Source: Tsukamurella sp. M9C | GTDB taxonomy: Bacteria > Actinomycetota > Actinomycetes > Mycobacteriales > Mycobacteriaceae | DNA length: 64,000 nt | Assembly: GCF_020169415.1 (NCBI RefSeq) | Contig: NZ_JAIULG010000011.1 | Span: 1-64,000, forward strand | Direction: 5' to 3' | Part shown: positions 1 through 64,000 of the stretch, piece by piece | Position numbering within the stretch: position 1 is the stretch's first letter | How the letters are laid out: every line of letters begins with the position of its first letter | Translations under genes and position numbers: made by a program | Notes under the pieces: model-generated | Databases searched by the model: none | What the model was told of the DNA's origin: nothing | Seen by the model: the letters and a program-made list of their open reading frames with translations, nothing else

Positions 1-665
1 CCCCCACGCAGACCCCCGCCCCGAAGTCGGTCGCACCGGGTGATCGCATCGACATCCTGCAGCGCTCCCTGGGCGGCGGCCGGTTCGAGTCGCTGCAGTG
101 CACCATGGGGTTCGCGGTGACCGCGCCGGACGGCGAGCGGCTCGGCGTGACCGCGGGGCACTGCGGCGCGCCGCAGCAGCCGGTCGGCGTGAAGAAGTGG
201 ATCGTCGGCGAGGTCGTGCAGTCGAAGTCCCCCGAGGTCAAGGAGGACCCGAACCGTCCCGGGCACTACTCCCCCGTCGACCCGTTCGGGCCCGACTGGG
301 CGACGTTCCGGCTGACCGATCCGCAGGTGAAGCTCCTCGCGTCGGCGCCCGGAATGGCACCGCGGTCGGTGGGCACGGCGCGCGTCGGGGACCCGGTGTG
401 CCAGCTGGGCTCGGTGAACGGTCGCCGTTGCGGCAAGGTGACGAAGGTCCTGGGTGACTGGGTCGTCGCCGACATCGTGACCACGCAGGGCGACAGCGGC
501 GGGCCGCTCATCCGGACGTCGGACAACGCCGCGATCGGCATCATCACCGACGCCGTCACGCTGACCGACCGCGACTCCGGCAAGGTCACGCAGCGACTCA
601 CGCAGTACTACTCGCTGAACGCGGCGCTCCGCGCGGCGGGCGGCGCGCGACTCGCGACCAACTGA
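1..665 (+). CDS. secreted chymotrypsin-fold serine protease, C-terminal part
   Basis: Partial gene: the frame is open from the left edge, so the start and any signal peptide lie outside the window. The visible 220 residues hold an S1-type catalytic triad: His in TAGHCG, Asp in PDWATFRL and the nucleophile Ser in GDSGGPL. Two Cys pairs (Cys before TMGF with GHCG; VCQ with RRCG) suggest disulfides and therefore export, as in streptogrisin-like peptidases of actinobacteria. The likely role is hydrolysis of extracellular protein. The substrate cannot be read. An Ala/Arg-rich tail ends the protein 40 bases before the next gene. Confidence 0.85.
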   Translation, partial: PTQTPAPKSVAPGDRIDILQRSLGGGRFESLQCTMGFAVTAPDGERLGVTAGHCGAPQQPVGVKKWIVGEVVQSKSPEVKEDPNRPGHYSPVDPFGPDWATFRLTDPQVKLLASAPGMAPRSVGTARVGDPVCQLGSVNGRRCGKVTKVLGDWVVADIVTTQGDSGGPLIRTSDNAAIGIITDAVTLTDRDSGKVTQRLTQYYSLNAALRAAGGARLATN

Positions 666-693
666 TCGGGGCCCGGTGGCGGGCCGCGTTCAC

Positions 694-699
694 TACACT
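694..699 (+). promoter_or_regulatory. -10 element TACACT of a leaderless promoter
   Basis: TACACT lies exactly six bases before the ATG at 706, so transcription should start at or beside the start codon. This fixes the start of the DUF385 gene at 706 rather than at upstream in-frame ATG 676. Confidence 0.55.
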
Positions 700-705
700 G
701 CCGCC

Positions 706-1185
706 ATGACCGTCGTGGACGACCTCAAGTCGCGTTTCCTGCAGCTCGGGCGACACCGTGCGGTGTCCCGCATGGTCCGGGCCACCGTCCCGCTCGACAA
801 GGCGGTGACCCGGATCAGTCGCGGCTCGGTGCACCTCATCCCCGAGGCGCTGCTCCCCCAGCTCACGTTGACCACGGTGGGGCGGCGCAGCGGCGTCGCG
901 CGCGCGGTCCCGCTGCTGTACGTGCGCGACGGCGAGGACTTCGTGGTGATCGCCTCCAACTTCGGGCAGAAGCACCACCCCGCGTGGTCGTTCAACCTGG
1001 AGGCGACGCCGGACGCCGAGGTGCTCCTGGGCACGCGCCGCATCCCGGTGCGGGCGCGCCGTGTCTCCGAGTCGGACCGGAAGCGCCTGTGGCCCAGCAT
1101 CGTCGCCGTCTGGCCCGCCTACGACGACTACATCGAGTGGGCCGGCGGCCGGACGATCAAGCTGTTCCGGCTCACGCCTCGCTGA
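706..1185 (+). CDS. nitroreductase/deazaflavin-dependent oxidoreductase family (DUF385)
   Basis: 159 residues with the DUF385 split-barrel pattern: TLTTVGRRSG (about residues 55-64), the strand PLLYVRDGEDFVVIASNFG and then HHPAWSFNLEATPDAEV. This family includes the F420-dependent Ddn and related proteins of mycobacteria, which bind deazaflavin or fatty acids. The family is clear from the sequence; the substrate is unknown. The start is chosen from the leaderless -10 element at 694. The stop overlaps the convergent PH-domain gene by 14 bases, tail to tail. Confidence 0.8.
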   Translation: MTVVDDLKSRFLQLGRHRAVSRMVRATVPLDKAVTRISRGSVHLIPEALLPQLTLTTVGRRSGVARAVPLLYVRDGEDFVVIASNFGQKHHPAWSFNLEATPDAEVLLGTRRIPVRARRVSESDRKRLWPSIVAVWPAYDDYIEWAGGRTIKLFRLTPR

Positions 1186-2689
1186 CGAGGAAGCCGGTCA
1201 CGATCTCGGGGTGGACGGTGCGCGCGACCTGCGCCGCGCGCTCGGGCGTCACGTCGACGGCGCCGAACGCACCGGCCGCGGTGGCGACGGTCAGGGTCGC
1301 GACGCCCGCGCGCCGCTGGAAGAACGTCTCCCGGGTGACGAACCCGGTCACCCCGTCGAACTCGAGCGCGGTGCGCGTGCGTGCGACGGTGCCCGCACCG
1401 AGGACCACGGCGTCGCCGGTGATGACGGTGCCGAGGTTGGCGTAGCGCAGGCGCGCGAGCGCCACCGACAGGATCGCCACGAGGACCGCCCCGGCGAGGG
1501 GCAGCGCCTTCCACGCGCCGGGCGCGACGACGCCGAGCGCCACCAGCACGACGATCGGCACGAACGCGCCCAGCACCGCGCGGGTGTAGCGGCGACGCAG
1601 GGCCACCGGCCCGTGCGCCTCCAGACGCGTCTCGATGACACCGGGGCGCCCCAGGATCTCGTCGGCCACCTGCACGGCCTCGGCGCGCGGCGCGGGCGGC
1701 AGCAGCGTGGGATTGCGATCCGTGCCCGTGGCGATCGCGCGCAACTTCGCGCCGCCCGGCAGACGCATGAGGACGGGCTCGTGCAGCTGCACGCCGCGCA
1801 CCCGCTTGCGCTCGATCGTCGCCGCCACCGTCGAGATCAGGCCGCGGCTGGTGTGCAGCGCACCGTCGGCCCGGCGGACCAGGCGGAAGCCCCAGAAGGC
1901 GAGCACGTAGGCCAGCACCGAGACCAGGATCGACACCATGATCACGAGCACCACGGCGGCCGGGATCACCACGGCCGCACCGAGGTCGAGGATCCTCGCC
2001 AACCAGGACTCGGCGAGCTCGGAGCCGCGCTCGCGCAGGCCCGCCTCGTCGACGATGCGGAAGCCGATGCCGGCGCCCGCCGCGACGACGGCGAAGCCCG
2101 TCAGCGAGAACGGGGCGAACCGGATCCACTCCGGCCGCAGGCGGGCGAGCTCCTCCTCGGGAGCGTTCGGCTGGGGCGCCACCACTGCCCCGTCCTCGCC
2201 GGGCGTCTCCGTGGCCGACGGTGCCGCGGTGCGGCGCAGGAGGTCCCGCCCGAGCTGCTCCGCGACCTCGGCGGGGATCGGATCGAGGACGAGCGCGGAC
2301 TCCTTACCGCCGACGCCGGTACCGACCACCACCTTGCGCAGCTTCAGCGCGCGCTCGATGGGTCCGGCGGTGACGTCGACGCTGCGGATCCGGTCGCGGC
2401 GGGCGGTCGCGGAGACCTTGCGCACCAGGCCGTGCCGCAGCTCCAACTGATCGTCGGTGACCCGCCAGCGAGTGGTGAGCCAGGGCAGCAGGCCGACCAG
2501 CACGCTGATGGCGACGCCGGCGATCACGAAGAACACCGGGCCGGCGGCGCGGCCGAGGAAGAAGACGCCGATGAGGGCGGGGATGAGGGACGGGACCGCC
2601 TTGATCACGCGGGTGCCGATGCCCCACGGCGAGAGCCGGTTCCAGCCGTCGTCGACGGCCGGTGCGATCACCTGGTCAGGTCGCGTCAT
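1172..2689 (-). CDS. bacterial PH-domain (DUF304) membrane protein, YdbT-like
   Basis: 505 residues. Two transmembrane hairpins near the N terminus (residues about 25-65) and in the middle (about 185-270) separate bPH2/DUF304 segments of the type WRVTDDQLELRHGL followed by RDRIRSVDVTAGPIER. A third such segment (VTRETFFQRRAGVATLTV) closes the protein. Paired DUF304 proteins of this kind (YdbS/YdbT of Bacillus) are membrane proteins of uncertain role, some linked to resistance to peptides. The ATG overlaps the end of the upstream PH gene by 14 bases, indicating translational coupling. Confidence 0.8.
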   Translation of the reverse strand: MTRPDQVIAPAVDDGWNRLSPWGIGTRVIKAVPSLIPALIGVFFLGRAAGPVFFVIAGVAISVLVGLLPWLTTRWRVTDDQLELRHGLVRKVSATARRDRIRSVDVTAGPIERALKLRKVVVGTGVGGKESALVLDPIPAEVAEQLGRDLLRRTAAPSATETPGEDGAVVAPQPNAPEEELARLRPEWIRFAPFSLTGFAVVAAGAGIGFRIVDEAGLRERGSELAESWLARILDLGAAVVIPAAVVLVIMVSILVSVLAYVLAFWGFRLVRRADGALHTSRGLISTVAATIERKRVRGVQLHEPVLMRLPGGAKLRAIATGTDRNPTLLPPAPRAEAVQVADEILGRPGVIETRLEAHGPVALRRRYTRAVLGAFVPIVVLVALGVVAPGAWKALPLAGAVLVAILSVALARLRYANLGTVITGDAVVLGAGTVARTRTALEFDGVTGFVTRETFFQRRAGVATLTVATAAGAFGAVDVTPERAAQVARTVHPEIVTGFLVSEA

Positions 2690-3200
2690 CGGTGTCCTCC
2701 GCGGCGCTCACGGTCAGCCCGGCGGCGATGGCCTGCGCGGTCTCCGTGGGTAGGCCAGAGATGCGCACCGTGCCCGCCGACGAGGCGGTGGTGACGGTGA
2801 CCGTCGACAGCCCGAAGGAGCGCTCCAGCGGCCCGGCGACGGTGTCGATCACCTGCACGCGCGAGATCGGGATGAGGACGCGGGTCCGGGTGAGCCAGCC
2901 CGCCTGCGAGTACACCGCCACCGCGTTGATCTCCCAGCGGTGGAACGCGTAGCGGAAGCGCGGCATCACGATCAGGTGCGCCGCTGCGACTGCGGCCAGC
3001 ACGAGGAAGGCCGCGGCGGCCACATACCAGGGCACGTCCGGGATCACCGCGAGCACCACCGTGACCAGCGGGATCACGATCACCCAGCGGATCGCGGCGC
3101 GGACCGTCCACCAGGTCTTCGCGCGCGGCGAGACCTGGTGCGCGGGCTGCCTGAGCACCTCTGCGGCGCCCGCGGGGGCGGGGGTTCCGGGAAGGGTCAT
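2676..3200 (-). CDS. small PH-domain (DUF304) membrane protein, YdbS-like
   Basis: 174 residues: a short Pro/Ala-rich cytoplasmic start, a pair of membrane helices (about 40-85, VIVIPLVTVVLAVIP and a following Ala-rich helix), then one bPH2 domain with the family pattern RWEINAVAVYSQAGWLTRT and the strand RVQVIDTVAGPLERSFGL. It is the first gene of a two-gene operon with the 505-residue PH protein, which it overlaps. The ATG at 3200 is the first start after the divergent acyl-CoA dehydrogenase promoter region. Function beyond membrane association is not known. Confidence 0.8.
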   Translation of the reverse strand: MTLPGTPAPAGAAEVLRQPAHQVSPRAKTWWTVRAAIRWVIVIPLVTVVLAVIPDVPWYVAAAAFLVLAAVAAAHLIVMPRFRYAFHRWEINAVAVYSQAGWLTRTRVLIPISRVQVIDTVAGPLERSFGLSTVTVTTASSAGTVRISGLPTETAQAIAAGLTVSAAEDTDDAT

Positions 3201-3270
3201 GCGCCCAGCTAAGCACGACATTCCGCTCCGCTGCCACCACGCCCGGCTAGGGTGGCGCCGAGGAGGCACC

Positions 3271-4440
3271 ATGACCACACATCCCGATGAGCTGGCGGGC
3301 CTGACCGGCCTGTTCAACGACCAGGAGCGCGCGATCGCCGATTCCGTCCGCGCGCTGACCGCCCGCGAGGTGGAGCCGTACGTCGCCGACTGGTTCGAGC
3401 GCGGCGAACTCGACGACCCGCGCGGCCTCATGCGGAAGCTCGGCGCGCTCGGCCTGCTGGGCATGCACCTCGACGGATACGGCTGCGCCGGAACGACCGC
3501 CACCGAGTACGGCGTGGCCTGCCTCGAGCTGGAGGCCTGCGACTCGGGCCTGCGTTCCATGGTCTCCGTGCAGGGATCGCTGGCGATGTATGCGATCTGG
3601 AAGTGGGCGAGCGAGGAGGAGAAGCAGCGCTGGCTGCCCGGCATGGCCGCCGGCGAGCTCATCGGCTGCTTCGGGCTGACCGAGCCGGACCACGGTTCCG
3701 ACCCCGCGAACATGCGCACCCGGGCGCGCCGCGACGGCGGCGACTGGATCCTCGACGGCCGGAAGATGTGGATCACCAACGGCTCCCTCGCCGACGTCGC
3801 CGTGATCTGGGCGCAGACCGACGAGGGCGTCCGCGGCTTCGCCGTCCCCACCGACACCGCGGGCTTCGCCGCGAACACCATCGAGCACAAGATGTCGCTG
3901 CGCGCGTCGGTGACCGCCGAGCTGGTGCTCGACGGTGTGCGCGTCCCCGACTCCGCCGCCTTCCCCGAGGTCCGCGGCCTGCGCGGCCCGCTGTCATGCC
4001 TGAGCGAGGCGCGGTACGGCATCGTCTGGGGCGCAATGGGTGCCGCTCGGACCGCACTGGAATGCGCGCAGCGATATTCGGTGGAGCGCGAGCAGTTCGG
4101 CAGGCCGATCGGCGGCTTCCAGCTGACCCAGCAGAAGCTCGCCGACATGACGCTGGAGTACACGAAGGGCGTGCTGCTGGCGGTGCACCTGGGCCGCCTC
4201 AAGGACGCCGGGGCACTGCGACCCGAGCAGGTGTCCCTGGGCAAGCTGAACAACGTGCGCGAGGCGATCGACATCTGCCGCACCGCCCGCACGATCCTGG
4301 GCGCGAACGGCATCTCGCTCGAGTACCCGGTGATCCGGCACGCGAACAACCTGGAGAGCGTGCTGACGTACGAGGGCACCGTCGAGATGCACACCCTGAT
4401 CCTGGGCCAGAAGCTCACCGGGCAGAACGCCTTCCAGTGA
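3271..4440 (+). CDS. acyl-CoA dehydrogenase, glutaryl-CoA dehydrogenase-like
   Basis: 389 residues, full length. It carries the glutaryl-CoA dehydrogenase signature GLTEPDHGSDP (about residue 138) with KMWITNGS for FAD binding, SMVSVQGSL near residue 98 at the position of the substrate-contacting arginine region, and the catalytic base Glu368 in LTYEGT. Such enzymes oxidise and decarboxylate glutaryl-CoA to crotonyl-CoA in lysine and tryptophan breakdown; a relaxed short-chain substrate is possible. A perfect AGGAGG four bases before ATG 3271 decides the start. It is divergent from the PH-domain operon. Confidence 0.85.
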   Translation: MTTHPDELAGLTGLFNDQERAIADSVRALTAREVEPYVADWFERGELDDPRGLMRKLGALGLLGMHLDGYGCAGTTATEYGVACLELEACDSGLRSMVSVQGSLAMYAIWKWASEEEKQRWLPGMAAGELIGCFGLTEPDHGSDPANMRTRARRDGGDWILDGRKMWITNGSLADVAVIWAQTDEGVRGFAVPTDTAGFAANTIEHKMSLRASVTAELVLDGVRVPDSAAFPEVRGLRGPLSCLSEARYGIVWGAMGAARTALECAQRYSVEREQFGRPIGGFQLTQQKLADMTLEYTKGVLLAVHLGRLKDAGALRPEQVSLGKLNNVREAIDICRTARTILGANGISLEYPVIRHANNLESVLTYEGTVEMHTLILGQKLTGQNAFQ

Positions 4441-4478
4441 CCCGCCGTTAGCCCAGAAACCGACCCTGACCAGCCGAT

Positions 4479-4508
4479 TTCACGTTTCGTGGCACTCCTT
4501 GCTAATGT
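4479..4508 (+). promoter_or_regulatory. tRNA-Lys promoter
   Basis: TTCACG (-35) and TAATGT (-10) are separated by 18 bases and end 25 bases before the tRNA, consistent with a housekeeping promoter and a short 5' leader. Confidence 0.45.
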
Positions 4509-4533
4509 ATTCCAGCACGCAGCGAGCGAGCAT

Positions 4534-4606
<73 letters not shown>

Positions 4607-4614
4607 CAATCGAG

Positions 4615-4645
4615 AAAGCCCCCTCCACTTCGGAGGGGGCTTTTT
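4615..4645 (+). terminator. intrinsic terminator after tRNA-Lys
   Basis: A nine-base GC stem (GCCCCCTCC with GGAGGGGGC, loop ACTTC) is followed by TTTTT and preceded by AAA, so it can work in both directions: for the tRNA and for the convergent membrane-protein gene. Confidence 0.85.
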
Positions 4646-4662
4646 CGTGTCCGCTTGGAGGT

Positions 4663-5196
4663 CTACGCAGCCGGCCGGCAGTCCCCCGTCATCCGAGCGG
4701 AGACCGGCGCGGACCTCCCCCTCGGCGTGTCGTCGCGACGCAAGGACAACGTCGAGCGACACCGGACGGCGCCGCCGAGTCGCGCCACACCGGTGACCTC
4801 GACCCGATAGTCGAGCCGCTCCCCCTTGTAGGGAACGTCGAGGACGGACCCGGCCACATTCTCGGAGGGCTCGACCAGGACCCGCGTCGCCCTCGTGACC
4901 GGCGACGAATTCGCAGAGAGCACCTGCGCCACAACATCGTCGGCGTCCGCCTTGGCATAGGTGTCGCCGACGATCAGGCCGGCGCCGCCAGCGACCACCG
5001 GAATCCCGATGCAGAAGAATCCGATGAAGAAGAGCACCGACTTCCACCACCGCCAGGTGGTGACCCACCGCTCCTTCCACACCATGGTCGGGACGATGAG
5101 CAGGAGCATGGCGGCGACGAAGACCACCCACTTCCAGGCACTGATGTCGGGACTGCTGACTCCGGAGAGCTTCGTCCACGGAGTGTCGATCAGCAC
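4663..5196 (-). CDS. hypothetical two-helix membrane protein
   Basis: 177 residues, not recognised. Two hydrophobic helices are visible (about residues 22-42, WVVFVAAMLLLIVPTMVW, and 51-75, VLFFIGFFCIGIPVV), separated by a Trp/Arg-rich turn. The remaining 100 residues look like a small extracytoplasmic beta-rich domain (YRVEVTGVARLGGAVRC) with two cysteines that could pair. Start GTG at 5196 is chosen because a TAGTAT -10 lies at 5243-5248 on the same strand; the ribosome-binding site is weak. It is convergent with tRNA-Lys and shares its terminator. Confidence 0.6.
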   Translation of the reverse strand: MLIDTPWTKLSGVSSPDISAWKWVVFVAAMLLLIVPTMVWKERWVTTWRWWKSVLFFIGFFCIGIPVVAGGAGLIVGDTYAKADADDVVAQVLSANSSPVTRATRVLVEPSENVAGSVLDVPYKGERLDYRVEVTGVARLGGAVRCRSTLSLRRDDTPRGRSAPVSARMTGDCRPAA

Positions 5197-5331
5197 CGGC
5201 CGCGCCGGTTCGCCAGTAGCCCCAGAGTCTTCACATCAGTAAATACTACCCGCGGCGCACACCCGCGACGAACGGAGCAGACCGTGACCACGGTCGCAGA
5301 ATTGAATCTTCTAAATTTACCTACGCTAAGT

Positions 5332-5397
5332 TAGTCTGGCAAACGAGCCTGGGGAGCAACCACCTCACCTGCCGCCCGCAGCGTTCTCCCCAGGCTC
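5332..5397 (+). ncRNA. candidate small RNA or long-stem hairpin
   Basis: A TAGTCT -10-like hexamer at 5332-5337 is followed after seven bases by a 12-base perfect inverted repeat, GAGCCTGGGGAG (5345-5356) and CTCCCCAGGCTC (5386-5397). The 29-base loop itself holds CTGC-CGCCC-GCAG. No protein is encoded. A transcript starting at 5345 would begin with the stem. Alternatively it is a terminator of the leftward gene that stops at 5429. Which of the two is not decided. Confidence 0.35.
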
Positions 5398-5428
5398 TCA
5401 CCCAAGTCGGGACGACGGGGCCGGCGCG

Positions 5429-5674
5429 TCAGTCGGCCTCGTCATCCTTACCGGCCCCGTAGCCGAAGGCCATGGCGAAGGCGATGCCCAGGGCGAGGCC
5501 GATCCCAATGCCCAGCGCCGGATTCCCCAGCGCCGTCCCGATGCTCGCGCCGAAGACCACGCCGATCGCGAGCCCCAGCGCCAGCTTGTTGTAGCCCTTG
5601 TCGCCCCACGGCCCCGACGGGCGGTCACCGTCGTTCTGCGCTCCGGAATCGGGCCGGTCACCGTCGTCGCTCAC
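5429..5674 (-). CDS. small glycine-zipper membrane protein
   Basis: 81 residues, not recognised. An acidic N-terminal third (SDDGDRPDSGAQNDGDRPSG) is followed by a long Gly/Ala-rich helix with repeated GxxxG spacing (GLAIGVVFGASIGTALG, then GIGIGLALGIAFAMAFGYG) and an acidic tail KDDEAD. This looks like one or two packed membrane helices, as in glycine-zipper proteins. GTG 5674 is preferred because TACGGT (5682-5687) sits seven bases upstream, fitting leaderless initiation. Confidence 0.6.
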   Translation of the reverse strand: MSDDGDRPDSGAQNDGDRPSGPWGDKGYNKLALGLAIGVVFGASIGTALGNPALGIGIGLALGIAFAMAFGYGAGKDDEAD

Positions 5675-5773
5675 ACCCCGCACCGTACCGGCAGCGCCCT
5701 CCGCGGGCCCGGTAGAATCGGGATCAATCGGTCCCATGGACCGAATCCGACTGAGCCTTTCTGGAGCTGAGCC

Positions 5774-6994
5774 ATGCGCAACCGTCCCGCCGTGTATCGA
5801 CGTATCCCGACGGCGGTGACGGCACTGCTCGTCTCCGCCGCCTTGATCGCCGGATGCACGTCGTCGACCGGCGACGCGGCGCTGCCGGACGAGAGCCAGA
5901 AGATCACCGACTCGACGCCCTTCTTCGACCTGCTGCGCCCGCAGATCACCTCCAGCGTGCGCAACGGCGCGCTCGACGTGCAGCCCGGCGTCCCCGTGAA
6001 GGTGAGCGCGAGCGGCGGCACGCTGACCAGGGTCGTGATGACGAACGCGGACGGCAAGGAGGTGGCCGGCAAGCTCGCCGAGGACGGCCGCTCCTGGATC
6101 AACGCCGAGCCGCTGGGCTACAACAAGACCTACAAGCTGCGGGCCGAGGCCAACGGCATCGGCGGCGTCAACGTCGCGAACGAGACCTTCAGCACGCAGT
6201 CGCCGAACAACCTGGCGCAGGCGTACTTCACCACCGCCGACAACTCGACGGTGGGCGTCGGCCAGACCGTGGGTGTGAAGTTCGACGAGCGCATCGCTGA
6301 CCGGATGGCCGCGCAGCGCGCGATCAAGATCGTCACCGATCCGCCGGTCGAGGGCGCCTTCTATTGGATCAGTCCGTCCGAGGTGCGCTGGCGCCCGGAG
6401 AGCTACTTCAAGCCGGGCACCAAGGTCAGCGTGGACGTGAAGATCTACGGCGTGGACCTCGGCGGCGGCACCTTCGGCCAGAAGGACGCCTCCACCCGGT
6501 TCACCGTGGGCGACGAGGTGATCACCACCGTCTCCGACAAGGACAAGATCGTCCGCGTCACGAAGAACGGCAAGCTCATCAAGACGATGCCCACCTCGAT
6601 GGGCGGCCCCGGCAACGAGACCCCGAACGGCGTCTACCTCATCGGCGATCACCGCGAGAACATGATCATGGACTCGTCGACCTACGGCGTTCCGGTGAAC
6701 TCCCCCAACGGCTACCGCACGCTGGTCGACTACGCCGTGCAGATGTCCTACAGCGGCATCTACCTGCACAGCGCCCCGTGGTCGGTGAACCAGCAGGGCT
6801 CCACCAACGTGAGCCACGGCTGCCTCAACGTGAGCACCGAGAACGCGCTCTGGTTCCTGCAGAACACCAAGCGCGGCGACATCGTCAAGGTCACCGACAC
6901 CTCGGGGCCCGTGCTGGAGGGCACCGACGGGCTAGGCGACTGGAACCTGCCGTGGTCCGTCTGGCGCGCCGGCAACGCCAAGTCCGCCGGGTAG
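5774..6994 (+). CDS. L,D-transpeptidase lipoprotein
   Basis: 406 residues. The N terminus is a lipoprotein signal (VSAALIAGC, lipidated Cys about residue 27). Two Ig-like domains follow (about 45-250, with FTTADNSTVGVGQTVGVKF), then the YkuD catalytic domain with SHGCLNVS; Cys350 is the nucleophile and His348 its partner. The enzyme forms 3-3 cross-links between diaminopimelate residues of peptidoglycan outside the membrane, as LdtMt proteins do. An SD-like GGAGC precedes ATG 5774. Its last 63 bases overlap the convergent ndh gene. Confidence 0.92.
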   Translation: MRNRPAVYRRIPTAVTALLVSAALIAGCTSSTGDAALPDESQKITDSTPFFDLLRPQITSSVRNGALDVQPGVPVKVSASGGTLTRVVMTNADGKEVAGKLAEDGRSWINAEPLGYNKTYKLRAEANGIGGVNVANETFSTQSPNNLAQAYFTTADNSTVGVGQTVGVKFDERIADRMAAQRAIKIVTDPPVEGAFYWISPSEVRWRPESYFKPGTKVSVDVKIYGVDLGGGTFGQKDASTRFTVGDEVITTVSDKDKIVRVTKNGKLIKTMPTSMGGPGNETPNGVYLIGDHRENMIMDSSTYGVPVNSPNGYRTLVDYAVQMSYSGIYLHSAPWSVNQQGSTNVSHGCLNVSTENALWFLQNTKRGDIVKVTDTSGPVLEGTDGLGDWNLPWSVWRAGNAKSAG

Positions 6995-8266
6995 CTCCTC
7001 CCCCGCCTCCGGGGCTCCGACGGTGACCGTCGGCGCACCGTCGGGCAGCGCGGCGGTGGCGGTGAAGCCGGGCCGGGCGGTGCCGACGAAGGCGCGCAGC
7101 CAGTCCCGGAGCACCGCCACGCGGTTGCCCATGCCGGCCAGGTAATACAGGTGCACGGCCAGCCAGCCGGCCCACGCGACGATGCCGGTGAGGCCGGGCA
7201 GCCCGAGCGGCGGCTGGATGACGGCGTGCGGGGTGTCGATCATCGCCATGCTGCCCTTGTCGAGGTAGCGGAAGTGCGTGCCGGGGCCCGTCTTCCCACG
7301 GATGATGTCCGCGGCGTGGCGACCCTGCTGCATGGCGACGGGGCTCTGCCCGGGAAGGCCGTTCAGGTTGGTCATGTCGCCGAGGGCGAAGACGTCGGCC
7401 CGGCCGCCGACCGTGAGATCGCGGTTGATGAGGAGGCGGCCGTTGCGATCGGTCTCGCAGCCGGTGGCCTCGGCGATCACGCCCGCGAGCGGGGTGGCCT
7501 TGACGCCCGCCGACCAGACCACGGTGCCCGCGGCGATCTCGCGCTCGGCGCCCGCCTTGTCCTTGACGGTGACGACGTCGTCCTCGATCGCGGTGACGAA
7601 CGTGCCGGTGTGCACCGTGACGCCCGCCTTCTCCAGCGCGGCGAGGGTGTAGCCCGAGAGGGTGCCGCCGTAGAAGGGCAGCACGTCGTCGGCGCCCTCG
7701 ACCAGGTGGATGCGGATCTCCGCGTCGTCGTGGAAGCGGCGCGCGAGCTCGGCGACCTGGCCCGCGACCTCGACGCCCGTGGCGCCGGCGCCGACCACGA
7801 CGACGGTGCGCGCGGCGATCTCGGCGGGTGCGTCGAAGGCGGCGCGCAGCCGAGTCCGGAGGTTCTCTGAGTCCTCGAGGGTCTTCAGGGCGAAGGTGCG
7901 GTCGGCCCACTCGTCGTGGCCGAAGTACGCCTGCGCGGCGCCCGCGGCGACGATGAGGTAGGTGTAGCCGATCTGCTCGATGCCGTCGGCGGTCGCGTAG
8001 GTGACCACCTTGCGCTCGGCGTCGACCTCGGTGACGTAGCCGGTCACGACGTCGACGGTGCGGCGCCGGCGCAGCACCTCCGCGATGGGCGGCGCGATGC
8101 GCTCGCCGACGGTGACGCCCGTGGCCACCTGGTAGAGCAGGGGCTGGAAGAGGTGGGTGCCGTTCGCCGAGATGAGGGTGGTCTCGATATTCGACTTGGC
8201 CAGCTGCTTCGCGGCGGCGAGGCCGCCGAATCCCGAGCCGATCACCACGACGTGGGTGCTGCGCAT
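6932..8266 (-). CDS. ndh: type II NADH dehydrogenase (NDH-2)
   Basis: 444 residues. Begins with the FAD-binding fold VVVIGSGFGGLAAAKQL and carries the NADH-binding fold VVVVGAGATGVEVAGQ near residue 165. The motif VFALGDMTNL (about 310) contacts FAD, and a hydrophobic C-terminal region (PGLTGIVAWAGWLAVHLYYL) anchors the protein to the membrane. It passes electrons from NADH to menaquinone without pumping protons. ATG 8266 is chosen for the GGAGGAG just upstream. The low-complexity C-terminal tail reads antisense into the L,D-transpeptidase gene. The divergent LysR gene may regulate it. Confidence 0.88.
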   Translation of the reverse strand: MRSTHVVVIGSGFGGLAAAKQLAKSNIETTLISANGTHLFQPLLYQVATGVTVGERIAPPIAEVLRRRRTVDVVTGYVTEVDAERKVVTYATADGIEQIGYTYLIVAAGAAQAYFGHDEWADRTFALKTLEDSENLRTRLRAAFDAPAEIAARTVVVVGAGATGVEVAGQVAELARRFHDDAEIRIHLVEGADDVLPFYGGTLSGYTLAALEKAGVTVHTGTFVTAIEDDVVTVKDKAGAEREIAAGTVVWSAGVKATPLAGVIAEATGCETDRNGRLLINRDLTVGGRADVFALGDMTNLNGLPGQSPVAMQQGRHAADIIRGKTGPGTHFRYLDKGSMAMIDTPHAVIQPPLGLPGLTGIVAWAGWLAVHLYYLAGMGNRVAVLRDWLRAFVGTARPGFTATAALPDGAPTVTVGAPEAGEELPGGLGVAGAPDGPRQVPVA

Positions 8267-8298
8267 GATCTTCTCCTCCTTCAAGACGTCGTTGTCTA

Positions 8299-8384
8299 CT
8301 ACCAGATTGGTGCATGGATGATCACGCTTCAACCTGGTAGATCGCCGTCCTGATGATGCGACCCATCGCATCTGTTCATACAAT
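8299..8384. promoter_or_regulatory. ndh/LysR divergent control region
   Basis: Holds a perfect 7-base inverted repeat GATGCGA-CCCA-TCGCATC (8355-8372), just upstream of TACAAT (8379-8384), which is the -10 of the LysR gene six bases before its ATG. A second pair, CTACCAG (8299-8305) and CTGGTAG (8334-8340), flanks the ndh side. The placement suits LysR autoregulation and control of ndh. Confidence 0.5.
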
Positions 8385-8390
8385 GGCGGT

Positions 8391-9254
8391 ATGGAATTCC
8401 GGCAGCTCGAGTACCTCGTCGCGGTGGCCGATCACGGCGGCTTCTCGCGCGCGGCGAAGCAGTGCTTCGTCTCGCAGTCGGCGGTGAGCCACCAGATCGC
8501 GACCCTCGAGAAGGAGCTGGGCGCCGAGCTCTTCGAGCGGGCCGGGCGACGCGTCCGCCTCACCGACGCCGGCGAGTCCCTGCTCCCCCGCGCCCGCGAA
8601 CTGCTCCGGCAGCGGGACGAGGCGATCGACGCGGTGCGCCCGCGGCCGGACCGGATCCGGCTCGCGGCGAACATGTCGTTCGCCCGATCCGCGCTGGCCG
8701 CCGCTGCCGACGTGCGCGAGCGGCACCCGGGCGCGGAGATCGACTTCCTCATCAAGCCCTTCGCACAGCGCATCGCCGCGGTGAAGTCGGGCGAGGCCGA
8801 CCTCGCGCTCATCCGCGGCCGCCTGGACGAGCCCGGCCTCTACCTGGAGCCGCTGTGGGTGGACAACCCGCTCATCGCCTTCTCCACGCGGCATCCCCTC
8901 GCGGCCCTCGGCCGGGCACCGTCGACCACGGAGCTGGCGCAGTACCCCCTGCTCCTGCCGCCCCCGCACCAGCAGGTGCTGCTGCACCGGCTGGTAGACA
9001 AGGTCTTCACCGCCGACGGGCTGGAGGTGCGGCTCGGCCCCGAGATCCGCGACGACCACCCCGTCGCCTTCGAGCTGATCAACAACCCCGAGGGGTGGAC
9101 GCTGCTGTACGAGGACCCGCGCCAGCCCGGCATCGCGAGCCGGCCGGCGCCGGGCTTCACGCTCCCCGTATCCGCGGTGCTACGCACCGACGCCACCCCG
9201 AACCCGCTGGTCGCGGAGCTGCTGGTGGGGCTGTCGAACGGATACCGCCGGTAG
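8391..9254 (+). CDS. LysR-family transcriptional regulator
   Basis: 287 residues. A winged helix-turn-helix fills residues 1-60 (FRQLEYLVAVADHGGFSRAAKQ, then SQSAVSHQIATLEKELG), followed by a type 2 periplasmic-binding-like effector domain from about 88. It should bind the 7-base inverted repeat between it and ndh, and an unknown small ligand. ATG 8391 is six bases after TACAAT, a leaderless start. No other target is adjacent; the gene after it is a convergent hypothetical. Confidence 0.88.
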   Translation: MEFRQLEYLVAVADHGGFSRAAKQCFVSQSAVSHQIATLEKELGAELFERAGRRVRLTDAGESLLPRARELLRQRDEAIDAVRPRPDRIRLAANMSFARSALAAAADVRERHPGAEIDFLIKPFAQRIAAVKSGEADLALIRGRLDEPGLYLEPLWVDNPLIAFSTRHPLAALGRAPSTTELAQYPLLLPPPHQQVLLHRLVDKVFTADGLEVRLGPEIRDDHPVAFELINNPEGWTLLYEDPRQPGIASRPAPGFTLPVSAVLRTDATPNPLVAELLVGLSNGYRR

Positions 9255-9284
9255 CGCGCGTCAGGGGCGAACGCGAGGGGCGGG

Positions 9285-9680
9285 TCAGTCGCGGTGCAGC
9301 AGCTTGCGCCCGAGCGCCCCGACGGTGTCGACCGGTCCCGCGATCGCCTTCTCCGCGACCGAGAGCACGGCGTTGGGGGCGCTGAGTAGCGCGTTGACCT
9401 TGGTGATGGCCGCGTCGGTGCGCGCCACCGTCGCGGCGATCGCCGACATCAGGCGTTCGAACTCCTCGAGGTCGCGGTTCATGCGGACCAGCGTCGAATC
9501 GAAGTCGGTCATCGTCCGGTCCATGTTCTCCATGGTCGTGCCCAGACCGTCGAGCATCGCCGTCGCCTGATCGATGGTGACGTCGGCGTTGAGCGCAGCG
9601 CTCGCCAGGTTGCGGATCCTCGTGCGACCCCGGCCGCCGGCTGCGCCGGTAGCTCCGGAGGTGTCGTCCTGTGTGGCCAT
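9285..9680 (-). CDS. hypothetical coiled-coil protein
   Basis: 131 residues, not recognised by family. After a Gly-rich start (residues 1-20), heptad-like helices run through about 30-100 (TMENMDRTMTDFDSTLVRMN and LEEFERLMSAIAATVARTDA), ending in a basic tail GRKLLHRD. There is no signal peptide or membrane segment. It is divergent from bcp across only 18 bases. ATG 9680 is seven bases downstream of a TACCGT -10 on the same strand. Confidence 0.6.
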   Translation of the reverse strand: MATQDDTSGATGAAGGRGRTRIRNLASAALNADVTIDQATAMLDGLGTTMENMDRTMTDFDSTLVRMNRDLEEFERLMSAIAATVARTDAAITKVNALLSAPNAVLSVAEKAIAGPVDTVGALGRKLLHRD

Positions 9681-9698
9681 GCCAGATACGGTAACTGC
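9681..9698. promoter_or_regulatory. 18-bp bidirectional leaderless promoter
   Basis: The whole spacer between the two start codons is 18 bases. Rightward, TACGGT (9687-9692) lies six bases before the bcp ATG. Leftward, TACCGT (9693-9688) lies seven bases before the ATG at 9680. The two -10 elements overlap because TTACCGTA and TACGGTAA are the same eight base pairs read on opposite strands. Confidence 0.55.
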
Positions 9699-10172
9699 AT
9701 GACTACATCTGCGCGGCTGGAGCCGGGAGTTAATGCACCTTCTTTCACTTTGCCGGACCAGGACGGCAAGCCTGTTTCGCTCGCCGACTACCGTGGCCAG
9801 CGGGTTGTCCTCTACTTCTACCCCGCTGCGATGACGCCGGGCTGCACCAAGCAGGCCTGCGATTTCCGCGACAACCTCTCCGATTTCGCCGACGCCGGGC
9901 TCACCGTGCTGGGCATCTCCCCCGACAAGCCGGAGAAGCTCAAGAAGTTCCAGGAGCGCGACTCGATCACATTTCCGCTCCTCTCCGATCCGGATAAGCA
10001 GGTGCTTACCGAATACGGGGCCTTCGGTGAGAAGATGATGTACGGCAAGACCGTGACGGGCGTCATCAGGTCGACGTTCGTCATCGGCGCGGACGGCACC
10101 ATCGAGGTGGCGCAGTACAACGTGCGCGCGACCGGCCATGTCGCCAAGTTGCGCCGCGACCTGAAGCTCTAG
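9699..10172 (+). CDS. bcp: thioredoxin-dependent thiol peroxidase (Bcp/PrxQ)
   Basis: 157 residues, the usual length. The peroxidatic Cys49 (PAAMTPGCTKQAC) and resolving Cys54 in the same helix mark the alpha-type PrxQ class. The enzyme reduces hydroperoxides, including lipid peroxides, with thioredoxin as donor, in the cytoplasm. The neighbouring acyl-CoA dehydrogenase starts 16 bases downstream, so the two are probably co-transcribed. ATG 9699 is a leaderless start. Confidence 0.92.
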   Translation: MTTSARLEPGVNAPSFTLPDQDGKPVSLADYRGQRVVLYFYPAAMTPGCTKQACDFRDNLSDFADAGLTVLGISPDKPEKLKKFQERDSITFPLLSDPDKQVLTEYGAFGEKMMYGKTVTGVIRSTFVIGADGTIEVAQYNVRATGHVAKLRRDLKL

Positions 10173-10188
10173 AGAGGAACCCACCGAC

Positions 10189-11334
10189 GTGGAACGCACC
10201 ATCTACTCCGAGGACCACCTGCAGTTCGGCTCGGCGGTCCGGGACTACCTGCAGAAGCAGGTGCTGCCGCACGCCGAGCAGTACATCGACGACAAGCTGA
10301 TCGCCCGCGACGTGTGGCGCGGCCTCGGCGAGCAGGGCGTCCTCGGACTGGAGATCCCGGAGTCGTACGGCGGCGGCGAGGCGGAGGACTACCGCTTCAA
10401 CGCCATCGCGCAGGAGGAGCTGGCCAAGGTCTCGATGGCCTTCGCGAGCTCGGTCGGCATCGACTTCGACATCACCACGCCGTACATCGTGCGCCTGGGC
10501 ACCGACGAGGCGAAGCAGCAGTGGCTGCCCGCCATCGCCGCCGGCGAAGCCGTGGCCGCGATCGGCATGACCGAGCCGTCCGCGGGTTCCGATCTGGCCG
10601 GGATCAAGTCCACGGCGGTGCGCAGCGGCGACGACTGGATCCTCAACGGTTCCAAGACCTTCATCACCAACGGCTACACCTGCGACGTCGCGGTGATCGC
10701 CGCGAAGACCAACCCGGAGGCCAAGGCCCGCGGCATCTCGCTGTTCGCCGTGGACTGCTCGCTGCCGGGCTTCGAGCGGGGCCGCAAGCTCGACAAGGTG
10801 GGTCAGCCCGAGGCCGACACCGCGGAGCTCTTCTACTCGGACCTGCGGGTCCCCGCCAGCGCCCTCATCGGCGAGGTGGACCGCGGTTTCTACCACATGA
10901 TGGAGAAGCTGCCCCAGGAGCGCATCGGCTCCGCGGTGGGCAACGTGGCGCACGCCAAGCAGATCCTGGCCGAGACCATCGAATACGCCCGCGAGCGCAA
11001 GGCCTTCGGCGCCTCGATCGGCTCGTTCCAGCACAACAAGTTCCTGCTGGCCGACCTGGTGACCCAGATCGAGATGGCGCAGGCCTACGTCGACCAGGCC
11101 GTGCTCGCGCACGCCGAGGGCACGCTGACCGCCGTCGACGCCGCGAAGGTCAAGTACATCTCCGCCGAGATCCAGAACAAGGTGCTGGACTCCTGCGTGC
11201 AGCTGCACGGCGGCTACGGCTACATGCGCGAGTACCGCGCCGCCCGCGCGTGGATGGACGCCCGTGTCACCCGCATCTGGGCCGGCTCGTCCGAGATCAT
11301 GAAGGAGATCATCGGGCGCGACCTGGCGCTGTAA
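10189..11334 (+). CDS. acyl-CoA dehydrogenase, long-chain type
   Basis: 381 residues, complete. The FAD/substrate loop IGMTEPSAGSDLAGI, SKTFITNGY and the C-terminal motif IWAGSSEIMKEIIGRDLAL are typical. It lacks the YEGT catalytic glutamate of medium-chain enzymes but has LPQERIG near residue 243, where long-chain and isovaleryl-type enzymes carry their base. The reaction is alpha-beta oxidation of acyl-CoA, passing electrons to ETF. GTG 10189 follows GAGAGGA. It is likely co-transcribed with bcp. Confidence 0.85.
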   Translation: MERTIYSEDHLQFGSAVRDYLQKQVLPHAEQYIDDKLIARDVWRGLGEQGVLGLEIPESYGGGEAEDYRFNAIAQEELAKVSMAFASSVGIDFDITTPYIVRLGTDEAKQQWLPAIAAGEAVAAIGMTEPSAGSDLAGIKSTAVRSGDDWILNGSKTFITNGYTCDVAVIAAKTNPEAKARGISLFAVDCSLPGFERGRKLDKVGQPEADTAELFYSDLRVPASALIGEVDRGFYHMMEKLPQERIGSAVGNVAHAKQILAETIEYARERKAFGASIGSFQHNKFLLADLVTQIEMAQAYVDQAVLAHAEGTLTAVDAAKVKYISAEIQNKVLDSCVQLHGGYGYMREYRAARAWMDARVTRIWAGSSEIMKEIIGRDLAL

Positions 11335-11340
11335 TTTTCG

Positions 11341-11387
11341 ACGACGAACGGCCGAGGTGCGCAGGGCGCGCCCCGGCCGTTCGTCGT
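11341..11387 (+). terminator. terminator hairpin after the acyl-CoA dehydrogenase gene
   Basis: ACGACGAACGGCC pairs with GGCCGTTCGTCGT across a GC-rich loop, seven bases after the stop codon, followed by TTTC. Confidence 0.7.
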
Positions 11388-11431
11388 TTCTCGGCGGGTA
11401 CGACGGTCGCCATAGGGTTCCGGCCGCACGA

Positions 11432-11486
11432 CTCTCGGATTCTGTCCGGATCGGACAGCGTGTCCACAGCGGACAGAATTCGAGAG
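11432..11486. repeat. nested inverted repeats of CTGTCC/GGACAG
   Basis: This is part of the 310-base gene-free stretch 11335-11644, which otherwise holds only two terminators. A 17-base outer pair (11432-11448 with 11470-11486) matches at 16 positions. Inside, CTGTCCG-GAT-CGGACAG (11442-11458) and GGACA-GCG-TGTCC form alternative hairpins. Four copies of the GGACAG unit lie within 40 bases. It could be an operator cluster, an alternating RNA structure or a short repeat element. No protein signal is present. Confidence 0.5.
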
Positions 11487-11600
11487 CGCCGTGCGAGGCA
11501 CCTCGGGCTCCCGCGGGGAGTCTTCACCGAGCATCGGGTTGCAACCCACTGTCGAGGACGAAGTCCCCGCGGGAGGCGTCGACGCGGCCGGAACGACGAG

Positions 11601-11630
11601 GGGCACCGTCGGGATGTCCCGACGGTGCCC
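11601..11630 (-). terminator. terminator formed by an inverted pair of the iterated 9-mer
   Basis: GGGCACCGTCGGGA and TCCCGACGGTGCCC are perfectly complementary with a two-base loop, 15 bases after the carboxylase stop. Each arm contains the 9-mer GCACCGTCG that recurs through the window. There is no T run, as is common in high-GC actinobacteria. Confidence 0.65.
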
Positions 11631-11644
11631 TTCGTGCGTGAGTC

Positions 11645-14600
11645 CTACTGCGCGGCCTCGATCACGGAGATGATCTTCGGGCGCAGGTCGGCGGCGGCGA
11701 TGATCTCGTCGACCGAGCCGACCTCGACGGCGCGACGGATGCTGTGCACCCCGTCGAACTCGGAGGCGACCTCGCCCAGCTTCTCGGCGCGGACGGAGCC
11801 CCGCACCTCGTCGAGCTCGGCGAGCAGCGCGGCGCGCTCGGTGCCGGTGGCCTCGGCCACCTGCGCCTCGAGGTCCTTGACCCGCGCGTCGTTACCGGTG
11901 CGGGAGTTGACCTCGCCCGAGAACACCACCGCGGCGGCGGGAGCGCCGCCGAGCACCGAGGCGAAGGAGCCCTCGATGGCCAGCACCGTCATGTTCGGGT
12001 TCAGCTGCTTCGAGAACACCACGAACGCACCGCCGTGGTACCGCGAGATCACGCAGAACACGATCGGGCCCGAGAAGTTGACGATCGCGCGGCCGATCTC
12101 GGCGCCGTACTCCAGCTGGAGCTTGCGCAGCGACTCCGGCGAACCGTCGAAGCCCGAGAGGTTGGCGAGCACGACCAGCGGCCGGTTGTCGCTCGCCGCG
12201 TTGATCGCGCGGGCCGCCTTCTTCGACGACTGCGGGAACAGCGTGCCGGCGGTGTAGGTGTCCGGCCCGTCGGTCGCCGGGAAGCCCAGGCGCGGGACCG
12301 ACTTCGACTCGATGCCGAGCAGGCAGACCGGGATGCCGCCGATGTGCACGTCCTGCACGACCGCCGTCTCGGCGTCGGCCATGCCAGCCCAGCGCTCGAG
12401 CACCTCGTGGTCCTGGTCGGACAGCGCGCGCATCACGGTGCGGATGTCGAAGGGCTTCTTACGGTCCGGGTTCTTCTCCGCGGAGAAGATGTCGCCGACC
12501 GTCGTGAAGTCGCTGTCGGCCAGCACGTGCGGGTAGCTCGAGATGTCGCGATCGGACGGGTCCGTGGTCGCGGCACGACGCGGCGCCTGCTCGCCGGGGG
12601 CGATGTAGGTGTGCGCGTAGTGCTCCATCAGGATCGAGTGCGCGCCCATGAGGTCCGCCGCCCAGTACTGCGCCTGGCCGTTCGGGCCCATGATGCGGTC
12701 GTAGCCGCCGATGCCGAAGTTGTCCTCCGCCGAGACGCCGCCGGAGAAGTCCAGCGACTGCTTGCCGGTGAGCACCATCGCCGACTCCGGCGTCATGATC
12801 AGCACGCCCTTGGTGTGCATGAGCATCGTGGCCTCGGCGTTCCAGTACGGCTGCGCGCCCACGTTGATGCCGGCGGAGACGATGTTGATCTCGCCGCCCT
12901 GCTGGGTGAACTCGACGATCTTCTTCAGCGCCGCCGCGACCCAGTCCATGTTCTCGGTGCCCGAGTCCATGGAGATGCGGGCACCCGCGGAGAGCGCGTA
13001 CCACTCGATCGGCAGCTCCATCCGGTGCGCGAGGTCGATCGCCGCGCTGATCCGGCGGCACTCCGCCTCGGCGAGCGCGCCCAGCGACTTGGTCGGATCG
13101 CCCAGCAGCAGAACGCGCTTGACGCCCTCCGGGTACAGGTCCGTCGCCGTGGAGATGACGCCGACCACGATGCCCGCGGTGTTGCGGCCCTTCGGACGGT
13201 CCGTCGGCACCAGCACGTCGGCGATGTCACCCTCGGCGAGCTCGTACTCGACGAAATCGCCCAGCGCGGAGGTCAGCTCGTACGGGTAGACGGTGTTGCG
13301 GCTCGCGGCGCGCAGCACCTTCTGGCGGTAGCCGTCGATCGGCTCGACGGTGTCCTCGACCGGCTCACCGATGTGCAGGTCGGCACGACCCGTGGGGCTG
13401 AACGACACCCGCACCTCGGTCTTGACCAGCTCACCCGTCGCCGCGTCACGACGACGGCCGATGAGCAGCACCTCCTCGAGACCCGCGCCGACCGTCGTCG
13501 ACCCGATGTGCCCGGCGAGCGCCTCGAGCTCCGCATCGCTGAGGTCCACCGGCGGCCAGATGTACATGACGATCCGGTTGGTGGGCAGCCGCTTCGCGCT
13601 GGGGCGGGCGGCCTGTGCCCGGCGGATCGAGTCCACGCACGTGGCGAGGGCGATCTCAGCGGTCGGCAGGGCCAGCAGTCGGCCCTCGCCGTCGCGGACG
13701 GCGGCCAGGTCGCGGACCTGGGCGAAGGCGACCAGGCGGTCGTCGGCCGGGTTCTCCTTGGCCACCGCGCGGTACAGGTACACCTCCTCGTCGTCCGACG
13801 AGGTGAGACGCGTCAGGTCGAAGCGGCGCAGCCGCTCGAGCTGCATGCGCTGCGCGATGTACGGGTGCAGGCCGCGGATCAGGCGATCCTCGACGACCCC
13901 GTTGGTCGCCGCGCGGAAGGTGAAGTGGTGGTGCATGACCGCGCCGCCGCTGCCCGCGACGGTGATCGTCACGCGACGGACCTGCGCCGGCAGCGGGTGC
14001 GCCGACAGCACGCTGTCGAAGGCCGCCACCATCTCGTCCTGATCCTCGGGCTGCTGCTCCCAGCTGAGGTAGATGTCGGCGTCCACCGACGCCGCGCCCT
14101 CGGCCACCTGCGCGAGCCCGGCGACCGCGTCGCTGAGCCCGTCGTACGCCACGGCGGCGGAGGCGATCAGGGCACCGTCGCGCTCGGCGACGACCCACTC
14201 CGTGCCCGCGACGTCCTGCGTGCGGACCTCCGTGAGGCCCTTGTTGCCGTAGTAGCGGCGGGTGAGGACCTCGAGCATGACGGCGTTGTCGGTGGGGTGA
14301 TCCCCCGCCAGGCGCTCGCCCAGGAGCAGGACCAGCGGCTCGGTGCTGCGCACCATCTCCGCGACACGGTCGGAACGGTCTGCGGCCGTGGGGTTCTGAT
14401 CGAGGTGCGTCAGGTGGGCCCGGACCGCCGAGTACACGCCCTCGCGGTTGCCGCGCAGCAGCGGCTGACCGAACCAGGCGAAGACCACGCCGCGGGCGAG
14501 ATCGGCGATCACCGGGTAGCGCGACTGCGTCGCGTCCATGAGCCGCTCGAGCACGGCGCGCGCGTCGCCGCCCTCCTCGACCGACGGTGCCGGCTCGCGC

Positions 14601-17098
14601 AGCCACTTGCGCAGCAGCGCCGTGATGGCGCGGACGCCGACCTTGGGCCGCTGCTGCGCCAGGAAGACGCGGAAGACGGCCGACTCGAGGTCCGCGGTGC
14701 GGTCGAGCTCGGCGACGCCGTAGTGCCCCAGGGCCGCGGCGAGCTTGGCGCGGTAGGAGTCCGGCAGGCCGGCGCGGTCCGCGTCGAGGCTGCGGAGGTA
14801 GGTGTGGAAGTGCTCGCGGGGGCTGTGCACCTCGTCGTCGCCGCCCACCGAGCGGCGCAGGCCCAGCTCGGCCAGGTCGGCGAAGACGCCGGCCAGCGCG
14901 AGCTCGGCGCCCGCCGGAGCGGCGCCCTCGAGCTCCGCGGCGACGCGGTCCACGAGGTACTCGTCGAGCAGGCGGCTCTCGTCGGCCGGGTCCACGTCGA
15001 AGCCCAGCAGCTGGCTGCGCAGGGCGTCGCGGCCCGCGGCGGCGCGCTCGACGGCGCCCACCTGTGCGGGCTCCGCCGGCAGGTCGATGGGGCCGGCGGC
15101 GGTGCCGGCGGCCTCCTCGTCGCCGTCGCCGAGCGGCTCGAGGCGCAGCAGCGGCGCGCCGGCCTCGACCTGGCTGCCGACGGTCACCGCGCACTCCTTG
15201 AGCCGCGCGGAGAAGGGCGAGCGGAGCACCGTCTCCATCTTCATCGACTCGAGGACGAGGATCGGCGCGCCGGCCTCCACCTCGTCGCCGACGGCGACCG
15301 GGACGGCCACCACGAGCGCCGGCGCGGGCGAGCGGACCACGCCGCCCTCGTCGCGGCTGACGCGGTGGGTGACGCCGTCCACGTCGACCACGTGGACGGG
15401 GCCGTGCGTGCCGGTGGTGAGCCGGTACCGGACGCCGTTGACCACGGCCTGACCGGTGTGGTTGTCGAAGCGCTCCAGGTCGACGTCGGCGGTGCGGGTC
15501 TCCGCGCCGGTGTCGATGACGAGCCGGAAGTTGTGGGCGCCGGTGCGGGCGACGCGGACGCGGTAGCTCGCGCCGCGCAGCTTGAAGTCCAGCGGGGTGC
15601 CGCTCTCGTGCTGCACCTGCGGGCGGCCGCCCGACGCGGTCGTGAGCAGGCGGGTGAGCTCGGCGCGCTCCTCGTCCTCGTAGGCGTCGATCGCCGCGGA
15701 GGCCAGCGCCACCGACGTGTGGCGGTCGGCGACCAGGCGGCCCTCGCCGCGGACCCGGTCGATCCAGCCGGTGTCGGCGCTGCCGTCGATCACCTCGGGC
15801 TGGTTCAGCAGGTCGAGCACGAAGCTCTTGTTGGTGGCGCCGCCCTCGATGATGACGCGGGTCTCGTTCATGGCGCGGCGCAGGCGGCCGAGCGCCTGGT
15901 CGCGGTCGCTGCCGTACGCGATGACCTTGGCGATCATCGAGTCGAAGTCGGCGGGGATGGTGTCGCCCTGGGAGACGCCCGTGTCGATGCGGATGCCGGG
16001 GCCCGCGGGCAGGTCCAGCAGCGCGATGCGGCCGGGGGCGGGCGCGAAGTCGCGGTCCGGATCCTCGGCGTTGAGGCGGGCCTCGATGGCGTGGCCGCGC
16101 TCGACGGGGCGCTCGCCGTCGAGCTTGCCGCCCGAGGCGACGTGCAGCTGCGCGCGGACCAGGTCGAAGTCGTTGGTGACCTCGGTGATCGGGTGCTCCA
16201 CCTGGAGGCGGGTGTTCACCTCGAGGAAGGCGAGCAGGTCGTCGCCCGGGTGGTAGAGGAACTCGACGGTGGCGGCGCCGCGGTAGCCGACCTTGATGGC
16301 GAGGCGCTCCGCGGACTCCTTGAGCCGCTGCACCTGCTCGGGGCCGAGCACCGGGGAGGCGGACTCCTCGATGACCTTCTGGTTGCGGCGCTGCACGGAG
16401 CAGTCGCGCACGCCGAGGGCCCACGCGGTCTCGCCGTCGGAGATGACCTGCACCTCGACGTGGCGAGCACCGGTGACCAGGCGCTCGAGGAAGACGACGC
16501 CGCTGCCGAAGGCGCGCTCGGCCTCGTCGCGGGTGCGCAGGTAGGCGTCCTCGAGGTCGGCGTCCGAGGCGACCATGCGGATGCCGCGACCGCCGCCGCC
16601 GGCGGTGGCCTTGAGCATGAGGGGGTAGCCGATGTCCTTGGCCTTGGCCTTGGCGTCCTCGAGCGTCTCGACGGGGCCGCGGCTCCACGGCGCGACGGGG
16701 ACGCCGACCTCCTCGGCGATCAGCTTGGCGCCGATCTTGTCGCCGAGCTGCCGCATCGCCTCGGGGCTCGGGCCGACGAAGGTCACGCCGACCTCGGCGC
16801 ACTTCTCCGCGAAGACGGGATCCTCGGCGACGAAGCCCCAGCCGACCCACGCCGCGTCGGCGCCGGTCTCCTGCAGGGCGGTGCCGAGCAGCTCGTAGTT
16901 GAGGTACGGCCGCGCAGCGGCAGGCCCCAGGTCGTACGCGATGTCGGCCTCGCGGACGAAGGTCGCAGTGCGGTCGACGTCGGTGTAGAGGGCGACGGTC
17001 TCGATCTGCTGCCCGGTCTCGGCGGCCAGGTCGCGGACCGCATGGATGAGGCGCATCGCGGCCTCACCTCGGTTCACGATGGCGATTCGGCTGAACAC
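11645..17098 (-). CDS. single-chain acetyl/acyl-CoA carboxylase (BC-BCCP-central-CT)
   Basis: 1,817 residues. Order: biotin carboxylase (about 1-450, with ATP loop GGGGRGIRMV), biotin carrier domain with the biotinyl Lys in LESMKMETVL near 619, an ACC-central-like region (about 650-1150, with EVLTRRYYGNKG), then a carboxyltransferase from about 1180 (TNRIVMYIWPPVDLS, LANLSGFDGSPESL) to the end. This is the order of eukaryotic ACC and differs from the split AccA/AccD enzymes. It would make malonyl-CoA, and perhaps longer products, for FAS I. It follows acpS by 20 bases as the last gene of the operon. GTG start. Confidence 0.88.
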   Translation of the reverse strand: MFSRIAIVNRGEAAMRLIHAVRDLAAETGQQIETVALYTDVDRTATFVREADIAYDLGPAAARPYLNYELLGTALQETGADAAWVGWGFVAEDPVFAEKCAEVGVTFVGPSPEAMRQLGDKIGAKLIAEEVGVPVAPWSRGPVETLEDAKAKAKDIGYPLMLKATAGGGGRGIRMVASDADLEDAYLRTRDEAERAFGSGVVFLERLVTGARHVEVQVISDGETAWALGVRDCSVQRRNQKVIEESASPVLGPEQVQRLKESAERLAIKVGYRGAATVEFLYHPGDDLLAFLEVNTRLQVEHPITEVTNDFDLVRAQLHVASGGKLDGERPVERGHAIEARLNAEDPDRDFAPAPGRIALLDLPAGPGIRIDTGVSQGDTIPADFDSMIAKVIAYGSDRDQALGRLRRAMNETRVIIEGGATNKSFVLDLLNQPEVIDGSADTGWIDRVRGEGRLVADRHTSVALASAAIDAYEDEERAELTRLLTTASGGRPQVQHESGTPLDFKLRGASYRVRVARTGAHNFRLVIDTGAETRTADVDLERFDNHTGQAVVNGVRYRLTTGTHGPVHVVDVDGVTHRVSRDEGGVVRSPAPALVVAVPVAVGDEVEAGAPILVLESMKMETVLRSPFSARLKECAVTVGSQVEAGAPLLRLEPLGDGDEEAAGTAAGPIDLPAEPAQVGAVERAAAGRDALRSQLLGFDVDPADESRLLDEYLVDRVAAELEGAAPAGAELALAGVFADLAELGLRRSVGGDDEVHSPREHFHTYLRSLDADRAGLPDSYRAKLAAALGHYGVAELDRTADLESAVFRVFLAQQRPKVGVRAITALLRKWLREPAPSVEEGGDARAVLERLMDATQSRYPVIADLARGVVFAWFGQPLLRGNREGVYSAVRAHLTHLDQNPTAADRSDRVAEMVRSTEPLVLLLGERLAGDHPTDNAVMLEVLTRRYYGNKGLTEVRTQDVAGTEWVVAERDGALIASAAVAYDGLSDAVAGLAQVAEGAASVDADIYLSWEQQPEDQDEMVAAFDSVLSAHPLPAQVRRVTITVAGSGGAVMHHHFTFRAATNGVVEDRLIRGLHPYIAQRMQLERLRRFDLTRLTSSDDEEVYLYRAVAKENPADDRLVAFAQVRDLAAVRDGEGRLLALPTAEIALATCVDSIRRAQAARPSAKRLPTNRIVMYIWPPVDLSDAELEALAGHIGSTTVGAGLEEVLLIGRRRDAATGELVKTEVRVSFSPTGRADLHIGEPVEDTVEPIDGYRQKVLRAASRNTVYPYELTSALGDFVEYELAEGDIADVLVPTDRPKGRNTAGIVVGVISTATDLYPEGVKRVLLLGDPTKSLGALAEAECRRISAAIDLAHRMELPIEWYALSAGARISMDSGTENMDWVAAALKKIVEFTQQGGEINIVSAGINVGAQPYWNAEATMLMHTKGVLIMTPESAMVLTGKQSLDFSGGVSAEDNFGIGGYDRIMGPNGQAQYWAADLMGAHSILMEHYAHTYIAPGEQAPRRAATTDPSDRDISSYPHVLADSDFTTVGDIFSAEKNPDRKKPFDIRTVMRALSDQDHEVLERWAGMADAETAVVQDVHIGGIPVCLLGIESKSVPRLGFPATDGPDTYTAGTLFPQSSKKAARAINAASDNRPLVVLANLSGFDGSPESLRKLQLEYGAEIGRAIVNFSGPIVFCVISRYHGGAFVVFSKQLNPNMTVLAIEGSFASVLGGAPAAAVVFSGEVNSRTGNDARVKDLEAQVAEATGTERAALLAELDEVRGSVRAEKLGEVASEFDGVHSIRRAVEVGSVDEIIAAADLRPKIISVIEAAQ

Positions 17099-17118
17099 TC
17101 GCTTGTTCCCTTTCGGCT

Positions 17119-17544
17119 CTATCCGGTGCGCGACTCGGTCCCTACCGGACCGTCGCGCTCTTCAGTTCTCTCGATCACCGCGAACGCCGCCGCGGTGTCA
17201 CCGTCGTGGGTGAGTGACACATGGATCGTCGCACCCGGCCCGAGATCGGCCGCTATGCGGCCGTACACCCGTACCGCCGGGCGTCCCCAAGCATCGGAGA
17301 CCACCTCCACCTCCCGCGCGCCGACCTCCTTCTCGGCCGGCCGCTGGGCGTAGAAGCCCGACGAGAACGCCTTGAAGACGGCCTCTTTGGCCGCCCACCG
17401 GGCGGCCAGAGAGCGCACGTCGCCCGCGGCGTCCCGTCGTTCGGCGGGACTGAACGACGAGAGCATCGTGGTCCCGGGTTGCGCGAGTTGCTCCGCGAAC
17501 CCGGGCACGTGCACCACGTCGATCCCGACTCCCACCACGGCCAT
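17119..17544 (-). CDS. acpS: holo-[acyl-carrier-protein] synthase
   Basis: 141 residues, the AcpS length. Asp9 in GVGIDVV and Glu54 in RWAAKEAVFKAF are the Mg-binding residues; SLTHDGDTAAAF forms the last strand. It transfers phosphopantetheine from CoA to the serine of the FAS I carrier domain, since FAS I of this group has no built-in transferase. It lies 17 bases after fas and 20 before the carboxylase, the same fas-acpS order as Rv2524c-Rv2523c. Confidence 0.92.
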   Translation of the reverse strand: MAVVGVGIDVVHVPGFAEQLAQPGTTMLSSFSPAERRDAAGDVRSLAARWAAKEAVFKAFSSGFYAQRPAEKEVGAREVEVVSDAWGRPAVRVYGRIAADLGPGATIHVSLTHDGDTAAAFAVIERTEERDGPVGTESRTG

Positions 17545-17561
17545 GGCGGAAGCCTATCGGG

Positions 17562-20500
17562 CTACCGGCATCCGTCGGCGCAGTACGTGCCGTCGGGTCC
17601 CAGCCGCACGGCCTCGTCGAGCAGCAGGGCCGCCTCGGTCCGGTCCGTCGCCTCCGAGGTCGCGTCGGCGCCGAAGCGCCGGCCCGCCGGGGGCTTGCGG
17701 TACAGGCCCGACCGGCCGCACATCGCCGAGAGCACCGCGCGCCGACCCGCGACCTCGCGCTCCCGCGCCGCCGCCAGGTACTCGGCGCGCGCCGCCGGGT
17801 CGAGCGAGGCCAGGAAGGCGTCGCGGTGCACGACCGCGATGAGGCCCGAGACGTGGCCGAAGCCGAGCGAGGTCAGCAGGCCCGCCTTGGGACGGAAGCC
17901 CTCGTCGAACCGGTGCGTCTCCCGCAGCCAGACGAGGTGCGGGAACTTCCGCATCTCGTCATCGACGCAGTCGAGGCTGCGGTTCGGCGGGAGCACCTGC
18001 TCGTTGAGCATCTGGCACATGCCGATCAGCTGGAAGGCGGCGGCGCCGCCCTTGGCGTGACCCGTCAGCGACTTCTGCGAGACCACGAACATCGGGGCGC
18101 CCTCGGAGCGACCGATCGACGCGGCGATCCGCTCGTGCAGGTTCGCCTCGTTCGGGTCGTTCGCGTTGGTCGACGTGTCGTGCTTGCTGATGATCGAGAC
18201 GTCGTCCGCCGCGACACCCAGCTGCCGCAGGCTGCGGGCCATCGGGGCCTCCGGGCCGCCGGCGGCCACGGACAGCGCGCCCATGCCCGGCGCCGGGATG
18301 GAGGTGTGCACGCCGTCGCCGAAGCTCTGCGCCCAGGCCACCACGCCGAGCACCGGCAGGCCCATCTTCGCCGCGACGTCGCCGCGGGCCAGGAGGACGG
18401 TGCCGCCGCCGTTGGACTCGACGAAGCCGCCGCGACGGCGGTCGTTGGCGCGGGAGAAGCGGCGGGGGCTGATGCCCTTGGCCAGCATCTTCTCGCTGTC
18501 CGCGGTCGCCTGCATCATGCCGAAGCCTGTGATGCCCTCGATCGACAGGTCGTCGAAGCCGCCGGTCACCGCGAACAGGGCCTTGCCGACCTTGATCTTG
18601 TCGACGCCCTCCTCGACCGAGACCGCCGCCGTGGCGCAGGCCGCCACGGGGTGGATCATCGCGCCGTAGCTGCCGATGTAGCTCTGCACGACGTGCGCGG
18701 CGACGACGTTCGGCAGGGCCTCCTGCAGGATGTCGTTCTGGTTCGGCTCGCCCAGCAGGGTGTTGATGAACAGGTCGCGCATCGAGCTCATGCCGCCCAT
18801 GCCCGTGCCCTGCGTGTTGGCGACGTGCGAGGGGTGCACGTACTCCATCAGCTCGGCCGGCTCGAAGCCCGCGGAGATGAAGGCGTCGACGGTGGCGACC
18901 AGGTTCCACAGGGCCAGGCGGTCGACCGACTCGATCATCTCGGGCGTGATGCCCCAGTGCGTGGGGTCGAAGCCGTCCGGGATCTGCCCGCCCACGCTGC
19001 GCAGCAGCCTGGTGCGGCGCGGCACGCGGATCTCGGTGCCGGCCTTGCGGGTGATCCGCCACTCCCCCGTCTCCATCGGCACGGCGACGGTGTTCTCCGG
19101 ATCGGCGTCGACGAAGGCGCGGGCCTCCGCCTCGTTCGCCACCACGAAGGACATGTCCTCGGGCAGGAAGACGGACACCAGCAGCGGAGCCGTCTGGTCG
19201 ATGATGTCGCCGTCGTCGCTGAACTCGCGGATGCCGCAGCGCTCCACGACCGCGTCGTGGTACTTGTCGGCCAGCTCGGCCTCGGGCACGAGGTCGCCCG
19301 ACTCGGCGTCGTACCAGCCCGGCTCCGGGTCGTTCTCCCAGGTGATCATGCCGGTCACCCAGGCGAGCTCGGCGACGCCCGCGGCGGAGAGCCGCTCGTC
19401 GACCTCCATCTCGAAGCGGGTGCGCGAACTGCCGTACGGGCCGACCTCGCCGGCGCCGACGATGACGACCATGTCCTCGGGCCGGGCCTCGATGGCGTCC
19501 CAGTCCGGCTCGCGCAGCGTGGCGACCGGGGCACCGGGGAGGGCCGCGATGGTGCCCTCGTCCTCGGCCTCGGCGGCCTCGGCGAGGCGGGCCTCCATGG
19601 CCTGCTCGGCGAGCGCCTTCATGTCCAGGTTCACACCGCCCAGGCCGCCGGTGAGGTCGTCGAACAGCGGGGCCGTCGCGGCCCGCTCCCGCGCCTCGGC
19701 GCTGGCGTTCGCGAGCAGCTTGTCGGCCATCTCGAAGGTCGACCAGGTGCGCACGCCGGCCGCCTCGACGGCCTCGACCAGCGGGTCGTTGCCGCCCATG
19801 AGGCCCGTGCCACGGACCCAGCCGATGATCGCGTGGGCCAGGGTGACCCGCTCCGACCAGGACTTCTCGGCGTTCCAGCGGGTGACGAGGGCGTCCAGGG
19901 AGGCCTTCGACTCGCCGTAGGCGCCGTCGCCGCCGAACATGCCGCGGTTCGGGGAGCCCGGGAGCACGACGTGCAGCCGCGAGGCCAGGTCGGTGTCCTT
20001 GCCGATGGCGGCGAGGCCGGCGATGAGCCGCTCGACCGACCACAGCAGGATCTTCATCTCGAGCTCGGCGCGCGGCCCGGCGTCCGACATGTCGCCCGAG
20101 ACGCGGGGCGCCGCGAACGGGAACAGCATCGTCGGGACCAGGGCCTCCTTGTGGACCGTGGTGTACGGGCCCACGGTCTCGGCCTGGCGCTCACCGATCC
20201 ACTCGACGAGCCCGTCGACGTCGGCGTAGCTCGCCATGTTCGCCGGGACGATCCACAGGGCGGCGTCGGTCCGGGCGCTGGTGCGGTAGAGCTCCTTGAA
20301 GAAGTCGAGGCGCTTGTCGTCGAGCCGGCTGGTCGTCGCGATCACCGTCGCGCCGCCCGCGAGCAGGCGCGCGGCCACCGCCGCGGCGATCGACCCGGCG
20401 GAGGCGCCCGTGACGACGGCGACCTCACCCGCGTAGACGCCCGGCTCCGGGCTGCTCTTGGCCAGGCCGGAGAGGAAGGCGTACGCCCGGGCGTGCTCGG

Positions 20501-23500
20501 TGCGGCCGGCCTCGGTGGCCTTCTTCTCCCACCACTGCGCCTGGTCCTGCAGCGCCTTGCCGGCGCCCTTGGCGGTCTCCAGGATGTGCTTGCTGTAGGT
20601 CGGGAAGGTCGCCGGGTCCATGTTCCACACGCGGAGCAGGTCCTCGCGGGCGCTGGCCCAGCGGTCGTCGATGAGGACGGCCTTGTTGGCGTCGAAGGCC
20701 GGCGCGACCGCGTTCGCCCAGTCGTCGCCCAGCTCGGTGGCGATCAGCGCGGCGAGCCGCTCCGACTCGTCGTCGAGCGAGGGCAGTCCGCCCTCGACGG
20801 TCCCCAGGCCCAGCTTCTGCAGCAGCACGCGGGCCGACGCGGCGAGCGCGCCGTCCTCCCCCGTGATCGCGGAGGTGAACTCGGCGAGCGCCGCGGCGTC
20901 GACGGTCGCGCCGCCGCCCCCGCCGCCGGCGGAGGGCTTGCCGACCGGCACGCCCTGCGCGGCGCCGACCTCGGCGACCGCGCGGTCGATCAGCGCGTCG
21001 AGCGCTGCCGCGTTGGAGACGGCACCGTCGAGCAGCGTCGCGAGGTCGCCGCCGCGGACCGAGGCGCCCTCGCGGGTGCCGGTGGCCAGCGCGAGCACGG
21101 TGTGCTGGGCCCAGCCCGGGCCGAGCTCCCACGTGCCGGTGACGTACTCGGTGATGTAGTTCGGACGCTTGCCGGTGGAGCCCAGCAGCTTGCGCAGCTG
21201 GTTGCCGACGGTCTCCGAGAGCACCGGGCCGAGCGGCTTGTAGGTGCGCGCCAGCTTGGTGACCGTGCCGGCCAGCGTGGGCAGGTCGGCCTCCGCGGCA
21301 CCGTCGATGGCGCCGAGGTTGAGCTCGCTGCCCAGGTCGAGGAGCAGCTGGTTGCGGCGCGAACTCACGCCGTCGCACAACGTCTCGATGGTGTCGGTCT
21401 TCTCCAGCTGGTCCGGACGCATCTTGGTCCAGATCGCGATCATGGCGCGGGTGGCGTCCGCGGCGTCGAAGCCGAGGTCGGCCGGGCGGGGGCCGCCCGA
21501 CGGTGCGCTCGCCACCGGTGCGGCAGCGGGTGCTGCGGCCGGGGCGGCAGCGGCGGGCGCCGCGGCCTCGGCGGGCGCGTCGGTGCCCTCGTCCTCCTCC
21601 ACGTCCTCGTCGGTCGCGAAGACCTTCGCGGCGTCGCGCTCAGCGTTGAGCACCGTCGCGGCGGCGCGCTGGTACGAGGCCAGGGCCAGGGTGCGGCTGG
21701 CGAGGTTCGCGAGCGTCGGGGCGGACGCGAGGCCCACCTCGATGAACCGCTCAACGCCCAGGCCGCCGTGGTCGGTGTCGATGAGCAGCTGATCCTGCGT
21801 CTCGATCCACCGGACCGGGCTGGCGAACTGCCACGCCAGCAGCTCGATGAGCAGCGTGCGGGCCGTGGCCATCGGGTTCGCGGCGGCCGCGTCCCAGTCG
21901 GCGACGAGCTCACGCACCGGCTCGCTGGGCACCACGTCGAGGATCGAGACCGCGAAGTCGGCGGTCAGCTCGAACGGGCGGGCCACCAGGTTCGGCAGGT
22001 ACTTGCCGACGAGCTTGGTGTAGTCGAACTCGGCGGGCACCAGCTCCTGCAGGCGCGCGGCGAACTCCGGCACGCCGTCGCGCAGGACCGAGGAGTGGAA
22101 CGGGATGTCGATGCCCGGCACCAGCTGGAAGGCCTTCGGGCTGCCCGTGCGCTCGGCGATCGCCTTCTCCAGCGCGTCGAGCCCGGCCTGGTTGCCGACC
22201 ACGACGTACTGCGCGCCGCGCAGGTTGAGGTTGACGATCTCGGCGAACTCGTCGGCGCCCTCGAGGTTGCCCTCGACCCAGTCGGAGATCTCGGCGTCGT
22301 CGACGTCGAAGAGCTCGGGGCGGAGCGCGGCCATCGCGTAGGGGCTGCGGCCCTGTTCATCGCGGGGCACCAGCTGCTGCATGATGCGGCCGCGGTGGAA
22401 GACGGTCTCGAGGATCGTGCCGAGCGGCAGCACGCCGGCGGAGGCCAGCGCGTTGTACTCGCCCACGGAGTGGCCGGCGATGATCGGATCGTCGACGCGG
22501 GCGCCGATCTCGGTGAGCTCGGCGAGCTGCGCGCAGGCCACGGTCGCCATCGCAACCTGGGTGAACTCGGTCAGGTACAGCACACCGTCGGGATGGGTGT
22601 AGACGGTGCCGTTCGCGCGGATCGACAGCGGGTTGTCGCGGACCACGGCGAGGATGGAGAAGCCCAGGTTCTCGCGGGTGTGCGCGTCCGCTGCGTCCCA
22701 GACCTCGCGCGCGGCCTTGCTGCGCGAGCGCTGGTTCAGCCCCATGCCCTTGCCCTGGATGCCCTGTCCCGGGAAGACGTACGCGGTGACGGCCGGGAAG
22801 GCCACGGCCGACGCGGCCATCACGAGATCGTCGCCGACCCGCGCGGTGACCTCGAGCAGCTCGCCGCCGCGGTCGATGCCGACGCGCTCGACGGTGAACT
22901 GCACCTCGTCGCCCGGGAGGACCATGCCGAGGAAGCGCGTGGTCCAGCCGCGGATCTTGCGGTGCATGACGTCGCCGTTGGAGGCGGAGGCCACCTGCTG
23001 CGCGGCGGCCGAGAGCCACATGCCGTGGACGATCGGGCCGGGCAGGCCGGCCAGGCTGGCGGCGACCTGCGAGGTGTGGATCGGGTTGTGGTCGCCGGAG
23101 ACGGCGGCGAAGCCGCTCATGTCCTGCGGGGCGTTGACGACGGCCTGGCGGAGTCGCTTGCGCGGGGTCTCGGTGGCGGTCTCGCCGCGCGCGCCGCCCG
23201 CGGGCTGCGGGTCGGCCAGCTCGGCGGCGCCGGTGCGGCCGCGGATCGCGAAGCGCTCGGTCATGACGACCGCCGGGGCGTCGGCGCCCGGGGCGCGGAC
23301 GTCGATGCCGACGGTGACCACGGTGCCGATGTCGGTGGCGGTCACGTCCTCGAGGCGCGCGGTCGCGCGGTACACGCCTGGCGTCGGGTTCGCGGCCAGC
23401 TCGATCGCGTGGTCGAGGTGCACCAGGTCGAGCATGCCCTCGACGACGGGGCGGCCCTCGGCCGTGGTGGCGGCGCCGACCACGGCGAAGGACGCGGGCC

Positions 23501-26500
23501 AGCACAGGCCGACGAAGGCGTCCGGCACGGCCAGCTGCTCGTCGCCGTACAGGGCCGACAGGCCGACGGGAAGGCTGTCCGCGGTGATCGCCGCGTGGTC
23601 GGCGGCGTCCTCGGCGCGGAACTCGAAGTCGATGGTCGCGGCACCGTCGGCGACGGCGGGCAGGTCGCCCGCGGCGGCCAGGGCCACCAGCTTCGACATG
23701 GACTCGCTGGCAGCGCCGAGCTCGATCACGGGAACGCCGCCGTCGGCGCAGCTGTCCGGGACCTGGATCGGGATGACGAGATCGGTACCCGACACCGGGA
23801 TCTCCAGGACGACGGAGTTCGCGCCCGTCACGCGCAGGCGGGCGCCGGTGGCGGCCTGCAGGGCGGAGTCACCGTCGGCCTCGACGGTCCAGGTGCTGCC
23901 GGCGCCCAGGCGGGCGATCGGGCTGTGCACGAGGCGGCCGGCCCACAGGATGTTCGTGGCGGCCAGGGCCCGCGCGAGCGGCACGGACTGGACGCCCGGC
24001 ACGACGCGGCGGCCGGCGACGGCCTCCGCGACAACGCCCTCGCCGAGGCGGCGGCGGACCAGCTCGGCCTCGAAGCGGTTGAGCAGGTCGCCGACGGGCT
24101 CGTCGACGCGGGTGATGCCGGCGACGGCCTCCGGGCCGGGGATGATGCACACCTCGTCGGCCGAGTAGCGCGGTGAGTGCGCCTGCCACAGCGAGTCGGA
24201 GCGCCACCAGCGGCGGACGTCCTTGTCGACGACGGGCACGAAGTTCACCGGCTTGCCGGGGGTGCGGCACAGCGAGACGAAGAAGGGCACGTCGGCCGGG
24301 TGCAGGCGGGTGTCGGCCGCCTCCGGGTAGCGCTGCAGGAGCCGATCGAGCGCGGCGTAGGCGTCGTCGGTCGCGGTGACGTCCGCGAAGCCGGTCTCGA
24401 TGGGTCCGCGGTCCTCGGGCGCGAGGCGGGCCTCGGCGCGGTGCAGCATCGACAGGAAGCGGTCCTGGTGGGTGATGTCCAGCCAGCCGTAGTCGCCGAA
24501 GCGGCTCGCGTCGGCGGCGGCGAGCTGCTCGCGGGTGCCGACCGAGAGCTCGAGGTAGCGCTCGAGCCACTGCGCGTAGGTCATCGCGTCGGCGTCGCCG
24601 AAGTAGGGCTTGGCGGTGCCGGCCATCGCGGCGACGATCTCGTCGCGGCGCTCGGCCACGGCGTCGCCGTCACCGGCGACCTCGTCGAGCAGGCGGCCGC
24701 ACGCGGAGGCGGTGTTGTCGATCTCGTGGATGTCGGCGCCCAGCTGGCTGCGGCCCGACGCCATGCCGCCGCCGGCGTGGCCGGCGCCGATCCAGGCGGG
24801 GGTGCCGGGGATCTCGGCGAGCAGGCGCTTGACGTCGTCCGACGTCGTGGCCTCGAGCGTCGCCATCGCGGCGGTGCCGACGAGGATGCCGTCGACGGGC
24901 ATCGCGGGGGCGCCGTACTTGCGCGACCACTCGCCGGAGAGGTACTGGGCCGCCAGCTCGGGCGTGCCGATGCCGCCGCCGACCGCGAGGACGACGTTGT
25001 TGCGGTCGCGGAGCTCGGCGTAGGTCACGAGCAGCAGCTCGTCGAGGTCCTCCCAGGAGTGGTGGCCGCCGGCCTTGCCGCCCTCGACGTGCACGATCAC
25101 GGGGAACTGCGGGACCTCGGCGGCGATGCGCGCCACCTGGCGGATCTGCTCGACGGTGCCCGGCTTGAAGGCGACGTGCCGCATGCCGGCCTCGGTGAGC
25201 TCCTCGACGAGGGCCGTGGCCTCCTCCAGCTCGGGGATGCCGGCGGTGATGATCACGCCGTCGAGCGGGGCGCCCGCGGCGCGGGCCTTCTGCACGATGC
25301 GCTTGCCGCCGAGCTGCAGCTTCCACAGGTACGGGTCGAGGAAGAGCGAGTTGAACTGCGCGGCGCGGCCCGGCTCGAGGAGCGCGGTCAGCTTCTCGAC
25401 GTTGTCGGCGAAGATCGGCTCGGTCACCTGGCCACCGCCCGCCAGCTCGGCCCAGTGGCCGGCGTTGGCGGCCGCGGCGACGATGCCGGGATCGACGGTG
25501 GTCGGGGTCATGCCGGCGAGCAGGATGGGGCTGCGGCCGGTGAGCTCGGTGAAGCGGGTGGACAGCACGGTGCGGCCGTCGGGCAGGGTCACCAGGCGCG
25601 GCGAGAACTCCGACCAGGCGAGCGGGAGCTCCGGCACGCCGCCGGGCGAGAAGAGGTTGCGGGCGCCGCGCAGCGTGGTGGCGGGCACGAGGCCGACGCC
25701 GCGGCCGCGCGCGGGGGCTGCGGAGAGCTTGGTGGCGATGTCCTCGGGGCCGAGATCGATGAGCCAGCGGGCGCCCTTGCCGATCGCGCCGTCGACCTCG
25801 TCGACCCAGTCCACGGGCTCCACGAGGACGGCCGCGGCGAGGCGGGCGGCGGTGGCGGCGTCGAGGCCGCAGCGCTCGGCCCACTCCGTGACCAGGCCGA
25901 CGCCGTCGGCGAGGGCGGGGTGGTGGAAGCCGATGTCGACCGCGACGTCCTCGAACTTCGGCGCGAAGGCGGCGCCGCCGGTGAGCTTCTCCTTGCGCTG
26001 CTCCTCCTCGGCCTCGGCGACGGACTCGCAGAACTCGCGGAAGCCGGCGAGCAGCTTCGGGGTGCCGGTGAGCACGAAGGAGTTGCGGTTGTTGCGCACC
26101 GCGAGCACGGGGCCGCAGGCGTCGAAGGCGACAGTCGCGGTGAAGTCGGCGAGCAGCTTCTCGAGCTTGTCCCGGCGGACGCCGGTGACGGCCATCATCG
26201 GGGTGGCGCCGCCGAGGGCGACGAGGCCCTTGCGGCGGGCGACGACGCGGCCCGCGGCGCCGATGAGGCGCGCGATGGCGAGGAGGTCACCCTCGTTGCC
26301 GCGCGAGGCGAAGGCGGAGACGGCGAGCAGGCCCTGCGAGTGGCCGATGGCGGCGACGGGCGGCACGTCCCACGGGTCGAGGCCCTGGGCCTCGAGGCCG
26401 TACAGGGCGACGAGCTGCGCGAACAGCACGCCGGGCACGGAGAAGACGGCACCGTCGACCTGCGGGGCGAGCAGCCGGCGCGCCGACGGACCCGCGGCGG

Positions 26501-26858
26501 CCTGCGCCTGGTCCTCGTCCTCGTCGGTGGTCTCGGCCTCGGAGGCGGCGATCGAGGCGTCGCGCCAGCGCATCGGGTCGAAGGTCAGGGCCTGCGCCCG
26601 GAGCAGCTCGGCGCGGACGGGCTCGAGCACGCTGTCGGCGCGCGCGACGAAGCCGTCGAAGAGGTCGCGGTACTCGGGATCGTCGGCCAGGCCGGTCTGC
26701 TCCAGGAGCGAGACCAGACCGGGCAGCCAGGGGCCGCCCTGGCCGCCGAAGGTGAGCGCGTACTGCTCCCCCGCTGCCAACCTGTCCACCAGCGCGTCGT
26801 TGCTCCGCGGTCCCTTGGCGGTGCGTGCATTGGCGGTGACGAAGTCGTCGACAGTCAT
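17562..26858 (-). CDS. fas: type I fatty acid synthase
   Basis: 3,098 residues, close to mycobacterial FAS I. Domains in order with visible motifs: acetyltransferase (GHSQGLLAV, Ser about 173), enoyl reductase (MTPTTVDPGIVAAAANAGHW, then GHAGGGMASGR), dehydratase (SGDHNPIH, about 1258), malonyl/palmitoyl transferase (VFPGQGIQGKG, GHSVGEYNAL about 1463), an Ala/Pro-rich tether (EAAAPAAAAPAAAP), carrier domain (CDGVSSRRNQ, Ser about 1831), ketoreductase (VVTGASAGSIAAAVAARLL, about 2149) and ketosynthase (VAACATAAVS, Cys about 2741). It makes long-chain acyl-CoA for membranes and mycolate precursors. ATG 26858 follows GAGGAG. Confidence 0.96.
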   Translation of the reverse strand: MTVDDFVTANARTAKGPRSNDALVDRLAAGEQYALTFGGQGGPWLPGLVSLLEQTGLADDPEYRDLFDGFVARADSVLEPVRAELLRAQALTFDPMRWRDASIAASEAETTDEDEDQAQAAAGPSARRLLAPQVDGAVFSVPGVLFAQLVALYGLEAQGLDPWDVPPVAAIGHSQGLLAVSAFASRGNEGDLLAIARLIGAAGRVVARRKGLVALGGATPMMAVTGVRRDKLEKLLADFTATVAFDACGPVLAVRNNRNSFVLTGTPKLLAGFREFCESVAEAEEEQRKEKLTGGAAFAPKFEDVAVDIGFHHPALADGVGLVTEWAERCGLDAATAARLAAAVLVEPVDWVDEVDGAIGKGARWLIDLGPEDIATKLSAAPARGRGVGLVPATTLRGARNLFSPGGVPELPLAWSEFSPRLVTLPDGRTVLSTRFTELTGRSPILLAGMTPTTVDPGIVAAAANAGHWAELAGGGQVTEPIFADNVEKLTALLEPGRAAQFNSLFLDPYLWKLQLGGKRIVQKARAAGAPLDGVIITAGIPELEEATALVEELTEAGMRHVAFKPGTVEQIRQVARIAAEVPQFPVIVHVEGGKAGGHHSWEDLDELLLVTYAELRDRNNVVLAVGGGIGTPELAAQYLSGEWSRKYGAPAMPVDGILVGTAAMATLEATTSDDVKRLLAEIPGTPAWIGAGHAGGGMASGRSQLGADIHEIDNTASACGRLLDEVAGDGDAVAERRDEIVAAMAGTAKPYFGDADAMTYAQWLERYLELSVGTREQLAAADASRFGDYGWLDITHQDRFLSMLHRAEARLAPEDRGPIETGFADVTATDDAYAALDRLLQRYPEAADTRLHPADVPFFVSLCRTPGKPVNFVPVVDKDVRRWWRSDSLWQAHSPRYSADEVCIIPGPEAVAGITRVDEPVGDLLNRFEAELVRRRLGEGVVAEAVAGRRVVPGVQSVPLARALAATNILWAGRLVHSPIARLGAGSTWTVEADGDSALQAATGARLRVTGANSVVLEIPVSGTDLVIPIQVPDSCADGGVPVIELGAASESMSKLVALAAAGDLPAVADGAATIDFEFRAEDAADHAAITADSLPVGLSALYGDEQLAVPDAFVGLCWPASFAVVGAATTAEGRPVVEGMLDLVHLDHAIELAANPTPGVYRATARLEDVTATDIGTVVTVGIDVRAPGADAPAVVMTERFAIRGRTGAAELADPQPAGGARGETATETPRKRLRQAVVNAPQDMSGFAAVSGDHNPIHTSQVAASLAGLPGPIVHGMWLSAAAQQVASASNGDVMHRKIRGWTTRFLGMVLPGDEVQFTVERVGIDRGGELLEVTARVGDDLVMAASAVAFPAVTAYVFPGQGIQGKGMGLNQRSRSKAAREVWDAADAHTRENLGFSILAVVRDNPLSIRANGTVYTHPDGVLYLTEFTQVAMATVACAQLAELTEIGARVDDPIIAGHSVGEYNALASAGVLPLGTILETVFHRGRIMQQLVPRDEQGRSPYAMAALRPELFDVDDAEISDWVEGNLEGADEFAEIVNLNLRGAQYVVVGNQAGLDALEKAIAERTGSPKAFQLVPGIDIPFHSSVLRDGVPEFAARLQELVPAEFDYTKLVGKYLPNLVARPFELTADFAVSILDVVPSEPVRELVADWDAAAANPMATARTLLIELLAWQFASPVRWIETQDQLLIDTDHGGLGVERFIEVGLASAPTLANLASRTLALASYQRAAATVLNAERDAAKVFATDEDVEEDEGTDAPAEAAAPAAAAPAAAPAAAPVASAPSGGPRPADLGFDAADATRAMIAIWTKMRPDQLEKTDTIETLCDGVSSRRNQLLLDLGSELNLGAIDGAAEADLPTLAGTVTKLARTYKPLGPVLSETVGNQLRKLLGSTGKRPNYITEYVTGTWELGPGWAQHTVLALATGTREGASVRGGDLATLLDGAVSNAAALDALIDRAVAEVGAAQGVPVGKPSAGGGGGGATVDAAALAEFTSAITGEDGALAASARVLLQKLGLGTVEGGLPSLDDESERLAALIATELGDDWANAVAPAFDANKAVLIDDRWASAREDLLRVWNMDPATFPTYSKHILETAKGAGKALQDQAQWWEKKATEAGRTEHARAYAFLSGLAKSSPEPGVYAGEVAVVTGASAGSIAAAVAARLLAGGATVIATTSRLDDKRLDFFKELYRTSARTDAALWIVPANMASYADVDGLVEWIGERQAETVGPYTTVHKEALVPTMLFPFAAPRVSGDMSDAGPRAELEMKILLWSVERLIAGLAAIGKDTDLASRLHVVLPGSPNRGMFGGDGAYGESKASLDALVTRWNAEKSWSERVTLAHAIIGWVRGTGLMGGNDPLVEAVEAAGVRTWSTFEMADKLLANASAEARERAATAPLFDDLTGGLGGVNLDMKALAEQAMEARLAEAAEAEDEGTIAALPGAPVATLREPDWDAIEARPEDMVVIVGAGEVGPYGSSRTRFEMEVDERLSAAGVAELAWVTGMITWENDPEPGWYDAESGDLVPEAELADKYHDAVVERCGIREFSDDGDIIDQTAPLLVSVFLPEDMSFVVANEAEARAFVDADPENTVAVPMETGEWRITRKAGTEIRVPRRTRLLRSVGGQIPDGFDPTHWGITPEMIESVDRLALWNLVATVDAFISAGFEPAELMEYVHPSHVANTQGTGMGGMSSMRDLFINTLLGEPNQNDILQEALPNVVAAHVVQSYIGSYGAMIHPVAACATAAVSVEEGVDKIKVGKALFAVTGGFDDLSIEGITGFGMMQATADSEKMLAKGISPRRFSRANDRRRGGFVESNGGGTVLLARGDVAAKMGLPVLGVVAWAQSFGDGVHTSIPAPGMGALSVAAGGPEAPMARSLRQLGVAADDVSIISKHDTSTNANDPNEANLHERIAASIGRSEGAPMFVVSQKSLTGHAKGGAAAFQLIGMCQMLNEQVLPPNRSLDCVDDEMRKFPHLVWLRETHRFDEGFRPKAGLLTSLGFGHVSGLIAVVHRDAFLASLDPAARAEYLAAAREREVAGRRAVLSAMCGRSGLYRKPPAGRRFGADATSEATDRTEAALLLDEAVRLGPDGTYCADGCR

Positions 26859-26984
26859 GAATCTCCTCGGATCAGCTCGCTGCGCGCCGCTATGACGGCA
26901 CGTCCGCGGCAGGCCCGCGGAAAACCCGTATTCCATGAGACCACAGGATTCGCACTACCTCTGACGTGCAGATATGTAACCAGT

Positions 26985-27053
26985 CGGTATACCGGCGAGT
27001 AGCTTGGAGATATCGATTCACGGGTGTATCCGACTGCCGATACACCCATGAAT
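26985..27053. promoter_or_regulatory. dyad operators in the fas/sirtuin intergenic region
   Basis: The 308-base stretch 26859-27166 has no gene. It holds two 15-base arms (27016-27030 and 27039-27053, core GGGTGTATC-N8-GATACACCC) that match at 14 positions, and a separate perfect palindrome CGGTATACCG (26985-26994). Both lie upstream of fas. A TACATAT-like -10 for fas is seen on the minus strand near 26973-26979. FasR of mycobacteria binds palindromes at fas; this dyad is a candidate site for a homologue. Confidence 0.5.
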
Positions 27054-27166
27054 CCACGCAGGTCCACCACCACGTGACCACGATCACCGATGTTTCCCGC
27101 GAGTAGCAGTTGTTATCGAATCGTTACCTACCCCATCGCCCCGTCGACGGTCGGTAGTCTGTGCCG

Positions 27167-27985
27167 ATGCAGCCCGGAATGCACCCTTCCGACCGCCCCG
27201 CCGCAATCCCCGTCCCCGCCGCCGTGGCGGAGTTGGTGCGTTCCGCCGAGTCCATCGCGGTGCTCACCGGCGCGGGCATGAGCCGCGAATCCGGCATCGC
27301 CACGTTCCGCGAGGCGCAGACGGGTCTCTGGGAGCAGTACGACCCGGAGGCGATCGCCTCCGTCGACGGCTGGAGCCGCGACAACGCCCTGGTCTGGGGC
27401 TGGTACCAGTGGCGCGCGCACGTCGCGCGGCAGGCCGATCCCAACGACGGTCATATCGCCCTCGCCGAGCTGGCCTCGCACCGCACCGTCTCGATCGTCA
27501 CGCAGAACGTCGATGACCTGCACGAGCGGGCCGGCTCGCGGGTCATCTCGCACCTGCACGGCAGCCTGTTCGCGCCGCGCTGCGAGCACTGCGGCACGCC
27601 CTACCTCGGGGCGGACGCGTTCCTCCCCGACGACGCCGACGTGGAGCCGACGCTGCGCGCCACGCCGCCCACCTGCATGCACTGTCTGTCGCTGGTGCGG
27701 CCCGGCATCGTCTGGTTCGGCGAGCCGCTGCCCATGGACGCGTGGAGCCGCGCCGAGGCCGCGGTGGTCATGGCCGACGTGGTGCTCGTGATCGGCACGT
27801 CGAACATCGTCTACCCCGCGGCGCGACTGCCGGAGACGGCGCTCGCGGCGGGGATCCCGGTGATCGAGATCAACCCGGAGGCCACGCCACTCAGCGAGGC
27901 CGCCTCGTACCACTGGCGGGGCACCGCCGCGACGACGCTGCCCGCCCTGGTCGCGGCGATCAACGCGGGCGCGGCTCGCCAGTAG
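27167..27985 (+). CDS. cobB: NAD-dependent protein deacylase (sirtuin, class III type)
   Basis: 272 residues. NAD-binding GAGMSRESGIATFR, TQNVDDLHERAG and the catalytic His131 in HLHGSLF are present, as are two zinc Cys pairs (CEHCG and CMHC). Tyr80 and Arg83 (GWYQWRA) form the YxxR pair that lets SIRT5/CobB-type enzymes remove succinyl and malonyl groups. It acts on cytoplasmic protein lysines. ATG 27167 lies six bases after TAGTCT (27155-27160). The last 26 bases overlap the convergent gene. Confidence 0.9.
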   Translation: MQPGMHPSDRPAAIPVPAAVAELVRSAESIAVLTGAGMSRESGIATFREAQTGLWEQYDPEAIASVDGWSRDNALVWGWYQWRAHVARQADPNDGHIALAELASHRTVSIVTQNVDDLHERAGSRVISHLHGSLFAPRCEHCGTPYLGADAFLPDDADVEPTLRATPPTCMHCLSLVRPGIVWFGEPLPMDAWSRAEAAVVMADVVLVIGTSNIVYPAARLPETALAAGIPVIEINPEATPLSEAASYHWRGTAATTLPALVAAINAGAARQ

Positions 27986-29258
27986 CGGGCGGCGCCGAAG
28001 GCGCCTGCGGGCGCGGGGAGTCCGGCGGACTGTCGGACTTCCACTGGCCGATGACGCCGGGGCCGACCAGCGGCATGCCGCCCACGATCTCCTCGCCGTT
28101 CTTCCGATCGATGAGGTACGCGGGCAGCCGGTGCCGGCCGTCGCCCTGACCGCGCTGCGCGCCCGCGCCGGCCGCCGGCATGCCGTAGGGCCCCGTCGAG
28201 GGCCGCGCGCCCGTGGTGGTCGCTCCCGTTCCGACCTGCGGCGCCGCGGATCGCGCGACCGCGGCGTCCTGCCGCAGGCCGAGCGGCGAGGCGGTGCGCC
28301 CGACGTCGCCGCGGCCGCCGATCCCCGACAGCCCGGCGCCGGTGCGGGCCGCAGACGTGACGGGGACGCCCGTGGACGGCGAGAGCAGCGACGACGGCGT
28401 CGCGGTGTCGGCGAGCGGATCGTAGGTCGCGTCGTCCGTCGTCGGGTCGCTGCCACCCCCGAGCCCCTCGCCCGCGCCCGCGCCGGTGTCGCCGCCGCCG
28501 GTGCCGCTCCCCGTTCCCGCGCCGCCACCCGTCCCCGTCCCCGTTCCCGTGCCGGTGCCGGTCTCGTCCGCGGCGGTGTCCGTGCCCGTCGTCGCAGTGT
28601 CGACGGGGTCCGTCCCGGTCACCGCCGTGTCGGTCCCGGCACCGGTGCCCGTGTCCGTCGTCCCGCCGTCGCCCGCGCCGGCGCCGTCGGTCGGGGACAC
28701 CGTCCCGGGCTCCGTCGGCGCCCCGGTGCCCGCGGCGTTGTTCTTGGTCGCCGCGGGCCCGACGTGGCGGAAGTCGGTGCGGCCGCGGCTCTCGCCCAGC
28801 GGCAGGGTGGACGCGGATGTCTGGACCGGCGCGGAGTAGGTGCTGCGCACGCTCTCCGCGACCTGGTTCCGATAGCCGGAGTTCGACCACGCCTCGTCGC
28901 GGGAGGGCGGATCGGGCAGGTCGCTGAACTTCCCGTTCGTGGTCGTCGCGGTGTCGGACAGATCCTCGACGTCGCCCACCAGCCGGCGCAGCGCGACGGC
29001 GTTCGTGTACGCGCGGTCGGTGTACTGGCCGATCTCGACGTACGACTGGTCCTTGGCCTCGCCGCGCCAGCGGGCGCTCAGGAGACCCGCGTCGCGCTGC
29101 AGCTCCGCCAGGCTGTCGGCGTGCGAGTTCCCCGCGCTGCCGATCGCACGCGCGTCCGCCGCGACCCCCGAACCGGAGAGCCCGCGCGCGAAGTGCCGTA
29201 TCTCGGAGACCGACATCTGCTCCCACGCGGTCTGACCGATGCCCTGGAAATCCGTCAC
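27960..29258 (-). CDS. WXG-like helical protein with long Gly/Thr linker
   Basis: 432 residues from GTG 29258 (ATG 29216 with GGGAG upstream is the alternative). The N-terminal 120 residues are two helices joined at ARWRGEAK, a W-x-G turn as in ESX-secreted WXG100 and PPE-type proteins. Residues about 170-330 are a low-complexity Gly/Thr/Asp linker with runs of GTGT. The C terminus has a conserved-looking patch (HRLPAYLIDRKNGEEIVGG) resembling segments of ESX-linked mycobacterial proteins. No signal peptide. Export by a type VII system is inferred only; no esx genes are in the window. Confidence 0.55.
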   Translation of the reverse strand: MTDFQGIGQTAWEQMSVSEIRHFARGLSGSGVAADARAIGSAGNSHADSLAELQRDAGLLSARWRGEAKDQSYVEIGQYTDRAYTNAVALRRLVGDVEDLSDTATTTNGKFSDLPDPPSRDEAWSNSGYRNQVAESVRSTYSAPVQTSASTLPLGESRGRTDFRHVGPAATKNNAAGTGAPTEPGTVSPTDGAGAGDGGTTDTGTGAGTDTAVTGTDPVDTATTGTDTAADETGTGTGTGTGTGGGAGTGSGTGGGDTGAGAGEGLGGGSDPTTDDATYDPLADTATPSSLLSPSTGVPVTSAARTGAGLSGIGGRGDVGRTASPLGLRQDAAVARSAAPQVGTGATTTGARPSTGPYGMPAAGAGAQRGQGDGRHRLPAYLIDRKNGEEIVGGMPLVGPGVIGQWKSDSPPDSPRPQAPSAPPATGEPRPR

Positions 29259-29318
29259 ATCAATTGGACGCACCAGGTGCGCCCGCGGTTCCCGATCCGC
29301 CGGATTAGGGTGAGCGGG

Positions 29319-30143
29319 GTGAACGACTCGATCGCCATGCCCGACCGCGACACCGTGCTGTGCATGTCGCTGTCCGGCCGACCCAGCAGCATCGGCACCC
29401 GGTTCCACAACTACCTGTACCGCGAGCTCGGCCTGAACTACCTCTACAAGGCCTTCACCACCTCGGACCTGCCCGCGGCCATCGGCGGCGTGCGGGCGCT
29501 CGGCGTGCGGGGTTGCGCGATCTCGATGCCGTTCAAGGAGGCCGTGATCGAGCTGGTCGACGTGATGGAGCCGTCGGCGAGTGCGATCGACTCGGTCAAC
29601 ACGATCGTCAACGAGGACGGCGTGCTGCACGCGTACAACACCGATTACGCCGCGGTCGCCTCCCTGCTGGCCTCGCACGGCGTCGATCCGACGCTCCCCG
29701 TCGCGGTCCGCGGCTCGGGCGGCATGGCGAAGGCCGTGGTCGCCGCCCTGCGCGACCACGGCTGCGCCGACGTGACCGTGGTGGCCCGCAACGCGGGCGC
29801 CGGTTCCGCGCTCGCGGACCTGTACGGCTTCCGACACGCGACCGAGGCGCCCGACGGTGCGCGGGTCCTCGTCAACGCGACACCCGTCGGCATGGCGGGC
29901 GGTCCGGCGGCCGAGGACCTCTCCTTCCCGGCGGCGCTCATCGCGGCGGCGGACACCGTCTTCGACGTGGTGGCGATGCCGCCCGAGACGCCGCTGGTGC
30001 GGGCCGGGCGCGCCGCGGGCACGACGGTGATCACCGGTGCGGAGGTCATCGCGCTGCAGGCCGCGGAGCAGTTCGTGCTCTACACGGGCGTCCGCCCCGA
30101 CCCCGAGCTGGTCCGGGTGGCGTCGGAGTACTCGCGCGCCTGA
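29319..30143 (+). CDS. shikimate 5-dehydrogenase-like oxidoreductase
   Basis: 274 residues. SGRPSSIGTRFHNYLY at the N terminus, catalytic-type Lys in ISMPFKEAVI and Asp in NTDYAAV match the AroE fold; the Rossmann part starts near 127 with VRGSGGMAKAVVAAL. The expected reaction is NAD(P)-linked oxidation of a shikimate-like alcohol. No aromatic-pathway genes are adjacent, so it may be the accessory AroE/YdiB type and not the housekeeping enzyme. GTG 29319 lies seven bases after TAGGGT, a leaderless start. Confidence 0.75.
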   Translation: MNDSIAMPDRDTVLCMSLSGRPSSIGTRFHNYLYRELGLNYLYKAFTTSDLPAAIGGVRALGVRGCAISMPFKEAVIELVDVMEPSASAIDSVNTIVNEDGVLHAYNTDYAAVASLLASHGVDPTLPVAVRGSGGMAKAVVAALRDHGCADVTVVARNAGAGSALADLYGFRHATEAPDGARVLVNATPVGMAGGPAAEDLSFPAALIAAADTVFDVVAMPPETPLVRAGRAAGTTVITGAEVIALQAAEQFVLYTGVRPDPELVRVASEYSRA

Positions 30144-30170
30144 TCCGGGGTCGCCCGGGTGTCGGGCGGC

Positions 30171-33100
30171 CTACTCCGTATCGATGTCGAGCCCGACGGG
30201 CTCCCACAGCTCGACGGAGCCGTCGTCGGCGCGCTCGCCGACGGTGAGGGCGCGCTGCAGGGTCAGCGGGCGGACGCCCCGGCGGTCCAGCGCCTGCACC
30301 ACGACGGACATCGCGGCGTCGGCGTCGGTCGCGAAGACGGACTCGCGGACGCGGACGAACTCCCAGCCGCACCGTCGGAGCTCGCGCTCGCGCTCGATGT
30401 CGGACCGGGCCTGCTCGGGCGTCGAGGCGAAGTCGGCGCTGTCGCACTCGACGGCGAGCCGGCCCTGCTCGCCGGTGACCACGAGGTCGATGGAGCGGTT
30501 GTTCACCACGACCTTCGGGTTGACGTGGTAGCCCATGTCGCGCAGCCGCACGAAGACCTGCTGCTCGAAGAGGTTGTCGAAGGGCTCGACGCGACGATCC
30601 GTCGGCACGTCGGGCGGCATCGGCTGCGCCACTTCGACGTCCGCACGGGTGACGTAGCGCAGCAGCGAGGCGCGCAGGTCGTTCGCCTTGAGGTCCTGCT
30701 CGTCGACGGACGTGAACAGCCACAGCTGATCGCGGGCGCGGGACGCGGCGACGTTGAACCGGCGCTGGAAGTCGCGGCCGGTCAGCGCGCGGAAGCGGTA
30801 GTCCGGCGCGACGACCATCGACAGGAGCACGACGTCACGCTCGTCGCCCTGGAAGTCGGGGGGCGTACCCACGCGCAGGCGACGGGCGTCCCACTCGTCG
30901 GGGTCGATGCTCTCGCGCAGCCGCCGGTACAGCTCGTCGACCTGCCCCTGGCCCTGCAGCGCGATCACGCCGAAGGTGCGTCCGGCGTAGAGCGGGTCGG
31001 CGAAGCAGCGCACCAACTGGTCGACGATGGCCTGCGCCTCCGTCGGGTTGCTGATCCGCGCGCCCTCGCCCACGACCTTCGCCTTCGGCACGTGCGTGAC
31101 GCGCAGGGGGACGGGGCGGTCGGCGCCGTAGTGCCGCACCGGGATCAGCGGCGCATCGCTGTAGAACTGCCGCGAGCTGAAGTCGATGATCTCCGGCATG
31201 CACCGGAAGTGCTCGCGGAGCCGCACGGTGTGCCCGAAGCGGGTGCGCAGCAGGGTGAACAGGCTGGACCGCGGGGTCAGCGAGTCGCGCAGGTAGGGCG
31301 GGATGTCGGGCAGCTGGGCGTCCAACCGGGCGAAGACGTCGTCGAGGCTGACGCCGGTGAACGCCGAGGGCGCGCACTGGTTCTCGTCGCCCACGACGAT
31401 CACGCGCGGAGCGAGCCACAGCAGGAAGGAGCTGGTGATGTCGGCCTGGCTGGCCTCGTCGACGATGACCACGTCGAAGGCGTTGCGCTCCGGGGAGATC
31501 GACGCGACGACCTGCGAGATCGGCATGATCCACGCGGGGACGGCGGACTGCGCCTGCCGCATCGCCTCGCGCGCCGCGACGCGGAAGCGCTCGGCGTGCC
31601 GGCCGGAGCCGCGCCCGATCGAGGAGACATGGTCGCGGTAGGCGTGCAGCGCCTGGATCTCGTCGAAGGTCATGCGGCGCAGGCACTGCCGCCACGCGCT
31701 CGCCGTCGCGATCCGGGTGGTGTAGTGCGCCACGTCCTGCTCCGCGGCCTGCAGGTCGGCCTCGAGCTGGGCGTCGTCGCCGGGGTGCACGCGGGACGCG
31801 GCCCAGGTGACCGCGCGGCGCCACGACCAGGCCGCGGCCAGTTCGGGCACCCGGACGTCCCACACGGGGTCGTCGGCGGTGCGGGCGACGAGGTCGAACA
31901 GGGCGGGCGCCTTGGTCCGCAGGCGCAGCGCGAGGAGGTCCAGCGCGCCGCGGTCGTCGCGCTCGGCGCGGGCGGCGTCCCAGGCGCGGCGGGCGTCGCG
32001 GATCGCGGGGTACTTGTAGCCGCGCAGGGCGGCGACCATCGCGTCGCCCTCGGGCGACGGTCCGCGCTCGACCATCTCCTGCACCTGCACCCGGATGGCG
32101 TCGAGCCGGCTGTGCGCGTCGCGCGCACCGGCGGCGGCGGAGATCGCGATCACCTGGCGGGCGGTCTGATCCGTCTCGGCGAGGTCCTTGGGTCGCGGCG
32201 CGTGCTCGGAGAGGGCCTGCATGGCCTCCACCAGGCGATCCCGTTCGGCGACGAGGCGCACGACGGTGCGTGCGCGCAGCAGCTGGTCGGCGGCCTGGCT
32301 GAGCCGCTCGCTGCGGCCCCGGGTCGCGGTGCGCCCGGACGGGTCGGTCGCGGGCGCCTCGAGCCCCAGCGCGCGCAGCACGTCGCCGACGCGGCCGATC
32401 ACGTCCTCGACCTTGAGATGCTGTGCGGCGGCGCGCAGGTGCGCCTTGTCGGCCCCGTCGACACCGTCGACGACGATGCCGAGACCGGTCGCCTCGAACT
32501 GCTTCTGCTCGGGCTTGCGGAACCGCTTGCGCGGCTCGTTGCCCAGGGAGAGGTGGCGCGCGTAGTCCTCGATCGCGGCGCGATCGTTGGCGTCCGGGGT
32601 GTCGCTGAGCTGGACGACGACGCCCTCGAGCTCGCCGTCGGCGTTGCGGGCCGTGGCGATCTGCTCCTCCAGGCCGCCCAACCTCGCGGCGAGGTGCGCG
32701 CGGTCCCCGATGAGCATGTCCTCGGCCAGCAGCTGCGCGGACGGCGGGTAGCGGCGCACCCGCCCCACGAGTTCGTGGATCAGGTCGGCGCGGGCCCGGA
32801 TCACGGCGAGGCGATCGGCGTCGACGCCGCCGAGGACGTGCGTCAGCGCGCCGCTGTCGGCGCCCGCCAACGGGGAATCGGCGAGGGTGGCGCACAGCGC
32901 CTCGAGCTCGTCGGCGTCGGGGACCTCGGAGAGGTTCGGAAGGTTGTGCGCGAGGCGGCGCGAGAAGTTCTCGTCGTTGCGCCGCAGCAGGGCGACGAGG
33001 CGGTCGAAATCGCGGGTGTCGAGCGGGGGCACCGCGCCGTCGACGGGGCCGGGCAGCCAGGAGTACTTGTCGGCGTCCCGGCGGACCTGGGCGACGATCT

Positions 33101-34388
33101 CCGCCGGCTTGCCGGAGTAGGCCGACGCCAGCCAGTCGGAGTCCTCGCTCTCGGCGGTGCGCAGCGACCAGACCTCGCGGACCAGCTCCTCGCGGCGCTC
33201 GATCGCGCGGTCCCGCTTGGCCCGCAGGTCGCGGATCTCGGCGTCGGCGAGGGCCTCGGAGTACGTGGACTTGCGGGTGGCGATCTCCGTGACCGACGCG
33301 GCGAGCGAGGCCGAGCCGTCCTTGGTCACGTCGGTGACGGACACGACCAGCTGGCGCACCTCCGGCGGCAGCTTCTCCTCGAGCACGGCGAGGGCCTGCG
33401 CCTTCTCGGAGACGACCAGCACGCGCTGCCCCTTGGCGAGCAGCGCGGCCAGCAGGTTCGCGATGGTGTGGGTCTTGCCGGTCCCGGGCGGTCCCTCGAC
33501 CACGACGCCGGAGTCGGCGCCCATGTGCGCCAGGATGTCCCGCTGCTCGACGTTGGACGGCAGCACGTAGTAGGCCTCGTCCAGGAGCTCGAGCGGGCTC
33601 ATCGCGCCGTCCACCGCGAGCTGCCGGATCCGCTCCTCCGAGCTCACGCCCTCGACGAGCTGCGCGAGCCCGATCGGCACGTCGCGCTCGGGGTCGGCGA
33701 CGTCGGCCTTCATCGCGTCGTAGAAGCCGAGCAGGGGCGCCGAGCCGCGGGTGCGGAGGACGAGCGCCGGCGCGAACTCGACGTGCGCTCCCCCGTCCTT
33801 CGCCGCGGCGCCGAGCCACGTCGACGTGAACTCCTGGCACGCGGGATCGAGCACGGTGCGGGCGTTCTCGCGCAGCTCCGTCTGCAGTTCGGCGGAGCCG
33901 GAGAGGTCGAAGGACGGGAGCCCGGCCAGCAGCAGCGAGTCCTCGACGCGCGGCACGGAGTCGCGCGGGAGCACGACCGTCAGCCGCTTGCCGCGCCGGT
34001 CGCGCTCGAGCAGCACGGGCTGCGTGAGGAGGTGCGCGCGGATGGCGGTGTCACCGTCGCGGGCGGTGAGCAGGCCGGAGGCGAGCACCAGCTCCACCGA
34101 CTCCGGGTGGTCGGTCAGCTCGTCGAAGACGCGCAGCAGCCGGGAGTGCGGCGAGTCCGGGGCGTCGTCACGCGGCACCGTGAAGATGGTGGCGCCGGGC
34201 TTGGCGTCGGCGTCCCAGCTGTCGGTGAGGGCACCGTCGCCGGTGAGCGGCAGCACCGCGAGGTGATCGTCGAGGTCCCGCGTCACGACGGACCGGGACC
34301 GGATCAGCTCGTCCAGGTACTGCAGCAGACGGACGACGCGATCCCGACGGCCACCGGGGCCGTCGCCCTGGTCACCGGCGGCGGTCAT
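30171..34388 (-). CDS. SF1 helicase with C-terminal Vsr-like nuclease domain
   Basis: 1,405 residues. A DUF4011-type N terminus is followed by a split Upf1-like helicase: Walker A GPPGTGKTHTIANLL near 298, Walker B with VIVDEASQADI near 976, then VVGDENQCAP, DFQGDERDVVLLS and FNVAASRARDQLWLF. The last 130 residues are a restriction-like fold: Glu in LFEQQVFVRL, Asp in SIDLVV and Glu in LAVECDSADF. Proteins with this helicase plus Vsr arrangement have been found in anti-phage systems. It stands alone between unrelated genes. GAGGAG precedes ATG 34388. Confidence 0.8.
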   Translation of the reverse strand: MTAAGDQGDGPGGRRDRVVRLLQYLDELIRSRSVVTRDLDDHLAVLPLTGDGALTDSWDADAKPGATIFTVPRDDAPDSPHSRLLRVFDELTDHPESVELVLASGLLTARDGDTAIRAHLLTQPVLLERDRRGKRLTVVLPRDSVPRVEDSLLLAGLPSFDLSGSAELQTELRENARTVLDPACQEFTSTWLGAAAKDGGAHVEFAPALVLRTRGSAPLLGFYDAMKADVADPERDVPIGLAQLVEGVSSEERIRQLAVDGAMSPLELLDEAYYVLPSNVEQRDILAHMGADSGVVVEGPPGTGKTHTIANLLAALLAKGQRVLVVSEKAQALAVLEEKLPPEVRQLVVSVTDVTKDGSASLAASVTEIATRKSTYSEALADAEIRDLRAKRDRAIERREELVREVWSLRTAESEDSDWLASAYSGKPAEIVAQVRRDADKYSWLPGPVDGAVPPLDTRDFDRLVALLRRNDENFSRRLAHNLPNLSEVPDADELEALCATLADSPLAGADSGALTHVLGGVDADRLAVIRARADLIHELVGRVRRYPPSAQLLAEDMLIGDRAHLAARLGGLEEQIATARNADGELEGVVVQLSDTPDANDRAAIEDYARHLSLGNEPRKRFRKPEQKQFEATGLGIVVDGVDGADKAHLRAAAQHLKVEDVIGRVGDVLRALGLEAPATDPSGRTATRGRSERLSQAADQLLRARTVVRLVAERDRLVEAMQALSEHAPRPKDLAETDQTARQVIAISAAAGARDAHSRLDAIRVQVQEMVERGPSPEGDAMVAALRGYKYPAIRDARRAWDAARAERDDRGALDLLALRLRTKAPALFDLVARTADDPVWDVRVPELAAAWSWRRAVTWAASRVHPGDDAQLEADLQAAEQDVAHYTTRIATASAWRQCLRRMTFDEIQALHAYRDHVSSIGRGSGRHAERFRVAAREAMRQAQSAVPAWIMPISQVVASISPERNAFDVVIVDEASQADITSSFLLWLAPRVIVVGDENQCAPSAFTGVSLDDVFARLDAQLPDIPPYLRDSLTPRSSLFTLLRTRFGHTVRLREHFRCMPEIIDFSSRQFYSDAPLIPVRHYGADRPVPLRVTHVPKAKVVGEGARISNPTEAQAIVDQLVRCFADPLYAGRTFGVIALQGQGQVDELYRRLRESIDPDEWDARRLRVGTPPDFQGDERDVVLLSMVVAPDYRFRALTGRDFQRRFNVAASRARDQLWLFTSVDEQDLKANDLRASLLRYVTRADVEVAQPMPPDVPTDRRVEPFDNLFEQQVFVRLRDMGYHVNPKVVVNNRSIDLVVTGEQGRLAVECDSADFASTPEQARSDIERERELRRCGWEFVRVRESVFATDADAAMSVVVQALDRRGVRPLTLQRALTVGERADDGSVELWEPVGLDIDTE

Positions 34389-34497
34389 GCGCTCCTCGAG
34401 TCTCTCGGGTCGGCCGCAGCCGACAGTCGGCGCGCCCGGGTCGAGCTACACCTTGACTAAAGGTTAATACATCTGTGAGCAAACGCCGACACGCTCG

Positions 34498-36309
34498 TCA
34501 CCGCTTGCGGCCCGCGCGGAAACGCTGCTTGCCCGCGCTCGGCCGGCCCGACGGTGCGCCCGGGTCGCGCTCGAGGTTGATCAGCTGACCCGAGATGCGG
34601 GTCCGCTCCAACGCGTCGAAGACGTCCCGGTCCAGATCGTCCGGCAGCTCCACGATGCTGTGATCCGGGCGGATGCTGATGTGCCCGAAGTCGCTGCGCC
34701 GCAGCCCGCCCTCGTTGGCGATCGCGCCGACGATCTGCGACGGGGTGGCGTGCTGCCGCTTCCCCACCGCGATCCGGTACGGCACCATCGGGCGGCCCGT
34801 CTTGCGATGGGTCGACGGCTCCCGGTCGTGATCCCGGTCCCGGCCCCGGGCGGGCCGGGCGTCGCGGTCACCGAAGTCGCGGTCCTTGCGGTCGCGGGCG
34901 TTGCGCTCGCGCTCCGGCGGATCGGGCTTGAGCAGGAACGAGGCACCGTCGCGCGACTGCAGCGCCAGCGCCGCGGCCACGTCGACCAGGGGCACGTCGT
35001 TGGCGCCCACGTAGTCCTCGATCAGCCTGCGGAACATCTGCAGGTGGTCGTTGGTGAGATTCTCGGTGATGGACTCGCCGAACTTCTCCACGCGGTGCGC
35101 GTTGACGTCCTCGACCGACGGCAGCCCCATCTCGGTGAGCGGCTGCCGGGTGGCCTTCTCGATGGCGCGCAACAGGTGCCGCTCGCGCGGGGTCACGAAG
35201 AGCAGGGCGTCGCCCTTGCGGCCGGCACGGCCGGTACGGCCGATCCGGTGCACGTAGGACTCGGTGTCGTGCGGGATGTCGTAGTTCACGACGTGGCTGA
35301 TCCGCTCGACGTCGAGGCCGCGGGCGGCGACGTCGGTGGCGACGAGGATGTCGATCTTGCCCTCTTTGAGCTGGCCGATCGTGCGCTCGCGCTGCGCCTG
35401 CACGATGTCGCCGTTGATCGCGGCGGCCGCGTGCCCGCGGGCACGCAGCTTCTCGGCGAGCTCCTCGGTGGCCGACTTGGTGCGGACGAAGATGATCATC
35501 CCGTCGAACTCCTCCACCTCGAGGAGGCGGGTGAGCGCGTCGAGCTTGCGCTGGTGCGCGACCTGCAGGTAGCGCTGCGTGATGTTCGACGCCGTCGCCG
35601 TCTTCGACTTGACGGTGACCTCGACCGGGTCGTGCAGGTACTTTTTGGAGATCTTGCGGATCGCCGGCGGCATGGTCGCCGAGAACAGCGCGACCTGCTT
35701 GAACTCCGGGGTGTCGGCGAGGATCCGCTCGACGTCCTCCTGGAAGCCCATGGTGAGCATCTCGTCGGCCTCGTCGAGCACCAGGAACTCGAGGTTCGAC
35801 AGGTCGAGGGTGCCCTTGGAGAGGTGGTCGATCACGCGGCCCGGGGTACCGACGATGATCTGCGCGCCGCGGCGCAGGCCCGAGAGCTGCACGCCGTAGC
35901 TCTGGCCACCGTAGATCGGCAGGACGGTGATGTTGGGCATGTGCACTGCGTACTTGCCGAAGGCCTCCGACACCTGCAGCGCGAGCTCGCGGGTGGGGGC
36001 CAGCACGAGCGCCTGCGGCTTGCGGCTGTCTCCGTCGATCTTGGAGAGCACGGGCACGGCGAACGCGGCGGTCTTACCGGTGCCGGTCTGCGCGAGGCCG
36101 ACGACGTCGCTGCCGGAGAGCAGCGGCGGGATGGTGGCGGCCTGGATCGGCGAGGGGTTCTCGTAGCCGACCTCGGCGAGAGCGCGCAGCACGCGCTCAT
36201 CGATTCCGAGGTCGAGGAAGGTCACCGGTTCGGCTTCGTTCTCCGGAGCCTGCGCGTCGTTGACGACGGCGGCGGGGGCGGTGCGCTCAGCACCGAATTC
36301 ATCAGACAT
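34498..36309 (-). CDS. deaD: DEAD-box RNA helicase with DbpA-type RNA-binding domain
   Basis: 603 residues. Q motif and motif I AQTGTGKTAAF, motif II DEAD in LVLDEADEML, motif III SAT, and motif VI HRIGRTGRAGR are all intact. A basic, Arg/Asp-rich linker (about 450-490, RNARDRKDRDFGDRDARP) leads to a DbpA RNA-binding fold (ATPSQIVGAIANEGGL, then HISIRPDHSIVELP) and an Arg/Lys tail. It remodels RNA, probably in ribosome assembly and cold adaptation as Rv1253-type DeaD does. A TATGCT -10 lies nine bases upstream. Confidence 0.92.
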   Translation of the reverse strand: MSDEFGAERTAPAAVVNDAQAPENEAEPVTFLDLGIDERVLRALAEVGYENPSPIQAATIPPLLSGSDVVGLAQTGTGKTAAFAVPVLSKIDGDSRKPQALVLAPTRELALQVSEAFGKYAVHMPNITVLPIYGGQSYGVQLSGLRRGAQIIVGTPGRVIDHLSKGTLDLSNLEFLVLDEADEMLTMGFQEDVERILADTPEFKQVALFSATMPPAIRKISKKYLHDPVEVTVKSKTATASNITQRYLQVAHQRKLDALTRLLEVEEFDGMIIFVRTKSATEELAEKLRARGHAAAAINGDIVQAQRERTIGQLKEGKIDILVATDVAARGLDVERISHVVNYDIPHDTESYVHRIGRTGRAGRKGDALLFVTPRERHLLRAIEKATRQPLTEMGLPSVEDVNAHRVEKFGESITENLTNDHLQMFRRLIEDYVGANDVPLVDVAAALALQSRDGASFLLKPDPPERERNARDRKDRDFGDRDARPARGRDRDHDREPSTHRKTGRPMVPYRIAVGKRQHATPSQIVGAIANEGGLRRSDFGHISIRPDHSIVELPDDLDRDVFDALERTRISGQLINLERDPGAPSGRPSAGKQRFRAGRKR

Positions 36310-36351
36310 TGTTTCCCCAGCATAAGCGGTATCCGCCGCGCACGCGAAACA

Positions 36352-36378
36352 CTATCGGAATCGGACATCCTCCGATAG
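36352..36378. promoter_or_regulatory. operator-like inverted repeat between deaD and fadD
   Basis: CTATCGGA (36352-36359) and TCCGATAG (36371-36378) are perfect 8-base arms around an 11-base spacer, within the 100-base divergent region. The site ends 31 bases before the fadD ATG, where a repressor would cover its promoter. Confidence 0.45.
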
Positions 36379-36409
36379 GTTGTGCTCATTCCACTATCTG
36401 CATGAGGAG

Positions 36410-38194
36410 ATGAAGTTGCGCATCGAGTCCACGGAACCGACCCGGACCCACGCACCGTCCGACAATCTGACCACGCGGGTCCGCGATCTCGCGTCGTCGG
36501 CACCGTCGACGGAACTGTTCCTGCGCCCCTCCGGTTCCGGCTGGTCGCCCGTGACCGCCGCCCAGTTCAACGAGCAGATCACCGCGGTCGGTAAGGGCCT
36601 CATCGCCCGCGGGATCGCGCCGGGCACCCGGATCGCGATCATGAGCCCCACGCGGTACGAGTGGGCGCTCCTCGACTACGCGAACTGGTCCGTCGGCGGT
36701 TCGACGGTGGCGGTGTACGAGTCGAACTCGGCCGCGCAGGTCGAGCACATCCTCGCGGACTCCGGGTCCGTCGCGCTCATCACCGACACCCGGGCCACGG
36801 CCGACCGGATCGCCGCGGGCGTGCCCGCCGACACGCAGGTGTGGGTCATCGAGGACGGCCTGGTCGACGCCCTGGTGGCCGACGGCGCCGGCGTCTCGGA
36901 CGAGGACTACCTCGCGCGCGCGACCGCCGTCGACGCCGCCGCGGAGGCGACGCTCGTCTACACGTCGGGCACGACCGGCAAGCCCAAGGGTGTCGTCCTC
37001 ACCCACGACAACCTGCTCAGCGAGTACGACGCGATCCACGCGGGCCTGGACAAGATGGCCGGGCAGAACGCCAGCACGGTGATGTTCCTGCCGCTCGCCC
37101 ACATCTTCGCGCGCGCCATCTCCGTCGCCGCGGTCCAGCACTCGATCCGGGTCGCGCACACGGCCGACCTGTCGAACCTGACGGGCCTGTTCGGCGAGCT
37201 CAAGCCCACCTACATCCTCAGCGTGCCCCGCGTCTTCGAGAAGGTGTACAACACCATGAGCGCGAAGGCCGAGGAGGCCGGCAAGGGCAAGATCTTCAAC
37301 GCTGCGGTGGACACCTCCATCGAGTTCAGCAAGGCCCGGGACACGGGCGGCGCCGGGCTCGTGCTCAAGCTCAAGCACGCTCTGTTCGACAAGCTGGTCT
37401 ACTCCAAGTTGCGCGAGGCGCTCGGCGGCCAGTGCGATTGCGCCGTCTCCGGTGGCGCACCGCTCGGCGCGCGCCTCGGCCACTTCTTCCGCGGCGCCGG
37501 CGTCACCGTCTACGAGGGCTACGGCCTCTCCGAGACGAGCGCGGCCATCACCTGCAACACGCCCACCGAGCAGCGGATCGGCACCGTCGGCCGGCCCGTG
37601 CCCGGCAACGAGGTCGCCATCGCGGACGACGGCGAGGTCCTGCTCCGCGGTCCCGTCGTCTTCGGCGGCTACTGGGGCCTGCCCGAGGCGAACGCCGAGG
37701 CGCTGCAGGACGGCTGGTTCCACACCGGCGACCTGGGCTCCCTCGACGCCGACGGCTACCTGTCGATCACGGGCCGCAAGAAGGAGATCCTGGTGACCGC
37801 GGCAGGCAAGAACGTCGCGCCCGCGCAGACCGAGGACGCGCTGCGCCAGCACCCGCTGGTCTCGCAGGCGATGCTCGTGGGCGACAAGCAGCCCTTCGTC
37901 GGCGCGCTCATCACCCTCGATCAGGAGGCGCTGCCGGGCTGGCTCGCGGCGCACGGGCTGCCGGCCGAGATGACGCTCGAGGAGGCCGCCGCCAACGACG
38001 TCCTGCTCGCCGAGATCGCGTCCGCCGTGGGGACCGCGAACGCGCTGGTCTCCAAGGCCGAGCAGGTGAAGAAGTGGAGCGTGCTCAGCACCGACTTCAC
38101 CATCGAGGGCGGCGAGCTCACCCCGACGCTGAAGGTCAAGCGCAACGTCGTCATGGACAAGTACGGCGACGAGGTCGACGCGATCTACGCCTGA
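36410..38194 (+). CDS. fadD: long-chain fatty acid-CoA ligase (FadD15-like)
   Basis: 594 residues. The AMP-binding motif YTSGTTGKPKGVVLTH, the A5 motif GYGLSETSAAI and the core motif WFHTGDLGSLDADGYLSITG, followed by RKKEILVTAAGKNVAP, are all present. It activates long-chain fatty acids to acyl-CoA at the membrane. GAGGAG directly abuts ATG 36410; TTG 36416 would have better spacing, so the exact start is open. An ATG at 36402 opens a three-codon reading frame whose TGA overlaps ATG 36410. Confidence 0.9.
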   Translation: MKLRIESTEPTRTHAPSDNLTTRVRDLASSAPSTELFLRPSGSGWSPVTAAQFNEQITAVGKGLIARGIAPGTRIAIMSPTRYEWALLDYANWSVGGSTVAVYESNSAAQVEHILADSGSVALITDTRATADRIAAGVPADTQVWVIEDGLVDALVADGAGVSDEDYLARATAVDAAAEATLVYTSGTTGKPKGVVLTHDNLLSEYDAIHAGLDKMAGQNASTVMFLPLAHIFARAISVAAVQHSIRVAHTADLSNLTGLFGELKPTYILSVPRVFEKVYNTMSAKAEEAGKGKIFNAAVDTSIEFSKARDTGGAGLVLKLKHALFDKLVYSKLREALGGQCDCAVSGGAPLGARLGHFFRGAGVTVYEGYGLSETSAAITCNTPTEQRIGTVGRPVPGNEVAIADDGEVLLRGPVVFGGYWGLPEANAEALQDGWFHTGDLGSLDADGYLSITGRKKEILVTAAGKNVAPAQTEDALRQHPLVSQAMLVGDKQPFVGALITLDQEALPGWLAAHGLPAEMTLEEAAANDVLLAEIASAVGTANALVSKAEQVKKWSVLSTDFTIEGGELTPTLKVKRNVVMDKYGDEVDAIYA

Positions 38195-38208
38195 TCGCCC
38201 CCGGACGA

Positions 38209-38247
38209 CGAACGCCGCCCCTCCCCTGCGGGAGTGGGCGGCGTTCG
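38209..38247. terminator. bidirectional terminator
   Basis: CGAACGCCGCCC pairs with GGGCGGCGTTCG and the stem continues as CTCCC/GGGAG with a one-base bulge. It lies between fadD and the convergent DUF3817 gene and can serve both. Confidence 0.8.
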
Positions 38248-38260
38248 CGTTCGCGGCGCG

Positions 38261-38638
38261 TCAGAGGTCGAACTGCGCGCGGATCTCGTCCGAGTTCTTC
38301 TTCTCGAAGTAGAACGAAGCGAACGGGATCGTGCCGGCGAGGAGCGTGAGGAAGAACCGCTTCGCGGGCCATCGGACCTTCGACCCCAGATCCACGGTGA
38401 TGATCAGGTAGATGAAGTAGCACCAGCCGTGGACGGCCCCGAAGTAGAACAGCCACTCCGGGCTCTCCCAGCCGAACGCCGGGGCCAAAGCGTACTTGTA
38501 GACCATCTCCGCACAGAAGACCAGGAGGATGACACCTGTCAGGGTTGCCATGAAGCGGTAGCGCTTGAGCGCGGCGGCCACCTGGTCACGGCGCTTGGCC
38601 GCCAGCTTCTCCGCCGTCGGCGCGGGTGCGTCGGTCAC
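38261..38638 (-). CDS. DUF3817 membrane protein
   Basis: 125 residues with three membrane helices (TLTGVILLVFCAEMVYKY, FYFGAVHGWCYFIYLIITV, and FFLTLLAGTIPFASFYF) and the DUF3817 features HGWCY and PFASFYFEKK. Function unknown. A DUF3817 gene also lies close to the rph-rdgB block in M. tuberculosis, as here. Its GTG overlaps the stop of the upstream gene by four bases (GTGA), so the pair is coupled. Confidence 0.8.
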   Translation of the reverse strand: MTDAPAPTAEKLAAKRRDQVAAALKRYRFMATLTGVILLVFCAEMVYKYALAPAFGWESPEWLFYFGAVHGWCYFIYLIITVDLGSKVRWPAKRFFLTLLAGTIPFASFYFEKKNSDEIRAQFDL

Positions 38639-39105
38639 TTCTTCTCCTCGGTCTGCTCGCTCCCCGCCAGTTCGGCGAGGAGCTTGTTGTACTCGTCGTG
38701 CGCCGGGTCGTCCGGCGCGGTGTCGGGGGCCGACGGTGCCGCCACCCGGGTGGGCAGGAAGCCGTCCGGGATCGCGGTCAGCGTGCCCGCGGGCGCGACC
38801 GTCGACCGCGGCGCGAGGGCCGGTCGCTCGACGGGGGAATCCTCGGGCGCGGCATCCGCGCCTCCCTCGGCCTCGGCGACGAGCCGGTCCTGCAGCTCCG
38901 CCTCGTCCTCGAGCTGCACGAACCGGCGGTAGCCCCAGACCGCCGCGACGGCGAAGAGCGGCCACTGCAGGGCGTAGCCGAGGTTCCGCGCGGAGCCCGC
39001 GGTGGACTCGAAGCGCCCCCACTGCCACCAGCCGAGCGCCAGGAACGCCACGGCGGCGATCACGACGAACGCGATCAGCGCGGGGCGATGACGACGACGT
39101 TTCAC
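38635..39105 (-). CDS. hypothetical two-helix membrane protein
   Basis: 156 residues, not recognised. A basic start (VKRRRHRP) leads into two helices (ALIAFVVIAAVAFLALGWW and ALQWPLFAVAAVWGYRRF), then a long acidic, Pro/Ala-rich cytoplasmic tail with DEYNKLLAELAGSE at the end. The frame stays open upstream to 39294, but that part is antisense to tRNA-Leu. GTG 39105 is preferred: TACCGT (39113-39118) lies seven bases before it. First gene of the pair with the DUF3817 protein. Confidence 0.65.
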   Translation of the reverse strand: MKRRRHRPALIAFVVIAAVAFLALGWWQWGRFESTAGSARNLGYALQWPLFAVAAVWGYRRFVQLEDEAELQDRLVAEAEGGADAAPEDSPVERPALAPRSTVAPAGTLTAIPDGFLPTRVAAPSAPDTAPDDPAHDEYNKLLAELAGSEQTEEKK

Positions 39106-39191
39106 GACCTCGACGGTACCCGTCAACCCGGCGGTGTCCGAATGCCGGTATCGTGACCTGCGCCGCAGCGGAGAACCATCCACTGCCGCAC

Positions 39192-39273
39192 GCGCCCGTG
39201 GCGGAATTGGCAGACGCGCAGGATTTAGGTTCCTGTCTGGAGACGGGTGGGGGTTCAAGTCCCCCCGGGCGCA
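39192..39273 (+). tRNA. tRNA-Leu (anticodon TAG)
   Basis: Acceptor GCGCCCG/CGGGCGC, D arm starting GCGG, anticodon stem CAGGA/TCCTG with loop TTTAGGT (anticodon TAG at 39226-39228), a class II variable arm, and T stem GGGGG/CCCCC around TTCAAGT. The 82-base length fits a leucine tRNA. It reads CUA and possibly other CUN codons. CCA is not encoded. Confidence 0.95.
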
Positions 39274-39294
39274 CTCTCCGAAACACTTCGTCAC

Positions 39295-39313
39295 TAAGGT
39301 AAGGTTTACCTAT
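39295..39313 (+). promoter_or_regulatory. IdeR/DtxR-box-like operator
   Basis: TAAGGTAAGGTTTACCTAT matches 14 of 19 positions of the IdeR/DtxR consensus TTAGGTTAGGCTAACCTAA and has a perfect core AGGTAA-GGT-TTACCT. It ends on the first two bases of the start codon at 39312, where iron-loaded IdeR would block transcription or translation. Confidence 0.55.
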
Positions 39314-39818
39314 GTGGCTCTCGCACTTCCTCGGCGTTGCACTGCCGCTGCTCCTCCTCCCCACCGTCGCGCTGTTCGCCTGCGCCACGTGGGGCCAGGC
39401 GGCTCTCGCGGGTGACTACCCCGCCGACGTCCGCGCCCTGATGCCCGAGTTCTCCGCAGCGGAGCGGCGCCGTGGCACCGCGCTCGCAACGCTCTTTCTG
39501 GTGACGCTCGTCGGGGCGGTCTTCACCGCCACCGTCACCTGGATCGACGGTGCCCCCGCCTCCGGGTTCCTGCAGGCCTACGGGATCGCCTTCGCGACCC
39601 TGTTCGCGTTCTGCGTGATCGACCTGATCTTCGACTGGATCGTGCTGTGCTGGTGGCGTCCGTCGTGGGTCGTCGTCCGCGGAACCGAATCGGCCGAGGG
39701 ATGGGGCGACTACATGTTCCACGTCCGCGAGCAGCTGAGCCCGACGGGCCTGGCCGCGATGTTCGGCCTCCCCCTCGTCGTCGCGGCGGCCGCGACGGCC
39801 GCCCGCGCGCTGCTCTAG
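39312..39818 (+). CDS. hypothetical four-helix membrane protein, possibly iron-regulated
   Basis: 168 residues, family not recognised. Four hydrophobic stretches (residues 5-33, 58-80, 88-115, 146-165) and a Trp-rich turn (DWIVLCWWRPSWVVVRG). A cytoplasmic-looking loop holds SAAERRRGTAL. No metal-binding motif is obvious. The start codon overlaps the IdeR-like box, which is the only clue to its role. It follows tRNA-Leu by 38 bases. Confidence 0.65.
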   Translation: MWLSHFLGVALPLLLLPTVALFACATWGQAALAGDYPADVRALMPEFSAAERRRGTALATLFLVTLVGAVFTATVTWIDGAPASGFLQAYGIAFATLFAFCVIDLIFDWIVLCWWRPSWVVVRGTESAEGWGDYMFHVREQLSPTGLAAMFGLPLVVAAAATAARALL

Positions 39819-39983
39819 CGTCGAGCCACCGGCCGGAGCTCCTACGCCTCGGGCACTCCGGGCCGGAACGAGGAACGCGCCCGCCGCCGATCAACTCATC
39901 CTCCACATCAGCAGCAAGGCAACGAGACCGGCGCAGGTGCGCGCTGCCGATTGCCCCGCGGCGCTCGGCGTGCGGCGTGGCCG

Positions 39984-40412
39984 TCAGACCTCGCGCGACG
40001 GTGCGCCGTCGCCCCGCCCGGGCCGCGTGAAGGTTGCGAGGTGGACCACGAACGCCACGCCTGCAGCCGCCAATGCCACCGCCACCACCTGCCCGAGCCC
40101 GACGGCGAACCCGGGTACGTCGCCGCTCGAGATCGCCGACAGGGCAGATGCGCCGGCGATCATCGCTCCGACGTCGCAGAGCCCGACCACGACGGCGGCG
40201 ACGAAGCCGAGAATCCCCGCGCCTCGACCGAGCGACAGCAGGCCCAACCCGCCCAGTGCGCAGACCGCCAAGCCGATCAGCACAAGATCCACCCGGACCT
40301 TCGACACCAGATCTGGGCTCAAGCCGTTGAAGCCGGACAGCAGCACCAGCGCGACGAGAGGCAGCGCGAATGCCGAGATCGCCGCGACCTCCGACCGATG
40401 ACCTGAGTTCAT
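39984..40412 (-). CDS. hypothetical small membrane protein, four helices
   Basis: 142 residues, not recognised. Nearly the whole chain is hydrophobic, with four segments (about 10-27, 41-60, 63-88, 100-125) and Gly-rich turns, ending in a basic TRPGRGDGAPSREV tail. ATG 40412 lies seven bases after TATGTT (40420-40425), the leaderless pattern, which supports this start and the reality of the gene. The 165 bases between it and the convergent gene at 39818 hold nothing recognised. Confidence 0.55.
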   Translation of the reverse strand: MNSGHRSEVAAISAFALPLVALVLLSGFNGLSPDLVSKVRVDLVLIGLAVCALGGLGLLSLGRGAGILGFVAAVVVGLCDVGAMIAGASALSAISSGDVPGFAVGLGQVVAVALAAAGVAFVVHLATFTRPGRGDGAPSREV

Positions 40413-40637
40413 GATGCTTAACATAGCGCACCGAATCGACAACAGTGCAGATGGCAGGCCTCCGAACAGTCGGGCACGCCCGCACGCAACGCACCGCCAC
40501 TCGCCGCTACCACACCGCCGGCCAATCACCGGCGGACATAGGACAACAGAGGATGCCGTTTGCGGAGATCTCCTCGTCGCTTCTCATGAAAGAAGCTCCA
40601 GGCGATAGTGGGTTTTCCCGGCCGAACCCGTCCGCCT

Positions 40638-40745
40638 CCTGTGAATGCCTGTGAATTCTCTTCGGAGGAACTCAGTTTCACCCCGCTACGTTCGGAGGAG
40701 TGGCTCGGACCGCCCACCGGTGGATCCGAGCGACGACGAAGGGAG
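40638..40745 (+). promoter_or_regulatory. leader region of the haemophore-like gene
   Basis: Within the 339-base gene-free stretch 40413-40751. A tandem CCTGTGAAT (40638-40646, 40648-40656) repeats with a 10-base period. TACGTT (40687-40692) may be the -10. A hairpin GCTCGGA/TCCGAGC (40703-40731) enclosing CCACCGGTGG lies in the leader, and AAGGGAG (40739-40745) is the ribosome-binding site. The rest of the stretch shows no gene. Confidence 0.4.
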
Positions 40746-40751
40746 AACGAC

Positions 40752-41108
40752 ATGCTCACACGATGGAAGATCGCCGCCACCGCCGGCGCTGCCGGCGCCC
40801 TCGCCCTGGCCCCCGCCGCGATGGCTCAGGCGGCACCGTCCGACCCGGTACCCGGCACGAACTGCACGGTGGCCCAGGTCGAACGCGCGCTGGTCGCCGT
40901 CGCGCCCGAGGCGGCGACGATGGTGAATCAGGTGCCCGGCGGCCGCGCCGAGGCCGAACGGATCCTGACGCTGCCGCCCGCCGAGCGCACCGCTCGGATC
41001 CACGAGCTGGGCCGGCAGAACCCGCAGCTCGCGGCGTACTACGGCCAGAACCAGGGGAAGATCAATCAGACGATCGGCGTCGTCGCGTCGACCTGCTCGC
41101 AGTACTGA
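40752..41108 (+). CDS. haemophore-related exported protein
   Basis: 118 residues. A Sec signal peptide (MLTRWKIAATAGAAGALALA, cut near AQAAP) precedes an all-helical domain of about 90 residues with one Cys near each end (GTNCTVAQVERAL and VVASTCSQY), probably a disulfide. The layout, including ERTARIHELGRQNPQLAAYY, matches the mycobacterial haemophore (Rv0203-like, haem-binding) family; haem binding itself is inferred. AAGGGAG six bases before ATG supports the start. No IdeR box was found upstream. Confidence 0.7.
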   Translation: MLTRWKIAATAGAAGALALAPAAMAQAAPSDPVPGTNCTVAQVERALVAVAPEAATMVNQVPGGRAEAERILTLPPAERTARIHELGRQNPQLAAYYGQNQGKINQTIGVVASTCSQY

Positions 41109-41123
41109 TCGCCCCACGCACCA

Positions 41124-41159
41124 CGAAGGCGCCGACTCCACCGGGAGTCGGCGCCTTCG
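41124..41159. terminator. bidirectional terminator
   Basis: A perfect 16-base stem, CGAAGGCGCCGACTCC with GGAGTCGGCGCCTTCG, around the four-base loop ACCG. It lies 15 bases after the haemophore-like gene and 18 bases after the end of the convergent lipoprotein gene. Confidence 0.9.
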
Positions 41160-41177
41160 CCGTACGAGCACGATCCG

Positions 41178-41459
41178 TCAGGAGATCGGGATCTCCTTGA
41201 TCTTCGAATCCGGCTTGCCCGCCGTCTTGCAGTAGACGATCGCCTGCTGCTGCAGTCCCGTGATCACGAGCGCCGAGGGCTCGTCGCCGTGCTTGTCCTT
41301 GTACAGCTTCGTCACCTGCTCGCGCTGGTCCGCGTCGGACATCTTCTGATAGTTCTCGCAGGTGGTGTCACCGCCCTGCTTCGTGCAGCCGGTGAGGGTG
41401 AGCGCGGCGACGGCGAGCACCGCCGCACCGAGGCGGATTCCGATGGTGGGCTTCGACAT
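41178..41459 (-). CDS. small lipoprotein, HdeA-like
   Basis: 93 residues. Signal peptide with lipobox LTLTGC (lipidated Cys about residue 25). The mature part has TCENYQKMSDADQREQVTKL and a second Cys in AIVYCKTAG, a two-Cys helical pattern seen in small actinobacterial proteins annotated as HdeA-like acid-stress chaperones. That function is a weak inference. ATG 41459 is chosen over GTG 41465 because GGAAGG lies upstream at suitable distance. It shares a terminator with the haemophore-like gene. Confidence 0.65.
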   Translation of the reverse strand: MSKPTIGIRLGAAVLAVAALTLTGCTKQGGDTTCENYQKMSDADQREQVTKLYKDKHGDEPSALVITGLQQQAIVYCKTAGKPDSKIKEIPIS

Positions 41460-41515
41460 GGGCACCTTCCGGCTGGACGACGGGACGGGTCGACCCTACC
41501 GACACGCGGGTCGCA

Positions 41516-42763
41516 TCAGTCGACGCAGGGGATCTCGCCGCCGCGCAGCGTGGTCCCGGAATCCGGCACCGGACCCGCTGCGGCGGTCGTCGGCACCGTC
41601 GTCGTGCCCGGCGCGCGAGGTGCGGTGAAGCCCACGGGCTTCGGGGCCGGGGTCGCGCCACCGGTCTCCGCGGCGTCGGAGGCCTCGTCGGCATCGTCCG
41701 GCGCGGGCACGGACTGGCCGAAGGCCTTCTGCACCTGCGCGCGAATGGCCTTCGGGTCCACCAGGTTCACGGCCTGCTGGTCGATCATGTCGTAGCCGAG
41801 CACCGGCAGGGTCGTGAAGGTCAGGTTCGTACCGGCGATCTGGCCGGCCTGCTGCGCGAACTCCTGCAGGTCCCAGCCGTCGGACACGACGACGTCCTTC
41901 TGCGCGACGGCGATCAGGGACTGCAGCTTGCGGACGTCGCCGAAGACGCCCTGCTTCTGCAGCTGCACCATGACTCCGGCGATGAAGGCCTGCTGCCGGT
42001 GGGTGCGGTCGAGGTCGCCGTCGGCGAGCCCGTGCCGCTGCCGGACGAAGGCCAGCGACTGCGCCGCGTTCAGCTTCTGCCGGCCGGCGGGGAAGGCGGC
42101 GCCGGAGTAGCTGTCGCGGACGGGGTTGTTCAGGCACACCTCGACCCCGCCGAGCGTCTGCGCCAGATCGTAGAAGCCGACGAGACTGACCTCGGCGAAG
42201 TGGTCGATCGGCACGCCCACGAGCCGGCCGACGGTGGCGATCGTGGCGGCGCGGGCGGACTCGCGGGCCTTGCTCTCGAGTTCCTTGCGGTCGGAGACGC
42301 CGGTGGCGGCGAGCTCGTCCTCGACCTCGGCCTTGCGGGTGCCGTAGGCCTCCTTGATCTTCCCCTTCTTCTTCGACTCGACGCCGACGAAGGTCACGTA
42401 GTCGTCGCGCGGGATCGAGAAGGCGGTCACCTTCTTCCCGTCCGCGGGGACGTGCAGCAGGATCAGGGTGTTGGTGTTGTAGCCGCCGTTGTCACTGGTA
42501 CCGGCGTGCAGCTGCTGGAGCACGTCGGCGGGGAGGGGGTCGCCGTTCTGGTCGCGCCGGGTGTCGAGGCCCATCAGCAGGATGTTCTTCGCGCCGCCCG
42601 TGGACTTCGCGACCTTGGCCTCGGCGAGCGCGCGGGAGACGTTGAAGCCGCCGATCACCAGATTGGTGCTCCACCAGACGGTTCCGGTGACGGCGAGCAC
42701 GACGGCCGACAGCAGCGCGATGGCCACGCGGCCACCCCGCGCTCCCGACGGTCTGCGCTTCAC
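41516..42763 (-). CDS. LytR-CpsA-Psr (LCP) family cell-wall ligase
   Basis: 415 residues. One N-terminal membrane helix (VAIALLSAVVLAVTGTVWW), then the LCP domain with NILLMGLDTRRDQ, TNTLILLHVPADGKKVTAFSIPRDDYV and DLDRTHRQQAFI. LCP proteins link arabinogalactan or other anionic polymers to peptidoglycan outside the membrane using polyprenyl-phosphate carriers. A short Pro/Ala tail ends GGEIPCVD. GTG 42763 lies six bases after TAATGT (42770-42775), so it has its own leaderless promoter downstream of rdgB. Confidence 0.9.
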   Translation of the reverse strand: MKRRPSGARGGRVAIALLSAVVLAVTGTVWWSTNLVIGGFNVSRALAEAKVAKSTGGAKNILLMGLDTRRDQNGDPLPADVLQQLHAGTSDNGGYNTNTLILLHVPADGKKVTAFSIPRDDYVTFVGVESKKKGKIKEAYGTRKAEVEDELAATGVSDRKELESKARESARAATIATVGRLVGVPIDHFAEVSLVGFYDLAQTLGGVEVCLNNPVRDSYSGAAFPAGRQKLNAAQSLAFVRQRHGLADGDLDRTHRQQAFIAGVMVQLQKQGVFGDVRKLQSLIAVAQKDVVVSDGWDLQEFAQQAGQIAGTNLTFTTLPVLGYDMIDQQAVNLVDPKAIRAQVQKAFGQSVPAPDDADEASDAAETGGATPAPKPVGFTAPRAPGTTTVPTTAAAGPVPDSGTTLRGGEIPCVD

Positions 42764-42790
42764 GCGGCGACATTACCGCGCGGAGCGGCG

Positions 42791-43411
42791 CTACTCAGGG
42801 ACGCGCGCCGCGAGTGCCCGGAGCGGCTCCACCAGCTGGGCGAGCGCCCGCGCGCGATGGCTGATCGCGTTCTTCTCCTCCGCGGTCAGCTCCGCGGCGG
42901 TGCGGTCCGAGCCCTCGGGGAGGAAGACCGGGTCGTAGCCGAAGCCGCCGTCGCCGCGGGGCTCCCGCAGGACGGTGCCGCGCCAGGTGCCGCGCACCGT
43001 CCGCTCCCCCGTGCCGTCCACGAGGGCGCACGCCGAGACGAACTCGCCGCCGCGCCGCTCGTCCGGGGTGTCGGAGATCTGCGCGAGCACAAGGGCGGTG
43101 TTCGCCGGGTCGTCCCCGTGGCGGCCGGACCAGCGCGCCGAGAGCACGCCGGGCATGCCGTTGAGGGCGTCGACGCAGATGCCGGAATCGTCGGCGAGGC
43201 AGGGCAGTCCGGTCCGCTCGTAGCCCTGCCGGGCCTTGATGAGCGCGTTGCCCTCGAACGACGGCGCGTCCTCGGGCAGCTCCTCGAAGGCCGGGACCTC
43301 GTCGAGCCCGATGACCTCGAGACCGACGATGCCCGCGTCGGCGACGACCTGCCGCAGCTCGCGGAGCTTCTTCGCGTTGCGCGAGGCGAGCAGCAGCCGG
43401 GTGCCGGTCAC
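42791..43411 (-). CDS. rdgB: dITP/XTP pyrophosphatase (RdgB/HAM1)
   Basis: 206 residues, family length. [32 protein letters not shown], the metal loop [14 protein letters not shown] and [12 protein letters not shown] are all there. It hydrolyses inosine and xanthosine triphosphates to keep them out of DNA. Its GTG overlaps the rph stop by four bases, as in the rphA-Rv1341 pair of mycobacteria, so translation is coupled. Confidence 0.93.
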
Positions 43412-44190
43412 TGCCCGAACTTCTTCTTCTGTTCGCCCTCGAACTCCGGCAGCACGCCCGGGTACGGCGCCGCGAGCGCCTCCTTCTGCACGGCGAAGAG
43501 CTTCTCGGTGCCGGCGACCGCGGAGTCGAGCATCCAGTCGAGGGTGGTGCGGGCGAAGGTGGCTCCCTCGCCCGTGCCCTGCACCTCGACGAGGGTGCCG
43601 GTGTCGGTGGCGACGACGTTCATGTCGACCTCGGCGCGCGAATCCTCCTCGTACGGCAGGTCGAGCCGGACGCGGCCGTCGACGACGCCCACCGAGACGG
43701 CGGCGATCGCGCACGAGATGGGCTGCGGGTCGGTCAGCTTGCCGGCGGCGCCGAGGTAGGTCACGGCGTCGCACAGCGCGACGTAGGCGCCGGTGATCGA
43801 CGCGGTGCGGGTGCCGCCGTCGGCCTGCAACACGTCGCAGTCGATGGCGATCGTGTTCTCGCCCAGCGCCGCGAGGTCGATGCAGGCGCGCAGCGACCGG
43901 CCGATGAGGCGGGAGATCTCGTGGGTGCGGCCGCCGACCTTGCCCTTGGTGGACTCGCGGCGGCTGCGCTCGTGGGTGGCGCCGGGGAGCATCGAGTACT
44001 CGGCGGTCAGCCAACCCTGGCCCGATCCGCGGCGCCAGCCGGGCACGCCCAGCTCGACGCTGGCGGTGCACAGCACCTTGGTGTTGCCGAACTCCACCAG
44101 CACCGAACCGGCGGGGTTCTGCGTGAATCCCCGGGTGATGGTCACGGGGCGGAGTTCGTCGTCGGCCCTGCCGTCTGCGCGTCTGCTCAC
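43408..44190 (-). CDS. rph: ribonuclease PH
   Basis: 260 residues. [22 protein letters not shown] at the start, the phosphate-binding region [15 protein letters not shown] and [17 protein letters not shown] are the RNase PH signatures. It trims tRNA 3' ends by phosphorolysis. GTG 44190 is six bases after TAGGCT (44197-44202), giving rph-rdgB its own leaderless promoter behind the phosphodiesterase gene. Confidence 0.95.
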
Positions 44191-44224
44191 GGACCCAGCC
44201 TATCGCCTCCCGTCGGCGGGGGCG

Positions 44225-44986
44225 CTAGAGCTCGAAGACGTCGCCGCCCGTCACGGCGTGGACCGGCCCGTCGTAGACGGAGCGCGCCTCGGCGAGCACC
44301 GCTTCGCGCGAGGTCCACGGCGGGATGTGGGTGAGCAGCAGCCGCCCGACGCCCGCGTCCGCGGCGGCCTGGCCGGCCTCGACGCCCGAGAGGTGCACGC
44401 CCAGCGGGCGGTTCGCGGGGTCGTGCGTCCAGCTGGCCTCGGCCAGCATCACGTCCGCGCCGCGGGCGACCTCGACGAGGTTGTCGCAGACGCCGGTGTC
44501 GCCCGTGTACGCGAGGACCTTGCCGCTCGGCGACGTGATCCGCAGGCCGTGCGACTCGGGCGGATGGAACATGCGGAAGGGACGCACGGTGAGGCCTCCC
44601 ACGACGTGGTCCTCACCCTCGGCCCACGCGGAGAAGTCGAACGTGTCGGAGATGTCGTCGAGCATCGCCGCCGACTCGGCGGAGGCGCGCCCCAGGCGCT
44701 CCGGGGTGTCCGCGGGGCCGATCAGGCGGGCGCGGCCCACCGCGGGCTCCGGGTGGTAGCGCCGCCACACGAGCAGCGACGGCACGTCGAGGCAGTGGTC
44801 GGCGTGCAGGTGCGAGAGCATGACGGTGACCGTGTTCGGGTCGACTCGCTGTTGCAACTCCCCCAACACCCCGGGTCCGAAATCCATGACGACCGGATCC
44901 TGCCCGTCCACCTCCAAGAGGTATCCCGAGCAGGCCGCCCGAGGACCGCCGACGCTGCCGGAACACCCGAGGATGGTGAGACGCAT
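44225..44986 (-). CDS. metallo-beta-lactamase-fold phosphodiesterase (Rv1339-like)
   Basis: 253 residues. The metal motif His59-x-His61-x-Asp63-His64 (LSHLHADHCLD), YTGDTGVCDNL for further ligands and LLLTHIPPW near the end are intact. The orthologue by position, Rv1339, is a cyclic-nucleotide phosphodiesterase that degrades cAMP; RNase Z-like activity is the alternative. It follows the rhomboid gene by 28 bases and precedes rph. The mycobacterial order has murI between rhomboid and this gene; here it is absent. Confidence 0.85.
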   Translation of the reverse strand: MRLTILGCSGSVGGPRAACSGYLLEVDGQDPVVMDFGPGVLGELQQRVDPNTVTVMLSHLHADHCLDVPSLLVWRRYHPEPAVGRARLIGPADTPERLGRASAESAAMLDDISDTFDFSAWAEGEDHVVGGLTVRPFRMFHPPESHGLRITSPSGKVLAYTGDTGVCDNLVEVARGADVMLAEASWTHDPANRPLGVHLSGVEAGQAAADAGVGRLLLTHIPPWTSREAVLAEARSVYDGPVHAVTGGDVFEL

Positions 44987-45014
44987 GAAGCACATGCTGC
45001 CAGATCCGCGATCG

Positions 45015-45665
45015 TCACGAGGCAATCGCGCCGACCTCACGCGAATTGCCAGGTCCGGACTCGGTGCGGGCGCGGCGCCCGAGCAGCACCGCCGCGAGCA
45101 CGCCGCCGACGGCGCCCCACAGGTGCGCCTGCCACGAGACACCGGGTTGACCGGGCAGAACGCCCCACAGCATGCCTCCGTAGAGCACCATGAGCGTCAC
45201 GCCGACGATGATGTCGAGCGGTTTGCGGGTGAACAGCCCCCGCACCGCCAGGTAGGTCATCCAGCCGAACAGCACCCCCGACAGCCCGATCACCACGGTG
45301 TTCGTGCCGCCCGTCACCCACACGCCGACGCCCGACACCAGCCAGATGATCGCGGTGGCGAGCAGGAACCGGCCGGCACCCGCGATCAGGCCCAGGAAGC
45401 CGAGGATCAGCGCGGGAACGCTGTTGGCGGCCAGATGCTCCCAGCCGCCGTGCAGGAGCGGGGCGGCGGCGATCCCGCGGATCGCGTCGCCGCCGTCCCG
45501 CGGGTGGATGCCCCACTGGTCCAGGGAGTTGCCGGCGACGGTGTCGACGACCTCGATGGCCCATAGCGCGGCGACGAAGACCGCGATCACGATCGCGGAC
45601 CGTCCGGCCGTGCTCCCGGCCACCCGCCGCACGGGCGACCGCTCGTCCTTGATGGGAACCGTCAT
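45015..45665 (-). CDS. rhomboid intramembrane serine protease
   Basis: 216 residues with six predicted membrane helices. The catalytic pair is Ser129 (VIGLSGVLFG) and His181 (WQAHLWGAVGG), and Asn81 in HLAANS lies at the oxyanion position. It should cut transmembrane helices; the substrate is unknown. The position downstream of cysM matches Rv1337. ATG 45665 follows GAGGAGG with good spacing, 36 bases after cysM. Confidence 0.9.
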   Translation of the reverse strand: MTVPIKDERSPVRRVAGSTAGRSAIVIAVFVAALWAIEVVDTVAGNSLDQWGIHPRDGGDAIRGIAAAPLLHGGWEHLAANSVPALILGFLGLIAGAGRFLLATAIIWLVSGVGVWVTGGTNTVVIGLSGVLFGWMTYLAVRGLFTRKPLDIIVGVTLMVLYGGMLWGVLPGQPGVSWQAHLWGAVGGVLAAVLLGRRARTESGPGNSREVGAIAS

Positions 45666-45701
45666 GGCGACCTCCTCGCGCGAGCGGAGGCGGTGCTTCA
45701 C

Positions 45702-46670
<969 letters not shown>

Positions 46671-46943
46671 CTATCCGCCCGCCACCGCGGGAAGCACCGT
46701 GACGGTGCCGCCGTCGGCGACGGGGGTGTCGAGGCCGCCGGTGAACCGCACGTCCTCGTCGTCGACGTAGACGTTGACGAACCGGTGCAGCGCGCCGTCG
46801 GCGATGAGCCGGTCCTTGATCCCGGCGTGGCGGGTCTCGAGGTCGTCGATGACGGCGGCGAGCGTCGCGCCGTCGGCGGGGACGCGCTTCTGGTCGCCGG
46901 TGAGCGGGCGCAGGATGGTCGGGATGGACACGGTGACGGACAT
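46671..46943 (-). CDS. cysO: CysO ubiquitin-like sulphur carrier
   Basis: 90 residues with the ThiS/MoaD fold (VTVSIPTILRPLTG, VNVYVDDEDVRFTGG) and the required C-terminal Gly-Gly (PAVAGG). The C-terminal carboxylate is thiolated and attacked by the CysM intermediate, giving a cysteine adduct. ATG 46943 overlaps the mec stop by one base (TGATG), and the stop abuts cysM. Confidence 0.92.
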   Translation of the reverse strand: MSVTVSIPTILRPLTGDQKRVPADGATLAAVIDDLETRHAGIKDRLIADGALHRFVNVYVDDEDVRFTGGLDTPVADGGTVTVLPAVAGG

Positions 46944-47383
46944 CAATCCTCCAGGATGTGGACGGGCTCTTCGGTGATCACGGAATCGACGATGCGGTAA
47001 CTGCGGACCTCGGCGTCGGGGCCGAGGTCGTCGCGGGTGGAGATCAGGACGTAGTGGGCGTTCGGCTCGGAGGCGAACTTCACGTCGGTGCGGGAGGGAT
47101 AGGCCTCGGTGGCCGTGTGCGAGTGGTAGATCACCACCGGCTCCTCGTCGGCGTCGTCCATCCCGCGCCAGACGCGCAGTTGCTCGCCCGAGTCGAAGCG
47201 GTAGAACGTGGGCGAGCGCTCCGCGTTGAGCATCTCGATGAACCGCTCGGGGCGGTCGGAGCCCTCGGGCCCGGCGATGACGCCGCACGCCTCGTCGGGG
47301 TGGTCGCGGCGCGCGTGCGCGATCATCCGCTCCACCAGGTCGCGCTTGATCGTCAACCCGCGCGGCGGGCCCGGCTCCGTCAT
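46943..47383 (-). CDS. mec: CysO-cysteine peptidase, JAMM metalloprotease
   Basis: 146 residues. The JAMM zinc site is complete: Glu31 in DEACGV, then His87-x-His89 and Ser97/Asp100 in HSHTATEAYPSRTD. It releases cysteine from the CysO C terminus after CysM has joined them. It comes 28 bases after the DUF2017 gene and overlaps cysO by one base. Confidence 0.93.
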   Translation of the reverse strand: MTEPGPPRGLTIKRDLVERMIAHARRDHPDEACGVIAGPEGSDRPERFIEMLNAERSPTFYRFDSGEQLRVWRGMDDADEEPVVIYHSHTATEAYPSRTDVKFASEPNAHYVLISTRDDLGPDAEVRSYRIVDSVITEEPVHILED

Positions 47384-47411
47384 GTGCCGTGCAACCGCCG
47401 CCGGGCGCGGG

Positions 47412-48020
47412 CTATTCCGGCTCGCGGTCGAGCATCACCGAGACCAGCACGTCGAGCATCGCCGAGAGCCAGTGGTAGACGTCCACGTGCCCGGCCCGGG
47501 CCGGGTCCTCGGAGGACGGCCCGTCGGGCAGGTCGGCGGTGATGCCCAGCAGCGTGCCGAGCGCGAGCCGCAGGTCGTTGATGCAGGTCAGCCAGTCCTG
47601 CGCCTCGGACTCGGTGAGGGAGACGGTGCCGGCCCGCTCGGGCAGGGTGGCGAGCACCGTCTGCGCGGCATCGCGCTTGGCGTCGATCACCTCGGGCTCG
47701 TTGAGGGAGCGGAGCGCGCCGTTGAGGTCGCGGGCCAGCTCGCCCGACGGTGCCTCGGTCGCGCCCGGCGCGTTGGCGTCGGGCCGGTAGAAGTCGGGCA
47801 GCAAGCGCTGCAGCACGGTCTCCTGGGGCGGCTCGGCGTGGCCGGTCCGCAACCCGGTCAGCTCGGCGAGGTCGTCGTGCGGTGCCGAGTCCTCCCGCTC
47901 GTCGAACAACTCGACCAGGGATCCGACGAGGGACCGGACGAGGCCGACCTCCTCCGGATCCATCTTCGAGACGAAGCGGACATCGCCGCGCACGCCCCGC
48001 TTGACCTGCCAGTTACGCAC
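47412..48020 (-). CDS. DUF2017 protein (Rv1332-like)
   Basis: 202 residues, helical and acidic, with DVRFVSKMDPEEVGLVRSLV at the N terminus and AQDWLTCINDLRLALGTLLG in the C-terminal half. This matches the DUF2017 protein always found between clpS and mec in this order. Function unknown; the constant placement next to ClpS hints at a role in regulated proteolysis. GTG 48020 follows the clpS stop directly. Confidence 0.85.
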   Translation of the reverse strand: MRNWQVKRGVRGDVRFVSKMDPEEVGLVRSLVGSLVELFDEREDSAPHDDLAELTGLRTGHAEPPQETVLQRLLPDFYRPDANAPGATEAPSGELARDLNGALRSLNEPEVIDAKRDAAQTVLATLPERAGTVSLTESEAQDWLTCINDLRLALGTLLGITADLPDGPSSEDPARAGHVDVYHWLSAMLDVLVSVMLDREPE

Positions 48021-48368
48021 TCAGTCGTCTCGCTGCATCGTCGCCCACAGGCCGGCCGCATGCAGCTTGCGGACATCGGCCTCCACCTTGTCGCGGTCGC
48101 CCGTGGAGACCACGGCCTTCCCCTCGGTGTGCACCTGCATCATCAGTTCCTTGGCTTTGGCCGTGCTGAAGCCGAACAGCTTCCGGAGCACGAAGGTCAC
48201 GTACGACATGAGGTTCACCGGGTCGTCCCAGACCACGGTGACCCAGGGCTTGTCGAGCGCCTCGTCGGTCTTGCGTTCGAGCACCGCGGACGTACCGGGC
48301 TGGGCAGCAGTGGAACCTCCGCCCGGACCACCGTCACTTCCCGGGGCCGCTGCGCTGCTGTCGGTCAT
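48021..48368 (-). CDS. clpS: ATP-dependent Clp protease adaptor ClpS
   Basis: 115 residues. After a disordered Gly/Ala-rich start, [20 protein letters not shown] is the N-degron binding region, followed by the conserved helix [20 protein letters not shown]. It hands proteins with destabilising N-terminal residues to ClpC/ClpP. ATG 48368 lies six bases after TACCCT (48380-48375). It opens the clpS to phosphodiesterase gene run and is divergent from pncB. Confidence 0.93.
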
Positions 48369-48386
48369 GGTTCTAGGGTACCCAGT
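48369..48386. promoter_or_regulatory. 18-bp bidirectional leaderless promoter clpS/pncB
   Basis: TACCCT on the minus strand (48380-48375) and TAGGGT on the plus strand (48374-48379) overlap in the near-palindrome TAGGGTACCC. They lie six bases before the clpS ATG and seven before the pncB GTG, and the spacer is again exactly 18 bases. Confidence 0.6.
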
Positions 48387-49721
48387 GTGACGGTAGATGA
48401 AAACGGGGCCGACTCCTCCTGGCGCAGCTCCGCCCTGCTCACGGATCAGTACGAGCTCACCATGCTCGCGGCGGCCCTCAAGGACGGCACGGCGCACCGG
48501 CCCTGTGTCTTCGAGGTCTTCGCGCGACGGCTCCCGGCGGGCCGCCGGTACGGCGTGGTGGCCGGCACCACGCGGGTGCTCGACGAGCTCCGCCGGTTCC
48601 GGTTCGGGCCCGCCGAGCTCGCCGTCGTCGAGCGCTTCCTCGACGCGGAGACGCTGGCCTGGCTCAGGGACTACCGGTTCACCGGCGAGATCGACGGCTA
48701 CCGCGAGGGCGAGCTCTACTTCCCCGGTTCCCCGCTCCTTACCGTGCGCGCCACCTTCGCGGAGGGCGTGATCCTGGAGACGCTGATCCTGTCGATCCTC
48801 AACCACGACAGCGCGATCGCCTCCGCCGCCGCCCGTATGGTGTCCGCGGCCGCGGGGCGCCCGCTGATCGAGATGGGCTCGCGGCGCACGCACGAGCGGG
48901 CCGCGGTGGCCTCCGCCCGCGCCGCCTACCTCGCCGGGTTCGCCACGACCTCCAACATGGAAGCGGCCCGGACGTACGGCGTCCCGTCGGGCGGCACGGC
49001 CGCGCACGCCTTCACCCTGCTGCACACCGGCCCGGACGGCCCCGACGAGGAGGCCGCCTTCGCGGCCCAGGTCGCGGCGCAGGGGCCCGGCACCACGCTG
49101 CTGGTGGACACCTACGACATCACCGAGGGCGTCAACCGCGCGGTCCGGGCCGCGGGACCGGAGCTCGGTGGCGTGCGGATCGATTCGGGCGACCTCGGCA
49201 TCATCACCCGGCAGGTGCGGGCGCAGCTCGACGGCCTGGGCGCGACGCGGACCAAGATCGTGGTCTCGGGCGATCTGGACGAGTACGCGATCGGCGCGCT
49301 GCGCGCGGAGCCGATCGACGTCTACGGCGTCGGTACCTCGCTCGTCACCGGCTCGGGCGCCCCCACCGCGGGGATGGTCTACAAGCTCGTCGAGGTCGAC
49401 GGCCTGCCCGTCGCGAAACGCAGCTCGCACAAAGAGACCCAGGGCGGCGAGAAGCGCGCGGTGCGGCTCGCGCGCGGCACCGGCACCATCGTCGAGGAGC
49501 TGCTGCACCGGCCCGGGGCCACCCCGACGGTGCCGGCGCACCTCACCGCGACGCCGCTGCAGATCCCGCTGGTGCGCGGCGGCGACCAGGTCGACGGGCT
49601 GCCGACCCTCGAGGACGCGCGGGCGCACCTGCGCGACGCCCTGGTGACGCTGCCGTGGGAGGGCCTGGGACTGTCGAACGGCGAGCCCGCGATCCCGACC
49701 CGGCTGGAGGAGAAGCGATGA
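48387..49721 (+). CDS. pncB: nicotinate phosphoribosyltransferase
   Basis: 444 residues. [16 protein letters not shown] near residue 20, the region around [23 protein letters not shown] for the active site, and [21 protein letters not shown] are typical. It converts nicotinate and PRPP to nicotinate mononucleotide in NAD salvage. GTG 48387 is a leaderless start from the bidirectional promoter. It overlaps the nicotinamidase gene by four bases, so both salvage steps are made together. Confidence 0.93.
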
Positions 49722-50266
49722 CGACGGCGCTGATCGTCGTGGACGTGCAGAACGACTTCTGCGAGGGCGGCTCGCTGGCCGTCGCGGGCGGCGCGCAGGT
49801 GGCGCGGCGCATCCACGACGACCTGCTGGAGTCCTATCCGGTGATCGCCGCGACCCGCGACTGGCACATCGACCCCGGCGCGCACTTCTCCGCGACCCCG
49901 GACTACGTGGACTCGTGGCCGGTGCACTGCCGGGCGCGCACCGAGGGCGCGCAGTTCCACCCGAACCTGCGGCTGCCGGTGCGGGTGCCGGTGTTCAGCA
50001 AGGGCGCCTACTCGGCGGCGTACTCCGGTTTCGAGGCGCACGACCCGGACGGCGCCTCGCTCGCGGAATGGCTGGCGGCGCACGACGTCTCGTCTGTCGA
50101 CGTGGTCGGCATCGCCACCGACCACTGCGTGCGCGCCACCGCCCTCGACGCCGTGGCCGCCGGCCTGACGGTGCGCGTGCTCGCCGACTACACCGCGGGC
50201 GTCGCCGAGGAGTCGACGCGGGCCGCGCTGGCGGAGTTCGCGGCCGCCGGGATCACGGTGGCCTGA
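49718..50266 (+). CDS. pncA: nicotinamidase/pyrazinamidase
   Basis: 182 residues. Catalytic triad Asp9 (VVDVQNDF), Lys95 (SKGAYS) and Cys137 (ATDHCVRAT); metal ligands Asp48, His50, His56 and His70 ([14 protein letters not shown]). It hydrolyses nicotinamide to nicotinate for PncB, and would also activate pyrazinamide. In M. tuberculosis pncA is far from pncB; here ATGA overlap couples them. A GGAGGAG precedes the start. Confidence 0.93.
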
Positions 50267-50269
50267 GAA

Positions 50270-50572
50270 TCATTCGTCGGATTCGTCGCCGGGGCCCGCG
50301 GGGTCGTCGCCGGGATCCGGGAGGTCGTCCGGGTAGATGATGTCGATCTCGCGGATCGACTTCGGGAAGTCCTTGCGGTTGTTGGTCAGGAAGCGATCGG
50401 CACCCGCGGCGATCGCCGTCGCGAGGTGCACGGAGTCCGCGGCTCGGAGCCCGTAGGACACCGCGAGCGACAGCGCCAAGTGCGCAGTGGGGTCATCCAA
50501 CGGATACAGGTCGAGCCGGCCGACCAGCTCGAGCAATCGCGTCGTCTCATCCGACGCAAGACCCGCGCGCAC
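50270..50572 (-). pseudogene. truncated PIN-domain (VapC-like) toxin
   Basis: Only 100 residues remain, equal to the C-terminal two-thirds of a PIN domain: LYPLDDPTAHLALSLAVSYG, then the conserved LRAADSVHLATAIAAGADRFLTNN with its acidic Asp. The first strand with its catalytic Asp and the following Glu are missing, and there is no room for them before the next stop at 50616. A frame check finds no shifted N-terminal half. No antitoxin gene is adjacent. Probably inactive; translation from GTG 50572 is possible. Confidence 0.6.
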
Positions 50573-50585
50573 TGACGGTGGTCAT

Positions 50586-50610
50586 GTACGGCTGTGTACA
50601 TGTACGTACA
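50586..50610. repeat. GTAC-rich palindromes, possible relic toxin-antitoxin operator
   Basis: Four GTAC units lie in 25 bases and form two perfect overlapping palindromes, GTACATGTAC (50596-50605) and TGTACGTACA (50601-50610). They sit just upstream of the truncated PIN gene, where a VapB-type operator would be expected. Confidence 0.4.
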
Positions 50611-50615
50611 ACAGG

Positions 50616-51587
50616 TCACGACGGTTGCCGGGCCTGGACGGCCGACAGTTCGGCAAGGAGCTCGTCGGGGTACTCCATCGGGAGCGAGTGTGTCCCGTCC
50701 GGCCAGACGCGGACCGTCGCGTTCGGCAGGGTGCGGGCCCGCTGCTCGGCGGCAGCGGTGTCGGTGACCGCGCTCCGGCCGCCGAGTCCGACGAAGACGG
50801 GCATCGTCAGTCGCGCGAGCGCGGCGTCGTCGGGCTGGACGGGCGTCGGGAGCGCGGCGCGGTACCCCGCCGCGCCGGCGTCGATCATGGCGCCGATCGG
50901 GCTGCCGGTGGTGTCGGCCTCGTCGGCCCCGCCGATGGACGCGAGCCCCTTCCGCCGCCACGACTCGGGCAGGAAGGGCAGCGCCGAGGGCAGCGTCGCG
51001 ACGTACATCTGCCAGCGCAGCCCGGCGAAGACGAGGATCGGCTCCCACAGCGTCAGGGTGGCGACCCGATCGGGATGGCGCACCGCGAGATTCGCGGCGC
51101 TCCACGCGCCGAAGGAGTGCCCGACGAGGTGCGCGCGGCCGATCCCGAGGGCCGTCATCGTCTCCGCGAGCCAGGCCGCCTGGTCGTCGGCGCCGGCCAG
51201 CGGCCGGTCCTGCACGCTCATGCCCGCATCGCCCAGCGCGTCGACGGCGTAGACCTCCCGATCGCGCAGGCGCGCCACTACGTCCGCCCACATGGGGGCA
51301 CCCGAGGATCGCCCCGGCACCAACAGGATCGGCGCCTCCCCGGGCCGGGGCGTCCCGAACCGGTAGGCGCGGACGATGCCGTACCCGGTGCGCACGTCCC
51401 GCGTCTCCGACGGTGCCGGCAGGTCACGGAGGGCGCGGTCGTACCGCTCGAGGTACGTCGCGCGGGCGTCCGCCGACCGCCAGTACCCGACGGGGCTCGG
51501 ATCGCGCACGAGGTAGGCGCCCACCGCACCGAGGACCACCGCCGCCACCGCCCCGACCAACGCCGCTCGCCGGATCCGTCGTCCCAT
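50616..51587 (-). CDS. alpha/beta hydrolase with N-terminal membrane anchor
   Basis: 323 residues. One helix near the start (LVGAVAAVVLGAVGAYLV) looks like a signal anchor. The hydrolase core has GRSSGAPMW at the oxyanion region, the nucleophile elbow GHSFGAW, and the catalytic His in PDGTHSLPMEY. Ester or lactone hydrolysis at the outer membrane face is likely; the substrate is unknown. AGGAGG six bases before ATG 51587 decides the start. It is divergent from a TetR gene across two operators and carries a TACAAT -10 (51615-51620, minus). Confidence 0.8.
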   Translation of the reverse strand: MGRRIRRAALVGAVAAVVLGAVGAYLVRDPSPVGYWRSADARATYLERYDRALRDLPAPSETRDVRTGYGIVRAYRFGTPRPGEAPILLVPGRSSGAPMWADVVARLRDREVYAVDALGDAGMSVQDRPLAGADDQAAWLAETMTALGIGRAHLVGHSFGAWSAANLAVRHPDRVATLTLWEPILVFAGLRWQMYVATLPSALPFLPESWRRKGLASIGGADEADTTGSPIGAMIDAGAAGYRAALPTPVQPDDAALARLTMPVFVGLGGRSAVTDTAAAEQRARTLPNATVRVWPDGTHSLPMEYPDELLAELSAVQARQPS

Positions 51588-51602
51588 GTCGCACCTCCTT
51601 GG

Positions 51603-51646
51603 CAATGCATTCGCATTGTAACAAGTTCGCGATGCACTCGCATTGC
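51603..51646. promoter_or_regulatory. tandem TetR operators
   Basis: CAATGC-ATTC-GCATTG (51603-51618, perfect) and GCGATGC-ACTC-GCATTGC (51629-51646, one mismatch) are related palindromes with centres 27 bases apart. They cover the hydrolase -10 and abut the TACGAT -10 (51647-51652) of the TetR gene, so one repressor would shut both genes. Confidence 0.7.
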
Positions 51647-51658
51647 TACGATCGACGG

Positions 51659-52204
51659 GTGCCGAAGCAGGTGGACCACGAGGAACGTCGCGCGGAGATC
51701 GACCGCGTCGTATGGACGATCATCGCCGAGGAGGGCATCTCCGCCGTCACCCTCCGCGCCATCGCCGCGCGCGGCGACATCTCGATGGGCCGCATCCAGC
51801 ACTACTTCCCCACCCGCGACGCCATCGTCCGGCACGCACTCACGTCGTACCTGGCGCTGGCGGAGCGGGCCCACCCCGTCCCGGACGATCCGGGCGAGGC
51901 CCTGACGATGCTGCTCACCCACGCGATCCCGCGCGACGGCGCGCGACGTCTCGGCGCGAAGGTCTGGTACGCCTACCTCGCCGAGGCGGTCACCGATCCC
52001 AACCTCCGCGCGATCGTCGACGAGACGCTGCGGGGCGCCGAGGACCTCGCGACGGACCTGCTCGACGGTGACCGCGACCGCGCGCGGGCCCTCCTCGCCG
52101 CGGCGGACGGCTTCGCCTACCGCGCGCTGATCGGCGTCGTCACCGCCGACGAAGCCGAAGCCGCCGTCCGCGACCTCGCCGGCCCGGCCCCGCGCCGGAC
52201 CTGA
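51659..52204 (+). CDS. TetR/AcrR-family repressor
   Basis: 181 residues. The helix-turn-helix lies at about 25-50 (ISAVTLRAIAARGDISMGRI, then QHYFPTRDAI), and the C-terminal part resembles BetI-type ligand domains. It most likely represses the divergent hydrolase and itself through the tandem operators. GTG 51659 is six bases after TACGAT, a leaderless start. Confidence 0.88.
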   Translation: MPKQVDHEERRAEIDRVVWTIIAEEGISAVTLRAIAARGDISMGRIQHYFPTRDAIVRHALTSYLALAERAHPVPDDPGEALTMLLTHAIPRDGARRLGAKVWYAYLAEAVTDPNLRAIVDETLRGAEDLATDLLDGDRDRARALLAAADGFAYRALIGVVTADEAEAAVRDLAGPAPRRT

Positions 52205-52316
52205 CGCGCGCCGGACCCGACCCGCGGGTAGTGAGCGCCGGATGCACACGTTTCCCCAGGAAGCAGTGCGGGCTAACGCTGTTAAGTTCCGATCGGGGCG
52301 GGGCTACAGTGCAGAC

Positions 52317-52559
52317 ATGCGCCTGACCGCCGAATTCACCAGCGAACCCTTCGAGGGCGAGGGAACGGTGCCGACGCACGCCGACCGCGCCGTCGGAGCA
52401 CTGCGGGCCGCCGGCCTGGAACACGACTTCGGTCCGCTCGGCACCTCCGTGGAGGGTGACCGCGATTCCGTGCTCGACGCACTGCGGGACGCCCTCGATG
52501 CGGCGTTCACAGGCGGCGCGACCCGCGTCACCGTGCAGATCGAGCGGACCGATGACTGA
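52317..52559 (+). CDS. small thiamine-binding-like (MTH1187/YkoF-type) protein
   Basis: 80 residues: MRLTAEFTSEPFEGEG, HADRAVGALRAAGLEHDFGP, LGTSVEGDRDSVL and a last strand TRVTVQIERTDD. This ferredoxin-like pattern resembles the MTH1187/YqgV thiamine-binding family, which is a tentative match. ATG 52317 is six bases after TACAGT (52305-52310). It overlaps the following regulator gene by eight bases, so the two are made together just upstream of the urate genes. Confidence 0.55.
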   Translation: MRLTAEFTSEPFEGEGTVPTHADRAVGALRAAGLEHDFGPLGTSVEGDRDSVLDALRDALDAAFTGGATRVTVQIERTDD

Positions 52560-52932
52560 ACCCGGACATCCGCTGCTCGAGGCCGTGCGGGACCTCGTGG
52601 ACCGGATCGACGGCACCGTCGTGACAGTGGCCGAGTTGCGGCCGTCGGACGTGCCGCTGCGCTGGGAGGGCCGCATCGTGGGTGGCGTGCGCCTCTCCGC
52701 CTCGGACCCGGCGGAACCCCTCGCCGGCGACCTGGACACCCTCCTCGAGCTGCTCGCGGAGGAACTGGGAGCACCCCTGAACGAGTTGGACCGCAAGGAC
52801 AAGCAGCGAGCCGTTCGCCTGCTCGAGGAGCGCGGCGCGTTCACCTTCCGCAAGTCCACCGAGACGGTGGCCGAGGCGCTCGGAGTCACCCGGTTCACGG
52901 TGTACAACTACCTCAACCGCCTGCGCGCCTGA
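52552..52932 (+). CDS. YheO/DauR-type helix-turn-helix regulator
   Basis: 126 residues. The N-terminal half is a small alpha/beta domain (TVVTVAELRPSDVPLRWEGR). The C-terminal 45 residues (DRKDKQRAVRLLEERGAFTF, then STETVAEALGVTRFTVYNYL) are the HTH_22 domain of YheO/DauR regulators. It lies 118 bases before uraD in the same direction, and a palindrome TCAACA-AAC-TGTTGA in between is a likely target, so a role in purine catabolism control is inferred. Confidence 0.7.
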   Translation: MTEPGHPLLEAVRDLVDRIDGTVVTVAELRPSDVPLRWEGRIVGGVRLSASDPAEPLAGDLDTLLELLAEELGAPLNELDRKDKQRAVRLLEERGAFTFRKSTETVAEALGVTRFTVYNYLNRLRA

Positions 52933-52963
52933 CCTGGACCGAGCGACGCTCGGCAACATTTTT

Positions 52964-53003
52964 TCAACAAACTGTTGACGTGACTCAGATCACATGTCAT
53001 TCT
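52964..53003 (+). promoter_or_regulatory. uraD promoter with palindrome and CRP/GlxR-type site
   Basis: TCAACA-AAC-TGTTGA (52964-52978) overlaps a perfect-start -35 TTGACG (52975-52980). Seventeen bases on is CATTCT (52998-53003) as -10. Between them CGTGA-CTCAGA-TCACA matches 9 of 10 positions of the CRP/GlxR consensus TGTGA-N6-TCACA. Binding there would block RNA polymerase. Confidence 0.6.
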
Positions 53004-53043
53004 TCGATCAGTGGAAAACCTCTTCCGCAGACCGAAAGAAGGC

Positions 53044-53058
53044 AGGTCAGATGGACCT
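53044..53058 (+). promoter_or_regulatory. hairpin over the uraD start codon
   Basis: AGGTC (53044-53048) pairs with GACCT (53054-53058); the five-base loop contains the AT of the uraD ATG. The same stem occurs in the hyi leader at 56374-56389. Confidence 0.35.
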
Positions 53059-53572
53059 CGAAGACTTCAACTCGGCGCCTGAGGCCGATATCCGGGCGAC
53101 TCTACTCGCGTGTTGCGATGTGCGCTCCTGGAGCGATGCGGTCATCGACGGACGGCCCTACGCCGATGCCTCCGACGCCCTCCGGGTGGCCGGCACCGCG
53201 GCCCTGGCGTTCACCCCCGCCGACGTGGATCGCGCACTCGCCTCCCACCCGCGGATCGGCGAGCGCGCCGCGGGCGCCTCCACCGAGGCCGCGTGGTCCC
53301 GCAGGGAGCAGTCGGGCGTCGCCACCGACGCGCAGACGCAGGCCGCCCTCCTCGCCGGCAACGGCGCCTACGAGGAGCGCTTCGACCGCGTCTTCCTGAT
53401 CAACGCCGCGGGACTGGACGCGACGACGGTGCTCGCCGAGCTGCACCGGCGGCTCGAGAACGCGCCGGACGCCGAGGCCGCCGAAGTCGCCCGCGAGCTC
53501 CGCGGGATCGCGCTGCGCCGCCTCGCCCGGGTCCTCGAACTGGAAGACGAACTCGCAGAGAGGCAGTCATGA
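53051..53572 (+). CDS. uraD: OHCU decarboxylase
   Basis: 173 residues. The signature SHPRIGERA with catalytic His66 and FNSAPEADIRATLLACCDV at the N terminus identify 2-oxo-4-hydroxy-4-carboxy-5-ureidoimidazoline decarboxylase, the last enzyme that turns urate into S-allantoin. ATG 53051 is preferred over ATG 52994 because 52994 lies between the -35 and -10 of its own promoter; AAGG lies eight bases before it. It overlaps uraH by four bases. Confidence 0.9.
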   Translation: MDLEDFNSAPEADIRATLLACCDVRSWSDAVIDGRPYADASDALRVAGTAALAFTPADVDRALASHPRIGERAAGASTEAAWSRREQSGVATDAQTQAALLAGNGAYEERFDRVFLINAAGLDATTVLAELHRRLENAPDAEAAEVARELRGIALRRLARVLELEDELAERQS

Positions 53573-53916
53573 GCACGGTCACCACCCACGTCCTCGACAC
53601 CGCGCGCGGTGTCCCCGCAGCCGGGGTCCCGATCCGGATGGACCGGGTCGGGCCGGACGGCACCGTCGAATCCGTGGCACAGGGCGTCACGGACGACGAC
53701 GGCCGGATCCGCGACCTCGGCCCGGACGACCTGGCCGCCGGCGTCTACCGCCTGACCTTCGACACCGCGACGTACTCCACGGCCACGGGGCAGGAGAACT
53801 TCTTCCCCGAGGTCGCCATCACCTTCCGCCTGATCGCGGTCGACGGCGCCGTTCCCCACCACCACGTCCCGCTCCTCCTCAGCCCGTTCCACTACTCCAC
53901 CTACAAAGGAAGCTGA
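53569..53916 (+). CDS. uraH: 5-hydroxyisourate hydrolase
   Basis: 115 residues, transthyretin-related. His7 in TTHVLDTARG, Arg in GRIRDL and the C-terminal tetrapeptide YKGS (canonical YRGS; here Lys replaces Arg) form the active site. It opens hydroxyisourate to OHCU, the substrate of UraD. ATGA overlap with uraD; five bases separate it from uricase. Confidence 0.93.
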   Translation: MSTVTTHVLDTARGVPAAGVPIRMDRVGPDGTVESVAQGVTDDDGRIRDLGPDDLAAGVYRLTFDTATYSTATGQENFFPEVAITFRLIAVDGAVPHHHVPLLLSPFHYSTYKGS

Positions 53917-53921
53917 CCACC

Positions 53922-54827
53922 ATGGCAATCCACTTGGGCCCCAACCAGTACGGCAAGGCGGAGAACCGCGTGGTGCGGATCTACCGCGACACCGCCCGGC
54001 ACACGATCCGTGACCTCAACGTGTCCTCGGCGCTGCGCGGCGATTTCACCGACGCCCACATCAGCGGCGACCAGGCGGCGGTGCTGCCGACCGACACCCA
54101 GAAGAACACCTCGTTCGCCTTCGCCAAGGAGAAGGGCATCGGCGCGATCGAGGACTACGCCCTCACGCTGGGCGGTCATTTCATCGACTCCACCCCCAAG
54201 GCCGACGGCGCTCGCATCGAGGTGCACGAGTACCCCTGGGACCGGATCCAGGTCGACGGTGCCGGCCACGACCACGCCTTCGTCCGCTCCGGCGGCGGAG
54301 TACGGTCCACCGTCGTCAACGTCGACGGCCGCGGCGCCGACCGCCGCGCGCACGTGGTGTCCGGCATCCACGACCTGACGCTGCTCAAGTCCACCGGCTC
54401 GGAGTTCCACGGCTTCCTCAAGGACAAGTACACGACGCTGCAGGAGACCGACGACCGGATCCTCGCCACGTCGCTCGTCGCCAAGTGGCGCTACGACCAC
54501 ACGGACGTGGACTGGGACAAGTCCTTCGACTCGATCCGCGCGATCATGCTCCAGCGGTTCGCCGAGATCCACAGCAAGGCACTGCAGCAGACCTTGTACG
54601 GCATGGGCCAGTCCGTGCTCGAGCAGCACCCCGAGGTCGCGGAGATCAAGTTCTCGGCGCCGAACAAGCACCACTTCCTGGTGGACCTCGCCCCCTTCGG
54701 CGTGGAGAACCCCGGCGAGGTGTTCATCGCGGCCGACCGCCCCTACGGCCTGATCGAGGCGAGCGTCGTGCGCGACGACGCGTCCGACGCCGGCTCGGCG
54801 TGGCACGGCGTGCCCGGATTCTGCTAG
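53922..54827 (+). CDS. pucL: urate oxidase (uricase)
   Basis: 301 residues, cofactor-free uricase. Lys in YGKAENRVV and Thr in LPTDTQKNT form the catalytic dyad; SGIHDLTLLKSTGSEFHGF and NKHHFLVDL are family motifs. It oxidises urate to 5-hydroxyisourate with release of peroxide. It is the third gene of the uraD-uraH-uricase-permease operon. Confidence 0.95.
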   Translation: MAIHLGPNQYGKAENRVVRIYRDTARHTIRDLNVSSALRGDFTDAHISGDQAAVLPTDTQKNTSFAFAKEKGIGAIEDYALTLGGHFIDSTPKADGARIEVHEYPWDRIQVDGAGHDHAFVRSGGGVRSTVVNVDGRGADRRAHVVSGIHDLTLLKSTGSEFHGFLKDKYTTLQETDDRILATSLVAKWRYDHTDVDWDKSFDSIRAIMLQRFAEIHSKALQQTLYGMGQSVLEQHPEVAEIKFSAPNKHHFLVDLAPFGVENPGEVFIAADRPYGLIEASVVRDDASDAGSAWHGVPGFC

Positions 54828-54840
54828 CGGGGCGACGACC

Positions 54841-56214
54841 ATGACCACAGCCACCGAGGTCCGGCCCGAGGACGAACGCCTCCCGCTCGGCAAGACCTTC
54901 GTCTACGGGCTCCAGCACATCCTGACGATGTACGGCGGCGTCATCGCGCCCCCGCTCATCGTGGGCGGCGCCGCGGGCCTGTCCGCCACGGACATGAGCC
55001 TGCTCGTGACCGCGGGCCTGTTCGTGAGCGGCCTCGCGACGATCCTGCAGACCATCGGCATCGGCCCGCTCGGCGCGCGCCTACCGATCGTGCAGGGCCT
55101 CTCGTTCGCCAGCGTCTCGACGATGACCGCGATCGCGCAGGACGGCGGCGTGCGGCCCATCTTCGGCGCGATCATCGTCGCCGGCCTGATCGGTCTCGTC
55201 CTCAGTTCCGTGTTCGCGAAACTGGTGCGGTACTTCCCGCCCGTGGTGACGGGCACGATCATCACGGTGATCGGCCTGTCGCTGCTGCCCGTGACCTTCA
55301 ACTGGGCGCAGGGCGGCAACGCCAAGGCCGCCGACTACGGCTCGATGGCCAACATCGGGCTGGCCGGCGCCACGGTGCTGATCATCCTGGTGATCAGCCG
55401 CCTGTTCCAGGGCGCGATCTCGCGGCTGTCGATCCTCATCGGCATCGTCGTCGGCACGATCATCGCCGCCTTCATGGGCAAGCTCGACTTCTCGAAGGTC
55501 GGTGACGGACCGATCTTCTCGCTGCCGCCGGTCATGCACTTCGGCAGCCCGACGTTCCAGATCGGCGCCATCATCTCGATGACGATCGTGATCCTGGTGA
55601 TCATGACGGAGACCACGGCCGACATCCTCGCCATCGGCGAGATCGTCGGCACCCCCGTCGATTCCAAGCGGGTCGCCAACGGCCTGCGCGCCGACATGCT
55701 CTCGACCGCGGTGGCCCCCGCGTTCAGCGCCTTCCCGTGCAGCGCGTTCGCGCAGAACGTGGGCCTGGTGGCGCTCACGGGGATCAAGAGCCGGTACGTG
55801 GTGGCGATGGGCGGCGGCATCCTCGCGTTCCTGGGACTGCTCCCCGTCGTGGGCCGGGTGATCGCGGCGATCCCCTACCCCGTGCTCGGCGGCGCCGGCC
55901 TGGTGCTGTTCGGCTCCGTGGCCGCCAGCGGCATCAAGACGCTCTCCCGCGTGAACTTCGACGGCAACCTCAACATGGTGATCGTCGCCGTCTCCATCGG
56001 CATGGGCATGATCCCCGTGGCGGCGCCCGACTTCTGGCACGCCTTCCCGACCGCGGTCGGCACGGTCATGCACTCGGGGATCAGCGCCGCCGCCGTGGTC
56101 GCGGTGGTCCTGAACTTCCTGTTCAACGAGATCACGGCGGGCAACCGGCCGGACGTCTCGGTGTTCGCGGCGGCCCCCGACGAACGCGGCAACCCGATCC
56201 CGAACGGCGACTGA
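54841..56214 (+). CDS. NCS2-family urate/xanthine permease
   Basis: 457 residues with about 13-14 membrane helices. GLQHILTMYGGVIAPPLIVG at the start, the substrate segment TETTADILAIGEIVG and the NCS2 signature FPCSAFAQNVGLVALTGI followed by SRYV are intact. It imports urate or xanthine with protons, fitting the operon. A strong terminator follows. Confidence 0.92.
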   Translation: MTTATEVRPEDERLPLGKTFVYGLQHILTMYGGVIAPPLIVGGAAGLSATDMSLLVTAGLFVSGLATILQTIGIGPLGARLPIVQGLSFASVSTMTAIAQDGGVRPIFGAIIVAGLIGLVLSSVFAKLVRYFPPVVTGTIITVIGLSLLPVTFNWAQGGNAKAADYGSMANIGLAGATVLIILVISRLFQGAISRLSILIGIVVGTIIAAFMGKLDFSKVGDGPIFSLPPVMHFGSPTFQIGAIISMTIVILVIMTETTADILAIGEIVGTPVDSKRVANGLRADMLSTAVAPAFSAFPCSAFAQNVGLVALTGIKSRYVVAMGGGILAFLGLLPVVGRVIAAIPYPVLGGAGLVLFGSVAASGIKTLSRVNFDGNLNMVIVAVSIGMGMIPVAAPDFWHAFPTAVGTVMHSGISAAAVVAVVLNFLFNEITAGNRPDVSVFAAAPDERGNPIPNGD

Positions 56215-56252
56215 GGCACGCCCGGTCGGCCGCCCGGCCGCACCGCCTCGAC

Positions 56253-56287
56253 GAGAGCCGGAGTGTGCGATGCGCACTCCGGCTCTC
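56253..56287 (+). terminator. terminator of the urate operon
   Basis: GAGAGCCGGAGTG pairs perfectly with CACTCCGGCTCTC around a nine-base loop, followed by CTCTTCCC. It separates the urate operon from the glyoxylate operon. Confidence 0.85.
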
Positions 56288-56302
56288 CTCTTCCCGAACC
56301 CC

Positions 56303-56391
56303 TTGACGTGATCACCATCACATGCCACAATTCCATTGTACGGAAATGATCTTTCCGACAGGCGAAAGCTTGCAGGTCGTATCGGACCTCG
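56303..56391 (+). promoter_or_regulatory. hyi operon promoter and leader, related to the uraD promoter
   Basis: TTGACG (-35, 56303-56308), a CRP/GlxR-type site CGTGA-TCACCA-TCACA, and CACAAT (-10, 56326-56331) have the same spacing as in the uraD promoter. Downstream, TTCCG, GAAAG and GCAGGTC recur at identical intervals (56353, 56364, 56372), ending in the hairpin AGGTC-GTATCG-GACCT (56374-56389). Confidence 0.6.
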
Positions 56392-56437
56392 CCAGAACCT
56401 GCATCGCCCGTACGCCCCGCCTGATGAAGGAGCCCCC

Positions 56438-57274
56438 ATGAACGCGAACGCCCCCGCCAAGTACACGGTCAACTGCTCGATCCTGCTCGCCGACACCCCG
56501 ATCTTCGAGCGGCCCCGCACGGTCCGCGAGGCGGGCTTCGAGGCCGTCGAGTTCTGGTGGCCGTTCCCCACGGCCGTGCCGAGCGACCGTCAGGTCGACG
56601 CCTTCGTCACGGCGATCGAGGACGCGGGCGTGCAGCTCACGGGCCTGAACTTCGCGGCCGGCGACATGCCCGGCGGCGAGCGCGGCATCCTCTCCGATCC
56701 CGCCCGCGTCGCCGAGTTCCGCGACAACATCGACGTCGTCGTCGGCATCGGCGAGCGCCTGGGCATCCCGGCTTTCAACGCCCTGTACGGCAACCGGATC
56801 GACGGCGGCGACCCCGCCGAGCAGGACGCCGTCGCCGCCGAGAATCTCGCCGCCGCGGGCCGCGCCGCCGCCGGGATCGGCGCCGTCGTCCTCATCGAGC
56901 CGGTCAGCGGCGCCCCGCGCTACCCGCTGCTCACCGCGGCCGACGCCGTGACCGTCATCGACCGCGTCCGGGAGCAGTCCGGCGTCGACTCCCTGCGACT
57001 GCTCGCCGACCTGTACCACCTGCAGGTCAACGGCGACGACGTCGCCGCCGCCATCGACACCCACGCCGGCCTGATCGGCCACGTCCAGATCGCCGACGAT
57101 CCCGGCCGCGGCGAGCCCGGCACCGGGACCCTCGACCTCGACGGCCACCTCGCCCACCTCGAGCGCGTGGGCTACCGCGGGCCGATCGGCCTGGAGTACA
57201 AGCAGACCCAGGACGATCCCTTCGCCTGGCTCCCCCGCGAGCAGCGCGCGGCCCGCGTCGTCGCCGCCTCCTGA
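56438..57274 (+). CDS. hyi: hydroxypyruvate isomerase
   Basis: 278 residues, TIM barrel of the AP-endonuclease-2 superfamily. YTVNCSILLADTPIFERP, GLNFAAGDMPGGERG, VLIEPVS with metal-binding Glu and GLEYKQT near the end are typical. It interconverts hydroxypyruvate and tartronate semialdehyde. AAGGAG precedes ATG 56438. First gene of the glyoxylate-salvage operon. Confidence 0.88.
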   Translation: MNANAPAKYTVNCSILLADTPIFERPRTVREAGFEAVEFWWPFPTAVPSDRQVDAFVTAIEDAGVQLTGLNFAAGDMPGGERGILSDPARVAEFRDNIDVVVGIGERLGIPAFNALYGNRIDGGDPAEQDAVAAENLAAAGRAAAGIGAVVLIEPVSGAPRYPLLTAADAVTVIDRVREQSGVDSLRLLADLYHLQVNGDDVAAAIDTHAGLIGHVQIADDPGRGEPGTGTLDLDGHLAHLERVGYRGPIGLEYKQTQDDPFAWLPREQRAARVVAAS

Positions 57275-57323
57275 GCCCCCAGCCACCCGATCCTCCGATC
57301 GACGACCCGACACAAGGAATCTC

Positions 57324-58205
57324 ATGACGAACATCGCCTTCATCGGACTCGGCATCATGGGCAGCCCCATGGCCGTGCACCTCGCGAACGCCGGCCACAC
57401 GGTGGCGGGCTTCAACCGCACCCCCGAGCGGGCCAAGCCGCTCGTCGACGCCGGCGGCCGCGCCGCCGCCTCGATCGCCGACGCCGTCGCCGACGCCGAG
57501 GTCATCGCGGTGATGGTGCCCGACTCCCCCGACGTGCAGGCCGTGCTCGCGGGCGAGGGCGGCGTCTTCGACAACGCCCCCGCCGGCGCGCTGATCATCG
57601 ACTTCTCCAGCATCCGGCCCGACGTGACGACCGAGCTCGCGAAGCAGGCCGCCGAACGCGGCTTCCGGCTCATCGACGCGCCCGTGTCGGGCGGCGAGGC
57701 GGGCGCGATCAACGCAGCGCTGTCGATCATGGTCGGCGGCACGCCCGAGGACTTCGCCGCGGCGCAGCCGGTGCTCGACGTGGTCGGCAAGACCATCGTG
57801 CACGTGGGCCCCAACGGCTCCGGGCAGACCGTCAAGGCCGCGAACCAGCTCATCGTGGCCGGCAACATCCAGCTCCTGGCCGAGTCCATCGTCTTCCTCG
57901 AGGCGTACGGCGTGGACACCGCCGCCGCCGTCCAGGTGCTCGGCGGCGGGCTCGCGGGCTCCGCCGTGCTCAACCAGAAGGCGCAGAAGATGCTGGACCG
58001 CGAGTTCGAGCCCGGCTTCCGGATCGAGCTGCACCACAAGGACCTCGGCATCGTCACCGCCGCCGCCCGCGAGGCCGGCGTCGTCGCACCGCTCGGCGGC
58101 CTCGTCGCCCAGCTCATGGCCTCCGCCCGCGCCAACGGCGACGGCTCCCTCGACCACTCCGCGCTGCTGCGCGGCGTCGAGCGCCTGTCCGGCCGCACGT
58201 CCTAA
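57324..58205 (+). CDS. glxR: 2-hydroxy-3-oxopropionate (tartronate semialdehyde) reductase
   Basis: 293 residues. NAD-binding [20 protein letters not shown], substrate loop [16 protein letters not shown] and the catalytic Lys171 in [11 protein letters not shown]. It reduces tartronate semialdehyde, the product of Gcl, to D-glycerate. This glxR is the reductase and not the regulator GlxR. It lies between hyi and gcl in one operon. Confidence 0.92.
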
Positions 58206-58228
58206 CCCGAAGACATTGGAGAACTGAC

Positions 58229-60049
58229 ATGGCTCGTATGCGTGCCGCCGAAGCAGCGGTCAAGATCATGGAGCTCGAGGGCGCCACCCAGGCGTTCGGC
58301 GTGCCCGGCGCCGCCATCAACCCCTTCTACGCGGCGATGCGCGCGCACGGCGGCATCGGCCACGTGCTGGCCCGCCACGTCGAGGGCGCCTCGCACATGG
58401 CGGAGGGCTTCACCCGCGCCGAGGCCGGCAACATCGGTGTCTGCATCGGCACGTCCGGCCCCGCCGGCACCGACATGATCACCGGGTTGTACTCGGCCAT
58501 GGCCGATTCCATCCCCATCCTCGCCATCACCGGCCAGGCGCCCGTCGCGCGCCTGCACAAGGAGGACTTCCAGGCGGTCGACATCGCGTCCATCGCGAAG
58601 ACCGTCACCAAGATGGCCGTCACCGTGCTCGAGCCCGCGCAGGTGCCGGGCGTCTTCGCGCAGGCCTTCCACCTCATGCGTTCGGGTCGGCCCGGCCCCG
58701 TCCTCATCGATCTGCCCATCGACGTGCAGCTCGCCGAGATCGAGTTCGACCCGGACACCTACACCCCGCTGCCCGTGCACAAGCCCGCCGCGACCCGCGC
58801 GCAGGCGGAGAAGGCGCTGGACATGCTGGCCGCGGCCGAGCGCCCGCTCCTCGTGGCCGGCGGCGGCATCATCAACGCCGACGCCTCCGACAAGCTGGTC
58901 GAGCTCGCCGAGCTGCTGGACGTCCCCGTCATCCCGACCCTCATGGGCTGGGGCACGATCCCCGACGACCACCGCCTCGCCGCGGGCATGGTGGGCCTGC
59001 AGACCGCGCACCGCTACGGCAACGCGACGATGCTCGCCTCGGACTTCGTGCTGGGCATCGGCAACCGCTGGGCGAACCGGCACACCGGCGGGCTCGACAC
59101 CTACCGCGCGGGCCGGACGTTCGTCCACGTGGACATCGACCCCACCCAGATCGGCCGGGTCTTCGCGCCGGACTACAGCATCGTCTCCGACGCCGGGGCC
59201 GCGCTGGAGCAGCTCGTGGAGGTCGCCCGGGAACGGCGGGCCGCCGGCACGCTGGCGGACCGCTCCGCCTGGGTCGAGTCCTGCGCCGAGCGCAAGCGGA
59301 CCATGCAGCGCCGCACGCACTTCGACGACGTGCCGATCAAGCCGCAGCGCGTCTACGAGGAGATGAACAAGGCCTTCGGCCGCGACACCCGGTACGTCAG
59401 CACGATCGGTCTTTCGCAGATCGCCGGCGGGCAGTTCCTGCACGTCTTCAAGCCGCGCCACTGGATCAACTGCGGGCAGGCCGGCCCGCTGGGCTGGACC
59501 ATCCCCGCGGCCCTCGGCGTGGTCAAGGCCGCGCCCGGAACCGACGTGGTGGCGCTCTCGGGCGACTACGATTTCCAGTTCATGATCGAGGAACTGGCGG
59601 TCGCGGCGCAGTTCAACCTGCCCTACGTCCACGTCGTGGTGAACAACTCGTACCTGGGCCTGATCCGGCAGGCGCAGCGCGCCTTCGACATGGACTTCCA
59701 GGTCCAGCTGGGCTTCGACAACATCAACGCCGATGTCGACGACGCCCACAGCACCACCGGCTCGGACCCGATGCCCCTGGCCCCCAAGGGCTACGGCGTC
59801 GACCACGTCAAGGTCGCGGAGGGCCTGGGCTGCAAGGCCGTGCGCGTGACCGACCCGGCGGAGATCGCCGCGACGCTCACCCGCGCGCAGCAGATGGCCC
59901 GTGAGCACAAGGTGCCCGTGGTCGTCGAGATCTTCCTGGAGCGGGTCACCAACATCGCGATGGGCACCGAGCTCGACAACGTCGCCGAGTTCGAGGATCT
60001 CGCGACCGTCGGCACCGACGCGCCCACCGCCCTCCTGCTGCTCGACTAG
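58229..60049 (+). CDS. gcl: glyoxylate carboligase
   Basis: 606 residues, thiamine-diphosphate enzyme. Val51 in [13 protein letters not shown] replaces the glutamate almost universal in this superfamily, the hallmark of Gcl. [15 protein letters not shown] and [11 protein letters not shown] form the cofactor and metal site. It joins two glyoxylates to tartronate semialdehyde with loss of CO2. It is preceded by glxR and followed after nine bases by glycerate kinase. Confidence 0.95.
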
Positions 60050-60058
60050 GAGGACGCG

Positions 60059-61189
60059 ATGACGACGGTGCTGCTCTCGCCCGACAAGTTCAAGGGCTCC
60101 CTGTCCGCGGCGGGCGTCGCGGACGCCCTCGCCCGCGGTATCGCGGACGTCGCGCCGGACTGGGTGTGCGTCCGCGCCCCCATCGCCGACGGCGGGGACG
60201 GCACCGTCGACGCCGCCGTGGCCGCGGGGTGGGAGCGGGTCGCGGTGGAGACCACCGGCCCGACCGGGGTCCCGCACACGACGTCGTACGCCCGCGGCGG
60301 CCCGACGGCCGTGGTCGAGCTCGCCTCGGCCGTCGGCCTGGAGCTGCTGCCCGGCCGCGAGCCGGACGCGCTCGGCGCCACCACCTTCGGCCTGGGCACG
60401 GTAATCCGGCACGCGCTCGAACACGGGGCGCAGCACATCGTCCTCGGCCTCGGCGGCAGCGCCTCGACCGACGGCGGCGCCGGCATGCTGCAGGCGCTCG
60501 GCGTGTCGATCACAGACCGCGCGGGCGAGCCCGTGCGGCCGGGCGGCACCGCGCTGCTGCAGGCCGCGCGCGTCGACCTCGCCGGCCTGCTCCCCGAGGC
60601 GCGCGGCGCGCGGTTCACGCTCGCGTGCGACGTCGACAATCCGCTGCTCGGACCCGACGGCGCGGCCGCGGTCTACGGCCCGCAGAAGGGGGCGACCGCC
60701 GCGCAGGTCACCCTGCTCGACGGCGCCCTGCGCACCTGGGCCGACGTGGTCGCGGAGGCGACGGGCGCCGACCTGCGGGAGACGCCGGGCGCGGGGGCCG
60801 CGGGCGGCACGGGCTTCGGCGCGATGGCGGTTCTCGGCGCCGAGGCGCGGCCGGGCGTCGACATCGTGCTGGAGCTCGCCGACTTCGCGGACAAGGTCCG
60901 GGCGGCGGACCTCGTGATCACGGGCGAGGGGTCACTCGACGCACAATCGCTGCACGGCAAGGCGCCGGTCGGCGTCGCCTCCGCGGCCCGCGCGGCCGGG
61001 GTGCCGGTCATCGCGGTGGCGGGGCGCAGCGCGCTCACCGCGGAGCAGATCCACGCGGCGGGCTTCCGGCGCGCGATGGCGCTGTCCGAGATCGAGCCCG
61101 ATCCCGCGCGCTCGATGGCGAACGCCGCCGAGCTGCTGCGCCGCATCGGCCGGTCCATCGCCGCGGGCGCCGGCGGCCGGCTGGGCTGA
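60059..61189 (+). CDS. glxK: glycerate kinase (GarK/GlxK type)
   Basis: 376 residues. LLSPDKFKGSLSA at the start, PIADGGDGTVDA, GLGGSASTDGGAGMLQAL and VITGEGSLDAQSLHGKAP are the class II glycerate kinase motifs. It phosphorylates glycerate to phosphoglycerate for glycolysis, closing the glyoxylate route. GGAGG precedes ATG 60059. Last gene of the operon. Confidence 0.93.
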   Translation: MTTVLLSPDKFKGSLSAAGVADALARGIADVAPDWVCVRAPIADGGDGTVDAAVAAGWERVAVETTGPTGVPHTTSYARGGPTAVVELASAVGLELLPGREPDALGATTFGLGTVIRHALEHGAQHIVLGLGGSASTDGGAGMLQALGVSITDRAGEPVRPGGTALLQAARVDLAGLLPEARGARFTLACDVDNPLLGPDGAAAVYGPQKGATAAQVTLLDGALRTWADVVAEATGADLRETPGAGAAGGTGFGAMAVLGAEARPGVDIVLELADFADKVRAADLVITGEGSLDAQSLHGKAPVGVASAARAAGVPVIAVAGRSALTAEQIHAAGFRRAMALSEIEPDPARSMANAAELLRRIGRSIAAGAGGRLG

Positions 61190-61221
61190 TCGGCGCCGGC
61201 CCGGCCGCCGAGCGGGGACGG

Positions 61222-62400
61222 TCAGCGGGGGCCGTTGCGGCGCAGCCAGGTGGCGATCTGACGCTCGCCGCGCACCGTCGCCCAGCGCCGAGCGGCGGGC
61301 GAGAACCGGGCCGCGACCTGGACGGGCGCGTGGCTCGCCCACGCGACGGGCACGGCCCACGGCAGCTCGGCGGGGAGCCCCAGGTCGCGCAGGCCCTGCC
61401 GGCCGGCGAAGACGCCCTCGAGGCTGCCCAGGTAACGCTGATAGAAGCCCCGCCGCAGCCCCTGCGCGACCGGGTACCGGTGCCGGCCCCAGTTGCCGTA
61501 CAGCGCGCGGCCGAGGACGGCGGAGTCCGCGTCGGGTCCGGGCGCGTACTGGCCGATCTGCACCATGCGGCGCCGACCCTCCCCCTCGGTCGCGGGCAGG
61601 ACGTGCTCGTCGAGGCCGAGAAGCCAGCCGACGTAGCGCCACAGCGCCATCACGTCGCGGCCCTCGTCCGCGGAGACGGGCATGCCCAGCGCGCGCAGAC
61701 CGAGCAGGAAGGTCGTGGAGAAGAGGCCGAGCGTGCCCAGTTGGTCGGACTGGTTGATGGGCACGCCCCACTGCGCCCGGTCCCAGTCGTCGCGGCGCAG
61801 CAGGGTCGTGTTGGCGAGGCCGTGGATCACCCGGACCTTCACGGCCGACCGCCAGGCGAGCCCGTGCGGTCGCACGTCGCCGCCGATGATCTCCGACCAC
61901 CACTGCGTGGTCTCGTGGATGCGGGCGTCCACCCCGTCGACCATGCCGCCCGTCGCGACGAGCTGGCGCGTGGTCGCGGAGGTCGTGTACCCGGTCATGA
62001 GCGACGCCGTCGCGAGGACGTCGAGCCCGAGCGAACCGGATCGCCGGCAGACGGCGGCGCCGCGCTCGCAGGCGTCGAAGTCCACCCAGGCGGGCGTCGC
62101 GGCGGCGCCGACCGCGTCCAGCAGCTCCTGGAGCGCGGGGTTCTCCGTGGCGCCCGACGCCAGCGCCGCGTCGAGGTCGCGCATCGAGTAGGCCCGGTCG
62201 TCGATCATCGCGCGGCCGAGCCGGTTGCCGAGCTCGTCGCCGCGGTCCACCGCTTCGCCCGCCCAGGCGATCTCCTCCGCCGTGAACGGGCGGCGATCCT
62301 TCTGCAGGAGCCGGAGGGCGCGCACACTGCCGGCGGCCCACTCGGGGTCGCGGTCGAAACGTGCGGGGGTATCGACGGTGCGGGGGGCTGCGAGGGTCAT
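61222..62400 (-). CDS. MpaB-family (DUF2236) oxygenase
   Basis: 392 residues. The family pattern is seen in RVIHGLANTTLLRRDDWD, GVPINQSDQLGTLGLFSTTF and LWRYVGWLLGLDEHVLPAT; the His/Arg pair in the first motif fits the haem site of MpaB and latex-clearing proteins. Oxidative cleavage or demethylation of a hydrophobic substrate is the family-level guess. ATG 62400 is six bases after TACGCT (62407-62412). A TetR gene lies directly upstream on the same strand. Confidence 0.75.
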   Translation of the reverse strand: MTLAAPRTVDTPARFDRDPEWAAGSVRALRLLQKDRRPFTAEEIAWAGEAVDRGDELGNRLGRAMIDDRAYSMRDLDAALASGATENPALQELLDAVGAAATPAWVDFDACERGAAVCRRSGSLGLDVLATASLMTGYTTSATTRQLVATGGMVDGVDARIHETTQWWSEIIGGDVRPHGLAWRSAVKVRVIHGLANTTLLRRDDWDRAQWGVPINQSDQLGTLGLFSTTFLLGLRALGMPVSADEGRDVMALWRYVGWLLGLDEHVLPATEGEGRRRMVQIGQYAPGPDADSAVLGRALYGNWGRHRYPVAQGLRRGFYQRYLGSLEGVFAGRQGLRDLGLPAELPWAVPVAWASHAPVQVAARFSPAARRWATVRGERQIATWLRRNGPR

Positions 62401-62406
62401 GGCCCG

Positions 62407-62439
62407 AGCGTAACCCAATCTGGCTACATCCTGTAGCCA
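62407..62439. promoter_or_regulatory. TetR operator upstream of the MpaB-family gene
   Basis: TGGCTACA-TCC-TGTAGCCA (62421-62439) is a perfect 8-base palindrome just upstream of the TACGCT -10 (62407-62412). It lies in the 65-base gap between the TetR gene and the oxygenase gene. Confidence 0.7.
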
Positions 62440-62465
62440 CAATCTCGTAACGGTCTCCCCGCCGC

Positions 62466-63128
62466 CTAGGAGGACGCCGCCCGCAGGCGCCTGAGCACCG
62501 CGGACAGCTCTCGGTTGCTGAGGATCCCCGCCACCATGATCTCCTCGACCGTCGTGGGCGAGGCGTCGATCCGGCCGGCACTCGCCGCGATCGCCAGGTG
62601 CATCCCGCCCACCGCGATCATCCGCGCCGACAGCTGCGCATCCTCGTGCTCCGGCGGGTCGTCGAGGATCTCCTCGGCCTGGGCCGCCATGGCTCCCGCG
62701 AGCAGGTCGATCAGCGCCTCCCGCCGCGCCCGGAGGCCGGGATGCACGTCCGCGCCGACGAGCAGGGCGGACCGGCGCGGATCGGCACTGATCGCGCCGA
62801 GCGAGCTGCGCACGCCCGCCCGCACCTTCCGCTCGACGACGTCGGGCGCCTCCGGCGCGACCGCCGCGATCGCGGTGGCGACATCACCCATGAGCTCCGC
62901 CGCCATCACGTCGAAGGCAGCGGTGAGCACGTCGTCCGGCGAGTCGAAGGCCTCGCGGAAGTAGCGCGCGTGCAGGCCCGCCTCGGCGCACAGCGAACGC
63001 GCGCTCACCGCAGCGACGCCGTCGCGGGCGACCACGGTGAGCGCGGCGTCGAGGAACCGCGCGCGCCGCTCCTCGCGGCGCGCCTCGGCGCTCGCGCCGC
63101 TGTAGCGGCGCCCCTCGGTCTCGGTCAT
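62466..63128 (-). CDS. TetR/AcrR-family regulator
   Basis: 220 residues. A basic N terminus (EARREERRARFLDAAL) leads to the helix-turn-helix VAAVSARSLCAEAGLHARYF, with a long helical ligand domain behind it. It should bind the palindrome at 62421-62439 and control the oxygenase gene downstream. ATG 63128 is six bases after TACGCT (63135-63140), the same hexamer as at the oxygenase promoter. Confidence 0.85.
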   Translation of the reverse strand: MTETEGRRYSGASAEARREERRARFLDAALTVVARDGVAAVSARSLCAEAGLHARYFREAFDSPDDVLTAAFDVMAAELMGDVATAIAAVAPEAPDVVERKVRAGVRSSLGAISADPRRSALLVGADVHPGLRARREALIDLLAGAMAAQAEEILDDPPEHEDAQLSARMIAVGGMHLAIAASAGRIDASPTTVEEIMVAGILSNRELSAVLRRLRAASS

Positions 63129-63160
63129 CGGGCCAGCGTATCGCCCGCGACGCCCGCGGA

Positions 63161-63520
63161 TCAGGCGGAGGCGGCGAGGATCTCGCGCGGGTCGAAGGTG
63201 ACGTTCACCGCGGTGATCAGGCCGTCCTCGACGCGGGTCCAGTTCGCGACCGCGGTCGCGGGCGCGCCGCCCATGCCCAGGTCGAACCAGGTGATCACAT
63301 CGCGATCGTCCGCGAGACGGGCGCGGACCTCGAGCGAGTCGGTGGCCTGCGCCATGCCGCCGAGCCCCTGGAGGAACTCGTCGGGCCCGTGCGCGACGCC
63401 GAAGACCCCGGTGAAGACGCAGTCGGGTGCCAGGTACGGGCGGAGCGGGGCGAAGTCCTTGGCCTCCCAGCAGCGGAAGTAGGTCTCGGCGATCCGGCGG
63501 GGCGAGCTGTTCTCGGTCAT
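63161..63520 (-). CDS. SnoaL-like (NTF2-fold) protein
   Basis: 119 residues with the small cone-shaped NTF2 fold: AETYFRCWEAKDFAPLRPYL, APDCVFTGVFGVAHGPDEFL and TFDPREIL. Members bind or isomerise small hydrophobic molecules; no catalytic residue can be assigned here. It precedes the TetR gene on the same strand by 32 bases and is divergent from a LysR gene. Confidence 0.75.
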   Translation of the reverse strand: MTENSSPRRIAETYFRCWEAKDFAPLRPYLAPDCVFTGVFGVAHGPDEFLQGLGGMAQATDSLEVRARLADDRDVITWFDLGMGGAPATAVANWTRVEDGLITAVNVTFDPREILAASA

Positions 63521-63590
63521 GACTCCACTCTGCGGCCGACGCAGTCAGAAGTCCAACAGCTGTCTCTGATTCGAACTATCATCATCAGTG

Positions 63591-64000
63591 ATGGAACTGC
63601 ACCAGCTCCGCTACCTCGTCGCCGTCGCCGACCGCGGCTCGTTCACGGCCGCCGCCGACGCACTGCACGTCGCCCAGTCCGGCGTCTCCGCGCAGGTCGC
63701 CAAGCTCGAACGCGAACTGGGCCACCGCCTGCTCGAACGCGGGGCGCGCACCGTCGGCCTCACGTCCGAGGGGGCGGAGCTGCTGCCGCACGCCCGGGCC
63801 GTGCTCGCCGCCGTGGACGCCGTGCGGACCGTCGCCGACGAGCTGACCGGCGTCGTCCGCGGCCACGTGCGGCTCGGGACCGTCATCGGGTGCACGATCC
63901 CGGGCTACCTCACGGGCTTCGCGGCGTTCCGCGTCGCGCACCCCGCGGTCACCGTCGACGTCGTGGAGGGCGATTCGGACGACCTCGTCGCCGACCTCGT
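63591..64000 (+). CDS. LysR-family regulator, N-terminal part
   Basis: 136 codons are visible before the right edge. The helix-turn-helix (ELHQLRYLVAVADRGSFTAA, AQSGVSAQVAKLEREL) is complete, followed by the start of the effector domain (GHVRLGTVIGCTIPGYLTGF). TATCAT (63577-63582) lies eight bases before ATG. It is divergent from the SnoaL-like gene, its probable target. Confidence 0.88.
   Translation, partial: MELHQLRYLVAVADRGSFTAAADALHVAQSGVSAQVAKLERELGHRLLERGARTVGLTSEGAELLPHARAVLAAVDAVRTVADELTGVVRGHVRLGTVIGCTIPGYLTGFAAFRVAHPAVTVDVVEGDSDDLVADL

What the first reader, a model, noticed from the sequence alone, without database searches (positions are those of the whole stretch)
1..64000. A 9-mer, GCACCGTCG/CGACGGTGC, is repeated about 40 times on both strands
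Reading by eye, GCACCGTCG on the plus strand is at 1860, 7035, 8916, 11603, 14172, 21022, 21298, 21650, 23641, 26449, 34231, 34943, 36500, 37581, 41593, 46579, 52613, 53660, 60201, 61272 and 63748. Its complement (coordinates of the GACGGTGC core) is at 1385, 2217, 7802, 8054, 11621, 14583, 21499, 25152, 29853, 32272, 34550, 38732, 39546, 39997, 47746, 49527, 51409, 54255 and 62374. At about 70% GC, base composition alone predicts roughly two. The base before is almost always G or C. It falls in different codon phases (Asp-Gly-Ala, Ala-Pro-Ser, Gly-Thr-Val, Thr-Val), so the DNA and not a peptide is repeated, and the Asp-Gly form uses the less favoured GGT codon. Orientation is balanced, unlike Chi or KOPS, and one inverted pair forms a terminator, as uptake sequences do in Neisseria and Haemophilus. 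A DNA-uptake, nucleoid-protein or methylation role is open.
Basis: partly seen in the sequence, partly recalled or inferred. Interest (0 to 1): 0.8.

Follow-up and report, generated by a model that had tools for sequence, protein, structure and literature searches.

The report
Uptake-like DNA word throughout Tsukamurella genomes
A nine-letter DNA word is scattered about 3,200 times through this Tsukamurella genome and is kept in related species; it looks like a tag that helps these bacteria take up their own kind of DNA, as known from Neisseria and Haemophilus, but no uptake has been tested.

Summary
GCACCGTCG occurs 44 times in the window (dinucleotide expectation 3.84) and 3,203 times in the 4.73-Mb genome (reversed control 64). 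The genus is Tsukamurella: 14 of 16 genomes carry 1,911-4,002 copies, two divergent ones 827 and 1,247; 45 of 45 from other genera 51-713. The excess is of DNA, not protein: 808 genic copies against 147 after synonymous shuffling; consensus SSGCACCGTCGRMC. Sites persist between species (63% against 27% for matched words). Five integrated elements lack the excess; a plasmid and one phage do not. Replication-strand skew is no more than background.

Best explanation: it works like a DNA uptake sequence, read during Flp/Tad-pilus transformation. comEC and dprA are in 16 of 16 genomes; tadB is in exactly the 14 word-rich ones, though this is confounded with divergence. In five of the 14, related elements sit at one site in the pilus ATPase gene tadA. 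Uptake was not tested and no receptor is identified. A Chi site for RecBCD is the main rival (RecC in 16 of 16).

The parts
1384..1392 (-). copy of GCACCGTCG
1860..1868 (+). copy of GCACCGTCG
2216..2224 (-). copy of GCACCGTCG
4376..4384 (+). copy of GCACCGTCG (missed by reader)
7035..7043 (+). copy of GCACCGTCG
7801..7809 (-). copy of GCACCGTCG
8053..8061 (-). copy of GCACCGTCG
8916..8924 (+). copy of GCACCGTCG
11601..11630 (.). inverted pair of the word: perfect 14-bp arms 11601-11614 and 11617-11630, 2-base loop, between convergent called genes (10189-11331 + and 11648-17098 -); terminator-like
   Evidence: termination not tested
11603..11611 (+). copy of GCACCGTCG
11620..11628 (-). copy of GCACCGTCG
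14172..14180 (+). copy of GCACCGTCG
14582..14590 (-). copy of GCACCGTCG
21022..21030 (+). copy of GCACCGTCG
21298..21306 (+). copy of GCACCGTCG
21498..21506 (-). copy of GCACCGTCG
21650..21658 (+). copy of GCACCGTCG
23641..23649 (+). copy of GCACCGTCG
25151..25159 (-). copy of GCACCGTCG
26449..26457 (+). copy of GCACCGTCG
29852..29860 (-). copy of GCACCGTCG
30369..30377 (+). copy of GCACCGTCG (missed by reader)
32261..32269 (-). copy of GCACCGTCG
34231..34239 (+). copy of GCACCGTCG
34549..34557 (-). copy of GCACCGTCG
34943..34951 (+). copy of GCACCGTCG
36500..36508 (+). copy of GCACCGTCG
37581..37589 (+). copy of GCACCGTCG
38731..38739 (-). copy of GCACCGTCG
39545..39553 (-). copy of GCACCGTCG
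39996..40004 (-). copy of GCACCGTCG
41593..41601 (+). copy of GCACCGTCG
46579..46587 (+). copy of GCACCGTCG
47745..47753 (-). copy of GCACCGTCG
49525..49533 (-). copy of GCACCGTCG
51408..51416 (-). copy of GCACCGTCG
52613..52621 (+). copy of GCACCGTCG
53424..53432 (-). copy of GCACCGTCG (missed by reader)
53660..53668 (+). copy of GCACCGTCG
54254..54262 (-). copy of GCACCGTCG
60063..60071 (-). copy of GCACCGTCG (missed by reader)
60201..60209 (+). copy of GCACCGTCG
61272..61280 (+). copy of GCACCGTCG
62373..62381 (-). copy of GCACCGTCG
63748..63756 (+). copy of GCACCGTCG

Best explanation
The word (consensus SSGCACCGTCGRMC) works like a DNA uptake sequence of Tsukamurella. Shown: a short, non-palindromic DNA word with a strict 9-bp core and weaker flanks, thousands of copies, genus-specific in the samples searched, conserved at its sites, not in excess in five integrated elements, in a genus that encodes ComEA, ComEC, DprA and (in the word-rich genomes) Flp/Tad pilus genes. 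Inferred: that competent cells use the Flp/Tad pilus to pull in DNA, as Micrococcus luteus does; that a surface DNA receptor (pilus-borne or ComEA-like, not identified) prefers this word; and that preferred uptake followed by homologous recombination has driven the word up and keeps it, so that the genus exchanges mainly its own DNA.
For: Abundance and specificity: 3,203 copies, reversed control 64; 14 of 16 Tsukamurella genomes 1,911-4,002 copies, 45 of 45 genomes of other genera 51-713 (0.425-0.817 per kb in the 14); 10-mer GGCACCGTCG 1,812 here against at most 382 in the other 395 genomes of a phylum sample. DNA-level: 808 genic copies against 146.8 after synonymous shuffling, every single-letter change drops enrichment from 5.5-fold to 2.8-fold or less, flanks prefer SS...RMC in genes and in 90 copies outside them. 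Maintenance: 566 of 900 ordered pair-sites retained between species against 2,364 of 8,743 for composition-matched 9-mers. Five elements inserted in tadA lack the excess: 19 words in 161 kb, observed/expected 1.7, like other genera of the family (1.6). Machinery: ComEC family in 60 of 61 relatives, ComEA with HHH_3 beside comEC here, DprA 16 of 16, one PF00437 ATPase in each word-rich genome (the G003 copy is named TadA family by NCBIfam TIGR03819), TadB in exactly the 14 word-rich genomes. Flp/tad genes are required for transformation in M. luteus (PMC4322843, passages). In 5 of the 14, related elements interrupt tadA at one site; elements that break competence genes are a described pattern (PMC4774983, passages). 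Density about one per 1.5 kb.
Against: No uptake or transformation was tested; the held library gave 0 papers with both 'Tsukamurella' and 'natural transformation', and none of the 12 of 24 papers listed mentions Tsukamurella. No receptor was identified. The tad correlation is confounded: the two word-poor genomes are the most divergent of those compared (ComEC 53-55% against 78.7% or more for nine named loci; no tree was built; NadD of G007 does not separate it), and G006 is a 93%-complete assembly of 890 contigs. All 25 other genera sampled have a PF00437 ATPase (not typed as Tad) without the word. The five genomes with an interrupted tadA have as many words as the nine uninterrupted (0.591 and 0.616 per kb), so the insertions must be recent or reversible if the idea holds. 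The 99.8-kb plasmid of G009 has the word at 0.441 per kb (6.8-fold) and 50 kb of phage TPA2 has 17 (5.0-fold), so not all mobile DNA is depleted. Hairpin pairs are few. Spacing is merely random. RecC in all 16 genomes keeps Chi open.
Confidence: 0.5

Rival explanations
1. The word, read as CGACGGTGC, is the Chi site of Tsukamurella RecBCD: it switches the nuclease-helicase to recombination during break repair and protects chromosomal DNA.
For: RecC (PF04257) in 16 of 16 Tsukamurella genomes and 2 of 15 others examined. Overrepresented, and not in excess in integrated elements, as Chi would be. CGACGGTGC shares GGTG with E. coli Chi (Chi recalled, not from a call). A slight excess of that strand on the leading side: 288 to 238 in 39 windows (P 0.033); in G014 alone 181 to 135 (P 0.011), in G003 alone 107 to 103.
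Against: The skew is 55%, and 22% of 9-mers with the same G-C excess are at least as skewed; E. coli Chi is about 75% (recalled). RecC is also in word-poor G006 and G007 and in G016 and G039, which have 318 and 374 copies. The constrained word (9 bp strict plus about 5 weaker positions) is longer, and the density higher, than for Chi sites I know of (recalled).
Confidence: 0.2
2. The word is the site of an abundant sequence-specific chromosome-binding protein (nucleoid organiser, segregation or repair factor), or a HIP1-like word of unknown use; methylation at or near it is one form of this.
For: Genome-wide occurrence along G003 and G014 without an evident gradient, random spacing, present on a plasmid at chromosome-like density, site conservation.
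Against: I know of no such protein with about 3,000 strict 9-bp sites (recalled). The word is not palindromic, unlike HIP1 (called an octameric palindrome in a reference title seen). It does not by itself explain the match with tadB. Methylation was not tested.
Confidence: 0.22
3. The excess is a by-product of codon-pair preference or mutational context with no role.
For: The two commonest phases (sense 1 and antisense 2) read GC ACC GTC G and GAC GGT GC, made largely of favoured codons (my reading); and the background in other genera is already above the reversed control.
Against: All six phase/orientation classes are in excess, for example 50 against 1.2; copies outside genes at 0.48 per kb show the same flanks; the excess is confined to one genus in the samples; sites are retained 2.3 times as often as matched words.
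Confidence: 0.05
4. A strand-polar translocase signal (KOPS-type, for FtsK) or a terminus-specific site.
For: Many short copies.
Against: No strong replication-strand polarity (288 to 238) and no rise toward the terminus by eye in 39 windows.
Confidence: 0.03

Closest known systems
DNA uptake sequence (DUS) of Neisseriaceae
   Same: Short word, about 1,900 copies of the 10-mer in N. gonorrhoeae and N. meningitidis, intragenic and intergenic, accumulated in the core genome, dialects following the phylogeny (PMC3630211, passages).
   Different: Here the host is a high-GC actinobacterium; ComP is the DUS receptor there (PMC3630211 passage; PMC3868556 abstract start in listing), while no receptor is known here and the one pilus ATPase is of the Tad type; hairpin pairs are rare; uptake is untested.
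Uptake signal sequence (USS) of Pasteurellaceae
   Same: 9-bp core (PMC1626085, abstract start in listing), thousands of copies with weaker flanks (recalled).
   Different: Unrelated sequence (recalled); different phylum and machinery.
Chi site of RecBCD
   Same: Genome-wide overrepresented word; RecC in all 16 genomes; GGTG shared with E. coli Chi (recalled).
   Different: Skew within the spread of similar words; longer constraint and higher density (Chi values recalled).
HIP1 octamer of cyanobacteria
   Same: Overrepresented short word across a clade (reference title seen).
   Different: HIP1 is a palindrome; this word is not.
Flp/Tad-pilus-dependent transformation of Micrococcus luteus
   Same: Actinobacterial ComEA/ComEC plus tad genes (PMC4322843, passages).
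   Different: The term search of that paper finds no mention of an uptake sequence ('uptake sequence' 0, 'uptake signal' 0, 'sequence-specific' 0).

Membership tests
DNA uptake sequence (DUS/USS) | Thousands of copies of one word of about 9-12 bp, far above expectation | tested here: met
   3,203 copies; 808 against 146.8 genic by synonymous shuffle
DNA uptake sequence (DUS/USS) | Both orientations, in and outside genes, not protein-driven | tested here: met
DNA uptake sequence (DUS/USS) | Strict core with weaker flanking preference | tested here: met
DNA uptake sequence (DUS/USS) | Confined to and shared within a clade | tested here: met
   14 of 16 genomes of the genus word-rich, 45 of 45 of other genera 51-713; 395 of 395 other genomes of a phylum sample at most 382 of the 10-mer
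DNA uptake sequence (DUS/USS) | Depleted in recently acquired DNA | tested here: inconclusive
   No excess in five tadA elements (observed/expected 1.7), but excess in the G009 plasmid (6.8) and phage TPA2 (5.0); phage TIN2 3 against 1.0 expected
DNA uptake sequence (DUS/USS) | Frequent inverted pairs acting as terminators (common in Neisseria; I do not hold it to be defining) | tested here: not met
   18 close inverted pairs (one counted twice) against a null mean of about 8, each class within the null's range; 0-27 convergent pairs per genome
DNA uptake sequence (DUS/USS) | Competence machinery encoded | tested here: met
   ComEC, ComEA, DprA, Tad genes; regulation and function untested
DNA uptake sequence (DUS/USS) | Word stimulates DNA uptake; dedicated receptor | not testable with these tools
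   needs bench work; so it is not filed as a member, only as working like one
Chi site | Cognate RecBCD-type enzyme present | tested here: met
   RecC in 16 of 16
Chi site | Marked co-orientation with replication | tested here: not met
   55% to 45%, within the spread of similar 9-mers
Chi site | Attenuates the nuclease | not testable with these tools
   needs biochemistry
HIP1-type word | Palindromic octamer | tested here: not met
   GCACCGTCG differs from its reverse complement CGACGGTGC (sequence itself)
KOPS | Strand polarity with enrichment toward the terminus | tested here: not met
   39 windows of two genomes

The most novel reading that the evidence does not exclude
Tsukamurella has the first DNA uptake sequence outside the Neisseriaceae and Pasteurellaceae (to my knowledge): a self-recognition tag read by a Flp/Tad-pilus competence machine of a mycolic-acid actinobacterium, and mobile elements counter this sexual filter by inserting repeatedly at one site in the pilus motor gene tadA.
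Probability: 0.42. Interest if true: 0.9.

Novelty: new variant of a known kind. Interest (0 to 1): 0.74.

Why it matters
Uptake sequences are, to my knowledge, described only in two proteobacterial families. A clade-wide uptake word in Mycobacteriales would show that self-preferring transformation arose independently with a different pilus, would predict that Tsukamurella is naturally transformable, would give a handle to find the receptor (compare the 14 word-rich with the 2 word-poor genomes), and would put the recurrent insertions in tadA into the conflict between mobile elements and transformation. If the word is instead a Chi site, it would be an actinobacterial Chi found from sequence alone.

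Tried and rejected
Mobile repeat or REP family: rejected, since flanks beyond about five bases show no strong preference. Peptide repeat or codon usage: rejected. Chi or KOPS by strand polarity: G003 alone 103 to 107; G014 alone 135 to 181 (P 0.011); pooled 238 to 288 (P 0.033), but 22% of comparable 9-mers are as skewed. Regular spacing: not found. A general terminator role: rejected by the low number of pairs. ComEC or DprA as the discriminating gene: no, both families are in 16 of 16 genomes of the genus (ComEC of G006 in two contig pieces). Words of their own in sister genera: only 20-40 kb from each of three genomes was read, where no single word stood out; too little to exclude. Markov order 6-7: judged circular. 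A BLAST of a triple word against phages gave no match and says nothing. Methylation, receptor search and structure prediction were not attempted. Literature: 838 papers hold one of four forms of the word as a string; 40 listed, none on this subject by title; 0 papers; 87 papers, 20 listed, searched with Nocardioides before the genus was known; 31 papers, 15 listed; 0 papers hold 'Tsukamurella' and 'natural transformation'; 24 papers, 12 listed, none with Tsukamurella; 784 papers, 12 listed. I found nothing in print on this word there; the library lacks most subscription journals and preprints. The gene calls are from my own script, not a standard gene finder (coding fraction 0.77, 0.875).
Full report
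1. The observation. GCACCGTCG occurs 44 times in the 64-kb window, 23 on the plus and 21 on the minus strand; 100 dinucleotide-preserving shuffles give 3.84 on average and never more than 10. The base before is G in 27, C in 14 and A in 3. In the whole genome (G000, 4,731,977 bases in 110 contigs; the window is bases 1-64000 of contig 13) there are 1,515 + 1,688 = 3,203 copies, against 64 for the word read backwards. In the 650 kb of this genome that I read, the word or an overlapping form ranks first at every length from 8 to 12 by excess over an order-4 Markov model.

2. It is DNA, not protein. In 644 kb, genes called by a simple codon-usage script hold 324 of 411 copies; shuffling synonymous codons within each gene gives 55.7 (standard deviation 6.4, highest of 60 shuffles 70). 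All six orientation and phase classes are in excess, for example 50 against 1.2 in one class, and sense and antisense are equal (160 and 164). The density outside called genes is nearly the same, 0.584 against 0.654 per kb. In 73 stretches from word-rich Tsukamurella (1.49 Mb) the genic count is 808 against 146.8, 5.5-fold; each of the 27 single changes lowers the ratio to 2.8 or less. Flanks, measured against shuffled copies and also in 90 copies outside genes, favour SS before and RMC after, giving SSGCACCGTCGRMC.

3. Where it is found. ComEC of this genome is 79-91% identical to nine named Tsukamurella and 39% to the next, a Mycobacterium, so the genome is Tsukamurella. Of the 16 genomes of the genus held, 14 have 1,911-4,002 copies and two (G006, G007) 827 and 1,247; 45 of 45 genomes of other genera in the family and order have 51-713. 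Per kb that is 0.425-0.817 for the 14, and 0.165 and 0.265 for the two (genome sizes rounded). For the 10-mer GGCACCGTCG in a sample of 396 genomes of the phylum, this genome has 1,812 and the next highest 382.

4. Maintenance. In an alignment of the comEC neighbourhood from nine named Tsukamurella loci and this genome, a word present in one species is intact in the other in 566 of 900 ordered pair-sites; 9-mers with the same strong/weak pattern in 2,364 of 8,743. The pairs are not independent (43 distinct sites, 16 of them in one species only), but each of the 21 species pairs with at least 20 pair-sites shows the same direction. Among 465 frequent 9-mers the word ranks 35th in retention (0.56; median 0.33), so it is well kept but not the most conserved word.

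5. Foreign DNA. Five large elements inserted in tadA hold 19 words in 161 kb (2 kb of the G010 element not read); observed over order-2 expectation is 1.7, against 7.8 in this genome, 6.8 in G003, 3.7 in G007 and 1.6 in 121 kb of other genera of the family. Against a simple rule, the 99.8-kb plasmid of G009 has 44 words (6.8-fold) and the first 50 kb of phage TPA2 17 (5.0-fold), while 50 kb of phage TIN2 has 3 against 1.0 expected. In 5-kb windows of this genome density rises with GC (Spearman 0.28; 0.75 words in the four windows below 66% GC, 4.05 in the 21 above 73%).

6. Strand and position. dnaA was located in G003 and G014. In 39 windows of 20 kb, CGACGGTGC lies on the leading side 288 times and on the other 238 times (P 0.033); G014 alone 181 to 135 (P 0.011), G003 alone 107 to 103. 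Of 9-mers with the same G-C excess 22% are at least as skewed. There is no gradient along the chromosome by eye. Spacing is random (CV 1.03 against 0.99 for uniform placement). Close inverted pairs number 18 (one counted twice) against about 8 in placement shuffles, but neither class alone leaves the range of the shuffles.

7. Machinery. The ComEC family is in 60 of 61 relatives, ComEA (SLBB and HHH_3 domains) lies beside it here, DprA is in 16 of 16. Each word-rich genome has one PF00437 ATPase; the G003 copy is named TadA family by NCBIfam. Here its neighbours are two T2SSF proteins (TadB and TadC by position), a 56-aa pilin-like protein (Pfam DUF4244), a small unassigned protein and a Tad-domain protein; the tad names of the unscored ones, and TadZ upstream, are recalled from other actinobacteria. 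TadB is in the 14 word-rich genomes and in neither G006 nor G007. In G007 the ATPase match carries a stop, TadB is missing genome-wide, TadC was not found in the 73 kb searched, the pilin and minor pilins match only in part, and element genes lie between. G006 is fragmentary, and both are the most divergent of the loci compared by ComEC, ProA and DegV, though not by NadD for G007, so this is at best one or two evolutionary contrasts. In M. luteus flp/tad genes are required for transformation (PMC4322843, passages); in Liberibacter a title reports Tad pili essential for DNA uptake (PMC8513845, listing).

8. Elements in tadA. In G003, G004, G008, G010 and G013 the ATPase and TadB genes are 15-43 kb apart; in the other nine they are adjacent. 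The five insertions interrupt the gene at the same place: TTATCTGT follows the last tadA bases at the left end (present in all five and in G007; the junction itself is printed for G003, G004, G008 and G010), and the right ends are 81-98% identical over up to about 250 bp, ending GATAA-n-CARGTGGT. Near its right end the G003 element carries two tyrosine recombinases and a DUF6262 protein in a row; by architecture this recalls Tn554 TnpA/B/C (recalled, not tested). A relative of the first recombinase at 89.7% is on a T. tyrosinosolvens plasmid. Interrupted genomes have as many words as uninterrupted ones (0.591 and 0.616 per kb). Insertion into comK, comYC, comFA and comM is described as blocking transformation (PMC4774983, passages; 'tad' occurs 0 times in that text).

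9. RecBCD. RecC is in 16 of 16 Tsukamurella and in 2 of 15 other genomes examined. I did not expect this, and it keeps a Chi reading alive. Against it stand the weak skew, the longer constrained word, and RecC in four genomes with low counts (G006, G016, G039 at background, G007 between).

10. Verdict. The finding is confirmed and genus-wide. An uptake sequence is the reading that fits most of the evidence (0.5); Chi (0.2) and another chromosome-binding factor (0.22) remain. The step that is not shown is any effect of the word on DNA entry.

Noticed in passing
G003:C1:1974851-1990275 (L127, L146); also G004, G008, G010, G013: Related 15-43 kb elements sit at the same site inside the Flp/Tad pilus ATPase gene tadA in 5 of 14 word-rich Tsukamurella genomes; the G003 one carries two tyrosine recombinases and a DUF6262 protein, Tn554-like by architecture (recalled).
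   Followed up: partly
G007:C23:23632-35520 (L128, L129): Decayed tad operon of a divergent Tsukamurella: stop in tadA, no TadB genome-wide, partial pilin genes, recombinase-like fragments, a NucA/NucB-type DNase gene and a second DprA-like domain (26100-26705) between tadA and the pilin remnant.
   Followed up: partly
G009:C2 (L155-L159): A 99.8-kb plasmid carries the word at chromosome-like density (44 copies), unlike the elements in tadA.
   Followed up: no
L166 (phage TPA2, 1-50000): A Tsukamurella phage has 17 copies in 50 kb, five times the order-2 expectation, while phage TIN2 has 3.
   Followed up: no
16 Tsukamurella genomes: RecC is in 16 of 16 Tsukamurella genomes but in only 2 of 15 other relatives examined.
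   Followed up: partly
window 17565-26936, minus strand: A called open frame of 3,124 aa, with minus-strand neighbours of 1,817 and 1,405 aa; not annotated here.
   Followed up: no
G003:C1:1921398-1921937; G014:C1:4267998-4268609: Second DprA-family domains in three genomes of the genus (with G007).
   Followed up: no
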